Below are positions 1 to 64,000 of a stretch of DNA of 64,000 nucleotides, piece after piece (the stretch's first letter is position 1; each line of letters opens with the position of its first letter). This DNA is from Beroe forskalii. Taxonomy: Eukaryota > Ctenophora > Nuda > Beroida > Beroidae. Below the pieces are notes generated by a model. That model was not told the origin of the DNA. It did not search any database and saw nothing but the letters and a program-made list of their open reading frames with translations. The position numbers were made by a program, and so were the translations under genes. Location: positions 124,001 through 188,000 of the forward strand of contig WFMF01000038.1 in assembly GCA_011033025.1 (NCBI GenBank), written 5' to 3'.

Positions 1-1063
1 GATAAAACCACCAGTGCTTGAATACAATATATCCCTTTGCAGCAGGCCGGAAGTTACTGTGCAATATGGTCCGGTACTGCTGTGGAATTGTTGAAGTAAT
101 ATTATAGTGGTCTTTGGCCTGTTTCACTAACCAGCCAACATACCCATCTTCTGGAATGATGAAACTATCTGTCATGATATTGTCCATGTTCAATACCATT
201 TCCACAATGTCACGTGATAGAATGTAAGCACCGCCTTGACAGTAGTGTATGTTTGCATATCCCCCTTTTTTCTTATACCTCTTAACTCGTGCCAAGTAAT
301 TGGTGCATGCCCCAGTGTATAGTTCTGTCCTCTCAAGAGTTTGGAGTCCCCTTAACAAGTTAGGTAAATCTACCAACGTGTCCTGATCAACTTTAACTAA
401 ATACTTGTATTGAAACTCGTAGAAACTTTTTCTCATGCCCCATAGTATCTTGTACTTCAGTCTGTCCCTACTTTCGATTAGGTCTTCTCCAAAGAATACA
501 TCTCCATAATGCGAAATTTCCTCCATAAGATTTTTTGATACTTCGAGTTCATTTTCGAACTTCCCAACAATGAACATGACTTTGAAAGTCATGGACTCTT
601 GGCCGATATCCTTGAATTCCGCCTGATTCCAGGCTGAAAGATTCATGTACTTGAATCGTATGTTTTCCCTGTAAACAGTTTCCTCTGGTTGTGAAGGGAT
701 TAGCATTACCATGAAATACTCGGACAGCGACTCTGTCTGAGTGGTATTTGTATCTGCTAGGATGACTGCTGACTCCCTCGAAGTGCTTGTAGACTCTGTT
801 GGAGTGGTTGTCGTCTGTGTCATAGTAGTTGTGAAATTATCGCTATAACTGCTAGTAGACGTTAGAGTTACTGAAGTTGAAATGCTACCACCATCTTTCT
901 TTGAATCTAAATACTTCAACGTGTTGCCCGAAGATCCACTGAATGAACTTTCATATACCATGATCTGCTCTCCGCGATACTCCTCTAGTTTCCATTTCAA
1001 ATTAAATATCAATGCCACCAGCAGTACGAACAATACGAACTTTTCCGTGTGCCTCCACCTCAT
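1..1063 (-). CDS. GT31 (beta-1,3-galactosyltransferase-like) glycosyltransferase, N-terminal 354 codons
   Basis: Read on the minus strand from ATG at 1063 without a stop to the window edge. Expected to be a Golgi type II membrane enzyme that transfers a sugar from a UDP-sugar. Residues 1-7 are a short basic cytoplasmic tail, about 8-22 a membrane anchor, and about 55-112 a Ser/Thr-rich stem that looks mucin-like and O-glycosylatable. The catalytic domain follows: LVKVDQDTLV at 222-231 gives the DxD-type metal/nucleotide site, YCQGGAYILS at 274-283 matches the conserved GT31 acceptor-side segment, and PEDGYVG at 304-310 matches the family's EDVxVG motif. FKHWWFY (348-354) suggests the C-terminus is close. 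No intron is visible, as is usual for this family. It lies upstream of and antisense to VWA8, whose earlier exons must be left of the window, so it is probably nested in a VWA8 intron. The exact acceptor and donor sugars cannot be told. Confidence 0.85.
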   Translation of the reverse strand, partial: MRWRHTEKFVLFVLLVALIFNLKWKLEEYRGEQIMVYESSFSGSSGNTLKYLDSKKDGGSISTSVTLTSTSSYSDNFTTTMTQTTTTPTESTSTSRESAVILADTNTTQTESLSEYFMVMLIPSQPEETVYRENIRFKYMNLSAWNQAEFKDIGQESMTFKVMFIVGKFENELEVSKNLMEEISHYGDVFFGEDLIESRDRLKYKILWGMRKSFYEFQYKYLVKVDQDTLVDLPNLLRGLQTLERTELYTGACTNYLARVKRYKKKGGYANIHYCQGGAYILSRDIVEMVLNMDNIMTDSFIIPEDGYVGWLVKQAKDHYNITSTIPQQYRTILHSNFRPAAKGYIVFKHWWFY

Positions 1064-2184
1064 TTTATCTGGTAGGTATCTGGATGATATCTTGGTTAGT
1101 TGTTGATTGAAGTAAATTCTAAATTTCCTCTGATTACGACGTACAAGGAAAACGGAAGGTTAACGCCTTAATGATCTTCAATTAGAATTCAATGTTCGAC
1201 ATCATCTTCAGTGCTCAAATTTGATTGCAATTAGTAGCGTTTAAGTTTAAACTCAACAAAAAAAATGAGAGGGCAGACGTCTTGGGAACAAATTCGAATA
1301 TAAAAATGAGAACTATAAAGACGAATCGGCTAATTTGAGGGTACTGGATGTGAGAACATATGCTTGGGTATACATGCTCGTGTAAGAGTGAGAACAAATA
1401 CGAGGTAAAAGTGAGAACAAATACGAGGATAGATATGAGAACAGATACGAGGGTAAATGTGAGACCAGAACACGAGTAAGAATACAAGACAAGCGCGAGG
1501 ATAATTATATTGGTTGTGGTAATAATGATATTGTTCGTTATTTGTAAACAGTAACGGTCGCATCACCGCTGAACTTTTTCATGGAGTATCATTTACTGTT
1601 ACCAGAAAAAGGTTTAAAACTCGACACAAAATTTAAGAATATTGTAGTATTCTAGAGACAGGGATATCTCATTTCAGAAAATGATATTTCATTCTACAGT
1701 ACAGAAGTGCTGTGATTTGGTCCGTGTTACAAATGGCAATGGAAACCTCATGGAATTCATTCTAAAGTTCTAAATCCAAATCAATGATGCGAAGAAAAAA
1801 ATTAAAGCTCAATTTAAGATTGTATCCGTTAGATGCTGAGGAACAGCTGCAGAAATTTATGACTGCAGGCTATTCAGAATTCACTTGCTAGGCGATGTAC
1901 CGTGGGAATCACACCACTATAATAGCGCATTTCCGGTGTGCATCAAAAGCTAAAAAACTAAAAACTTAACTCGCGGGGTTGTCGGAGTTGCTTATTGAAA
2001 TTTTGGGACGTTGAAGGTAGGAATGATGAATTTTTGCGGCCACATTTCAGTTTCTGACAACTACGTCCTTATATGCTAACCCTTGCTTGTTCGCAACCGG
2101 TCGCTGAGGAGGAAACTTGATCCCCCTACGTCACTCTATGCTACATATGTGTATTTAGAAGTAACCCCCCTGTTTTTCCGGCAG
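1064..2184. other. Non-coding stretch with a degenerate 22-23 bp tandem repeat
   Basis: No exon was found. At about 1340-1480 a degenerate tandem repeat built on GTGAGAACAAATACGAGG recurs at 1388, 1411, 1434 and 1456. The rest looks like ordinary AT-rich intron and the 5' flank of the GT31 gene. Line 2161-2184 supplies the pyrimidine-rich tract and CAG acceptor of the VWA8 exon at 2185. Confidence 0.6.
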
Positions 2185-2294
2185 CGGGTAGTGAGAAGGG
2201 CGACTGGATAACTCCTGAAGTGTTGGGGCTGTGGCACTTCCACCACCATGCGCCCCTGAACCTGGACCATCAGCTCCAGCTAATCAGCAGACTG
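2185..2294 (+). CDS. VWA8: VWA8 exon, end of second AAA module (110 nt)
   Basis: Acceptor TTTTTCCGGCAG, donor CTG|GTGAGT. It begins with two bases of a split codon and ends at phase 0. The translation starts GSEKGDWITPEVLGLWHF and corresponds to the VWA8 segment just before the helix-rich part encoded by the exon at 11129. It is the source of the 92-bp tandem array that follows: the unit copies its last 60 bases plus the donor. Confidence 0.8.
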
Positions 2295-5200
2295 GTGAGT
2301 GGGCTTCTTCTTAGTTTCATAACACTCACTTCCACCATCATGCACCCCTGAACCTGAACCATCAGCTCCAGCTAATCAGCAGACTGGTGAGTGGGCTTCT
2401 TCTTAGTTTCATAACACTCACTTCCACCATCATGCACCCCTGAACCTGGATCATCAGCTCCAGCTAATCAGCAGACTGGTGAGTGGGCTTCTTCTTAGTT
2501 TCATAACACTCACTTCCACCATCATGCACCCCTGAACCTGAACCATCAGCTCCAGCTAATCAGCAGACTGGTGAGTGGGCTTCTTCTTAGTTTCATAACA
2601 CTCACTTCCACCATCATGCACCCCTGAACCTGGATCATCAGCTCCAGCTAATCAGCAGACTGGTGAGTGGGCTTCTTCTTAGTTTCATAACACTCACTTC
2701 CACCACCATGCGCCCCTGAACCTGGACCATCAGCTCCAGCTAATCAGCAGACTGGTGAGTGGGCTTCTTCTTACTTTCATAACACTCACTTCCACCACCA
2801 TGCGCCCCTGAACCTGGATCATCAGCTCCAGCTAATCAGCAGACTGGTGAGTGGGCTTCTTCTTAGTTTCATAACACTCACTTCCACCACCATGCACCCC
2901 TGAACCTGGATCATCAGCTCCAGCTAATCAGCAGACTGGTGAGTGGGCTTCTTCTTAGTTTCATAACACTCACTTCCACCATCATGCGCCCCTGAACCTG
3001 GACCATCAGCTCCAGCTAATCAGCAGACTGGTGAGTGGGCTTCTTCTTAGTTTCATAACACTCACTTCCACCATCATGCACCCCTGAACCTGAACCATCA
3101 GCTCCAGCTAATCAGCAGACTGGTGAGTGGGCTTCTTCTTAGTTTCATAACACTCACTTCCACCACCATGCGCCCCTGAACCTGGATCATCAGCTCCAGC
3201 TAATCAGCAGACTGGTGAGTGGGATTCTTCTTAGTTTCATAACACTCACTTCCACCACCATGCGCCCCTGAACCTGGACCATCAGCTCCAGCTAATCAGC
3301 AGACTGGTGAGTGGTCTTCTTCTTAGTTTCATAAGACTCACTTCCACCACCATGCGCCCCTGAACCTGGACCATCAGCTCCAGCTAATCAGCAGACTGGT
3401 GAGTGGGATTCTTAAGCGGTTACATGTCGAAGTGGTGACCGTATACCGCAACTTACATGGTCGAGGCGACAGCCGAGACTGTGTAAGTTGGATAATGGAC
3501 GAGGCGTGCCGAGTTCATTATCGAAGGTATACGGTCACAGCTGAGATCATGAAACGGATTATACCGACCGGAAACAGCTGGGACCTACTATTCTCTGACC
3601 AAACAACAGTATTTCTTCCCACTCGGGTCTGACGACCCTCGTCGGGATTCAACGCTTAAGTAGATTTTTGAGTGCTCCTTTATAAAATCAAATTTCATTT
3701 AATGTCATTTTGCACTGTAATTCAGTGAAGACCGTATAACCAAACTTACACGGTCGCTAAAACAAGCTTGGGAGGGGTATAATAATACTTCTCAGGAAAA
3801 CAAATAGTTGCCTGAGAGGAATGCCGTATGTTGCCTGAGAGTAATTTACGTGAGTCTTATGAAACTAAGAAGAAGCCCACTCACCAGTCTGCTGATTAGC
3901 TGGAGCTGATGGTCCAGGTTCAGGGGCGCATGGTGGTGGAAGTGAGTGTTATGAAACTAAGAAGAAGCCCACTAACCAGTCTGCTGATTAGCTGGAGCTG
4001 ATGATCCAGGTTCAGGGGCGCATGGTGGTGGAAGTGAGTGTTATGAAACTAAGAAGAATCCCACTCATCAGCTCCAGCTAATCAGCAGACTGGTGAGTGG
4101 GCTTCTTCTTAGTTTCATAAGACTCACGTAAATTACTCTCAGGCAACATACGGCATTCCTCTCAGGCAACTATTTGTTTTCCTGAGAAGTATTATTATAC
4201 CCCTCCCAAGCTTGTTTTAGCGACCGTGTAAGTTTGGTTATACGGTCTTCACTGAATTACAGTGCAAAATGACATTAAATGAAATTTGATTTTATAAAGG
4301 AGCACTCAAAAATCTACTTAAGCGTTGAATCCCGACGAGGGTCGTCAGACCCGAGTGGGAAGAAATACTGTTGTTTGGTCAGAGAATAGTAGGTCCCAGC
4401 TGTTTCCGGTCGGGGTATAATCCGGTTCCATGATCTCAGCTGTGACCGTATACCTTCGATAATGAACTCGGCACGCCTCGTCCATTATCCAACTTACACA
4501 GTCTCGGCTGTCGCCTCGACCATGTAAGTTGCGGTATACGGTCACCACTTCGACATGTAACCGCTTATTATACCCCTCCCAAGCTTGTTTTAGCGACCGT
4601 GTAAGTTTGGTTATACCCCTCCCATGCTTGTTTTAGCGACCGTGTAAGTTTGGTTATACGGTCTCCACTGAATTACAGTGTAAAAAAGCTTAAAATGAAA
4701 TTTGATTTTATAAAGGAGCACTCAAAAATCTACTTAAGCGTTGATTCCGGACGAGGGTCGTCAGACCCGAGTGGGAAGAAAGACTGTTGTTTGGTCAGAG
4801 AACAGTAGGCCCCAGCTGTTTCCGGTCGGGGTATAATCCGGTTCCATGATCTCAGCTGTGACCGTATACCTTCGATAATGAACTCGGCACGCCTCGTCCA
4901 TTATCCAACTTACACAGTCTCGGCTGTCGCCTCGACCATGTAACCGCTTAGTATACGGTCACCACTTCGACATGTAACCGCTTAGTAATACCTGCCATTA
5001 TCAATAATACCCGCCATTATCAATAATACCCATCACTACTAGTTTACTCGTGAAAATTTGCATGCCAGTACAGTTTGATTCAACTAAGAAAAGTCTGCTT
5101 CCAGAATTTTGAATCGTGACCAATTTCACGATATCATATAGCCGCTTAAAAACGCCAATTTTTGGGGATAGAATGGACTTTTTGAACAATAAATGACCAA

Positions 5201-8200
5201 AAAGACCCATAAATACGACTAAAATTAAAAACTGCTCTTTCCCATTCAGCAGTATGGCATAGAGTGGGATAGAGTATAAGCAGGCCCACCGTGCCTGCTA
5301 GAAATAATATCAAATTCTTAAATAATATAGTAGATTTTAAGTTATTAAAGATTCAACTTTAAAAACACGAAAATTAATTTTTGACTTTTGTGTTCCCCAG
5401 CTAGATTTATGCCTTTCTCTGCTACCTCTATTAACATATTTATTCCTTTTAACAACACCTACGAGAAAAGCTCATTATGAAGTTATGAATAATTTCAAAA
5501 ACCGCAATTATTATACTATCCTGGGAGCAAGTTTTACTTTTAAGCACAAAAGGGCTTGTTGAACTCGGCATAGGTGCAGATAATATTTTTTTGCAGTTCC
5601 CGAGAAATTTCTTGCAGTTTGGTTTTATTTTAGCTCACTCGGCGGCGCTTCGCGCCACCTCGTTCGCCAAAGCTTGTAGCAGGTTAATAGGCCGGGCATT
5701 TTCCGCAGGGCATGGGTCTATAAATTTATAAATTGCGTGGAAGCGATATTTCTACAAGAGAAATTTTTAAGGCACCTGCATCGTTCCGCGTCGATCGAAT
5801 ATGAATTGATCAAATGAAAAACGCACACAATTGCTGTTTTGCGCGATGCCATCGTGAATTAGTGTATTGTGCGCGATTTTCATTTGATCAGTCCATTCGA
5901 TCGACGCGGAACGATGAAACCACCTCAGTTTACATTTAATTTTAAAATTCATATCGGTACAGAGTGAAAGGCGGGGTTCTGGGGGCACAGCCCCCAGGAG
6001 CCAGAGGTTCGAAACATGAATAAATTGATTGGAACCATAATTTCTACTACAAAACCAAAGCTCCCAAAAAAGTCTGAAAGAGCAGATTTTCTTGTGAAGA
6101 TGAAGAAACAAACTGCAGTTTGGACCATTACTTTATTGAAAGGCTTGTCCTGAATGCTATGGCACTCGAACAAAGTGCAGATTTTTGATGTGCCAACATC
6201 CATGAAATTTGCTCTGAAATCTGAGAAAGTTTGCAGTTTGCTCAGGGCATTTGCAGTTCCCGTCAGGACCTCCAGTCACCATATCTGCAGTGGTGGAACT
6301 CGGGCTTCAAGCTCTTTTCTGTTATAAAATCCCATTGTCTGTTTGTGGGGTTTTCGTGGCTTTATAGAAACCGCCAACGTACAATTTGCATAATGTGCGC
6401 GTTGTTGTGGCAACACGTGCAAACTGATTTTTGTTCTGCCGCGTTCATTTCTGTTCAATGCCGTTTTGAGTGCGTTACTCCGTAACGAATTGGATTTTTT
6501 GGTGTGGTAGGTAGTATTCAATCAATTTGAAAATTTGAATTGAAGTGCTTGAAATTTGCGAATGAGGTGCTGCGTAGCAGAGCCGAGTGAGCTCTGTTTT
6601 TGCTGGCCCAACGGGCCTGCTAGTTTATTTTGCGCTTTCTGTTTGTCACTCCCCATAGATATTGGCAACGCGCGCAGGAAGAAAAGAAGAACGCCTATAT
6701 TTTTGGAGAGAGCACGCAAATTTTTTTGAAAACTAAGTAGCGCATTTTCCTTTTGATTTCGGAATTTCCAGTTAATGGCGCGTTACTATTTTGGCTATTA
6801 TTGATATTTTTGATGCGAGAAAATTTTCCGAAATGGTTGAATTATTTTGAAAAATATTCAGCTGAGCAAAATCATTATTTGCGATTAATATGCGTATTCT
6901 TGAAAGTTTTCATGGGGTTAAATGGCAAAATTAGATCCAAATGACATCTAAATCGGTTTGTCCATTAATTTTTATGTGATCAGGAACAATTAAATGTCAA
7001 ATCTTCAAAAATGTGGCCAATATGACCACATTAATTCCATTAATGAAGTTATTAATTTCAACCACTTTAATATCAATTATAATTTATACGCTAGACTGCA
7101 ATGTAAACGAATCCTTAACACTGTATAATTCTTGGAGCAGGTAAAAATCATGATGAAAGCATCCATTTCAATAGGAAGGATTTTGCTATGTTTCATTTCA
7201 ATAACAAATCTATCGTCCGGTAATTGTGACCTTTCAAATGATCCTCAAACCAACAATCCCATTGCTCTTGCCAAAGCAAAAGGGAAAAACAAAGATGGCA
7301 TGCAATGTAAATTCGCCGTTATAAATGGGTTTGTCAAGGAAATGTGTGTTTTTAAAGACAGAAGATGGTACAAGTGTCCTTTCTCCAAGAATTACTACAG
7401 GCAAGTGTTAACAAGATGCCGGATTATGCAATTTTCAAACCTTTGTCCTGACATGTCGTTCTATCAGACCTGTGGTCATGCCGCCTGTCCTGCTCATGAA
7501 AGTCTAGAATACGCCATTCCGAATACGGGTGTTGGAGTGTGCGGTGAAATACTGTGCCGGCATACCATCGCCAACTCCTGGAAATACGTCTCCAATATCA
7601 TGAACTCTTACGATATTTCCGTGTATAGGTGTGACGGTGAGCAGCAGTGTGATAACCTCATTAATGGCACCGCAGCGGACGAGTACGAGTGTGCCGGGTC
7701 TGATGCGGGATTTGATTGTTATAAATGCAACAAACCAAATGTTTCCAGCCCCAACGTGGTCCCTAGCTCGCAGGTCTGTAATGATGTGTGTGACTGTATA
7801 AACTGCTTCGATGAAGCTACTTGTCACAACGTCACGAAAGGTTTCTTCTGTATCCCTAATCCCGCAGTCATCGACCACCCGATATGCGGCACTGAGACCC
7901 CGTATTATGTAGGGCATTATCTTACTTGTGATGGCACGGAGCACTGCAAGGATGGTGAGGATGAGGCAGAGTGCAGTGACAATGAGAGATGCCGATCTTT
8001 GCGTTCAAGAGGGGGCATCAGGACTCTGCATCCTTCCGCTAAGTGTGTACCTCCACTGGAGTTTGATTTGTTATGTGATGATTACAAGGATCAAATGAAT
8101 TGTACTGGCTCCTCAACGGCAAGCCCACTTCTGTGTAATGTACAGGGCTACCCCACAAAGTTATCCAAGTATGTCCTTTGCAAGGGCTTAGGGCTATGTG

Positions 8201-11200
8201 ATGATGGTCTTGATGAAGCTTGCGTTGAAACCAAAGATTGTACCATCCACAAGCATAAGCTCTGTGATGGAGTAAAGGATTGTCCAAGAGGTTTTGACGA
8301 GGGCATCTTCTGTCAATCAATGGCTGAAAGCGATATAACTTGCGAGAGAAAACTCTCGGAAGATAATCTGAGGAAAAGGATTCCTATGGCATGGATTATG
8401 GATGGCGTGGAGGATTGCCTGAACGGAATTGACGAAGATACGAGCAAATGGTACCAAGTTTGCGGTACAGGTAATGACAAAGATTACGAATATGAAACTT
8501 CCGAATCGTGTGAGCACCAGAATCTATTCAAGTGTCCGAATCCCTTTGCTGCAACATTAAAGATCGAACGGCTTTGTAAAGAATTAGCCAACTGTGACAG
8601 CGCAACATGTCTTGTGTCTAGGAGGGACTTCCAATTAGATATCAAAGTGAAGGTAATCAATTCCGAGAAATGCCTCTTCTACTGTCTCCCAGGACTGCAA
8701 AGCTTGCAGCGAGTAATTGGTCCGTGCTCAGAAACTCAAATACATCACAAACAAAAATATATGGAGTGACGGACATTGCGATTATTTCCAGCGAGAGCTA
8801 TGCCCGAAACGTTGGGTGTCATAATATCTTTGGCGAATTCTATGTGTATCTTGTTTGTAGTAAACAATGCAAGGAAAACATAAGATGTCCCTTGAAGGTG
8901 CTTCACAAGTCGTCTTGTATCAACTTCCAGAGTTCTCGACCAATTGTTGTGTCGATAACAGAGGATCGCAAACTAACGGTCGTAAGACAGACAAGTGAAG
9001 GTAGGTTTGCGCGGGACTTGTTCGGTTGTGCGAATGACAGGTGCGTGACTTACGATAAGGTGTGTAACTTGGTGGATGATTGCGGGGATCAGTCCGATGA
9101 AATGCTCTGCCAGAACAGCGTCAAGTGTAAGATTTCCGGGGAATACGTGCCTTCCTCGAAGATGTGCGATGGAGTCTTCGATTGCTTTGATTTCAGTGAC
9201 GAGTGCTACGAGGAGTGTGATAATCATGTTAGGATGTTTGAGCACCCGGCACTTTTCATAATTGCATGCATTTTTGGTGCCATTATTTTGGTGCTGAATC
9301 TTAGTGTAATAATCGTGGGATTTGTCAAGTATGTGAAAATGAAAACAGATATTGGACGACTGAATCAGTGCCTGATCCTTGTCATTTCTACTGGGGACAC
9401 GCTCCAAGGGATCTATCTGATATTGGTCGTGATATCGGATCAGTTCCTCAATAAGAGCAGTTGCGAGACCCAGATAGAGTGGATAACTAACAAAATGTGC
9501 ACAGTTCTGGGGGTAATATCCACGGTTGGATCGCTGGTGTCCCTCTACTCAATGACAATCCTGAGTATCATCCGAGCTCTGGGTACAAGGCGAATAACTC
9601 CCCCAAGCGATGAATCCTCAAGGAGGACCCGGCTAAAACGTTTCCTTGGAGTCGTGGTTATTTACATCTTGGCGCTGGTGGTAGCTACGGTCCCCATGAT
9701 GTCGCCCCTAGGTGATCACTTCGTGTTGAGAAAGTCTTATGACAGCAACCCGCTCCTGGTCGGTAAACTGGACAAGGTACGGCACGTCAAGATGACACAA
9801 GTGTACTATGGAAGGTACAAAGTCCTTGACTACACCTGGAAAATGATTGACAATCTAATAAGTGGAATGTTTACAAATGGTAATATCAGAGGTGCAAACC
9901 TGGGTTTCTATGAAAGTAACGGGTTCTGCTTGTTCAACTACTTTGCTCGAGGAAACGACCCATCCACCTACTATTCTATCTTTGTGATAGCTAAAAACTT
10001 TGCCTGTATCATTACTATTACTGTGTGCTATACCATGGTCTTTTATGCAGCAAGAAAGAGTTCGGTTATAGCTGGCAATCAGAATAGGATCATACACAAG
10101 AGAAACAAGAAAATACAGAAGAAAGTATCCATCATCATTTTCACGGATATCCTGACATGGCTACCATTTCTACTGATTGGTTCGTTTCACTACCTGGGAT
10201 TTATCAATGCTTCTGATTGGTACACCATCTTCAGTGTGATCATCCTTCCACTCAATTCACTTATGAATCCGATTTGTATCCTGGAAAAGTATGGTAAAAT
10301 TATGATGTTAGGTATTTTACGTGCATTGAAATGCCCATTCAATTCTCGATTGCAAATGCCTATCTGTGATAAAGCCCAAACTGCCAACATGGCCACGAAT
10401 CAAACGGGAGTTAATCTTGCAGAGACAAGCAAATACAATCCTGCAACGAACAAAGGAACTGGTAACACTGTAACAATGAACACACAAACATTGGATGTGA
10501 AAAATTAAGTGTGCTATCATGTAGACTGAACCAGGCCCGTAGCGAGGGGGAGGCCCTGGGCCCAATGATAGAATACCTCTTGTAGGTCGTCGAGCGCAGA
10601 ATTTCACTTCTGAATTTGGTCGTCAGCGTCTCAAGAATTCTTTCTCTATCCGTGGATTTTTGCTGTAAAAATGCTATCTTCCGTTGATTTTCCAAAAATC
10701 ATTTCCTTTTTATTGTTAAGTTCTTAAGTTGTTAGTAGCCTACCTACATGTGGTCGTCTCATTAAACTATACAAGACTCATTTTTCGCCTTTCATGGGGA
10801 AAAATTCTTGGGCTGGATACCGGATTGTTTCGACGAATTGTTCCTGATCAACCGGATCATTGGCATAGTCACACAGTTGACAGTTTAATAGTATCACAAT
10901 TTATACAAGTTCATCTTATTTCATACTTTTAATCGCATTATTTTTGACGTTTCACCTAAATCGTGATGCCCAATACTCATTTCACGTTATGTATCCGAAA
11001 TCGTGACCAGTATTTCTTATTAAATGTGCTTCTGAAATCGGGATTGTGGAACAGTTAAAAGTTAACGATTCATCTGGATCGTCTCTGTGCGGTGTATATT
11101 TACTCTAATCTGTGACGCCCCCCATCAGTGCCCGGACACGTGCCGGGAGGAGGTACTCCGGCTGCAGAAGGTGTGTAAGGCGCTCCTCTCCCACTCTGAC

Positions 11201-14200
11201 CCGGGGATGGTGGCGCTGGGGGACATGCTCACCATGCGGAGAATGGTGGCTGTCTGCAGTGCTGTCTGTGGAGGGGTAGACATGGCAACCGCCCTTCACA
11301 CTGTCCTGCTCTCCAGGTGGGGATTACTGGTGTATCCAACAATGTATCGACTCTTCAGTGTTCACGCATTGGCGATCTTACAATTAAATGAAGTCCTTCC
11401 ATCTCTAAGTTTTATATTGGATGGATTTCTCTGCTCCCCAGGAAACTAGGAATATGGGATTTAGATCTCATTTAAAATGTGATATTAACCCACCTTCCAG
11501 GTTTATGCCCGTGCTGACAAAGAAGACGCTGTGCGCAACGCTCAATGACCTGGGTGTTATTGAGCGGAAGAAGCAGGAGGACATCGCCATAACCTCGACC
11601 CCTGATACCCTAACGATCGGGAGTGTGACAATACCTAAACTCAAGGGGGACCCAGAACTCGTACCTTCCACATTGTTCTACGAGAACAAGAATGTAAATG
11701 CTATGAATTACGTGTTCTATATTTCAAACTTCATATCTTTTCACATAGCTGTACTAAAAGTAAACGATATTCCACATTTAAAATTAACTTTTAACATCCC
11801 TACCAGCTAAAGGCTGATACCCTAAATTCATAGCAACACTTATCACATTTGGATTCACAGCAGCTTTAATTAACGTTTCCAGCTTTGTAAGTTTTAACTG
11901 CCCCCCTCCCCAGCAAGCCAGGACGCTGGAGGAGCTAGCCCGGTCCTTGGAGGGTGGGTGTCGTCACCTTCTCCTGGTTGGGAACCAGGGAGTAGGCAAG
12001 AACAAGCTGGTGGACAGACTGCTAAACCTCCTGGAGGCGGAGAGAGAGTACTTACAGCTCCACAGGGACTCCACTGTCCAGTCCATCACTGTCCAGGTGA
12101 GGAGAGGGAGTACTTACAGCTCCGCAGGGACTCCACTGTACAGTCCATCACAGTCCAGGTGAGGAGAGGGAGTACTTACAGCTCCACAGGGACTCTACTG
12201 TACAGTCCATCACAGTCCAGGTGAGGAGAGGGAGTACTTACAGCTCCACAGGGACTCTACTGTACAGTCCATCACTGTCCAGGTGAGGAGAGGAAAGGGG
12301 GAGAGAGGAGGGAATAATGAATATGGACAGGAACACGAATAGAAAGCAATATGAGTATGGGGGGGGGGTAAGGGTGAACCAAGTCCTGCCATACTTTTTT
12401 CGATAATTGGGATAGATGCTTTGGGCTTCTACCCCCTTACAACCCCCCCCCCCCCAGTATAACACCATTACCTCCCTAAGCCCACCCTATCTGGCGGCCG
12501 GGTCGAGTACATGGACTCTGCCTTGGTAAGCGCCGTCAGACATGGCAGGGTTCTTGTGGTAGATGAGGCTGACAAAGCCCCCACCAATGTGACATCAGTT
12601 CTGAGGACACTCCTAGATACTGGCTCTATGTGGCTCCCAGGTCAGAGATTCAGTGATTGTTTTACTCTCCACAACTCCATGAATTATCTACTTTTGCCCG
12701 GAAATTTTGAACGTTTTATCTGAACATTTGGTAGCATCTTATTCTGCCGTATTTTGTCAGATGGCAGGAAGATAGTTCCGGCTAGCAAGTCTTCTACCAC
12801 TTCTGATTCTGAGATAGCATGTCACCCTGACTTCAGAGTTATCTTCCTGGCCAACAGACCAGGGTTCCCCTTCCTGGGCAATGACTTCTACGCAGTGATG
12901 GGCGACCTCATAAGTTGCCATGCTGTGGACAATCCCGACCCTGCATCAGAACTGGTAAGTCTCCTCAATTCCTCTAACCAAATCTCTCTTTTGTTGTTAC
13001 ATGGTGCAAGTACAAGTCTTTTAACTTTAGAATTTGATTTAATTAATTATTCCTTTATCCCACGCAGGCCCTCTTGACGCAATACGGTCCGAGTGTTTCT
13101 GAAGAGTTGCTGCTGAAACTCATTGCTGCTTTCAGTGAACTAAGATCCATGTCGGACGCGGGAACTTTCCTCTACCCCTACTCTACAAGGGAGCTAGTCA
13201 ACATAGTCAAACATTTAGAGGTACTAGTCAACAAAGTCAAATGAGACAAGTTTCAGTTTTGCAAAATTGCATTTTTCATCCGCGGTATTTTATGATCTTG
13301 AGCCGGTACGTGACCCTGCGTTTTTGGTGTGGCTAAGGGGCTTTTATTAGTGCGTGCACATTTTAAAACATACTTCTTTTGTATTATCTTTGTGAAAAGA
13401 CCGGCACCTCTGTAAAAGCTAATGCCCGTATTCCAGGCTTATCCTGAGGACGGAATAACAGCAGCTCTGTCAAACGTCCTGGACTTTGAGCAGCAGGACG
13501 GGGATCTCTGGGACACGATAGTCACCGTCCTTCACAGACGCGGCATTCCATTCGGTGCCACGCCCATCGCTTCTGTGTCACGCCGGTAATTTCAATACTA
13601 GACTTTCAGTGTCACGCCCATACCTCGAAAAAATATTTTTTTTGCATGTATCCTGAGTTTGAAATCACAAAACTGCATATTTTTTGCCTAGGCAAATTCT
13701 GATTTCATATACAACAAAAATTATTCACAGGTGCACGACATCAAATTTCAAAATTTCCTCTCAGCAGCATCCTAAAAGCTCCCTGCACGTTGAGTTGATA
13801 AGTAATAAGTGGAGCAGGGGTCTGGGGGCGGCAGCCCCCAGAAGCCAGACATTTTCTATAAATAAAATTGTCGCCTCAATAGGATTTTAACTCCTAATTC
13901 TGTCCTGTAAGTTGAGTCGATTGATAACATGTGAAGCAGGGGTCTGGGGGCGGCAGCCCCCAGAAGCCAGACGTTTTTTATAAATGAAATTGTCGCCTCA
14001 GTAGGATTTTAACTCTATCTGTCCTGTAAGTTGAGTCGATTTACAACATGTGAAGCAGGGGTCTGGGGGCGGCAGCCCCCAGAAGCCAGACGTTTTCTAT
14101 AAAGAAAATTGTCTTCTCAATAGGATTTTAACTCTTAATTCTGTCCTGTAAGTTGAGTCGATTGATAACATGTGAAGCAGGGGTCTGGGGGCGGCAGCCC

Positions 14201-17200
14201 CCAGAAGCTAGACATTTTCTATGAATAAAATTGTCACCTCAATAGGATTATATAACTCTTATTTCTTTATTTCAGCGTAATTTAAGATCAAGGTACCTTA
14301 GCAAATGTAATGTAGTTACAATTTTTAGGCCCCCAAAAAAATTTTTTGGGGGCCTAACTCAAAATTTCGATCAATAACATAAGTGCGAAATTAAGTTTCA
14401 AAGCGATTCTGAAAATTTCGTGCAAAAATATTAAAAAATGGCGGAGGAGTAGCGAAAAATGTAAAGTCGATTTTCGCAAAACCGCAAACCGAGAAAATGG
14501 CGATTTTGTGGTTTTTTAGAGGTTTTTTGGACCTCAAATGGCCATTTTAGTAGCAATCAACCCCATACTTGCAGAGAATACATAAACCAATGCTATCTAT
14601 CGAATAAAGTTGGTTTCATTCAAAAATATTGATATTTGGCCAAGTTATGGGCAGGGGCGTAGCCAGGGGGGAGGCGACACAGGCGGTCGCCTCCCCCTTT
14701 TCAGATGAGTAGAAAAAATAACTTCAGGTTGCCCAATTTTGTAAATCTGCTTTTCAACGCAGAAAATATATTTCATTTAAATTTAATTAACTACTAGTAA
14801 TACCTTAGGAGGTCTATTTATGTGGGTTGAAATTGCGGTGTTTGAAATTTTGGTAGGTTGAAAATATGGGGATTTTTTTCAAAAATCCCCAAATTTCACC
14901 CACCAAATAAAATTGGGTGATTTTTCTAACTTTTTGCTGACAAATTAAAGATTTCTTGCGGAAAACAATGGAAAATTAGATTAATTCTAATATTACAAAT
15001 CGAATTCTTGATCGTCTTCCTGAGCCTCTGCTTCATAAATTACTGTTCTAAATTTTTGAATTTCAATTCTTTTAACCATTTGACTTTGACTAAACTATCT
15101 GTAACTATCTGAAAACTCATCTCTGATACGAAATTGTACTGTTTTAGTACAGATAGTTCAAGAAATTTCGAAAGCGGGTTGAATTAAATCGGGGAGTAAA
15201 ATTGTGGCGGGCAAAATTTTGGTAGGTTGAAAATATGGGGATTTTTTCGAAAAATCCCCAAATTACAACCTTTATAAATAGACCTCCTAAGGTAATTCCT
15301 CAATTTAGTTCGTCCAATGATGAGTGAAGTTTGTTTAAATAAGTGAGAGCAAAACAGTTCTGTTTCTTACATTTCTCTGGGGCAAAACTAGTATTGCAAA
15401 ATCATATCACTGCTCGGTGAGTTAAATATATAGGTTCCAACTTAAAAGAGGTTGAGGTGTAACTCATTCTGTTGATAAGCAAAATCATATGACGATCTAT
15501 CAATGTGATTTGATTATCATTTGAAAGATTGAAACATCACATTTTATTAGCTGGGATTATTAGTAAACATAGATGGTAAATCTGGGACTTAATCCGGTGA
15601 AATGCCCATCACCCATATAATATCTCATTCACAGTCTAATCAGTTCAAGATGCTTTTTCGGCTATTTATTCGGTTATCAGTTAGTTTAATATTATGAATT
15701 GGAAAAATTTTCAACATTCACAAGCTATTATCTACCAAAAACATAATTTTGACTTCCAATTCTGTGTATATAACTTAACAATCAAATTCTTTATTTTGCT
15801 GCCTATTTCGCTGGAAAATGCTCAAAAACACCTTCTTTTTTCAAAAATTCCCTCGGGGGCTCCGCCCCCCTAACCTTCAGGGGCTCTGCCCCTGGACCCC
15901 GCTGGGGCTGCGCCCCCAGACCCCGCAACAGCCGGCGCTTCGCGCCGGCACTGTCAAGACTTCTCTGCTCGCGCTCCGCGCCAGCAGCAGCCTCCCCCTT
16001 TTCAAAATCCTGGCTACGCCCCTGGTTATGGGCCAATATAAGCTTGCGCGACGCGCGTATGCCCATATATGGGCATACGTTTTTCGGCCATAACTCGGCC
16101 ATTTTTTGAGATATCGACTTCAAATTTTTTTATGGTAACTCAGGGGACCATTATCTATCGATTGCACACCTCAAATCTCGTCCAAGTCGCTTTTGAAAAA
16201 ATATGCCCATTTTAGGCCCATATTTGGGCATGGCGCCACGGCGGCGCCAGTGGGTCTGGGGGTACCAAACCCGGCCAAAAAGTTGGCCCACATGGTGTAC
16301 CTTTTGGGTCAACCATTATCTCAGAAACGTGTTTTCCAAAAAATTTGGGCCAATATAAGCTTGCGCGACGCGCGTATGCCCATATATGGGCATACGTTTT
16401 TCGGCCATAACTCGGCCATTTTTTGAGATATCGACTTCAAATTTTTTTATGGTAACTCAGGGGACCATTATCTATCGATTGCACACCTCAGATCTCGTCC
16501 AAGTCGCTTTTTAAAAATATGCCCATTTTAGGCCCATATTTGGGCATGGCGCCACGGCGGCGCCAGTGGGTCTGGGGGTACCAAACCCGGCCAAATAGTT
16601 GGCCCACGTGGTGTACCTTTTGGGTCAACCATTATCTCAGAAACGTGTTTTCCAAAAAATTAGGGTTGAACCCCCCCTTAAAACATGCACTTTCATTTTC
16701 ACAGCTACGGAATCCCTTGTAATGGAAAGTCGATAAACACAAAAAATGCACAATTTTATTTAAAAAAATGCACATTCGTTTCTTAAATAAAGATAGAACT
16801 CAAGTAATTTAATGCATTTTTGTCTTGGGAGTTGGAAATATCTTAAAACTGCATATTTTGAAAAGGATTTTGCATGTATCTAGGATGGCCAGGATTAAGT
16901 TTTTTCGTGGCATGGTCACGCCAGTAATGTCACCAACTGTCGGTGCCACGCCAGCAATTTCACTTAACTGTCGGTGCCACGCCAGCAATTTCACTTAACT
17001 GTTATTGTCACGCCGGTATTATGTCACTCAACTGTCATTGTCACGCCGGTGGACGCTGATTACACTCCACTGCCGTATCACGCCGGCTATATTGATCCAC
17101 TATGGACTGAATTCTGATTCATCACATTTCAGAAATAATGAAAGAACGCTTCTTTTATCTTATTGATTCTGAGGAGTTCCGTTTCCTGTTAATTTCATGT

Positions 17201-19881
17201 GTATTTACTAATCAAAAATTCATATCAAAATGTGTTGTAGTATATTTTCTACTTTCCCTCGTATAATCGTATATTCTCTCACTGAATTCTTGCCGGTAAT
17301 GAAATTGGGATATTCAATTAGAAGCCTGATTAGAATCTAGATTTATCTTCAGATTGGTTTAAAGGGATGGAGATAAAATCTGATTTCATTAGTAAGCAGC
17401 TGTAATTAAACAGTGATCTGCAATAGTCTAAATCTTTCCTTAAACTTAGAAGTTCAATTTCTGATAAACGTTCTGGACGCACATAACCTTTGATGCTATT
17501 GCTAGTTTTTTGCTAAATTTCGTTGGTAGCACAACGTAGTGCTTAAATACTCTGCGCGCATTGCGCCGGCCGCGCGCGCTTAATAATTCACATGTTCTAT
17601 GTGAAATGGGCGCGCAAGCTTTTGAGCCATCACGTACGAATTTCTTAATTAATCAATTTCTCAATAAACCCAACATTTATTTCTTTCAGATTCCCGTTGA
17701 AACGCCCTGTCATGGTCGGGAAGCTTCGTATCCAAGAGTCAGAATCTTTTCTGACGAAGGTCTCAAATGGGTCCTTCAGAAAACGGGTGAATAGTCATCG
17801 GTCATGTTCAGATACATATTGTTAAACAAATTGTTTAACAAATAGAGAATGAATTACAAGGAGAATGAAGAATGACTTGTTTTTCATCTTATTTCCCCAG
17901 GGCCCATTCTTCTTACCTCACTACAAAAGTGAGGTGGACGTGAGTCACGAGAGGGCAAAAGAGTTCTACGAATGTGTGAACGCTAGACAACTTCCTACAC
18001 CTCAGAAGAACACAACCTATACTCACCTTATTGCAGGTATCATCAAATGTCGTCATGCCATTAACATTTAACCTGGGCTTTGACTTCTGACTTTTCCACT
18101 TCACACCCATTAAGGCTACCCGTACCTCTAATCTTGCTCTTCACACCCCAATGGTAGCCACACTCCCCTAGTCCATTCACACCCCCAATGGTAGCCACAC
18201 TCCCCTAGTCCATTCACACCCCAATGGTAGCCACACTCCCCTAGTCCATTCACACCCCAATGGTAGCCACACTCCCTAGTCCATTCACACCCCAATGGTA
18301 GCCACACTCCCCTAGTCCATTCACACCCCAATGGTAGCCACACTCCCCTAGTCCATTCACACCCCCAATGGTAGCCACACTCCCCTAGTCCATTCACACC
18401 CCAATGGTAGCCACACTCCCCTAGTCCATTCACACCCCAATGGTAGCCACACTCCCCTAGTCCATTCACACCCCAATGGTAGCCACACTCCCCTAGTCCA
18501 TTCACACCCCAATGGTAGCCACACCCTCCCCCTTCACACTCCCAATGGTAGCCACACCATTCCCATCACACTCCCAATAGTGGCCACACCCTCCTCTTCA
18601 TACCCCAATGTTAGCCACATCCTCCCCTTCACACTCCCAATGGTAGCCACACACTCCCCTTCACACTCCCAATGGTAGCCACACCCTCCCCTTCACACTC
18701 CCAATGGTAGCCACACCCTCCCCTTCACACTCCCAATGGTAGCCACACCCTCCCCTTCACACTCCCAATGGTAGCCACATTCTCCCCTTCACACTCCCAA
18801 TGGTAGCCACACCCTCCCCTTCACACTCCCAATGGTAGCCACACCCTCCCCTTCACACTCCCAATGGTAGCCACATCCTCCCCTTCACACTCCCAATGGT
18901 AGCCACACCCTCCCCTTCACACTCCCAATGGTAGCCACACCCTCCCCTTCACACTCACAATGGTAGCCACATCCTCCCCTTCACACTCCCAATGGTAGCC
19001 ACACCCTCCCCTTCACACTCCCAATGGTAGCCACATCCTCCCCTTCACACTCCCAATGGTAGCCACATCCTCCCCTTCACACTCCCAATGGTAGCCACAT
19101 CCTCCCCTTCACACTCCCAATGGTAGCCACACCCTCCCCTTCATAATCCCAATGGTAGCCACACCCTCCCTCCAGGTGGTTCCGATGGTACTCTGCATGC
19201 CATCAGCACGTCCCCACACGTGCTTTACACCCTACATGACGATGTCACTGAAGTGTCGTGTGTTGACCTGTCCCCAGCTTTGGGGTTCAGGCCCCAGATT
19301 TCTGCTGCAGCTTGTGGTCATGTTGTTATCGTATCTGATAAAAGTGTGAGTTGTGTATATCTGTTATAAGTACAGAATACTTCCGGTTATCAATCTATAA
19401 TTCCCATGTTCCTATATTTTCTTTATTTCTATTGGATGATAAGATATTAGTGCATGTATACCCCGTAACTTCAATCCCCATATCAGACCGCATCCCTGCT
19501 GCAAATTGATACCCAGAAAAGGACCATTGAGCGGCTGGATTTGAACAGGATTCCCATTTTCCAAACAAAGAACAAGTCTCCTTCTTACTCCGTGAAGCAA
19601 GGTCGACGTGGGCAGTGCTGGATCTACGATGACAATGTGCTTATCAGATACAACATTGCCGAGAACAAGGTATCGGTAGTTAGAGATTTCCAAGTTACAG
19701 ATAAGGTTGTAGATTGCCAAGCGTTTTGTAATCTCCATGCTTGGGGGGGGGTGGGTTGGCCCGCTGACTTAACACTGGTCTGGGCTCACCTGGTCTGGAC
19801 CTGACGTAGGTACAGTGGACTACTTCGTGCAAGCCTATCAAACCAGCTACAGGGCTGCCTCCGGGAATGTTGGACACCAAA
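2185..19881 (+). CDS. VWA8: VWA8 (von Willebrand factor A domain-containing protein 8), internal exons of a AAA ATPase
   Basis: Exons: 2185-2294, 11129-11316, 11501-11693, 11914-12096, 12481-12640, 12761-12954, 13068-13220, 13437-13585, 17690-17786, 17901-18036, 19176-19345, 19487-19669, and tentatively 19816-19881. All have AG/GT borders and every junction keeps frame (about 638 codons without the last). The translation follows VWA8 from its second AAA module through the third AAA module: P-loop GNQGVGKNK (exon 11914), Walker B VLVVDEADKAPTNV (12481), sensor-1 region LANRPGFPFLGND (12761), YPYSTRELVNIVKHLE (13068). It then runs into the less conserved region after the AAA modules. VWA8 is a dynein-like mitochondrial ATPase in other animals. 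The start codon, first AAA module and C-terminal VWA domain are not in the window; the coding series stops where a retrotransposon fragment begins. The 8834-bp intron 2295-11128 contains a whole receptor gene. Several exons have tandem copies of their 3' ends in the next intron. Confidence 0.9.
2235..3414 (+). repeat. 92-bp tandem array, 13 units, made of a VWA8 exon end plus its 5' splice site
   Basis: Units start at 2235 and every 92 bp to 3339; the last is truncated at about 3413. The first unit overlaps the real exon. Each unit holds 60 exon bases, CTG|GTGAGT, and about 32 intron bases ending TTTCATAACACT. Inside each unit GGGCTTCTTCTTAG is an acceptor-like tract, which would define a 72-nt phase-0 mini-exon. 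Units differ at few sites; within the 60 coding bases these are CAC/CAT, GCG/GCA, GAC/GAT (all silent) and GAC/AAC (Asp to Asn). Units 2-3 and 4-5 repeat as a pair, suggesting a 184-bp higher-order duplication. Confidence 0.95.
3414..4566. mobile_element. Long inverted repeat / foldback element with roughly 500-bp arms
   Basis: Left arm 3414-3912 and right arm 4066-4566 are near-perfect inverted copies; the loop 3913-4065 consists of inverted 92-bp array units. Each arm contains a sub-palindrome closed by GTGACCGTATACC and its complement (about 3435-3538 on the left). ORFs of 60-77 codons in the arms are mirror images of each other and look non-coding. The arrangement suits a foldback or MITE-like element, or a fold-back rearrangement of the array end. 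Confidence 0.85.
4590..4985. repeat. Direct extra copy of the foldback right arm
   Basis: Repeats the sequence of about 4190-4563 in the same orientation: GACCGTGTAAGTTTGG start, the GTATACGGTCACC palindrome half, and the CGACATGTAACCGCTTA end. Small indels separate the two. It is followed at 4986-5036 by three short copies built on AATACCCGCCATTATC. Confidence 0.85.
5037..7149. other. Intronic sequence of VWA8 and 5' flank of the nested receptor gene
   Basis: No exon is seen. It holds a hairpin element (5779-5916), a GC-rich box at about 5974-6000 (CTGGGGGCACAGCCCCCAG) resembling boxes at 13.8-14.2, 15.9 and 60.6 kb, and AT-rich sequence before the receptor start. No convincing TATA box or other promoter element could be assigned. 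Confidence 0.5.
5779..5916. repeat. Hairpin element with 40-bp arms (CATCGTTCCGCGTCGATCGA)
   Basis: Left arm 5779-5820 reads CATCGTTCCGCGTCGATCGA ... ATTGATCAAATGAAAA; right arm about 5876-5916 is its complement ending CGCGGAACGATG. The left-arm sequence occurs again at 63893-63955 near the other end of the window, so this is a dispersed element rather than a unique hairpin. Confidence 0.75.
7150..10508 (+). CDS. LDLa-repeat / 7TM receptor (RXFP/GRL101-like class A GPCR) nested in a VWA8 intron, one frameshift
   Basis: Starts at ATG 7150 (or 7153) with a signal peptide (MMKASISIGRILLCF...). An upstream in-frame TTG at 7132 is not needed. The ectodomain has about eight Cys-rich LDLa-type modules, e.g. 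CDGTEHCKDGEDEAEC, CDGVKDCPRGFDEG, CNLVDDCGDQSDEMLC, CDGVFDCFDFSDEC. Seven membrane segments lie at about 9245-9330, 9366-9440, 9494-9590, 9640-9705, 9969-10050, 10120-10200 and 10218-10294. FYESNGFCLFNYF before TM5 and LPLNSLMNPIC in TM7 resemble leucine-rich-repeat receptors of the relaxin/GRL101 type, but I see no leucine-rich repeats. The first frame stops at 8767-8769; the second is open from before 8670 to 10508. Comparison with the paralogue at 22371-25994 puts the shift in an A5 run at about 8752-8756, where one more A restores frame. This is either a recent lesion or a sequencing error. Ligand unknown. Confidence 0.85.
10509..11128. other. Intronic sequence downstream of the nested receptor
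   Basis: No exon or RNA gene is seen. At about 10532-10562 a GC-rich piece (CCAGGCCCGTAGCGAGGGGG) looks like the end of a transposable element. No AATAAA signal lies within 200 bases of the receptor stop. The final bases give the CCCCCCATCAG acceptor of the next VWA8 exon. Confidence 0.5.
11129..11316 (+). CDS. VWA8: VWA8 exon, helical linker after second AAA module (188 nt)
   Basis: Acceptor CCCATCAG, donor TCCAG|GTGGGG. Phase 0 in, phase 2 out. Translation CPDTCREEVLRLQKVCKALL then DMLTMRRMVAVCSAV fits the VWA8 helical segment that ends in the 'LSTRQLLRI'-type motif. It joins in frame to the exon at 2185-2294 across the receptor-bearing intron. Confidence 0.85.
11501..11693 (+). CDS. VWA8: VWA8 exon between second and third AAA modules (193 nt)
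   Basis: Acceptor CACCTTCCAG, donor AAT|GTAAAT. Phase 2 in, phase 0 out. Translation runs FMPVLTKKTLCATLNDLGVI to STLFYENKN, matching the VWA8 stretch that leads into the third P-loop module. Confidence 0.88.
11914..12096 (+). CDS. VWA8: VWA8 exon with third AAA P-loop (183 nt)
   Basis: Acceptor CCCTCCCCAG, donor GTCCAG|GTGAGG, phase 0 at both ends. It encodes LLLVGNQGVGKNKLVDRLL, a Walker A motif with Asn after the Lys, as is typical of VWA8, followed by EYLQLHRDSTVQSITVQ. The last 56 bases plus donor are repeated three more times immediately downstream. Confidence 0.93.
12041..12282 (+). repeat. 62-bp tandem array, 4 units, made of a VWA8 exon end plus its 5' splice site
   Basis: Donor copies CCAG|GTGAGG fall at 12096, 12158, 12220 and 12282, exactly 62 bp apart. 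Only the first belongs to the canonical exon. Each unit also has GAGTACTTACAG, which is Tyr-Leu-Gln coding sequence in the exon but acceptor-like in the intron copies, and would define a 39-nt mini-exon (13 codons, phase 0, no stop). Substitutions between units are few (for example CCACAG/CCGCAG, TCCACT/TCTACT). Confidence 0.95.
12481..12640 (+). CDS. VWA8: VWA8 exon with Walker B motif (160 nt)
   Basis: Acceptor ACCTCCCTAAG, chosen because it joins Q to PTLSGGRVEYMD in frame; a competing CCCCCAG lies about 25 bases upstream. Donor CCCAG|GTCAGA, phase 1. It encodes GRVLVVDEADKAPTNV, the Walker B region of the third AAA module. Confidence 0.9.
12761..12954 (+). CDS. VWA8: VWA8 exon with sensor-1 region (194 nt)
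   Basis: Acceptor ATTTTGTCAG, donor ACTG|GTAAGT, phase 1 in, 0 out. It encodes HPDFRVIFLANRPGFPFL and SCHAVDNPDPASEL, among the most conserved VWA8 stretches and the sensor-1 part of the AAA core. Confidence 0.95.
13068..13220 (+). CDS. VWA8: VWA8 exon, AAA lid (153 nt)
   Basis: Acceptor TCCCACGCAG, donor TTAGAG|GTACTA, phase 0 both ends. It encodes QYGPSVSEELLLKLIAAF and YPYSTRELVNIVKHLE, the VWA8 lid. A 30-bp partial copy of its end (CTAGTCAACAAAGTCAAA) directly follows the donor at 13224. Confidence 0.93.
13437..13585 (+). CDS. VWA8: VWA8 exon after the lid (149 nt)
   Basis: Acceptor GTATTCCAG, donor CACGCCG|GTAATT, phase 0 in, 2 out. It encodes AYPEDGITAALSNVLDFE and HRRGIPFGATPIASVSR, matching VWA8. 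Copies of its last bases, TGTCACGCCGGTAATTTC-like, occur at 13608 and again, tandemly, at 16905-17085. Confidence 0.9.
13814..14250. repeat. Tandem array of about 120 bp, 4 units, each with a GC palindrome
   Basis: The core GCAGGGGTCTGGGGGCGGC starts at 13814, 13936, 14055 and 14177. CTGGGGGCGGCAGCCCCCAG is a near-perfect palindrome in each unit, followed by an AT-rich stretch with ATAAAATTGTC and GGATTTTAACTC. It is non-coding and lies in a VWA8 intron. Confidence 0.9.
14652..16024. mobile_element. Non-autonomous hAT-type transposon, 1373 bp, with 8-bp target duplication
   Basis: Terminal inverted repeats CAGGGGCGTAGCCAGG at 14652 and CCTGGCTACGCCCCTG ending at 16024, flanked by GTTATGGG at 14644-14651 and 16025-16032. 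The 8-bp duplication and CAGGG terminus are hAT hallmarks. It carries no transposase ORF. A second element (14803-15292) is nested inside it. The right third is GC-rich with repeated GGGGCTCCGCCCC-like boxes. Confidence 0.9.
14803..15292. mobile_element. Mariner-type MITE, 490 bp, nested in the hAT element
   Basis: Ends CCTTAGGAGGTCTATTTAT and its complement ATAAATAGACCTCCTAAGG, each next to TA (14801-14802, 15293-15294). Inner GGTTGAAAATATGGGGATTT stretches are repeated in both halves. Shorter relatives sit at 26159-26337, 27867-28045 and 30379-30557. Confidence 0.85.
16030..16664. repeat. 317-bp tandem duplication
   Basis: GGGCCAATATAAGCTTGCGC starts at 16030 and 16347; the two copies are almost identical through GTTTTCCAAAAAATT. 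Each contains the palindrome CGTATGCCCATATATGGGCATACG and GGCGCCACGGCGGCGCC. The sequence before 14644 (GATATTTGGCCAAGTTATGGG) appears to belong to the same repeat, so the hAT element inserted in it. Confidence 0.9.
16905..17085. repeat. Decayed 31-33 bp tandem array related to the end of the VWA8 exon at 13437
   Basis: Four to six units built on TGTCACGCCGGTAATTTCAC, e.g. GGTGCCACGCCAGCAATTTC twice and TTGTCACGCCGGTATTATG. The motif matches the exon end and donor at 13573-13592 (TGTGTCACGCCG|GTAATTTC). Later insertions at 13.8-16.7 kb would have separated it from the exon. Confidence 0.65.
17086..17689. other. Unremarkable VWA8 intron sequence
   Basis: AT-rich, with a GC/CG-rich patch at about 17555-17580 (GCGCGCATTGCGCCGGCC). 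No gene or repeat family is recognised. It ends in the acceptor TTATTTCTTTCAG of the next VWA8 exon. Confidence 0.5.
17690..17786 (+). CDS. VWA8: VWA8 exon after the AAA core (97 nt)
   Basis: Acceptor TTCTTTCAG, donor AAACGG|GTGAAT. Only the frame FPLKRPVMVGKL... keeps phase with both neighbours (phase 2 in, 0 out); the alternative open frame (IPVETPCHGRE) would hit a stop in the next exon. Confidence 0.72.
17901..18036 (+). CDS. VWA8: VWA8 exon (136 nt)
   Basis: Acceptor TTATTTCCCCAG, donor ATTGCAG|GTATCA, phase 0 in, 1 out. Translation starts GPFFLPHYKSEVDV and ends NTTYTHLIA; with the next exon it aligns loosely to the VWA8 region just beyond the AAA modules. Confidence 0.75.
18128..18530. 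repeat. 36-bp minisatellite, about 11 units
   Basis: Unit CACACCCCAATGGTAGCC ... ACTCCCCTAGTCCATT, 35-37 bp, nearly identical copies. The long minus-strand ORF through it (18128-18505) is only the repeat translated. Confidence 0.95.
18531..19175. repeat. 33-bp minisatellite, about 20 units, ending on a splice acceptor
   Basis: Unit ACTCCCAATGGTAGCCAC plus ACCCTCCCCTTCAC. It evolved from or with the 36-bp array before it. The last unit's pyrimidine run ACCCTCCCTCCAG serves as the acceptor of the VWA8 exon at 19176, and that exon's start (TTCCGATGGTACTC) itself resembles the unit (TCCCAATGGTAGCC). Confidence 0.95.
19176..19345 (+). CDS. VWA8: VWA8 exon (170 nt)
   Basis: Phase 1 in; donor AAAAGT|GTGAGT, phase 0 out. 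Encodes GGSDGTLHAIST, VSCVDLSPALGFRPQ and AACGHVVIVSDKS, reminiscent of beta-propeller blades and matching VWA8's region after the AAA core at low identity. Confidence 0.8.
19487..19669 (+). CDS. VWA8: VWA8 exon (183 nt)
   Basis: Acceptor CCCCATATCAG, donor AACAAG|GTATCG, phase 0 both ends. Encodes TASLLQIDTQKRTIERLDL and QCWIYDDNVLIRYNIAENK, in keeping with the VWA8 propeller-like part. Confidence 0.8.
19816..19881 (+). CDS. VWA8: Possible last VWA8 exon before the retrotransposon (66 nt)
   Basis: GTAGGTACAG acceptor and CAAA|GTAAGA donor frame 22 open codons at phase 0, WTTSCKPIKPATG ... MLDTK, which fits the exon before it. The sequence is too short and unfamiliar to be sure. Confidence 0.4.
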
Positions 19882-19899
19882 GTAAGATTTGGGGATTCC

Positions 19900-22053
19900 T
19901 TGCTAACCCCCCCCCCCCCGGAGGCGGCGCTGAACGTTGGGGAGTAAACTCCGAGAGCTAGAGTGGGCACCTATTAGCTCTTGTGGGGGTCCCATCGCGG
20001 CGCAACTGGCAGACTCTACTATCATCAGAGTCTGCACGCTGATGTTGCACTGGCAGCCGGAATGCCTTTTCTTTGCCCGCCCCTGTTGGTTCGGCGCCAC
20101 GGTCCGGACGGGTATCATCGTTATACCTACGAGTGGCATTTTACCCTTTTTCTCGGCTTATGCCTCCTTTTCCCGCTTTATGAACATTATGCTTTTCATA
20201 AGGTTTAAAACTCACCCCCTGGGAACGGTAAGAGCGTATCCTATCGGCCCTCCTCTGGAGGCTGAAGACACTCTAACCGTCTCAAAAGAGAGCATCACAG
20301 CGGCGGGAACAGTGGTGGCATATTCCATCACTACCCGAGATTCTGTGGGGCAAAACCTCATCATAGCTAGGACTTCTCATAGGGAGGGGCACCCCTGCGA
20401 CAGCGGGCTTGAGTTTGCGGCTGCTAGGACTTCTCTCCTCGGAAGAAGTCTCTGCAGCAGTGAATACAGGCTTGTTACTGCAGGGGGCACCACCCAGGGG
20501 AGGGCTCTTCTATGATGAGACAAAATAGTATCGACACTAGGATCACTAGCAGGAAGGAGCACCTCGTGGTGAGCCGAACACATTGACGCAGGGGCTTCTC
20601 TTCTCAGAGAAAGACCCTGCGGCGATGGGCTGAGGCGTGCCGTTGCGAGGAGCTCCCACCCTGAAATAGGGATTCGATGCGATACGACAAACCATATCGC
20701 TGCTAGGAATTCCCACAGGGAGGGGGTTCTCAGCTGCGGCGAGCTGAGGCATATTGTGGCTAGGACTTCCTCAGAGGAAGACTCTGCTACAATGGGTCGA
20801 AACTTGCTGCGGCTGGGGGCTCTCCCCCTGGAGGAGGGTTCTGCTATGATAGAAAATACCCCGTAACCCAGTCCACACAGTGGCCCCACACAGGGATACT
20901 GGCTGGACGAAGCTACGGCCTACGGGTACACATCTGTCTGGCTTGTGGTTGTATACTGGATTATCTCGTGTAATCTAGATCGCAGTTACAGCCGGATAGA
21001 TCATGTATTATGTGCATATCAAAAGGCTGATAAGGAATATCCTAGCCGACACGTCATGTATCTTATCTTCTTTAAGACAATGATGGACGGCGCCGCGATT
21101 TCCTTGACAGGTCTAATGCGCATAAAATCAATTAACGCGTACACAGCATCTTGTGCGCGTGGCTGTCATAGAGTGCTCACTTGGGTCGGTGCTTGGATTT
21201 TCCATGTACTTGCGAACCGTGGTGATCTGTACCCCCGGGTAATAGGTCGGCCAAGGTTCGTAGACTGGAAATCCACTCGCTGAAGGGTGGGAGACTTTTG
21301 GACTCCATCACCCCTCCATGAATAACTGCGATTCTTCCACCGACCGACACTCTAAGACTAAAAGGAAAACCACCCAACGGAAAAAACCTATGGTTTGCCG
21401 CAAAGGTGGGCAGAAATTCAAAGAAAGTCTGGGCTTTGTCCAGATCAATTTGAATAAACAACGTCAGGCCTCCAAGGACTTGGGCTATTTTATTCGTAAG
21501 ATAGAAAAGCCCTTGATACTTGTGCAGGAACCTCACGTCAATGGGAAAGGTGTGATCTCGAAGGGGTCCTACTGCTTGCGGGCTTCAACCTGTAAGAACC
21601 CTAGGAAACCTGTGAGAGCTAGCATCTTCTTCCACAAATCCATGGAGCGGCAAATCTGGTCAAGGGACTCCATCACTACTGAGGACTGCGCAGTTGTACA
21701 GACCAAGGTGGATGGAACTGAGACTCTGGTTGCATCTTGCTACATGGACGGCAACGATGTAGAATGCCCTTCGCAGGATTTCAAAAATCTTGTTAACCAT
21801 GCGAAGCAGCATAACATCGCGCTAATCATAGGCACTGACTCTAATGCCCATAACACGGCATGGAAGAGCAGGAGCGAGGAGATAAACTCCTCAAATACAT
21901 ACTTGCGAACGACATGTTTATTGAGAATGTGGGGAACACTCCCACCTTTGACAACGGCCGTTGGAGTAACTCAATAGATCTCACGATCACCAACCGGTCC
22001 GGACACAAACTTGTGTCGGACTGGAGGGTTGACGAAAGGGACCGATTGGAGCA
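19900..22053 (+). mobile_element. R1/Jockey-type non-LTR retrotransposon, 5' part only
   Basis: Begins after a C-rich run near 19905. 19920-21300 is GC-rich with degenerate GCTAGGACTTC units and no recognisable protein. At 21318-21977 and, after a frameshift near 21870, to 22078 it encodes an APE-type endonuclease: FVQINLNKQRQASKDL, LVQEPHV, ASCYMDGND, IIGTDSNAHNTAW, TPTFDN and SIDLTITN are the usual landmarks of the R1/LOA/Jockey group. No reverse transcriptase follows. At about 22054 the element gives way to TTAACAAGAGTAATGACTTG, a piece of the MITE family found at 26159. Losing the 3' end is unusual for LINEs, which normally lose the 5' end. Confidence 0.85.
21318..21977 (+). pseudogene. 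APE-type endonuclease of a non-LTR retrotransposon, frameshifted
   Basis: The EEP-fold nuclease nicks target DNA to prime reverse transcription. The order of motifs is normal, from the N-terminal QINLN to the catalytic Asp/Asn region GTDSNAH. The frame breaks near 21870: the continuation RGDKLLKYILANDMFIEN ... SIDLTITN is in the frame of the ORF 21860-22078. The terminal SDH-type motif appears as LEHS, either mutated or cut at the junction. Confidence 0.82.
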
Positions 22054-22370
22054 CTCATTAACAAGAGTAATGACTTGAAAAATCCCGGCATATTCGTCAT
22101 GAACTATGAAGTAGGTACTGCATCGTATTTTTACAAAGTTGTTTTCAATTTGAGCGTTGAGCAAAGGCTCACTGTATAAACCTTGGTCATCTTACCCCTA
22201 ATTATACAAATCTGTGATGATGATGGGCCAAGAGGACAAAAATAGACATAACTTTTGAAACATAAATTTCAGCTACAACATAATAGAGGATTATTGCACA
22301 ATGATTGGTATAAGTAAACAGTTACTTAAAAATCAGGAAATATGAATAACAGCTGGTCCATTCTGGAATT

Positions 22371-25300
22371 TCATCTGCCACTCATGTTTGTCATTTCAAT
22401 ATCTGGAGAGACAGGTTTCACAACAGGGTTTATTTTTCGTTTGCCTAAGTTCCTCTTCGCAAAAGCTTTCAATATCATCAACTTTTCAGCAATTTTAGAA
22501 TTCAACACAAGAGGATTTATTACAGAGTTAATAGGGTTTATGAGCAAAGAAAATACTTGATAGTATTTCGTAGCATCGAACAACTCAGCGGTGTGAAGGA
22601 AACACAAGAAAATGAATGGGATCCAACTAAGAAAATCGGTTAATATAATTACTGTAACTTTTCTTTGTACCGTGGCAGATCTTTTCTCCAAAACTTTCTT
22701 GGTGATTTTGTCTGCAACATTTGGGATTGCCTCAGCAGATTTTCTTTGTATTGAAATATATGTGATGAGAAACAAGAGAAATGCAGTTATCTGGATGAAA
22801 TGACTTGTCCACACAAAAAGGACCTGTGGATCATCAACTTTTACAAAGTACTTGAAGACACAGACGTCGTCATTTCCATAGAACTGTAGCTTCCTACACC
22901 TCCGTAATCCTTAGAAAACATTCCGGATGATAGTTTTCTTATCATGTCCCAGGTGAGAGTTGCAACTCCCACTTTACCATAGTAAGCTTCCAGGACTTTC
23001 TTACGATCAACTTTATTAGATATCCCAACAAATAGAGGGACATTGGAGCCATGATAAAGACCATTCACGAAATAGTCCTCAAATCTGCTTATCAAGGGGA
23101 TTATGGAGGACACAACTGACACAATAACGACCATAACACCAATAAAAACATTCTGAAAAATCTTCTTTCTCGAAACAGGGACCGGTAGATGTATGCTCTT
23201 GGAAATGTTCGTAGCCCTGATAACACTCAGTGCTGACATTGAAAAAACAGAGATTGCAATCCCAGAAGAATTCAGTACACCAACAACAGAACACGACGGA
23301 CTGACCAGCCATTCCAACTGCTCGAGGCAGTAATCCCTACCGTAGTACACATTGAAAACAGAAATAGTGCCCATGTACACCCCTACCAGCAGATCACCTA
23401 AACTTATCAGGAGAAGGAAGGTACAGCTGGTGAACCTCTCACTGGTTTTACTCTCCAAAGCATCTTTCAGGGTGACTGGAAGAGTGAAGGTATTAAAACT
23501 GATGGCTACAATCCCTAACACCCAACAGAAAGCTTCAACCCATAGGTCGTTAATCATTTTCTTACCACACATATCGTTACATTCATCTGAGAGGTCTAAA
23601 CAGTCAATGATTCCATCACAAACTTTGGTGGTTGGCATGAAATCTTTGGTGACACGGCATTGGAAATTGTTGGTACAGTTTATTTCATCTGAACCATCCT
23701 TGCAGTCATCAACAAGGTTACAAACCTGTTCATAACTTACACATTTTCCATTTTTACAGGGAAATATGTTGTCTTGATGGTAAGTAAGGTACTTTCTATC
23801 TCTAAGCAGAAACGTTAATCGTGAGTTATTTGAAAGACTGTAAACCCGATTTCTATATTGGTCTTTGCAAGAATCATGCCTCAAGGGGTTTGTCAAAATG
23901 CAAGGAGATTGGCTGCATTTGTTAAGACAGCTTAAGAAAACATAAGATGAGCCATATACATGGTTACAATCAGTTTTCCAGTCAACTTGAGAAGGTATGA
24001 TCAGTTCGTAAGCAGAAGTTGCTCCTAAAGTTTGATAACCATCTAAAGAAAAAGATGTCTTCGCACAATGCGAACTCACTTCCCTGTCAAGCTCCCCCAG
24101 TCCTTTCAAGCAATGCAGAATACTGACTTCCCTACCTCGCTTTATGGGTGATGTGAAAAACGAGCTACTTTTCCTTGACTTTTGACAGACATGATTCTCA
24201 TTCCCACAAGAATCCTTTCCATCACAGAGCTCCGCAAACTCCACAATTCCCTGGTAACAAAGATAAACCTCTTGACATGTTGAGTACTTCATGATTCGCT
24301 CAGTAGTCCCTTCCCCACAAACACGCCACTCACCATCTTCATCCCTCCGGTCTACACAGTCAGCAACACCATCCCTTATCCACGTGATAGGAATGAAACC
24401 AGGTCTCTTTGAGGTACTCTGGCCTGATCTCATGCACTCCGTGGTCACTACATCAGAGCAGGAGTTCTCATCCGTTCCATCAGAGCAGTCCACCACTCCA
24501 TCACAGATCTGGTGTTTGTGTACCCAGCAGGAGATGGAGACAGCCACACACTTCACATCTATCTCACTGTCACAGAGGGGGGACCTGTCTTTTATGTTAG
24601 GGTTACAGATGACTTGCTGAGCCACAGTTGAGGGGTACCCGTCCACATCACAAGACAAGCCAACACGATCCACATCAGAACAGTTTGTCTGTTCCTTGAA
24701 GCCAACACAGATGGGGTTATAAGATGTCTTACCATTTCTTCCACTGTAGTTCCTCACAATGCCAATGGGACCACATCTCGTGAAATTGAATATGGGTATG
24801 ATGGACCCACTGTTGTCATCTGCCTCGCAATAACCTGTAATGTTGCCATTCACACATACATCTTTATCCTCCCCATTTTTGCACGAATCATAGGCAGGGG
24901 GCGATGAATTGTTGGAACACCGGTTTGCCAATGCCCGGCCACCTACTGCAGAGAAGAAGTAAGTGCCGGTATCACAAAATAATCCATATGCGAAACCATT
25001 GCAATATAGCTCATTATCTTCGGCCTTTTCCGTCGGCAAAGAAGTCACTGTACCATCACATAAAATACCCTCTGAAGAGCAGGATTTTAGCAGGTCAGTT
25101 TTATCAACGTTTCCACAACTCCCAGTCCGCCAGTCAAATCCATAGTGGCATATATTCTCCTTAAGGTCCATAACACGTCCATACTTAAAGTGCTCGTCAA
25201 AGTTATGGAAATGGCAAATGTGGCCACATGGTGCGATGCCCTTTTGAAATACCGTGGAAGTGTGTCCAGAGTACAGTGGATTTGTAGCCTCGATTGAATA

Positions 25301-25994
25301 CTCATCCAGACCACACGATTAATAAGATATAGGGTCGTTCATACACACATTGTTCACAGAAATCGAATAGTCCCGTCCCGAATATTTTCGGCAGGTGATG
25401 TATTTTGTATCTGAATGAATGCATCTGAAATATGGCTCACTGCCTTCAGAGTCCTCGCATATTATCTTCATGAACCCATTGAACTCAGTCACAGAGCAGG
25501 TCTCTGAAATTCATTGGAAAGATTAATCCAAAACCGGGAATTCCATCAAGATTATAATTGACTTCCAATGATTGTACTTTAAGAAGTGGCCGCAGTGGCA
25601 GTCTACTCAGGCAAAAATAATTACCAAACTGTAGCAAAAACAATTATTCAGACAATGAGCAACTGCAGTTCATTCCGGGATTGTAAATAGCATTCAGGAA
25701 TTTAAGTCTGGTATTTCTAGAAACATATCCGTCCTTCCAGAAATCATTCCAAGTTTTCCAAAGGTTTCAAACAATGTTTACCCTACACAACATCTTCAAA
25801 CTGTGTATTTCTACAGATCTGTATCAATGACAGCACTTTCAAGAAATATGAAATACATCCTACAAAAAAGGGACTGAGATGTACTTACCAGTGGTATTGC
25901 CATGAGTCACATTCTCAAGACACGCTGATAACACCAACAGTACGATTACTATCATTCGCAGAGGGAAAACATATGCGGATGTCCCAATCATCAT
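22371..25994 (-). pseudogene. Second LDLa-repeat / 7TM receptor (paralogue of 7150-10508), two exons, with nonsense codon and frameshift
   Basis: Exon 1 is 25889-25994 (signal peptide, donor ACTG|GTAAGT), exon 2 is 22371-25503 (acceptor ATTTCAG), joined at phase 1 across a 385-bp intron to give TETCSVTEFNGF. The protein follows the first receptor: LDLa-type modules (CDGVVDCSDGTDENSC, CNLVDDCKDGSDEINC, CDGIIDCLDLSDEC), seven membrane segments, and INPINSVINPLV in TM7. Codon 25321-25319 is TAA where the paralogue has CAG (FYQTCG versus SY*SCG). Near 22890-22892 one base is missing before the QFYGNDDVCVFKYF stretch, so TM5-TM7 lie in another frame (22371-22814). ATG 25171, the longest open reading start, is internal. 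Either a decayed gene, a null allele, or assembly errors. Confidence 0.87.
25889..25994 (-). CDS. First exon of the second receptor: start codon and signal peptide
   Basis: ATG at 25994 (a second at 25991), then a hydrophobic leader ending near VLSACLENVTHG, with a consensus donor at 25888. A near-identical copy lies at 30109-30214. Confidence 0.82.
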
Positions 25995-26012
25995 GTAGAT
26001 CCTAGGAGACTT

Positions 26013-27720
26013 GGTGACTGGTAAGATCTCTTACATCAAGGTTAGGTTATATCAAGGTTTAGTGCTCTTATATCAAGATGTGCATTATATCTTATACTTA
26101 ATCACTTTTCATTTATTTTGGTAAATCTGTAAGAAGGGCGAGAGTTGGGGCCGTGATACCTTAGGAGGTTTATTTATAAGGTTGTAATTTGGAGATTTTT
26201 CAGAAAAATCCCCATTTTTCACCCACCATGAAAGTTCGAAATGACATCATTATCATATGTTAACAAGAGTAATGACTTGAAAAATCCCCATATTTTCAAC
26301 TCACCAAAATTTGAAACACCGAAATTTTATCCTAAGGTACGTAAGACGACCTATGCTGTTCCTAAAGGAACAGCACTACAGATCAACTAAGCCTTTTGCT
26401 GCTTATATAGGTACTCAATTGCACTCAATTGAAACGCTCCAACCAGAACCAGCCCTAACTTCCTAAATCCATTTGGTATGGACGAAGCAGTATTTCAGAA
26501 CAAGTTAAGAAGTTAGGAGGTGACAATGCCAGCTTGTAAATACATCCTTCCACCCAGACACGCTGCAAATTAGGATTTATACAGCACCACACGTCGCAGT
26601 TAGCCTACTCTACCTACTCTACATACTCTACATAGTGATAATGAGAGTGATAATGAGATCCAGAGAGTGATAATGGTATCTCGTCAGACTGCGGTGGATC
26701 TCGTGCTATCTCACAACATGCAACAAGTTCTCGCATAACCGCACTGCTCCAAACATCATGCAACAAGTTCTCGCATAACCGCACTTTATCAGTCCACATC
26801 ATGTTACGTATCTCGTCAATGCTAGTATTTATAGGGGGGTCCAGGCAAAGTATCTCATTCGCAATATGTCTACTCTACATACCTTCTACCTACACCTTCT
26901 ACAGACGGAATACCTACTCTACCTACCCTACATACCTTCTACCTACACACCTTCTACAGACGGAATACCTTCTCTACGGACAACCTTCTGACAGAATACC
27001 TACGGAATACCTACACACCTTCTACAGACGGAATACCTACAACAGAAACTTGGAGGGTGGAGGGAGAGAGAGCCAATTTCGTAAAATTTCACGTTCCACG
27101 AAATTTTGTACGTATCAATTTTCTGATGCACGTTTAGATTTTATGACGCACGTTTCAATTTTAGATAAATAATTAAAATAGCCATGCGCTCCTTGTCCTT
27201 GTGGCGAGTTGAGGTGGTTTTCCGTGGTTAACATGCGGTCAGAACGTGGACTTTAAATAGGAAAGATGTAAGGGAGGTCCCCCTCCCTTAGTGGAGGGGG
27301 CCGGAGTCCGGAAGGCTATTATTTTTATATTTTTTTATACACCTTAAAAGTAGGTTTCCCACACGCGAAGCAGCGAAGGAGGAGTGGAGGAGCTGGGAGG
27401 AGCAGTGGAGCAGTGGAAAAACACACACCCAGAGAAGAAGTAAGTGCCGGTATCACAGAAATATCCCAACAAATAGAGGGACATTGGAGCCATGATAAAG
27501 ACCAAATCTGCTTATCAAATCTGCTTATGACAGAATACCTACGGAATACTACACCTTCTACAGACGGAATACCTACACAACAGAAACTTGGAGGGGTGGA
27601 GGGAGGGAGAGAGAGGAGCCAATTTCGTAAAATTTCACATTCCACGAAATTTTGTACGTATCAATTTTCTGACGCACGTTTAGATTTTATGACGCACGTT
27701 TCAATTTTAGATAAATAATT
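26013..27720. repeat. Duplicated module A1: receptor upstream region plus minisatellite and cassette
   Basis: Begins GGTGACTGGTAAGATCTC next to receptor exon 1. Contains the MITE, a unique-looking 26340-26860 stretch with repeated GTTCTCGCATAACCGCAC, the CTTCTACAGACGGAATACC minisatellite (26878-27045), a GGGGAGGTCCCCCTCCC-like hairpin at about 27265-27300, and a mosaic of receptor fragments (27431-27503). Confidence 0.85.
26159..26337. mobile_element. Short mariner-type MITE (179 bp) upstream of the second receptor
   Basis: CCTTAGGAGGTTTATTTATA ... ATTTTATCCTAAGG, flanked by TA (26157-26158, 26338-26339). Duplicated with its surroundings at 27867-28045 and 30379-30557, where the flanks are also shared, so those copies arose by segmental duplication and not by transposition. 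Confidence 0.82.
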
Positions 27721-30230
27721 GGTGACTGGTAAGATCTCTTACATCAAGGTTAGGTTATATCAAGGTTTAGTGCTCTTATATCAAGATGTGCATTATATCT
27801 TATACTTAATCACTTTTCATTTATTTAGGTAAATCTGTAAGAAGGGCGAGAGTTGGGGCTGTGATACCTTAGGAGGTTTATTTATAAGGTTGTAATTTGG
27901 AGATTTTTCAGAAAAATCCCCATTTTTCACCCACCATGAAAGTTCGAAATGACATCATTATCATATGTTAACAAGAGTAATGACTTGAAAAATCCCCATA
28001 TTTTCAACTCACCAAAATTTGAAACACCGAAATTTTATCCTAAGGTACGTAGAGACGACCTGTGCTGTTCCTAAAGGAACAGCACTACAGATCAACTAAG
28101 CCTTTTGCTGCTTATATAGGTACTCAATTGCACTCAATTGAAACGCTCCAACCAGAACCAGCCCTAACTTCCTAAATCCATTTGGTATGGACGAAGCAGT
28201 ATTTCAGAACAAGTTAAGAAGTTAGGAGGTGACAATGCCAGCTTGTAAATACATCCTTCCACCCAGACACGCTGCAAATTAGGATTTATACAGCACCACA
28301 CGTCGCAGTTAGCCTACTCTACCTACTCTACATACTCTACATAGTGATAATGAGAGTGATAATGAGATCCAGAGAGTGATAATGGTATCTCGTCAGACTG
28401 CGGTGGATCTCGTGCTATCTCACAACATGCAACAAGTTCTCGCATAACCGCACTGCTCCAAACATCATGCAACAAGTTCTCGCATAACCGCACTTTATCA
28501 GTCCACATCATGTTACATATCTCGTCAATGCTAGTATTTATAGGGGGGTCCAGGCAAAGTATCTCATTCGCAATATGTCTACTCTACATACCTTCTACCT
28601 ACACACCTTCTACAGACGGAATACCTACTCTACCTACCCTACATACCTTCTACCTACACACCTTCTACAGACAGAATACCTTCTCTACGGACAACCTTCT
28701 GACAGAATACCTACGGAATACCTACACACCTTCTACAGACGGAATACCTACGCAACAGAAACTTGGAGGGGTGGAGGGAGAGAGAGAGAGAGAAGTTAAT
28801 TTCGTAAAATTTCACGTTCACGAAATTTTGTACGTATCAATTTTCTGATGCACGTTTAGATTTTATGACGCATGTTTCAATTTTTAGATAAATAATTAAA
28901 ATAGCCATGCGCTCCTTGTCCTTGTGGCGAGTTGAGGTGGTTTTCCGTGGTTAACATGCGGTCAGAACGTGGACTTTAAATAGGAAAGATGTAAGGGAGG
29001 TCCCCCTCCCTTAGTGGAGGGGGCCGGAGTCCGGAAGGCAATTATTTTTTATATTTTTTATACACCTTAAAAGTAGGTTTCCCACACGCGAAGCAGCGAA
29101 GGAGGAGTGGAGGAGCAGTGGAGCAGTGGAAAAACACACACCCAGAGAAGAAGTAAGTGCCGGTATCACAGAAATATCCCAACAAATAGAGGGACATTGG
29201 AGCCATGATAAAGACCAAATCTGCTTATCAAATCTGCTTATGACAGAATACCTACGGAATACCTACACACCTTCTACAGACGGAATACCTACGCAACAGA
29301 AACTTGGAGGGGTGGAGGGAGGGAGAGAGAGAGAGGAGCCAATTTCGTAAAATTTCACATTCCACGAAATTTTGTACGTATCAATTTTCTGACGCACGTT
29401 TAGATTTTATGACGCACGTTTCAATTTTAGATAAATAATTAAAATAGCCATGCGCTCCTCGTCCTTGTGGCGAGTTGAGGTGGTTTTCCGTGGTTAACAT
29501 GCGGTCAGAACGTGGACTTTTAAGCACACTTCGCATGGCCATAGCTTCGTCATTTTTCATCTAATTTTGAGAAACAAATACACGAAAATAAATAATCATC
29601 TTGTCGAGACGAATCAAATGCAAGCAAAAGCTAAGCTCTATCTTCTACTGGTAAAATTTCAATTTTTGGACGCCATTTTGCTCCGAGGCCTCACATGGGA
29701 AACGCTGGAACTATGGACTCAAGACCACCGTCAAAATGTTGGTACAAGCATGAGGGGTGACCCCCCCCCCCCTTAAAAGCTTAAAGTGCACACCAATTAG
29801 GTGAATTACCGGAGGGGTATGGGAAGTTGCTTCCTGGTTTTCCGTGGTTAACATGCGGTCAGAACGTGGACTTTAAATAGGAAAGATGTAAGGGAGGTCC
29901 CCCTCCCTTAGTGGAGGGGGCCGGAGTCCGGAAGGCTATTATTTTTTATATTTTTTTATACACCTTAAAAGTAGGTTTCCCACGCGCGAAGCAGCGAAGG
30001 AGGAGTGGAGGAGCTGAGAGGAGCAGTGGAGCAGTGGAAAAACACACACCAGTAGGTTTCAAGAAATATGAAATACATCCTACAAAAAAGGGACTGAGAT
30101 GTACTTACCAGTGGTATTGCCATGAGTCACATTCTCAAGACACGCAGATAACACCAACAGTACGATTACTATCATTCGCAGAGGGAAAACATATGTGGAT
30201 ATCCCAATCATCATGTAGATCCTAGGAGAC
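27721..30230. repeat. Duplicated module A2 and partial third pass
   Basis: 27721 onward repeats 26013 onward at an offset of 1708 bp with few differences: MITE 27867-28045, minisatellite 28575-28760, receptor mosaic 29140-29244. After about 29520 there is non-repeated sequence to 29820, then the GGAAAGATGTAAGGGAGG part returns and runs into the copied receptor first exon (30109-30214). Confidence 0.85.
30109..30214 (-). CDS. Duplicate first exon of the second receptor
   Basis: Copy of 25889-25994 at an offset of 4220 bp with ATG at 30214 and intact donor at 30108. Two residues differ (Thr to Ile, Ala to Thr near the start) and the reading frame is whole. The matching flanks (30060-30108 and 30215-30822, with the MITE at 30379-30557) came along, so it could act as an alternative promoter and first exon spliced to 25503. 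No second exon is copied. Confidence 0.72.
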
Positions 30231-30822
30231 TTGGTGACTGGTAAGATCTCTTACATCAAGGTTAGGTTATATCAAGGTTTAGTGCTCTTATATCAAGATG
30301 TGCATTATATCTTGTACTTAATCACTTTTCATTTATTTAGGTAAATCTGTAAGAAGGGTGAGAGTTGGGGCCGTGATACCTTAGGAGGTTTATTTATAAG
30401 GTTGTAATTTGGGGATTTTTCAGAAAAATCCCCATTTTTCACCCACCATGAAAGTTCGAAATGACATCATTATCATATGTTAACAAGAGTAATGACTTGA
30501 AAAATCCCCATATTTTCAACTTACCAAAATTTGAAACACCGAAATTTTATCCTAAGGTACGTAAGAGACCTATGCTGTTCTAAAGGAACAGCACTACAGA
30601 TCAACTAAGCCTTTTGCTGCTTATATAGGTACTCAATTGCACTCAATTGAAACGCTCCAACCAGAACCAGCCCTAACTTCCTAAATCCATTTGGTATGGA
30701 CAAAGCAGTATTTCAGAACAAGTTAAGAAGTTAGGAGGTGACAATGCCAGCTTGTTAATACATCCTTCCACCCAGACATGCTGCAAATTAGGATTTATAC
30801 AGCACCACACGTCGCAGAGACG
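30231..30822. repeat. Duplicated module A3 (upstream region of the receptor)
   Basis: Third copy of the sequence at 26013-26604, ending at CACCACACGTCGCAG. After it 30823-31205 holds no gene or repeat I recognise. Confidence 0.85.
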
Positions 30823-31205
30823 TGAGCCTGACAAATATAGAAAATAAAGGAGTCCGGCAAATATATACAAAATAACAGAGATTCTCTAAATTCATTGGGT
30901 ATTGTCCTGCTGTTCAGTGTATGGTATAATATGCTGAATTAAAAAGTTTTTAAGTTTTAGGGGGACACTAAAATCACGATTCAGAATTTTTAAAGCCCAA
31001 ATGGAGTACGGATCTTTTGGTACCCTATTAGAAAAGGAAAGAGGTACTTTGTGGTGCGAACAAATGCCTGCCGTCAATGGAATTTGAACTCCGTCATTTT
31101 TTGCGGGGTGCTAGAAAACTTGAAGTTTTGAGTTGTGTTAGTGACGTCGAAAGTTATAAAATGTCGAAGATTTGACTTAAATTCTCAGGATACCACCTTA
31201 CTTCT

Positions 31206-32270
31206 ATTATTACCCTGCAGTGTAATTACTTTTCGAATTTTTGAGCAATATTAATCATGTAATTCCACCGTACCCAGCAGCTGAATTACTGTCAAGTGTG
31301 TAATTACTATACCTCAACTGTTGAATTACTATTCAAGTGTTGAATTACTATTCCCAACTGTTGAATTACTACTGTTGAATTACTACAAATTTTCTGAAAC
31401 GGCCATTCGCACGATTCTAACCTATTTGCTATCTATGAGAGGATGTAAATAGGATAATGATAGCTCCCATGATATCTGTAATCGCACTTTTCATATAAAA
31501 AACGATTCGATGTAATTTATTCTTAACCGCATGTATACTGTGACACAAGATAAAATAGCGATAAGGAGCAATAATATGTTCGGTACGATATATGTTATAT
31601 TCTTAATGGTACATTCATTCGGTAGCACAAGATAAAGTAAATAAGGAGCACAATAGATAAAATACGATAATATATACGATATTATAGGGCAACACAAGAT
31701 TAAAAAGATAAATTAGATAAAAAGGACTGCTATCGTATATACCTGAATGGCGCCACCTAGAGACGCGCTTGATAACTCCATCTGGGTTCCAATGTTTATT
31801 CAATATTTATCTAGTGTTAGAGATATAACGCAGACTTATGGCGCCATATATATGGTGTATTGCTCCATTTTATCAATTTCATTTCATTTTATCAATGTCA
31901 TTTCTATCTGTCAGTTTTCGTTTCTTCTATGGTTGTGGAGTGAATTGTTTTGTTTTTGATTGAGTACCTACTCAACTTTCATGATTCATGTTTTTCATGG
32001 CGATGAAAGTTCATAACAAACTTTTTGTAAAGTACATACACTACGTCATACACTAACAGTATGCATCAATGCTGGGCGCTGGTTCTATCATATTTTGGTC
32101 TTTTGAGAGTTTGAGTATTCGCTGAATTGACCCTGATGATGATGTGATGTTGACTTTACAAATTCATCCCTTTACAAATTCATCCCTACCTAGCTATTGT
32201 TCATAAAACATTGGGTTCGAAATACGTAATACGTTCATCCGTATGTTTCTAAGTTTCAAACCGTCTCCTT
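31206..32270. repeat. Dispersed repeat, first copy (empty-site version)
   Basis: Matches 56086-56229 plus 59070-60150 in direct orientation. It starts with a cluster of GTTGAATTACTATTC units and later has TGGCGCCATATATA and CATACACTAACAGTATG. At 31343-31349 AATTACT is the unoccupied target of the 2.84 kb element at 56230-59069. Confidence 0.85.
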
Positions 32271-32405
32271 TGATTGCTGCATACATGGTATTAATAGGGA
32301 GTAAATACAACACTTGCAATTATCGTAATTGCACTCGCAAGCTCGTGCACCACTAATAAATGCACCGTGCTCGTATTTAACATGAATTCCCCACTGCAAG
32401 CTGTG

Positions 32406-34118
32406 GAATAAGGGTCGCATGATTACAACTAATGAGTACTTATTTATCAAAAAACTAAGTCCTCATTGCATTAATTGAACTAGATTGACCTCTTCCCGTG
32501 GATCTAAGAAGATTTCTAACACCACCTCAATTAAATGTCATAAACTTCAAACATAGGACTATGCTTTATATATCAAGGTTAAACGTTTGATATTCTTCAC
32601 TAACTTTCTTGGGCTAAATACCAGCGTTAAAGCTGCAACTTTTCACTTTTTCAGGGGATTTGACTTGGTTTGACATTGACTGTGTTCCATAACCAAGGAC
32701 AGTGTCTAAACATCCGTTATTAACCACATTGGACCTATATGGTGAGTTCCAGGATAGGCCCTCAGGTGGTTGTAATGTGCCCCAGATATGTTTTGTTCAT
32801 TAATTGTGTCCGAGATGTGCCCCAAGTGTGCCCGAGTTGTACCCCAGATGGTTGTACCCGAATGCCCCAGGTGTTTTTTGTGCCCGAGGTGTGCCCAGGT
32901 TGTGCCCCAGCTGTGCATCGGCATATTACCAAGTTGCCAAATAATCTTACCGACCATTACAGGGAGAGCCTTTGTGGACAAATCGAGGACAAACAAAAAG
33001 TAAACACCACAGGGGATGACGCTTCGCTAATACTTCAAATCAGGATGGGTGCAAAATTGGGGAGATGTTTAATAAAGGTTATCGCGCATTGTGATCATCT
33101 AGAAAAATACCATTTTGGAAATTTTCCCAGTCGAAAATTTTCATTCCATGGTAAGAAATATCGAACATTGCATCTACTAAATGTTAAGATTGTGAGGCCG
33201 GGGATATGATTGGCGCTCGGCAGCATATTTTCAGACCACGAATTCACGATAATGATACCAAGTTTATATGGTGAACACCCGTTATTCTTTGCAAGCGTAG
33301 CAGATTTTCGCAGTACATATTCAAAAAATGAAATCATTCTTGCAGCAGATTCTGTAATATCAGATTACACATAAAGATAAAATGAAGTGTGTACAGCAGC
33401 TGTGGTGATATTTGCAAGATAATCCGACACTGCCGCTTTTGGATAATTTAACCAGTTTATTTGCTTTCTTTATTCTTTTCTTTCGGTTTTGTATATTAAC
33501 TCATCCAATTTATGTGCAATTGCAGTACAGCAAACCTGTCAAAACCTGTCATCACGCGTTGTGTGCCAAGGCGAAAGTTGCCTTACTTTTGGTTTCTCTT
33601 AGTACATATATAATGCAGATCACACAAGTTGTGTGAATTATTTTCGGATGGTAGTTGCTGATGTTCATATCTTAGGCATTTTATATCTTGTCCTTACATA
33701 ATGTTGTATTGTTTTTTCTAATTTTCTAATTTCTCATAGGAGCTGAAATCTCCATTTTCATCACCACTTTATACCTTGTCTCTACATAATGTTGTATTGT
33801 TTTTTCTAATTTTCTAATTTCTCATAGGAGCTGAAACCTCCATTTTCAACACCACTCTGACTTTGGCATGTCTGAAATCTCATGATTTTCCATCATGTGA
33901 CGCAGTCCCACCGGGTGGATTAGATATTTCATGAAATCATAAACTTACGATTGTAACTGGAATATCGAAGCTTCCAGATTAAGTGTGGCTATATAACGTG
34001 ATTGTACAGCGTTAAGTACCTGTGTCAAGTTGGGCTGCATATTAAATTACAGCTGCATATTATTCCGTCATTTGACGGCCTTTCTTGGGAGTTTACTCGT
34101 GTATTTCAATGTGTGCTC
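32406..34118. repeat. Long repeat present inverted at 61336-63015
   Basis: About 1.7 kb nearly identical to the complement of 61336-63015. It includes a run of GTGCCC(C/G)AG-type units at 32770-32920 whose ORFs on both strands are only the repeat translated, and an internal duplication of TTTCTCATAGGAGCTGAAA at 33735 and 33820. Confidence 0.88.
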
Positions 34119-37100
34119 ACAGTCAGAATTAGAATTAGAATTAGAATTATAAGAGGTCGTACATTTGTAATGCCGGACCCTATATAAAAGATGGTTAAAT
34201 TATAAAAAAGCAATAAATTAAATATATTACAAATGTTGCTAGGAGGGAAACTCCTCAAACCTATTAAAACCCCATAACCAAAAAAAAGTACGTAGAAACT
34301 CAAGAACTAGAAGGAGAATTGAAAGGGACCATAATCAAGTACCGGGTCATAGTCGGAAAGAACGAGGAAGGGTCGGGGTAAGAACCCTAACTCCATAGCT
34401 AATTTCAGCTGAAAGTTTTCGTAATCAACATGAACGAATGCTCTTCACAGTACAATATACGTTTACGAATGAGTTTGTACGACGATATGTTCCACTGTCC
34501 TCCCAGCTCCTCCACTCTCCTTCGCTGCTTCGCGCGTGGAAACGTACTTTAAGGTGTATAAAAAAAATAAAAAAATAATAGCCTTCCGGACTCCAGTCCT
34601 CCACTAAGGAGGACATCCCTTACATCTTTCCTATTTAAAGTCCACGTTCTGACCGCATGTTAACCACGGAAAACCACCTCAACTCGCCACAAGGACGAGG
34701 AGCGCATGGCTATTTTAATTATTTATCTAAAATTGAAACGTGCGTCATAAAATCTAAACGTGCGTCAGAAAATTGATACGTACAAAATTTCGTGGAACGA
34801 AATTTTACGAAATTGGCTCTCTCTCCCTCCCTCCACCCCTCCAAGTTTCTGTTGCGTAGGTATTCCGTCTGTATAAGGTGTGTAGGTATTCTGTCAGAAG
34901 GTTGTCCGTAGAGTAGGTATTCCGTCTGTAGAAGGTGTGTAGGTAGAAGGTATGTAGGGTAGGTAGAGTAGGTATTCCGTCTGTAGAAGGTGTGTAGGTA
35001 GAAGGTATGTAGAGTAGACATATTGCGAATGAGATACTTTGCCTGGACCCCTCTATATATACTAGCATTGACGAGATACGTAACATGATGTGGACTGATA
35101 AAGTGCGGTTATGCGAGAACTTGTTGCATGATGTTTGTTGCATGATAATATTAAATTACAGCTGCATATTATTCCGTCATTTGACGGCCTTTCTTGGGAG
35201 TTTACTCGTGTATTTCAATGTGTGCTCACAGTCAGAATTAGAATTAGAATTAGAATTATAAGAGGTCAAATTACATTTGTAATGCCGGACCCTATATAAA
35301 AGATGGTTAAATTATAAAAAAAAGCAATAAATTAAATATATATACAAATGTTGCTAGAGGAAACTCCTCAAACCTATTAAAACCCCATAACCAAAAGTAC
35401 GTAGAAACTCAAGAACTAGAAGGAGAATTGAAAGAAAAGAATGACCATAATCAAGCCACTGCTCCTCCCAGCTCCTCCACTCCTCCTTCGCTGCTTCGCG
35501 CGTGGGAAACGTACTTTAAGGTGTATAAAATAAAAAAATAATAGCCTTCCGGACTCAGTCCCTCCACTAAGGGAGGGACATCCCTTATCTTTCTATTTAA
35601 AGTCCACGTTCTGACCGCATGTTAACCACGGAAAACCACCTCAACTCGCCACAAGGACGAGGAGCGCATGGCTATTTTAATTATTTATCTAAAATTGAAA
35701 CGTGCGTCATAAAATCTAAACGTGCATCAGAAAATTGATACGTACAAAATTTCGTGGAACGTGAAATTTTACGAAATTGGCTCTCTCTCTCTCTCCCTCC
35801 CTCCACCCCTCCAAGTTTCTGTTGCGTAGGTATTCCGTCTGTAGAAGGTGTGTAGGTATTCCGTAGGTATTCTGTCAGAAGGTTGAGGTATGTAGGGTTG
35901 GTAGAGTAGGTATTCCGTCTGTAGAAGGTGTGTAGGTAGAAGGTATGTAGAGTAGACATATATCGAATGAGATACTTTGCCTGGACCCCCCTATATATAC
36001 TAGCATTGACGAGATACGTAACGTGATGTGGACTGATAAAGTGCGGTTATGCGAGAACTTGTTGCACGATGTTTGGAGCAGTGCGGTTATGGGAGAACCT
36101 AATGTTATGTTGATGATATAGCATGAGATCACCGTCAGTGTGACGAGAATACCATTATCCTCAAATTATCTCATTATCAATCCAGGACAGGATATAAAAG
36201 ATGGTTAACGAAAGATTAACTATTATAAAAAAAGCAATAAATTAAATATATATACAAATGTTGCTAGGAGGGAAACTCCTCAAACCTATTAAAACCCCAT
36301 AATCAAAAGTACGTAGAAACTCAAGTGGAAAAAGAAGAATTAAAAAAGAAAAGTGTTTAACGTTTCTCCTGAAGTCATAGCTCGGAAAGAACGAGGAAGG
36401 GTCGGGGTAGGTATTCCGTCTGTAGAAGGTGTGTGGTATTTTATCTGTAAAATTTCTGTCAGAAGGTTGTCCGTGGTAGGTATTCCGTCTGTAGAAGGTG
36501 TGGGCCAGAAGGTATGAGGGGTAGGTAAAGGTACAAAATGAAGGTGTTAGGTAGACCTATGTAGAGTAGACATATTGCGAATGAGATACTTTGCCTGGAC
36601 CCCTCTATATATACTAGCATTGACGAGATACGTAACATGATGTGGACTGATAAAGTGCGGTTATGCAGTGAACTTGTTGCATGATGTTTGTTGCATGATA
36701 TAATGCAGTGGATCACGCAAGTTGTGAGTTATTTTCGGATGTGTATTTCAATGTGTGCTCACAGTCAGAATTAGAATTAGAATTAGAATTATAAGGGTCA
36801 AATTACGACTTGTAATGCCGGACCCTATAAAAGATAGTTAAATTATGTCATACAATAAATTAAATATATATACAAATGTTGCATAGGAGGGAAACTCCTC
36901 AAACCTATTAAAAACCCCATAACCAAAAAAGTACATAGAACTCAAGAACTAGAAGGAGAATTGAAAGAAGTCTGATGACCATAATCAAGTGTTGCCAAAG
37001 TCATTAGCTGGAAAGAACGAGGAAATCTTTTCGGTTCAAAGTGCCTAACTCCATGCTAATTTCATGTTCATTGTGATACTAACATGAACGAATGCTCTTC

Positions 37101-38375
37101 ACAGTACAATACTTCGATTGCATTATATGCATAACTAGTTTCATTCGTTCCTGTTAACATAACTACGTTCACGAATGAGTTTGTACGACGATATGTTCCA
37201 CTGGTCCTCCCAATCTCCTGTTCTACCTCCCTCATCGCTGCTTCAAAATATGTCCTGCGTGGAAAAGTGGGATGTTTTTAAGGTGTATAAAAAATAAAAA
37301 AATAATAGCCTTCGGACTCCAGTCCCCTCCACTAAGGGAGGGACATCCCTACATCTTCCTATTTAAAGTCCACGTTCTGACCGCATGTTAACCACGGAAA
37401 ACCACCTCAACTCGCCACAAGGACGAGGAGCGCATGGCTATTTTAATTATTTATCTAAAATTGAAACGTGCGTCATAAAATCTAAACGTGCGTCAGAAAA
37501 TTGATACGTACAAAATTTCGTGGAACGTGAAATTTTACGAAATTGGCTCCTCTCTCTCTCTCTCTCCCTCCCTCCACCCCTCCAAGTTTCTGTTGCGTAG
37601 GTATTCCGTCTGTAGAAGGTGTGTAGGTATTCCGTAGGTATTCTGTCAGAAGGTTGTCCGTAGAGTAGGTATTCCGTCTGTAGAAGGTGTGTAGGTAGAA
37701 GGTATGTAGGGTAGGTAGAGTAGGTATTCCGTCTGTAGAAGGTGTGTAGGTAGAAGGTATGTAGAGTAGACATATTGCGAATGAGATACTTTGCCTGGAC
37801 CCCTCTATATATACTAGCATTGACGAGATACGTAACATGATGTGGACTGATAAAGTGCGGTTATGCGAGAACTTGTTGCATGATGTTTGTTGCATGATAT
37901 AATGCAGATCACCAAAGTTGCATGAGTTATTTTCGGATGGTAGTAGCTGATGTTGTTAGACATTTTATATCTTGTCTCTAGCCATAATCTTGTATTGTTT
38001 TTTTTAATTTACTAATTTCTCATACAGAGCTGAAATCTCCATTTTCAACGCCACTCTGACTTTGGCATGCCTGAAATCTCATGATTTTGCATCATGTGAC
38101 GCAGTCCCACCAAGGGTGGATTAGATATTTCATGAAATCATAAACTTACGATTGTAACTGGACTGTATCGAAGCTTCCAGATTAAGTGTGGCTATATAAT
38201 GTGATTGTGTTGTACAGCGTTAAGTACCTGTGTCAAGTTGGGCTGCACTTAAATTACAGCTGCATAATATTCCGTCATTTGACGGCCTTTCTTTGGGAGT
38301 TTACTCGTGTAGTTCAATGCGTGCTCACAGTCATAGGTCGGAAAGAACGAGGAAGGGTCGGGGTAAGAACCGAAC

Positions 38376-38544
38376 CAGGGGCGTAGCCAGATTTTTGAAA
38401 AGGAGGCGTCGAAACCTGTTCAATGTTGTATTTTGCTTGGCTCAAAGCTCTCATTATGACAAAATGCTAAAATGAACAAAATTTCGCAATCTCTGTCCAA
38501 TTTTAGGCAGCCTTTCAGCTCGCCTTCCCCTGGCTACGCCCCTG
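38376..38544. mobile_element. hAT-type MITE, copy 1 of 4
   Basis: CAGGGGCGTAGCCAG ... CTGGCTACGCCCCTG, 169 bp, flanked by AACCGAAC and AACCGAGC (7 of 8 matching). The interior is non-coding. Confidence 0.85.
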
Positions 38545-39947
38545 AACCGAGCATCGTCCTTAACTCCCATAGCTAATTTCAGCTGATAGTTTTCGTAACT
38601 AACATAGTTAGAATGCTCTTCACAGTACAATACTTGATTGCATTATATGCATAACTAGGGGGTTTACTCGTGTATTTCAATGGCTTATGATGATTAAATA
38701 AGCCATTGAAATACCGTCTGTAGAAGGTGTGTAGGTAGAAGGTATCGTGTAGGTAGAGTAGGTATTCCGTCTGTAGAAGATTGTGTATGTAGAAGGTATG
38801 TAGAGTAGACATATTGTGAATGAGATACTTTGCCTGGACCCTCTATATACTAGCATTGACGAGATACGTAACATGATGTGGACTGATAAAGTGCGGTTAT
38901 GCGAGAACTTGTTGCATGATGTTTGTTGCATGATATAATGCAGATCACGCAAGTTGTGTGAGTTATTATTTTCGGATGTGTATTTCAATGTGTGCTCACA
39001 GTCAGAATTAGAATTAGAATTAGAATTATAAGAGGTCAAATTACATTTGTAATGCGGACCCTATATAAAAGATGGTTAAATTATAAAAAAAGCAATAAAT
39101 TAAATATATATACAAATGTTGCTAGGAGGAAACTCCTCAAACCTATTAAAAACCCCCATAACCAAAAAGTACGTAGAAACTCAAGAACTAGAAGGAGAAT
39201 TGAAAGAAAAGAGTGACCATAATCAAGTACCGGAAAGTCATAGCTCGGAAAGAACGAGGAAGGGTCAAAATTAAGAACCCTAACTCCCATAGCTAATTTC
39301 AGCTGGCTCCACCGTAACTAACATGAACGAATGCTCTTCACAGTACAATACTTCGATTGCATTATATGCATAACTAGTTTCATTCGTTACTGTTAACATA
39401 ACTTACGTTTACGAATGAGTTTGTACGACGATATGTTCCACTGCTCCTCCCAGCTCCTCCACTCCTCCTTCGCTGCTTCGCGCGTGGGAAACGTACTTTT
39501 AAGGTGTATAAAAAAATAAAAAAGATAATAGCCTTCCGGACTCCAGTCCCCTCCACTAAGGGAGGGGACATCCCTTACATACTTTACTAATTTCTCATAG
39601 GAGCTGAAATCTCCATTTTCAACGCCACTCTGACTTTGGCATGCCTGAAATCTCATGATTTTGCATCATGTGACGCAGTCCCACCGGGTGGATTAGATAT
39701 TTCATGAAATCATAAACTTACGATTGTAACTGGACTGTATCGAAGCTTCCAGATTAAGTGTGGCTATATAATGTGATTGTGTTGTACAGCGTTAAGTACC
39801 TGTGTCAAGTTGGGCTGCATATTAAATTACAGCTGCATAATATTCCGTCATTTGACGGCCTTTCTTGGGAGTATATTCGTGTATTTCAATGCGTGCTCAC
39901 AGTCATAGGTCGGAAAGAACGAGGAAGGGTCGGGGTAAGAACCGAAC

Positions 39948-40122
39948 CAGGGGCGTAGCCAGATTTTTGAAAAGGAGGCGTCGAAACCTGTTCAATGTTG
40001 TATTTTGCTTGGCTCAAAGCTCTCATTATGACAAAATGCTAAAATGAACAAAATTTTCGCAATCTCTGTCCAAAAAGGGCGAGGCAGCCGCTTGTGTCGC
40101 CTTCCCCCTGGCTACGCCCCTG
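39948..40122. mobile_element. hAT-type MITE, copy 2 of 4
   Basis: Same ends and same AACCGAAC / AACCGAGC flanks as copy 1, which shows it was copied with the array unit. Interior differs by a GGGCGAGGCAGCCGCTTG stretch. Confidence 0.85.
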
Positions 40123-42181
40123 AACCGAGCATCGTCCTTAACTCCCATAGCTAATATTCAGCTGATAGTTTTCGTAACTAACATGAACGAATGCTCTTCA
40201 CAGTACAATACTTCGATTGCATTATATGCATAACTAGGGAGTTTACTCGTGTATTTCAATGGCTTATGATGATTAAATAAGCCATTGAAATACTCCGTCT
40301 GTAGAAGGTGTGTAGGTAGAAGGTATGTGTGTAGGTAGAGTAGGTATTCCGTCTGTAGAAGGTGTGTATGTAGAAGGTATGTAGAGTAGACATATTGCGA
40401 ATGAGATACTTTGCCTGGACCCCTCTATATATACTAGCATTGACGAGATACGTAACATGATGTGGACTGATAAAGTGCGGTTATGCGAGAACTTGTTGCA
40501 TGATGTTTGTTGCATGATATAATGCAGATCACGCAAGTTGTGTGAGTTATTTTCGGATGTGTATTTCAATGTGTGCTCACAGTCAGAATTAGAATTAGAA
40601 TTAGAATTATAAGAGGTCAAATTACATTTGTAATGCCGGACCCTATATAAAAGATGGTTAAATTATAAAAAAAAGCAATAAATTAAATATATATACAAAT
40701 GTTGCTAGGAGGGAAACTCCTCAAACCTATTAAAAACCCCATAACCAAAAAAGTACGTAGAAACTCAAGAACTAGAAGGAGAATTGAAAGAAAAGAGTGA
40801 CCATAATCAAGTACCGGAAAGTCATAGCTCGGAAAGAACGAGGAAGGGTCGGGGTAAGAACCCTAACTTCCATAGCTAATTTCAGCTGAAAGTTTTCGTA
40901 ACTAACATGAACGAATGCTCTTCACAGTACAATACTTCGATTGCATTATATGCATAACTAGTTTCATTCGTTACTGTTAACATAACTTACGTTTACGAAT
41001 GAGTTTGTACGACGATATGTTCCACTGCTCCTCCCAGCTCCTCCACTCCTCCTTCGCTGCTTCGCGCGTGGGAAACGTACTTTTAAGGTGTATAAAAAAA
41101 TAAAAAAAATAATAGCCTTCCGGACTCCAGTCCCCTCCACTAAGGGAGGGGACATCCCTTACATCTTTCCTATTTAAAGTCCACGTTCTGACCGCATGTT
41201 AACCACGGAAAACCACCTCAACTCGCCACAAGGACGAGGAGCGCATGGCTATTTTAATTATTTATCTAAAATTGAAACGTGCGTCATAAAATCTAAACGT
41301 GCGTCAGAAAATTGATACGTACAAAATTTCGTGGAACGTGAAATTTTACGAAATTGGCTCCTCTCTCTCTCTCTCTCTCTCCCTCCACCCCTCCAAGTTT
41401 CTGTTGCGTAGGTATTCCGTCTGTAGAAGGTGTGTAGGTATTCCGTAGGTATTCTGTCAGAAGGTTGTCCGTAGAGTAGGTATTCCGTCTGTAGAAGGTG
41501 TGTAGGTAGAAGGTATGTAGGGTAGGTAGAGTAGGTATTCCGTCTGTAGAAGGTGTGTAGGTAGAAGGTATGTAGAGTAGACATATTGCGAATGAGATAC
41601 TTTGCCTGGACCCCTCTATATATACTAGCATTGACGAGATACGTAACATGATGTGGACTGATAAAGTGCGGTTATGCGAGAACTTGTTGCATGATGTTTG
41701 TTGCATGATATAATGCAGATCACGCAAGTTGTGTGAGTTATTTTCGGATGGTAGTAGCTGATGTTGTTAGACATTTTATATCTTGTCTCTACATAATCTT
41801 GTATTGTTTTTTTTAATTTACTAATTTCTCATAGGAGCTGAAATCTCCATTTTCAACGCCACTCTGACTTTGGCATGCCTGAAATCTCATGATTTTGCAT
41901 CATGTGACGCAGTCCCACCGGGTGGATTAGATATTTCATGAAATCATAAACTTACGATTGTAACTGGACTGTATCGAAGCTTCCAGATTAAGTGTGGCTA
42001 TATAATGTGATTGTGTTGTACAGCGTTAAGTACCTGTGTCAAGTTGGGCTGCATATTAAATTACAGCTGCATATTATTCCGTCATTTGACGGCCTTTCTT
42101 GGGAGTTTACTCGTGTATTTCAATGCGTGCTCACAGTCATAGGTCGGAAAGAACGAGGAAGGGTCGGGGTAAGAACCGAAC

Positions 42182-42357
42182 CAGGGGCGTAGCCAGATTT
42201 TTTGAAAAGGAGGCGTCGAAACCTGTTCAATGTTGTATTTTGCTTGGCTCAAAGCTCTCATTATGACAAAATGCTAAAATGAACAAAATTTTCGCAATCT
42301 CTGTCCAAAAAGGGCGAGGCAGCCGCTTGTGTCGCCTTCCCCCTGGCTACGCCCCTG
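42182..42357. mobile_element. hAT-type MITE, copy 3 of 4
   Basis: Same ends, interior and flanks as copy 2. Confidence 0.85.
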
Positions 42358-44289
42358 AACCGAGCATCGTCCTTAACTCCCATAGCTAATTTCAGCTGAA
42401 AGTTTTCGTAACTAACATGAACGAATGCTCTTCACAGTACAATACTTCGATTGCATTATATGCATAACTAGGGAGTTTACTCGTGTATTTCAATGGCTTA
42501 TGATGATTAAATAGTGTATAAATAGACCAAAGTCAAGATATTATTTGGTGTGTGTTTTTCCACTGCTCCACTGCTCCTCCCAGCTCCTCCACTCCTCCTT
42601 CGCTGCTTCGCGCGTGGGAAACGTACTTTTAAAGGTGTATAAAAAAATAAAAAAAAATAATAGCCTTCCGGACTCCAGTCCCATGCATAGCTAATTTCAG
42701 CTGATAGTTTTCGTAACTAACATGAACGAATGCTCTTCACAGTACAATACTTCGATTGCTAGTTTCATTCGTTACTGTTAACACTTCATTACTTACGTTT
42801 ACGAATGAGTTTGTACGACGATGTGGAGACATTTAAAAGTTATAGGGCATTGTAAGCATCTAGAAACATATCTTTTTACTCGTGTAGTTCAATGGGGAGA
42901 CATTTAAAAGTTATAGGGCATTGTAAGCATCTAGAAACATATCTTTTTATAAAAACTTTCCCAGCTCCTCCACTCCTCCTTCGCTGCTTCGCGCGTGGGA
43001 AACGTACTTTTAAAGGTGTATAAAAAAATAAAAAAAATAATAGCCTTCCGGACTCCAGTCCCATGCATAGCTAATTTCAGCTGATAGTTTTCGTAACTAA
43101 CATGAACGAATGCTCTTCACAGTACAATACTTCGATTGCTAGTTTCATTCGTTACTGTTAACACTTCATTACTTACGTTTACGAATGAGTTTGTACGACG
43201 ATGTGGAGACATTTAAAAGTTATAGGGCATTGTAAGCATCTAGAAACATATCTTTTTACTCGTGTAGTTCAATGGGGAGACATTTAAAAGTTATAGGGCA
43301 TTGTAAGCATCTAGAAACATATCTTTTTATAAAAACTTTCCCAGTCGAAAAAAAACCCTGAAATCTACTGGTGTGTGTTTTTCCACTGCTCCACTGCTCC
43401 TCCCAGCTCCTCCACTCCTCCTTCGCTTTATAAAAAAAAGCAATAAATTAAATATATATACAAATGTTGCTAGGAGGGAAACTCCTCAAACCTATTAAAA
43501 ACCCCATAACCAAAAAAGTACGTAGAAACTCAAGAACTAGAAGGAGAATTGAAAGAAAAGAGTGACCATAATCAAGTACCGGAAAGTCATAGCTCGGAAA
43601 GAACGAGGAAGGGTCGGGGTAGGAACCCTAACTTCCATAGCTAATTTCAGCTGAAAGTTTTCGTAACTAACATGAACGAATGCTCTTCACAGTACAATAC
43701 TTCGATTGCATTATATGCATAACTAGTTTCATTCGTTACTGTTAACATAACTTACGTTTACGAATGAGTTTGTACGACGATATGTTCCACTGCTCCTCCC
43801 AGCTCCTCCACTCCTCCTTCGCTGCTTCGCGCGTGGGAAACGTACTTTAAGGTGTATAAAAAATAAAAAGATAATAGCCTTCGGACTCCAGTCCCTCCAC
43901 TAAGGGAGGGACATCCTTACATACTTTACTAATTTCTCATAGGAGCTGAAATCTCCATTTTCAACGCCACTCTGACTTTGGCATGCCTGAAATCTCATGA
44001 TTTTGCATCATGTGACGCAGTCCCACCGGGTGGATTAGATATTTCATGAAATCATAAACTTACGATTGTAACTGGACTGTATCGAAGCTTCCAGATTAAG
44101 TGTGGCTATATAATGTGATTGTGTTGTACAGCGTTAAGTACCTGTGTCAAGTTGGGCTGCATATTAAATTACAGCTGCATAATATTCCGTCATTTGACGG
44201 CCTTTCTTGGGAGTTTACTCGTGTAGTTCAATGCGTGCTCACAGTCATAGGTCGGAAAGAACGAGGAAGGGTCGGGGTAAGAACCGAAC

Positions 44290-44463
44290 CAGGGGCGTAG
44301 CCAGATTTTTGAAAAGGAGGCGTCGAAACCTGTTCAATGTTGTATTTTGCTTGGCTCAAAGCTCTCATTATGACAAAATGCTAAAATGAACAAAATTTTC
44401 GCAATCTCTGTCCAAAAAGGGCGAGGCAGCCGCTTGTGTCGCCTTCCCCCTGGCTACGCCCTG
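44290..44463. mobile_element. hAT-type MITE, copy 4 of 4
   Basis: As copies 2 and 3, but the right terminus is shortened (GGCTACGCCCTG) and the right flank reads AACCAGC, so it is slightly decayed or poorly resolved. Confidence 0.8.
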
Positions 44464-44986
44464 AACCAGCATCGTCCTTAACTCCCATAGCTAATTTCAG
44501 CTGATAGTTTTCGTAACTAACATGAACGAATGCTCTTCACAGTACAATACTTCGATTGCATTATATGCATAACTAAGGGAGTTTACTCGTGTATTTCAAT
44601 GGCTTGATGATTAAATAAGCCATTGAAATACTCCGTCTGTAGAAGGTGTAGGTAGAAGGTATGTGTGTGGGTAGAGTAGTATTCCGTCTGTAGAAGGTGT
44701 GTATGTAGAAGGTATGTAGAGTAGACATATTGCAGATGAGATACTTTGCCTGGACCCCTCTATATATACTAGCATTGACGAGATACGTAACATGATGTGG
44801 ACTGATAAAGTGCGGTTATGCGAAACTTGTTGCATGATGTTTGTTGCATGATATAATGCAGATCACGCAAGTTGTGTGAGTTATTTTCGGATGTGTATTT
44901 CATGTGTGCTCACAGTCAGAATTAGAATTAGAATTAGAATTATAAGAGGTCAAATTACATTTGTAATACCGGACCCTATAAAAGAT

Positions 44987-45086
44987 NNNNNNNNNNNNNN
45001 NNNNNNNNNNNNNNNNNNNNNNNNNNNNNNNNNNNNNNNNNNNNNNNNNNNNNNNNNNNNNNNNNNNNNNNNNNNNNNNNNNNNNN
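44987..45086. other. Assembly gap (100 N)
   Basis: Exactly 100 Ns, the usual placeholder for a gap of unknown size. It lies inside a repeat unit, so the true array is longer than shown and the join to the right is less certain. Confidence 0.99.
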
Positions 45087-45125
45087 ATTGAGAACCTCTG
45101 CTTCAAGAACTTCAAACGGAAAGAG
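45087..45125 (+). CDS. Possible exon 3' end next to the gap
   Basis: The first bases after the gap read open as IENLCFKNFKRK and end on GGAAAGA|GTGAGTG, a consensus donor. The family is not recognised, and the exon start is in the gap. It may belong to a gene mostly lost there. Confidence 0.3.
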
Positions 45126-45373
45126 TGAGTGTTTCTATATGATTCATACACCCTGGCATGACTGCCCATGCGTGATTCTTGATTACACCAGAGCTTGATT
45201 TATTTATTTTCATCTTTAGTGTGAGTTTGTTCTGAGTGTTCGTGTGTGTTTGGTTTGATTTACCCTCCTCTGCTGCTCCCCACACAATCACATAGCGAGT
45301 CTGTAAACCAGTCTGTCAATATACAGCACCAATACCCTCGTCTACACCCACCTAACCATTTTAAAGCGGCGCC

Positions 45374-45504
45374 ATGGTCCGGTCCCGCACTGAGTTTAGT
45401 CGGAGTACAATCCGACGGTTGAACCCGTTGGCTCAGTCGACGATTGCAAAGGACGACATGGCGGACTTAGAGGAGCCAGGGATAACGGCAGAGTTGCTTC
45501 CATG
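45374..45504 (+). CDS. Possible first exon of an unrecognised gene
   Basis: ATG at 45374 in GCGCCATGG context, then 43 open codons (MVRSRTEFSRSTIRRLNPLA ... EEPGITAELLP) up to CCATG|GTAACT, a plausible donor. It is richer in CG than the surroundings. No following exon was found before 47 kb, so this rests on the start context and donor only. Confidence 0.35.
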
Positions 45505-47041
45505 GTAACTCCCTCAACATAAAACCTGTAGCTCTGCTGCTGAACTTACCTGGTTTTGTAAGCGTCTGCGGCCGCTGAAAATCATGGAATTCTGCGATAT
45601 GTATGGGGCCGAATTGTTATTTTCGCTGAAACTGCCGCTGATATAGCTGAAATTGAGAGACATGGGGTTACACGCCAATGCATGCTGACTTCATTGTTAT
45701 TTAATTAGTTAATTGTATGTGCAGTGACGACATTTGCAAATCGTGGTGTGTAAACAAATTGCAATCTTGCCAGGCCGCATGGGTTAATTGGTACTTTCGC
45801 GGAGCGCGCGATGACATTTTAAATATCAGACATTAATTTTGCGCACGTACGAACAGATGTGACGCATTGTAGATTTTATGCTCCTCGTGCACACAGAAAT
45901 AAAATGCGCAACTTGACAGCGTCCCGGGAATTTCAATGACCAGCTTATCGTTGCGGTAATGAAATATTGTCCTATATTATTTTTCATTAAATTCTACTTT
46001 TAAAATCAAAAGCACTTTCAGTGTCAAAATTAAAACAAATATCTGGAAAATTAACACTTTAACATTAACACTTTAACATTAGCGAAACCTGCCATAGCAT
46101 ACACTAGAAGGTTAAGGTTAAATAGGTAATGCAATGTTTCGAAACGAACTAGCTACTGCAGTCCAACGGGAAACGGACATTTCACTTTACTCAGATCCTC
46201 ACGACACTTCACCTCGTAATGTTTTACCTCTAGCCAAATGTTCTGGGCAAGGGTTAGGGTCTTGGTTGGAGTTAAGACGTTGGGTAAGGTAAGAGTAGGA
46301 CTTCGAGATAAAGTGAGAAATGTCGGGTTCCAACTGTTGAGAAAGAAAACCTAACAAGAAAATCAATAACAACACAAAGCGTAAAATAGAAATTTAAATC
46401 AATAAAGAAATGTGATATGCCTATAACAATGAAGTATCTTGCAACCATTATCTTTTTATAGTAAAAGTATGCGTAGAAATCAATCATTGACCAAAATCAG
46501 ACTTGTTACCTATATAAAACTGTACAATGTCAATATAAACGCGATTACCAAAGCATTATCACAATATGCTTCTACATTTTATAATACAAGAACGTGGGAC
46601 GAGTTGCTACCGCGTTGTCTCGGCATTTTGAGGCGTCATACGCCGCGCTTGGGTACTTACTTTCTTAATGCGCGATTGTAAGTTCTTGATGCGCGCTCGC
46701 AGTCTCACATGGTCCTTAAAAGCTCCCAAGCGCCGCGTTATACGGCGTGTCTCAAAAGGTCGAGACATGTGCCGGTTACAATTTGTTTGGTAAAAATCCA
46801 TCAAAGTAATGTCTGTCTCACAATAAAATTCATAATACTAAAAATCATAATCCTGAAAAGGAAAGTCCTGGAAAGAAAAAATTATAATTAGCTATCCTAA
46901 ATCCCTGTCACCTACAGCAGACACTATAATGGTTGCGGTATTAGTACGTAATACGGTTCGTAATAATGGCTCGTCCCTTCGGGGCTCGACATTATTTCTC
47001 ACCATATTACTAAACTAAATCCTTGTCGCCTAAGTAGTTCT
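45505..47041. other. Intergenic sequence, nothing assigned
   Basis: Mostly AT-rich. 46607-46804 (-) is a short open frame with a coiled-coil look (FKDHVRLRARIKNLQSRIKK) and a donor-like AAGAAAGTAAGT; this may be a decayed transposon or gene piece. The short palindrome GGCTCGTCCCTTCGGGGCTCG lies near 46967. Confidence 0.4.
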
Positions 47042-47161
47042 TCAGTCCAGCAGGCAGGTGATTGAATCAGCTCTCTCCAATGCCTCCAACATCTTGGTGG
47101 CCTTGTCCCTCTTCTCCTCTATAAACACATCCTCCCTCATCAGCTCTTCCGCCTTCTCCTC
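47042..47161 (-). CDS. Dynamin-related exon 9, C-terminus
   Basis: 120 nt including TGA at 47044-47042; acceptor ACTGTCCCAG. Encodes [19 protein letters not shown] and [15 protein letters not shown], the last helix of the effector region. Confidence 0.9.
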   Translation of the reverse strand, partial: EEKAEELMREDVFIEEKRDKATKMLEALERADSITCLLD

Positions 47162-50100
47162 CTGGGACAGTAGATTATATAGCATTTCAATTGATAGCTA
47201 TAAATGATCCTAAGAAGTGGTACTCTTCAGTCTCAAATAGACAGGGGGGGGGGGAGACGATTGCAGTTTTTTGGATTTTTACTACAGCGGGGACAGTTAT
47301 TTAACAACCTCCCCGTTAAAAGAAATTTGAAAATTTTGAAAAATTTACAAATAAATCAAAAGAATATTCATATATTTCGTTGGAATTTTACAGTTATCAA
47401 GAAGAAATCTGAAAGCTTTGACTAGAGTTTTCCCTCTAATCATGCTCTTTTTGTCAGATTTATGATGATGATGACTTTTATCAGCAAACCATTGAGTCCC
47501 GACATTCTCACAGCTTTCTTATTGCCAACCATTCGATTCAAATCCCCCCTTCTTATTTGAAAGCCCCCCCTTTTTACGACATTTTTGAAAAACTTACACT
47601 GGGGGACAGCCCCCCGTCTATTTGAGACTGAAGAGTAAGGCTTCTAGTGTACCTCATGTTGAAGTTTCATTTGGTTTAATATGAAATATAAAGTGTCATA
47701 ATGCTCTCAGCTTAGGGCAGTTTTTAAAGAAAAAAGCGTTTAATATTAGTGTGGATTTTGAAATTAAGACATGTATAAAAAGAACTATAAGGAGACTATG
47801 TATAAATAGAGCTATAAAGAGACTATAAAATTAACTATAATAAGGACCTGGGAGAGGTTGCGGAGGAGGTGCTTATGGATTTCTTCATGGAACCCGTACA
47901 CCATGATGCTCATCACGGTCTTAGGCACCACATCCATCAGCTGGTATTTGATGATGTTCGCGTAGAGTTCCAGCAGCGCCTTGATCCGTTTCACGTTCTG
48001 CTTCTCAAAGGGCAGGTCCTGAGCATCGTCCGCCGCCTCCGTCTCTATGGGAACGTCATTTTAAGCGACAAAATATAAAACCTCCAAAACCGTTAGACGG
48101 TTGTCGTAGTAACCCCCTGCTGATTTGGTAACGCCAGTCCAATTCTTTCGGTTGGAACCAGCGTAACTAAACCACACGCAGTCGGAAACAACGTAATTCT
48201 AACTTGGAATTATTAGAATTGATCAATTTCTTAATTTCTACAAATCTTCCATGTGAACTCACGTGCTGAAATGTAGCACCCAGGAGCTCTTCCATGAAAT
48301 AATCGCCTAAGAGTACTCGTAACTCCTACGAACATGGTGACCGATTTACGAATACTCTCCAAAAGTGTCCATGAAACACTCGGACCCTGTTTGAATGATC
48401 CTGAAATATCACGCTCACTGTCCACGAACATTGATTTACGAATACTCTCTAAACATGTGACATTGTCACGTGTAATGAACACCAACCAATAGGGTGTAGG
48501 TATTTCTCACGCGGATTTGAGAGCGGGATGCTCTCCTCTCGTACCTTGGCACCTCATTATTCCTTATATGGAAACTTGTTGTTGTATCAATGTCTCAGTG
48601 TTTCGTACTATGAATTGAGTGTAGCTATTTCATTACCTATTTCAGTGTTGATTTGTGTATAGTTTGCTGTAGCGTTTCGAACTGCATCGAGCTGCTTTGA
48701 GTTCTCTTTTTCTTCAGTGTGCTGTATACCATATTTACCCTCTTTATTTACCTAATACCTTTACCCGTTTACCTATATACCTTTTTTCAAATTCTCTTTT
48801 CTCATTGACCGTATTTTTTAAATTGAATTGAATTACAGACTATTTGATCGAGTTTTTTTTCAATGATAGCCATATTGCTATATTACAATACATAGACACG
48901 GGCCTATCGGGTCCATTTTGGGATACTTCCCGAGGGATGTATCCGGTTTTGACCCGAGGCCGTAGGGCGAGGGTCTAAACCGATATCAACCCGATCAAGT
49001 GAGTGGCTACATATTATAGACCCGCATGAAAACGTCAGATGGTTCTATAATGAAGTAGGTGCGTCTGACATTTTTGACATTAGTTTTATCTTAAATTACT
49101 TTAGTACTGAATCGTATTTGTATGTACACAGAATGATGAGATGGTAAATTGTTATTAATGATTTGGTATAAAGCACAAATTATGAATTCGGTTGGTACAA
49201 CTTTTTGTTTAATTTAATTTCATGCTTCCTTTCACTTGATTCTGCTACGTAGACGATCGTACATTGCTTGAGCGATGCTGTACATTTCTAGCATAAGGAC
49301 TTAGGAGTTTTATTCCCTTCTCCAATCTCCATACTTACTTACTTAGCCTCACAATTATCGAATACGTGTGAATAATCATCGATAGATCAATCTTGTATTA
49401 TGTCATCGATTGATAAGTACTGAAAAGCTATTGGAAGGAGAAAAAAGCATCTACCAAATACTCAAAATGAATCAGTGAACTTGAAGATTCGTTATATAGT
49501 GACTAGTGAATGTAAACAAGAGTGTAACAGTCTGAAAGGATGCTTATATTTATTTCCATTCGAAAAATTCGACAATTCAGCTTTAGTTATTCAATGTTAT
49601 ATACGAGTTGGTACAAGCTCATTTCAGTGATATGAGCTAAGAGTATTCGTAAGACCCCTCTCGAGTGGTCGTAAGATTTTTCGTAACTTGGCACACTTTA
49701 CGAGTACACTTACGAGTGAATTCTGACTTACGAACACTGCGTGAGGGGTCACGGACTCATAAGCAGTGAATCACGCACACTTACGAAGGGTTCTAGGGAG
49801 TACTCGTAAATGTCCAAGAGTACTCGTAAATCAATGCACTTACGAACAAGGGTCCGAGTTTCATGGACAAAATTTTTGGAGAGTGTTCGTAACTACCCAA
49901 AAATATCAGGTGACAGTGTTCTTAAGAATACAAAAACGTGTTCATGGAAGAGCCCCAGATCTAATTTCACGTTCATCAGTCGTATTTGAAGTCATTTTAA
50001 CATAATCAAATCGAAAATCGCGTGTAAATATCAATTTCTTTAAATCCCCTGATTTCTACAAAACGTCCACGTGAACTCACGTGATTCACTATTTCATTGT

Positions 50101-53100
50101 ATATTTTCCATACCCAGTCACTGCTGGACACGAATAAACCATTATTAGTTCACCATCGTATCACAGAATAGGGCTACAGAAAAATTTTCGTCATAAACGT
50201 AATTTCTACAATTCTGCGGCTCAATGTTTAGAGGCTTCCCATGACGACAAATTCTGACTGATCGCCCTGAAACTCGTTTTATAGCTAAATCTCGAGGGTT
50301 AAAAGCAACGTAATGAAATAAAACATCATCCGATGAAAACTCTTTGAGTTACAGATGTTCAAAGTAGCGCAAAATAGCATTTTATCGCAAAATACGCTAT
50401 TTTAGTGGTTTTACGCGATTTTGATGACGTCATCACAGCACCAAAATAGGCTCAAACCAACTTCCCATATAGCCTATCACACAATTCCGCCTTAGTACAA
50501 CATACTTTGACCGGTCTCATCTCAAGATAAGTCGCAGTTCTTGACATCTCGTTCGTTTAAGTTTTATCCCAAAATTTTGACATCGATTTTTCACCGCACC
50601 TTAGAAAATCGCGTATATCTCGATGAAAAATCGAGATAGCCCAATAATCCATATGATTTTCTGAAAGCTCTTTAAATTTCCAACTAACGATTTTTCAACA
50701 TTTCTGAGCTATCTCCATTCCTTCTTGGTGAAAAATGCGCTCGAAAATGGCCTATTTTCGCTAAAAAAGCAATAAAATTTCGCTAATCGATTTCAATCGT
50801 AATCAAGTTTACAATAGCTGTATTTGTTACAATAACATGTAACGTAATCATTCGGAACCCCCTCCCCCAGGTGATTACGTAATAATATGTTGTTGTTGTG
50901 AAACCCACGGTGGGGCTGGCAATGTGCCGCAATATAATATCAATAGTACGATACCTATTCGCTGCCTGTCCGCTGTAAAGAGCTTGTGGTTGATGTTGAT
51001 GTAACTGATCTCACACTTCATATACTTGTCCATGAACTTCTCCACCTCCGCTGTTTTCCTCAAATTCAGCGACAGACAGGTGTGGTAAGCCTCGCGTTTT
51101 AGGTTAGGAAACCGTTTGAAGGACGCCTTGCTCATCTGCATCAGTTTTAAACTTTACAACACTACTTAATACATCAAATTTGAGACCTGAAGATGTCGTA
51201 AAACGACGGAATTGATTGTCATTAAAGAAACACGTTCACATATTTTGTATTTGTACCATTGAGTCAAACAAAAATAAATATATAATCAGTCACCTGCATC
51301 AGGATGTCCGTTATGGTTTCCGAGGACTTCTTAATCGCGCGTTTGACCGGCTGCACGTAGGTTCTGATCTGCTGGGAGGCCAGGTTGTCGAAGGTGATGT
51401 TGGGAGTGAAGAGGGCGGGTTTCGCGCCGCACGCGCTCAGAATCCCGTGCTCAATCTGGAGCTCAATGTCGTCCGGGAGGACTATATTCTCCAGATCTGT
51501 ACAGATCGTAGCTTGGAACTGCTGGAACAAGTGTCTACCACCAGAGATATCCTCCCCATTCGACAGCTTGATCACCTCCCTCCCCTCAATGTTCCTGTCA
51601 AAGGTCCTGCAGAAGCCGTTGATGAGTTCAATGAGCGTGTCGTGGGCCCCCACGACACAGGGCCCTAAGGCCTCCAGAACCTGTTGCTGGACCACTTTCT
51701 GCTCGTTTATTCGGAGGATGAGCTCAGGCAGGCACTCCTTGACATGTTCCAGCAGTATCTTACACAGCCGCTGGGTTAGGTAGGGCGTGCCCATCTCCCC
51801 TGCCAGGAAGTTGTAGTACGTCTTGAAGAAGCGTTCCTCTTCCCCCAGACTCTCTTCGAAGAGTTGGCCCCCGTCCAGCTTAGCCTGGCTCCGGTTGATC
51901 ACCCCGATGATACCCAGCTTTACCGGGATGGACTTCCCTTCCAGTACTAACCTGTGGGAAACGACCGGTTAACCGAACCGAAAAACCAGTTTACCGGCAC
52001 TTTCTGGTCAACCGAAACCATAATCATAACCGTAACTGGTCAACCGGCCCTTTTTGCCTCACCGTAACCGGATTGAGAATGGTACCCAGTGGTTTGCTCC
52101 TAACCTGTTCTCCGTGGTCCGCTCCATGAGATCTGCCTTGGTTATCACACCCAGCGTCCTCCGGCCCTCCGGGTCCACCTGCCGGGCCATCTTGAGGGCC
52201 TCCGAGTTGGCCAGGTCCACGTTCCCTGGCGACACCTAGGCAGAGACGAATAGAATTTTAAATTTTAGTCTTGAGCACTTCCTTTGGTCCGATATTCATC
52301 TTGATAATATCGTACACTGTGACGAACTTAGATGAATTGCCAAAAAAGTTAACCAAACGCTCATTTTATCCCAACTTCATGGGCAATTCCTACTGACCGC
52401 TAGGATGATGCTGTTCGGGTTCTCTATGAAGGTCTTCACCAAGTTCACCGTCTGCTCCTCAATGTTCTCGGGCTGGTCCTCGACTGGCACCTGAAGGTCA
52501 GTTGTTGTAATGGTATCAAGTCTGCTTCGTGATCGAAAGATCCCGGGTTCGATTCCCTGCCATTCCTACTGAAAGGAGTGGTCAGTTGGTGTATTGGTAT
52601 CAAGTCTGCTTCGTGATCGAAAGATCCCCGGTTCGAATCCCTGTCATTCCCACTGAGTTAATTCCTGCAATTGGCCGTACGGCTGTTGAAGTGGAACTTT
52701 CAAGATAAAAAAGGCGATGGTGAGATCTGTAAAGTAACGTGATACACCATTGTTTAATATGAACTTTCTGAGTGTAACCAAAAGTCAGCTTGAAATTCCC
52801 CTTCCCCAAGAGTTTAAACGTGATAATTGATGCGAGAGTGTTGTTATCAGAATCTTTGGAACATCAGCTGACGACGAATATCACATGTCGAAATGTCCTA
52901 ATCAAAACCATTTTAAAACCAACTCCCAAATCATGTGGTTATTGTCGTGAAGAATGGAAAGGTCCCCTTGCCCGAGCGACCCCTTTGTACCAACATATAA
53001 CCATTGGGTTGTATCCCACCGAGGCCACCAGAATATGTTAAGGTTTATGTTGTAAACTATGTAAAGTAAACCAAGTGAACTGTGAAACAAAGGGATAAAG

Positions 53101-55082
53101 GCACTAGAGTATTATATAATATAGGTACCAATATACAGGTACCAATAGAACCAATAACCATATTGTGTATATCGTACCTTGACAATCCCCGGAAGGTCCA
53201 CCAGTGTGAGAGTCGGTAATTATTATTCGCCTCGTGTATACTTTATTGTGCTTATAACACTCGACTTCTCCTCGTGCAATAAGCACAATAATTTCACTCG
53301 GCTACGCCTCGTTAAATTAAGTCATGGAATCCTATCACTGTATTTACCGTACCTTGACGATCCCCGGGAGGTCCACGAGGGTGAGGGTCGGAAGATATTA
53401 TTCGTCTCGTGCAATTATTATTGTGCTTATAACACTCGGCTTCTCCTCGTGCAATAAGCACAATAATTGCACTCGTGAAATTATGCCTAGGAATCCTATT
53501 ACTGTGTATACCGTACCTTGACGATCCCCGGGAGGTCCACCAGGGTGAGGGTCGGAAAATATTATTCGCCTCGTGCAATTATTATTGTGCTTATAACACT
53601 CGGCTTCTCCTCGTGCAATGAGCACAATAATTGCACTCGGCTACGCCCCGTGAAATTATGTCTAGTAATCCTATTACTGTGTATACCGTACCTTGACGAT
53701 CCCCGGGAGGTCCACCAGTGTGAGAGTCGCCTCGTGTAATCATTATTGTGCTTATAACACTCGGCTTCTCCTCGTGCAATATGCACAATAATTGCACTCG
53801 GCTACTCCTCGTGAAATTATGTCTAGGAATACCGTACCTTGACGATCCCCGGGAGGTCCACCAGGGTGAGGGTGGGGAGGTCCGGTGCGAATATCTTGAG
53901 AGTGATGGGTTCCGCCAGGATGTTTTTGCTAGTCCCGCACAGTCTATCTGTCTCTGCCACGATCTCATCCCGCACCTAGAACCCAACAGATTTATTCAGT
54001 TGGAAATTCACAGTCTATACGCCGCGCGCGAGAAAATTGGCAACTCAACGTCATCAACTCACTACATCATGCTATGATAATGACGTCATCCTAACCGCCT
54101 TTTTCTCGTGTTTAGTTAAGTAGTAATCATTAATCTACTCAATTCCCAATCCGCAGTCCCCACAATCACCGATTGATAAAGACATGCATTTTACAGTGCA
54201 CTCAATTTGCTTTTCATACAATATATTGTGTAGAAAGTTCACTGTACAGTACGCGCTTTAAAGATTTTTCCATGTCCTTTTTCAGGGTTTTTAAAAGGTT
54301 TTTCCAAGGTATTCCAAGGTTTTCCCAAGGTATTCCAAAGTTTTTCCAAGATATTTCCGAGGTTTTGAATGCTTTTCCAAGTTTTTTTTTTCAAGGTTTT
54401 AAGGGGTTTTCCAAGGTTTTAAAGGGTTTTCCAAGGTTTTAAAGGGTTTTCGAAGGTTTCAAAGGGTTTTCCAAGGTTTTAAAGGTTTTCCCCATTTTTA
54501 AATAGTTTTCCAAGGTTTTTCCAGGGTTTTAAAGGTTTTCCAAGGTTTCCTCCGCACCTGCTCGAAGTCCCGGTACTTCTTGTCCGGCTGGTGGAGGAAA
54601 GCAGCCCAGGACTCTGGGGAGGCAGTGTCCTGTGTTATTTGGATGATGAGGGGGCGCCGTGTCACTATGCCTCCGCCACGAGGCAGGAAATCCTTCCTGG
54701 GGTGGAATTTCGGAGTCTCAGAAGGCGAAAAAACAATTTTGTTGTGTCTCAAAAATTGGAAAAACCCAATACTTAGTTGATAATTTCAAATTTTTCAGTG
54801 CAAAAATTAACAACCCATTTCTATGACATCCCAGAGTTTCATCAAGAAACTCCAAACACAGAATAAGTTATCAAGCTTTAGAAAATATAACGTGTTTTTG
54901 GGCCACCCAGTACAAGAAATAACCAGCATCGCTCACCTCACGATGCCCTCAAGGACGGAGCTCTTTCCAGCGCTCTGCGATCCGACCACCACAATCTGCG
55001 GTAGTTTTACGGTGTCTGGCGACGCTCCAACTGTGCTGAAAACGTCCTGCAGCTCGTTTATCACTTTCAGGAAGTTATCCAT
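47042..55082 (-). CDS. Dynamin-related GTPase, DRP1/Vps1-like, complete, nine exons, 600 aa
   Basis: Exons (minus order): 55082-54937, 54696-54558, 53975-53838, 52490-52398, 52235-52105, 51951-51294, 51135-50955, 48044-47848, 47161-47042; lengths sum to 1803 nt and all phases agree. Dynamin-related proteins assemble on membranes and sever them with GTP hydrolysis; DRP1 divides mitochondria and peroxisomes. GTPase domain: P-loop GSQSAGKSS (34-42), switch-I Thr in GGGIVTRRP (Thr61), DLPG (135-138), TKAD (204-207; TKLD is usual). [13 protein letters not shown] (227-239) is DRP1-like. The stalk and a C-terminal GTPase-effector region ([22 protein letters not shown] ... LEALERAD) follow. There is no PH domain, which excludes classical dynamin. 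The protein is about 100 residues shorter than animal DRP1 because the variable domain between stalk and effector region is missing or very short. Confidence 0.93.
47223..47635. mobile_element. Mariner-type MITE, 413 bp, in the last dynamin intron
   Basis: Ends CTCTTCAGTCTCAAATAGAC and the complement GTCTATTTGAGACTGAAGAG, each beside TA (47221-47222, 47636-47637). Runs of G next to the left end and C next to the right end add to the symmetry. No coding capacity. Confidence 0.88.
47848..48044 (-). CDS. Dynamin-related exon 8, GTPase-effector region
   Basis: 197 nt, acceptor GTTCCCATAG, donor TCCCAG|GTCCTT. Begins with a short acidic linker ([12 protein letters not shown]) in place of the variable domain, then [20 protein letters not shown] and [14 protein letters not shown]. 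Confidence 0.9.
48045..50954. other. Long dynamin intron with a TTACGA-rich repeat block
   Basis: Between 48235 and 50082 the motifs TTACGAATACTC / GAGTACTCGTAA recur many times in both orientations. AGAGCTCTTCCATGA at the left and TTCATGGAAGAGCCCC at the right form part of an imperfect inverted repeat (about 48281-48395 with 49845-49965). TTTCTACAAA...GTGAACTCACGTG flanks the block as a direct repeat (48235-48266, 50050-50082). The rest shows no exon for a variable domain. Confidence 0.6.
50955..51135 (-). CDS. Dynamin-related exon 7, stalk
   Basis: 181 nt, acceptor ACTGATGCAG, donor CGAATAG|GTATCG, phase 1 out. Encodes [17 protein letters not shown] and [11 protein letters not shown], which aligns with the 'AYINTKHPDF' segment of DRP1. 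Confidence 0.9.
51294..51951 (-). CDS. Dynamin-related exon 6, end of GTPase domain and stalk
   Basis: 658 nt, acceptor TTCCCACAG, donor GATGCAG|GTGACT. Encodes [20 protein letters not shown] and the helical stalk ([50 protein letters not shown]). Confidence 0.95.
52105..52235 (-). CDS. Dynamin-related exon 5, G4 motif
   Basis: 131 nt, acceptor GCCTAG, donor GAACAG|GTTAGG. Encodes [19 protein letters not shown] and [21 protein letters not shown] replaces the common TKLD. Confidence 0.93.
52398..52490 (-). CDS. Dynamin-related exon 4
   Basis: 93 nt, acceptor GACCTTCAG, donor CTAGCG|GTCAGT, phase 0 both ends. Encodes [18 protein letters not shown] and [11 protein letters not shown], standard dynamin GTPase-domain sequence after G3. 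Confidence 0.92.
52496..52650 (+). repeat. Two tandem tRNA-like (SINE-head) sequences
   Basis: 52496-52567 and 52575-52650 share GTATCAAGTCTGCTTCGTGA and a B-box-like GGTTCGAATCCC (GGGTTCGATTCCC in the first). An A-box-like TTGGTGTATTGGTA is present. GGAGTGG at 52575 can pair with a downstream CCATTCC-like end, but the T stem has mismatches and no clean anticodon arm forms. I read these as tRNA-derived SINE remnants, not working tRNA genes. Confidence 0.6.
53174..53880 (-). repeat. 146-175 bp tandem array, 5 units, made of dynamin exon 3 end plus its 5' splice site
   Basis: The exon-end base before each donor copy is at 53838 (real), 53692, 53517, 53353 and 53178. Each unit carries the DLPG-coding piece (GGACCTCCCGGGGATCGTCA) and GTACGG, then an AT-rich part with TTGTGCTTATAACACTCGGC and its near complement GCACAATAATTGCACTC. 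The outermost copy has the most changes (GACAATCCCCGGAAGG). Confidence 0.93.
53838..53975 (-). CDS. Dynamin-related exon 3, G3 motif
   Basis: Acceptor GTTCTAG, donor GTCAAG|GTACGG, phase 0 both ends. Encodes [17 protein letters not shown] and [12 protein letters not shown]. Its last about 35 bases and donor are copied four more times in the following intron. Confidence 0.93.
54282..54550. repeat. Minisatellite TTTTCCAAGGTTTTAAAGG in dynamin intron 2
   Basis: About 15 degenerate units of 17-20 bp; the most regular part is 54395-54490. It reaches to within a few bases of the exon 2 donor but does not copy exon sequence. Confidence 0.85.
54558..54696 (-). CDS. Dynamin-related exon 2, switch I
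   Basis: Acceptor CCACCCCAG, donor GAGCAG|GTGCGG, phase 0 out. Encodes [19 protein letters not shown] with the catalytic Thr. Confidence 0.92.
54937..55082 (-). CDS. Dynamin-related exon 1, start codon and P-loop
   Basis: ATG 55082; [19 protein letters not shown] then [20 protein letters not shown]; donor GTGAG|GTGAGC, phase 2 out. The 48-codon opening matches dynamin-family N-termini, so the start is secure. Confidence 0.93.
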
Positions 55083-56085
55083 GTTTTGCTCAAATGAGGT
55101 TATTAAAGTAGAAACTCATTTGTAAACAAGTCATTGGAAGATGTAGGGGGAATACAGGGCTGTATGCGTTCATGAGTAACATTAATAATGAGGCCGAAGG
55201 CCGAATTTTTATTTGCACTGTTGTAGTGTTGCACCACGTTATGCTGAGGAGTTTATCGTCGGGAGTGCTGATTGCTCAATTATACTCGGCGCAATAAGTA
55301 TTTGCCGATTTCTTCAAACAATTGAATTATTGGAACTTCCCTGGGGCAGTGTCGGGAGCACTTATCAACTTGAAACTTTCAGTACATGGAGTGTCGCTTC
55401 CACGCTCCGTGTACTGAAAGTTTCAAGTTGACGGGTGCTTCCGGTACCCCCGGTTGGAATATCCTGCAATCCTGGCAATCCTAACTGGGCAACATTATTT
55501 GATAAAGCAACCATAAAATTTCAGAATTTAACAACTTAAAATTAGGTTCGAAATAATAATTTACAGTTAATGCTGAGTGAAACGTGCAATAATTATTGTT
55601 CGCTACTCATTATATCACTATCAGTATGCAATGCATAAAATCCCCATTATATTCTTTGCCCCGGTCAGAATTTAGAAACACTGAATAATGTACCTACTAC
55701 GTTGGTATCATTCATATTATGATGTTATACCTTGTCGCCTTAATAATTACTACAGCTGAGGGGATATGCGTAGTCTATCTACTTCCCTCATAATATCCAG
55801 CATATATCCTGTATTCGATGCTAGCGCAACCAGAGCAACCAAACTTGTCACTATTTTTTGAGGATTGTAAGCTCCGCTTACAATCCTGGAGGCTCTCTCG
55901 CAATCCTGGTTGCAGCTGATTAGATTATTGTGAGAGTGAGCTGTAGTAAAACACTGCTGCTGAGAGCAGCAACTTGTAAGCTCTCTAAAGCGGTGGTTGC
56001 ACTTCCAGTCGGCATGATCTCAGTCTGTTCAATTTAGTTTCAAAGAGTGGGCCACTTCTAGCGAGTAAAAAATTTGATTAAAATA
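55083..56085. other. Upstream flank of the dynamin-related gene
   Basis: No exon recognised. Contains the hairpin at 55366-55430 and a patch with TCCTGGAGGCTCTCTCGCAA near 55880. No promoter element could be assigned. Confidence 0.5.
55366..55430. repeat. Hairpin with 26-bp arms
   Basis: CAACTTGAAACTTTCAGTAC... at 55366-55391 pairs with 55405-55430 at 25 of 26 positions; the odd pair is G-T. The loop is 13 bases. Confidence 0.9.
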
Positions 56086-57308
56086 ATTATTACCCTGCAG
56101 TGTAATTACTTTTTGAATTTTTGAGCAATATTAATCATGTAATATCACCGTACCCAGCAGTTGAATTACTGTCAAGAGTGTAATTACTATACCTCAACTG
56201 TTGAATTACTATTCAAGTGTTGAATTACTGGGGGGGATGAAGCCCAAAAAAACCAAAAAAAACCAAAAAAAACCTAGCCCAAGAATCGGAAAAGTAGGGT
56301 GGGCCTTGGTTTTTTTTGGTTTTTTTTGGTATTTTTTGGTTTTTTTTGGTATTTTTTGGTTTTTTTTGGTTTTTTTTGGGTTAGGTTTTTTTCAAAAATT
56401 TTGACTTTTTCATGCCAATATGGATTGTTGATGCTATTAATGTGTTGTTATTGATATTACTATAGTTTCAAACAATATTCGTTAGTTTTATCGATGTTTT
56501 GGGTGATTTGTGGTGTTTTATATGACATAATCAGTACATTAAGGCATTGTTTTGGTGAACTATCAGCAAAGCACTGCTCAAGAGTTGCCGAGGGTCAGCC
56601 AGCATGATCAGCAGGGGTTAATAGTGGTCAGACTTGAATCACCAGGCCAGGGGCCACCAGTGCTGAAATAAAGACATAGGGGCCCTGCAAACTGCCAAGT
56701 GCTAGTGAACCAGGGGTTTCTTAGGGCTCACTGGTTTGCTCATGATTGATAAAGTTCAGACTAGTGTCATCTGAGATCAACAAGGTGTTTTGCACTGGAA
56801 AAGTCACCATTTCAAAGGATAGCCAAGGGTCGCCAGGGAGACAGTCACTTATGATTGTCCAATATCAAGGTAATGGTCAGAAGGAGCCAGGAGTTAGACA
56901 AGGTTAAGCAACGGGTCACCATGCTACTATGGGATCAAAAGGCTTTTGAGGGAAGCAGTTGAGTGAGGACAATCAAGACATCAGATAATAACTCATTCAG
57001 TTGTTATTAAGGGACAGCCAAGGTTCAGCATGAAGTCAGCCAATGGTCATGAAGGGACCACTATTGCAGTCAGAAGAGGCAAGAAGGTCACTCAGGTTTT
57101 AACTTCTTGCTAGGGGTAAGTGAAACGTCAAATAGGTATCAGGAAAAGGCCAGTCAAATTTTCTCTGGGGTTGGTAAGGGTTTGCCAAGTGCAGTTTCGC
57201 CCTTGATTCACCTACCCTCCAAAGCAAAAAGAAATATTTCCTGTGTGCTGGCGGTATATAATATGCAACTTATGTCCATGCTGGAGTGGAGAGAACCTAC
57301 ATGTCTTT

Positions 57309-57396
57309 ATGAGCCATGCAGCTAGGACATCACCATTCAGCCAGGCAAGACTCTTGCCTGGCTGAATGTGGTGGATGTCCTAGCTGCATGGCTCAT
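57309..57396. repeat. Long hairpin, 40-bp arms
   Basis: ATGAGCCATGCAGCTAGGAC at 57309 pairs with its complement ending at 57396; the inner part ATTCAGCCAGGCAA / TTGCCTGGCTGAAT closes on a 5-base loop, with one small bulge near the middle. Confidence 0.92.
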
Positions 57397-57475
57397 TAAA
57401 CAAGGAACTGAAAACCGTAGGGCTCCATACAGGGCTAGCGCTGCACCTTCTGGTAATAATGTTGCGATGTAATAG

Positions 57476-58406
57476 TGCGTTCGGAAAAGATTGTCACTCG
57501 CAATTTTCTGGAGAAACGGCTGCCGGGATTGACTTTTTGATGTGATATTCGTTTTTTTCAGACATTTTTGGATTAAGATAATCGGGTTTTACCGATAACT
57601 TAGTTTTCTTAGCCCATTCTACGGCGGATTCAAATTTCTAATTTTTTGCTCCGCTGTACGAAACTGACGACAAATTTCGTTGTCAAAGAAAACACGCTAT
57701 CAACGGACCCAGGAAGTGCGAGACAATCAAAATGAGGGTGTTGCAGCACACGTGGATGCTTACTGGAACAAATGAACTGTTTTTCGTTGGGTTGAAATAA
57801 TCTTAAGGGCGTGCTTTGACCTCAAAAAGGATATGCTCCAGATAGGGCAATTGCAACTTTTGCTCTAACAATTGCCCAGAAATACAACATTAAAGTAACT
57901 TGAAACGTTCAATTATCGTGTTAGGCTATTAGTTCAGACCCTTCCGTACACGGGACAACCATTTTTAAGATTTTGAGTTATTTTCTTAACTTCAGAAACG
58001 TATGTGTAAGATGTGTACTGCATAATCGGTTATTGAACTGTTAAATTTGCCACATTTAGCTCCAATCTTTATCAATCATACAGGGTTAAATTGTACAGAA
58101 ATTTGCCCCGGATGTCAACCAATCATCCTATTCTTTAGTTTTGGACCTGAACGCCCTGAATATGTCCTGAATAGTGAAATCGGACCATAAAAACATGGCC
58201 TAGAAGATGTAGAATTCGCCATACAGCGGAGCACCTGAAAACAATCAAAAAACAAGCTAAATGACCCACTCAAAAATCTTCGTTAACGCTGAAAATTTGC
58301 AATTCAGTCTGGTAGAGACCCTTGTACTCGAATATGTCGAAATTTTGACATATTTGACCATATTTTTCATTTTATGCCTGAAGTGACAATCATTTCCGAA
58401 CGCCCT
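57476..58406. mobile_element. Nested inverted-repeat element, about 0.93 kb
   Basis: TGCGTTCGGAAAAGATTGTC at the left matches the complement of GACAATCATTTCCGAACGCC at the right (about 23-25 bp, few mismatches). No ORF. The target duplication could not be settled (TAGT is possible). Confidence 0.7.
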
Positions 58407-60173
58407 AGTATATGCCTTTAGTTATAATATGCTCAAAATTAAGGGCCAGAAAAGGTTCTGTAAAGTATCCCCAGGGGTTAGGGTCACTCAGTCAGGTAGT
58501 GTTAGGATATGATTGTCTTGGTTCAGCAGGGAGGAATGTTAGGTCCAAAAAAAGGTCTTCCAGGACTCAATAAAGCAGGAGCAATAAAGCTGAGGATCAG
58601 CCTAAGTAAGTACGTAAAATACAATTGACAAGAAGCTCAGATAAGCTCATAACTCTATAATAAGGACCATGTTCAAACAGTTTCTTGATAAACATTTAGG
58701 TCCTAGAACAGTAATATGACCCTTAGGCTAAGCTCGGATTGGACCTGACCTGGAAAAAAGTACCCACCAGACTCCAGTGTAAGGGAGTTAAGGACCAATT
58801 TCAGAACGATTAGATGAGTGAAAATATTCAATTATATTCAGTAACTTACACAATTATAGGTCGTTTAGGCTACATACCAAGCTCCTGTGGATCTACAGTC
58901 ATATGGTAGACATCATAAAAACAATCGAATTTTTAACCTAAAAAATCGTTTGGAAAGGAAATTAATAAAATAACCCAAAAAAACCTAAAAAACCTAAAAC
59001 CAAAAAAACCTAGCCCAAGAATCGGAAAAGTAGGGTGGGGCTTGGTTTTTTTTGGGCTTCATCCCCCCCAATTACTATTCCCAGCTGTTGAATTACTACT
59101 GTTGAATTACAACCAATTTTCTGAAACGGCCATTCGCACGATTCTCTGTGCGGATGTAAATTGGAGAATAATAAGCTCCCATGATATCTGTTATCGCACT
59201 TTTCATATTAAAAGCGATTCGATATAATTTATTCTTATCCGTAAATATACTGTAAAACAAGATAAAATAGCGATAAGGAGCACAAAATGTTCGCTACGAT
59301 ATATGTTATATTCTTCATCGCACATTCGGTTACGGTAGGACAAGATAAAGTAAATATGAGCACAATGTATAAAATACGATATATCTAAACGATATTATAG
59401 GGCAACACAAGATTAAAGATAAAATAGAAGGAACACTATCGTATAATCCTAAATGGCGCCACCCAGACGGGCTTGATAACTCCATCCGTGTTTCAATGTT
59501 TATTTATCTAGTCTTAGAGATATAACGCAGACTTGTGGCGCCATATATAGGGTGTATTGCTCCGTTTATCAAATTCAACTACATTATTTCTGTGCGCCGT
59601 CATTTCTATCTGTCAGTGTTCGTTACTTATTTTAGATCGGGATGAAGATAATGATTATGGCACAAAACTTATTGTTCAACTGAGGAGTACATACATTTTG
59701 ATGCACTCTAAAGATTTGGCAGACTACATTCACATGTGATCGTGTTTTTATTTAAGGGCAGATTCTATACGAGATCCGCATAAGATTGTAGCTCTCGAGT
59801 CACTTGTTAAATTTAATGTTTGTGGTGTGAATTGTTATGTTTTCGATTGAGTACTTAACTTTCATGGTTCATTTTTTATGGCAATGAAAGTACATATACA
59901 TACACTACGTCATACACTAACAGTATGTATCAATGCTGGGCGCTGGTTGTATCATTTGGACTTTTGAACTTATTCACTGAATTGACCCCGATACGATGAT
60001 GATGTGATTCTGACTTTTACAAATCACTGGCAAATTTGTCCAAAATTCTCGCCTGTTTCAATTATGCAATAGTGTACCCATTATTCATAAAACATTGAGT
60101 TCGAATACTTAAGTTTCAAAACCGTCTACTTTGATTGATGCGTATATGGCAGGGTATTAATATTAGTAAATAC

Positions 60174-60320
60174 ACACTTGGGTGTGTGTAATTACTATCG
60201 TAATTGCACTCGCAAGCTCGTGTAATTACTCGAAATGCACTCGCAAGCTCGTGCATTTATTGCATGAATTCCACTCGCAAGCTCGTGGAATTAATGTGGT
60301 AATTACACACCTAAGTGTGT
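60174..60320. repeat. Three small hairpins inside one larger hairpin
   Basis: Outer arms GTGTAATTAC (to 60195) and GTAATTACAC (from 60299) are complementary. Between them CACTCGCAAGCTCGTG occurs three times, each enclosed by its own arms: TAATTG/TAATTA (60201-60228), AAATG/CATTT (60233-60258), AATTC/GAATT (60267-60292). A decayed version lies at 32305-32400. Confidence 0.85.
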
Positions 60321-61335
60321 ATTTACCGTATATAATAGCCTCTCATACCAATATCAGCTACCTGCACTAGAGCACTAAATCATTGACTTGACATCCTTGT
60401 ATGTATCAATTTTGTATGTCAACATAAATTATTAATAAGGACTCGACTAATTTTACGATTTCATTGAATTTCTGGCCGTACATGATTGACAAACTTCAGA
60501 CCTTTTTTAAAGAAATACAGAGTCCAAATTTCGAATATTTTCACGCTCAGATGAAGGAAAAAGGCTCAAAAATATACAATTTTAGCAAATTTTTATGGGG
60601 CTTCGCCCCTGGAGCCCCTACCCACCAGGAGCTCTGCCCCTGATCTTCTGATGGGGCTGCGCCCCCAGACCCCGTAGCTTTGCCTGGTGCCACTTCGCGG
60701 CATCTCGCTCGCAACCAACAGCTACCTTGCTCGCTTCGCTCACACAGGATTGGCAACCAACCCGACCTTTATTCCAACCGGGCCGGTACCGCCCCCTAGT
60801 TGTATTAAATAATATATTGACTTTGGTCTATTTATACACTATTTAATCATCATAAGCCAAAACCACAAGAAACAAGATTTTGTCGGTGTGTACTTTCGTA
60901 CCACTGCCATCGTCGTACAAACTCATTCGTAAACGTAAGTAATGAAGTGTTAACAGTAACGAATGAAACTAGTCATGCATATAATGCAATCGAAGTATTG
61001 TACTGTGAAGAGCATTCGTTCATGTTAGTTACGAAAACTATCAGCTGAAATTAGCTATGGAAGTTAGGGTTCTTACCCCGACCCTTCCTCGTTCTTTCCG
61101 AGCTATTTTAATCTATGAACTACAGTACAGAAGTGCTGTAGTCCGACCAGTCCATATCTCAGGGTTAGGAAAAGGCAACATAATATGAACCATTATATGT
61201 GCATTCATATGCATCGTGCATTCATATACAACGTAAATATGCAAGATCAATTAATATGTATTTATGTAAAATCATTCCAGTAAAACTTGCTTAAAAGTAT
61301 TATATGAATTTTAATAATAATTTAAGGCCTGAAAT
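60321..61335. other. Repeat-rich intergenic sequence
   Basis: 60596-60680 is a GC-rich box series (GGGGCTTCGCCCCTGG, GGGGCTGCGCCCCCAGACCC) like the right end of the hAT element at 15.85 kb. 60900-61100 repeats, in inverse orientation, the TTCGATTGCATTATATGCAT / GAATGCTCTTCACAGTAC segment of the 34-45 kb array. Confidence 0.6.
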
Positions 61336-63015
61336 GTGACTGTGAGCACACATTGAAATACACGAGTAAACTCCCAAGAAAGGCCGTCAAATGACGGAAT
61401 AATATGCAGCTGTAATTTAATATGCAGCCCAACTTGACACAGGTACTTAAGGCTGTACAACGCAATCACATTATATAGCCACACTTAATCTGGAAGCTTC
61501 GATATTCCAGTTACAATCGTAAGTTTATGATTTCATGAAATATCTAATCCACCCGGTGGGACTGCGTCACATGATGGAAAATCATGGGATTTCAGACATG
61601 CCAAAGTCAGAGTGGCGTTTAAAATCATCCGATTTCATACATGCCTATCCTATGTCGAAGTGGTGTTGAAAATGGAGGTTTCAGCTCCTATGAGAAATTA
61701 GAAAATTAGAAAAAACAATACAACATTATGTAGAGACAAGGTTTAAAATGCCTAAGACATCAACATCAGCAACTACCATGCGAAAAAAATTCACACAACT
61801 TGCGTGATCTGCATTATATATGTACTAAGAGAAACCAAAAGTAAGGCAACTTTCGCCTTGCCACACAACGCGTGATGACAGGTTTTGACAGGTTTGCTGT
61901 ACTGCAATTGCACATAAATTGGATGAGTTAATATACAAAACCGAAAGAAAAGAATAAAGAAAGCAAATAAACTGGTTAAATTATCCAAAAGCGGCAGTGT
62001 CGGATTATCTTGCAAATATCACCACAGCTGCTGTACACACTTCATTTTATCTTTGTGTAATCTGATATTACAGAATCTGCTGCAAGAATGATTTCATTTT
62101 TTGAATATGTACTGCGAAAATCTGCTACGCTTGCAAAGAATAACGGGTGTTCACCATATAAACTTGGTATCATTATCGTGAATTCGTGGTCTGAAAATAT
62201 GCTACCGAGCGCCAATCATATCCCCGGCCTCACAATCTTAACATTTAGTAGATGCAATGTTCGATATTTCTTACCATGGAATGAAAATTTTCGACTGGGA
62301 AAATTTCCAAAAATGGTATTTTTCTAGATGATCACAATGCGCGATAACCTTTATTAAACATCTCCCCAATTTTGCACCCATCCTGATTTGAAGTATTAGC
62401 GAGAAGCGTCATCCCCTGTGGTGTTTACTTTTTTGTTTGTCCTCGATTTGTCCACAAAGGCTCTCCCTGTAATGGTCGGTAAGATTATTTGGCAACTTGG
62501 TAATATGCCGATGCACAGCTGGGGCACAACCTGGGCACACCTCGGGCACAAGAAACACCTGGGGCACATTCGGGTACAACCATCTGGGGTACAACTCGGG
62601 CACACTTGGGGCACATCTCGGACACAATTAATGAACAAAACATATCTGGGGCACAACCACCTGAGGGCCTATCGAGGAACTCACCATCTAGGTTCAATGT
62701 GGTTTACGGATTTTTAGACACTGTTCTTGGTTATGGAACACACTCAATTCAAACCGAGTCAAATCCCCTGAAAAAGTGAAAAGTTTCTGCTTAAACGCTG
62801 GTATTTAGCCCAAGAAAGTTTGTGTAGAATATCAAACGTTTAACCTTGATATATAAAGCATAGTCCTATGTTTGAAGTTTAAAACATTTAATTGAGGTGG
62901 TGTTAGAAATCTTCTTAGATCCACGGGAAGAGGTCAATCTAGTTCAATTAATGCAATGAGGACTTCATTTTTTGATAAATAAGTACTCATTAGTTGTAAT
63001 CATGCGACCCTTATT
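61336..63015. repeat. Inverted copy of 32406-34118
   Basis: Complement of the 1.7 kb repeat, including the CTGGGGCACAA-type units (62510-62660). Small indels distinguish the two copies; 63016 onward differs. Confidence 0.88.
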
Positions 63016-64000
63016 CAACAACCCGACCCGTGAATTCAGTCCATCTTCTTCAATGGAAATTCTGCATCATAAAATTCGGTGTAATATTTGTTTTGAAGAG
63101 CCGAATTTTCCTATAAAATTTGCACGGGAAGCTAAAAGATTTAAGAATCCCGTTTTATTAAGCCCATGATCTCTCATATAACTGCATGGTAACTTAGTGC
63201 TATGTTTCGCTATATCAGTTTTAATGACTTCCAGCTCATCCAAACCTTGCTGCTGATAGCTATTTCTCGATTTCGATCTTTGGGTTATTGCGAAATTGTT
63301 CTTGACCACCCTAGAAACTAAATAATTAATAAAACTTTACATAATTTTTTATAGTATTATGCTGCCATTTACTGTATGCTTTCTCTATTTCTCTGAAAGT
63401 TTTGTCGATTTCTAGATTGTACAAACAACCTAAATTCAACTTCTTGCTCCACTGAGCATAACATCACCTTAAATAAATTCTGGCACTCTACAAAATACAT
63501 TTCAGTGCCATTCAGCATATTTTGACAATTCCAACTCTTCTTCTGACACTAAATAACAATACGTTTCAGTTTCAGTCAGCACAACTCAAGAAATGGGAAA
63601 GATCTCACTGATCTGTACGCGGAGGTGCTAGGCGTCCTGTCTGAAGCCAGGTACCTATATTATATTGGGAGGTGGTTTACTGGTTTAGCAGAATTATCAT
63701 GGAATCGTCATGATCTACATGACGATTCCATGATAGGTGGTTGTCTGAAGCCAGGTACCTTCCAAGAGGTTTTCTAACAGAATTGTCGTCATGATCTACA
63801 AGAATTTTAAAGAATTTTAAAATATAATTTACAAGCCAGGTACCTATATTGGGAGGCGTTCTAGCAGAATTATCGCCAGGCACCTGCACACCTGCATCGT
63901 TCCGCGTCGATCGAATGAATTGGGGAATGAATTGATCAAATGAAAAACGAACACAATTGCTCGCGCTTGCTACTTTGCGCTGAAATCGTCATAAAAGTGT
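63016..64000. other. Window end: degenerate tandem repeat and hairpins
   Basis: AGCCAGGTACCT occurs near 63644, 63750 and 63835, marking three units of roughly 95-105 bp. A perfect hairpin is at 63695-63735. 63893-63955 is the left half of the hairpin element seen at 5779. No gene is seen. Confidence 0.6.
63695..63735. repeat. Perfect hairpin, 18-bp arms, 5-base loop
   Basis: TATCATGGAATCGTCATG, loop ATCTA, then the exact complement. Confidence 0.95.

Follow-up and report, generated by a model that had tools for sequence, protein, structure and literature searches.

The window, by which we mean the whole 64,000-nucleotide stretch of Beroe forskalii DNA analysed here, holds two unrelated genes whose exons are accompanied by tandem repeats. 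The gene on the forward strand is presumably VWA8, the name given to it in an earlier sequence-only reading; its joined exons contain an AAA_5 domain (E = 2.9e-27). The other, on the minus strand, is firmly identified as a DRP1 dynamin gene: dynamin proteins of 601 amino acids, one of which (from Mnemiopsis) comprises Dynamin_N, Dynamin_M and GED domains, align with it by tblastn from 55082 to 47045. Among the best 120 of 7983 matches to the DRP1 model (435 aa), the top eight run over its full length at 75-79% identity and include Mnemiopsis leidyi (76%), and the named other animals and fungi among the matches listed lie at about 41-52%. An 8.8-kb VWA8 intron harbors a further gene without visible introns (window 7129-10505), composed of overlapping open reading frames (7129-8766 and 8622-10505) that encode cysteine-rich repeats followed by a receptor-like part. 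From reading alone we take this gene to be LDL-receptor/GPCR-like; NCBIfam returned no match for it.

Copies of the exon ends of both genes were scored against the maximum reached in 200 shuffles of the intron. The longest array follows the VWA8 exon at 2185..2293 (plus strand), recognized by its open frame, splice signals and copy scoring. The last 60 bp of this exon and its GTGAGT donor constitute the first, genuine copy of a 92-bp unit repeated 12.8 times over 2235..3413 (plus strand; TRF and copy scoring). Twelve further copies of the last 60 exon bases follow in 92-bp steps, with 56-59 of 60 positions identical, more than in any of the 200 shuffles; an additional partial match (33/60) is found at 4032. 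When the assembly (216 Mb, 1134 contigs) was searched with the 92-bp unit, the one unit searched genome-wide, and the best candidates were scored, the unit did not behave as an introner or other dispersed element, all 14 matches falling at C447:126185-128127. A second array, of 62 bp x 4.1 (12039..12293, plus strand; TRF and copy scoring), joins GTGA to the final 58 bases of the VWA8 exon that ends at 12096. Its three further copies of the last 58 bp match at 54-55 positions, again above the maximum of 200 shuffles. Mini-introns of 20-23 nt within the 92- and 62-bp units, which would leave open frames, were considered and dropped, being probably shorter than animal introns can be.

The 92-bp array is broken off at 3413 by a near-perfect palindrome of 1.15 kb (window 3413-4567). 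The arms of this element are 100% complementary at 3564-3911/4066-4413 and 99% complementary at 3413-3555/4425-4567, and 300 bp of one arm recur at 4603-4902 with 95% identity (window 4187-4902). At the palindrome centre the 92-bp unit is present in inverted orientation, in 2.3 copies (3850..4065, minus strand; TRF and copy scoring), and copy scoring places two inverted copies of the exon end at 3945-4037. The palindrome resembles a foldback-type element that incorporated a portion of the array.

Weak traces were seen at two other VWA8 donors. A 30-bp duplication spans the donor at 13221 (13191..13250, plus strand; copy scoring), bases 13191-13220 being repeated once at 13221 with 20 of 30 identities, barely above the shuffle maximum of 19. 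Degenerate repeats extend from the donor of the exon at 13437 (13553..13620, plus strand; TRF and copy scoring) and include one 16/20 match at 13606, for which the shuffle maximum is 14; a 31-bp array with similar units lies 3.3 kb farther downstream (16915-17047; TRF). In DRP1, an array crosses the donor of exon 3, which ends at 53838 (53164..53882, minus strand; TRF, tblastn and copy scoring). Copies of the exon end and GT stand about 160-175 bp apart (175 bp x 3.3 by TRF), and the four further copies of the last 45 bp match at 36-40 positions, above the maximum of 200 shuffles. Hence, of the exon ends said in the sequence-only reading to be repeated together with their GT donors, those at 2293 (13 copies in total), 12096 (4) and 53838 (5) are confirmed, those at 13220 and 13437 weakly so. 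The same reading was right that the repeats, lying in unrelated genes and differing in unit size (92, 62 and 175 bp by TRF), do not form one family.

Two additional DRP1 repeats abut exon ends. An array of 10-20 bp units begins 9 bp into the intron after exon 2 (54289..54548, minus strand; TRF; exon end at 54558) and does not cross the junction. An 84-bp x 1.9 duplication (52496..52656, minus strand; TRF), located in the same intron as the array at 53164-53882, ends 6 bp before exon 4 (start at 52490) and thus abuts the acceptor. By its putative box sequences this 84-bp pair resembles tRNA-derived sequence (TGGTGTAATGGT ... GGTTCGAATCC); ARAGORN reported no tRNA there or elsewhere in the window. 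None of 15 acceptors of VWA8 and DRP1 that were tested has an upstream copy of the first 30 exon bases.

The sequence-only reading had regarded such arrays as peculiar to 5' splice sites. A wider sample was assembled from exons matching four Pfam families (364 matches: 120 kinesin, 78 myosin head, 86 dynein AAA_6 and 80 DHC_N2; an ABC_membrane search with 15 matches stayed outside it). From these, 235 exon matches in 59 stretches totalling 214 kb were used, picked by match strength and exon density. The window was excluded from the crossing counts since it had been chosen by a reader who had seen its arrays. With arrays defined as TRF repeats of period at least 20 and score at least 100, 18 of 49 cross one of 436 exon ends, taken here as the ends of family matches and not as splice sites: 7 of 210 donors and 11 of 226 acceptors. 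This rules out a process confined to donors; the VWA8 and DRP1 donors represent half of a pattern general to both splice sites. Once splice sites were placed, at least two of the 18 crossings (C790:21745 and C580:527424) turned out to abut instead, and an array first counted as near (C790:16861) proved to cross by 5 bases. Three of the 18 lie on the single contig C897, four in DHC_N2 genes come from match ends and not from base-by-base reading, and the exon start at C212:75325 is uncertain, its match containing internal stop codons. One stretch of C897 (L058) was fetched once an array next to it had been recognized; it contributes a single exon match and brings that array into the within-intron test described below. 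Another (L075, on C441) was fetched for an array visible in the match list and lies outside the crossing counts.

Some sampled arrays are long. The acceptor array at C897:44256 contains about 51 copies of a 56-bp unit made of CTAATAC, TTTCAG and about 40 exon bases, and a kinesin acceptor array at C164:6405 has 27 copies of 58 bp. On C897, at 28164, a single exon has both an acceptor array (30 bp x 15) and a donor array (45 bp x 21). Other examples are a donor array at C212:77070 (36 bp x 9) and an acceptor array at C163:249158 (49 bp x 12). TRF periods of crossing arrays range over 23-58 bp in the sample and 62-175 bp in the window. Tandem arrays are difficult for assemblers and copy numbers may be wrong; as an explanation of the arrays themselves, assembly error has a negligible probability, given that copies within arrays differ from one another and that arrays are present in many contigs. 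Arrays of period at least 20 occupy 21 of 144 sampled introns, and in 10 of the 144 an array crosses a splice site by at least 4 bases. TRF assigns 9.6% of the sampled 214 kb, which surround genes, and 12% of the window to tandem repeats. In the published genome of the ctenophore Hormiphora, TRF repeats amount to 13%, and introns host many nested genes (PMC8527503).

The sequence-only reading knew of no named mechanism for such structures. They are known as "mirages", reportedly first described by Canestro et al. in 2002. Amphioxus mirages are minisatellite-like repeats spanning the exon-intron boundary in Adh3, globin, PGBD5, TnC and other genes; they affect 5' as well as 3' boundaries, and their repeats are 10-72 and 150-160 bp long (PMC3087553, PMC3902484). 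Mirages are further characterised by germline and somatic length instability, reported for amphioxus Adh, and by homogenisation of the copies within a cluster to the exclusion of the boundary copy. RT-PCR in amphioxus revealed regular splicing across the arrays, and a role in intron gain was proposed (PMC3087553). The Beroe arrays likewise span either a 5' or a 3' boundary (7 donors, 11 acceptors), have gene-specific unit lengths (23-175 bp as compared to 10-160 bp) and carry AG or GT in their copies. They differ in belonging to the ctenophore phylum, in having been sampled across gene families and not gene by gene, in copy numbers of up to about 51, and in being known from the sequence of one assembly alone. 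The donor-specific reading is wrong, and the kind of array is already known.

Whether splice sites are special depends on the null model. When each array was reduced to a single unit and placed with equal chance anywhere in the non-exonic part of the sample (null a), 18 crossings compared with 5.1 expected (P = 6e-6). A second model (null b), run on the first 47 stretches, gave 21 of 37 arrays crossing or lying within 25 bp of an exon end, against 6.0 expected and above all 2000 simulations, with the zone 26-500 bp from known exon ends under-filled (3 arrays seen, about 18 simulated). The fairest model (null c) places each array evenly in its own collapsed intron and so allows for short introns; it covers 22 arrays and the 144 introns (median 252 bp) of which the two ends are known. 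Here 10 crossings by at least 4 exonic bases were seen and 5.8 expected (P = 0.026), and 7 against 5.0 at a threshold of at least 8 (P = 0.19); counting arrays that cross or abut, the figures are 16 of 22 and 10.2 (P = 0.006). A looser exon pairing (166 introns, 27 arrays) yielded 13 versus 6.3 (at least 4 bases, P = 0.0008), 9 versus 5.4 (at least 8, P = 0.05) and 20 versus 11.2 crossing or abutting (P below 0.001). Thus the strong boundary enrichment of nulls a and b shrinks within introns: arrays are abundant and introns short, so crossings are bound to be common, and this explains much of the pattern. The refutation test set by the sequence-only reading, whether repeats cross donors more often than random positions, thus has a divided outcome: crossings of exon ends of both kinds exceed chance region-wide, a preference within introns is possible but moderate, and it is not specific to donors. 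A moderate real excess near splice sites, at donors and acceptors alike, is likely but unproven.

Such an excess could stem from a mutational mechanism coupled to transcription or to splicing (for example by way of polymerase pausing, of R-loops or of RNA 3' ends at splice sites) that duplicates DNA preferentially at both kinds of splice site. The counts of crossing or abutting arrays exceed every null (21 of 37 and 16 of 22, as above), and weigh in its favor, whereas the excess is weak in the fairest model, particularly at the stricter threshold, and the RNA-linked step is purely conjectural. Array units are moreover richer in G+C than the remaining non-exonic sequence (0.44 versus 0.38), and exon-like composition alone might favor duplication. 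We consider this process unlikely. Its extension to ctenophores generally, with arrays at 5' or 3' sites of several percent of introns and amphioxus mirages as a second instance, is likewise judged improbable.

More probably, the arrays are mirages in the plain sense: tandem duplications of the exon-intron boundary born from microhomology, which would survive since splicing keeps to the exon-proximal site. They would start as short tandem duplications whose exonic and intronic breakpoints share microhomologies of about 5-7 bases, as read by eye in three arrays. The words common to exon and intron at these breakpoints are GGAGAG (the 62-bp array at 12096), ACTCTTG (C163) and GTATC (C489). Expansion would follow, presumably through slippage or unequal exchange. 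The genuine splice site is predicted to stay exon-proximal, as the first copy at a donor and the last at an acceptor. Duplications within coding sequence would be purged, and those straddling either splice site would survive because their extra copies leave with the intron. An extra preference for the neighbourhood of splice sites, moderate and shared by both site types, may exist in addition. Crossings outnumber uniform placement in every null tried, though with P = 0.19 at the 8-base threshold; pure neutrality predicts no such excess, and this counts against it, as does the under-filled zone 26-500 bp from exon ends.

The near absence of arrays from exons agrees with the plain mirage interpretation. 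Arrays wholly within exon matches number 2 of 51, compared with 12.5 expected at the intron rate, and both sit in matches with internal stop codons. The sequence-only reading had also suggested that selection keeps the arrays, extra splice sites being useful for splicing or its regulation. Complete sites do occur in arrays, such as the branch-point-like CTAATAC with TTTCAG in the C897 unit. Conservation was evaluated on the intronic copies of 16 arrays: three from the window, the C441 array and twelve of the sample. Core GT/AG columns are variable in 8 of 32 cases, with 5.9 expected from the other columns, and core GT/AG cells in 8 of 368, with 10.8 expected; a near-perfect conservation apparent in a first count vanished once the other unit columns served as control. 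An initial impression from hand-cut units that lengths are rarely multiples of 3 (1 of 16) was not upheld by TRF periods, which are divisible by 3 in 4 of 17 crossing arrays and 13 of 49 overall and show no bias to such multiples. With the GT/AG of extra copies no better conserved than the rest, maintenance by selection appears very unlikely. The evidence indicates that splice sites are not what keeps the extra copies, which fit neutral passengers living where splicing removes them.

Alternatively, the introns with arrays might be new, the arrays being either dual-specific splice sites or what is left of a tandem duplication that created the intron. In intron gain of this kind the duplicated segment likewise carries a splice or proto-splice site, and a mirage-based model of gain has been published (PMC3087553). 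Human introns lying whole inside tandem repeats, with dual-specific splice sites and both ends in the repeat, are described in a further paper, where such sites are enriched in tandem repeats (PMC10809524). Splice sites lie in tandem repeats here too, but none of 22 arrays crosses both ends of an intron. Furthermore, two array introns occupy positions shared with array-free paralogues, the only clear cases in this comparison, whose model coordinates are approximate. Two myosin genes that lack an array there share the position of the C225 myosin intron, which has an acceptor array (378.0 phase 0); the C212 kinesin intron, with a donor array, is at 289.0 phase 0, and the C736 match is at 288.7 phase 0. 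The shared positions indicate that these two arrays are younger than their introns. That the array introns are new is likewise judged very unlikely.

The present data extend the mirages to another animal lineage, a distant one, supply a frequency from a sample (10 of 144 introns) and provide evidence against retention of the extra copies for the splice sites they carry. A limited search of open-licence literature found no mirages outside lancelets. In the papers found, amphioxus mirages are described gene by gene, and the frequency in a distant animal makes mirages countable. The arrays raise the questions of how the spliceosome selects a single site among as many as about 50 near-identical ones, of whether they contribute to intron gain, and of whether mutational hot spots coincide with splice sites.

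Other repeats were noted in the course of the analysis. Rfam detected nothing in the window, a plasmid collection gave no match, and NCBIfam no useful name. An 88-bp x 2 duplication at window 33680-33856 has a unit that ends in the 3'-splice-site-like TTTCTCATAG, followed by GAGCTGAAA. An array of 31 C-rich 32-bp units with strong GC skew (window 18139-19170) has no tie to a known exon. Kinesin exon matches in one sampled stretch (C291:171001-180000) repeat model positions 221-264 three times and about 266-300 four times, representing tandemly duplicated exons. Blocks of 55-bp subunits occur in both orientations at about 26.9, 28.6, 34.9, 37.7 and 41.5 kb (window about 26600-45000) and are likely a dispersed element.
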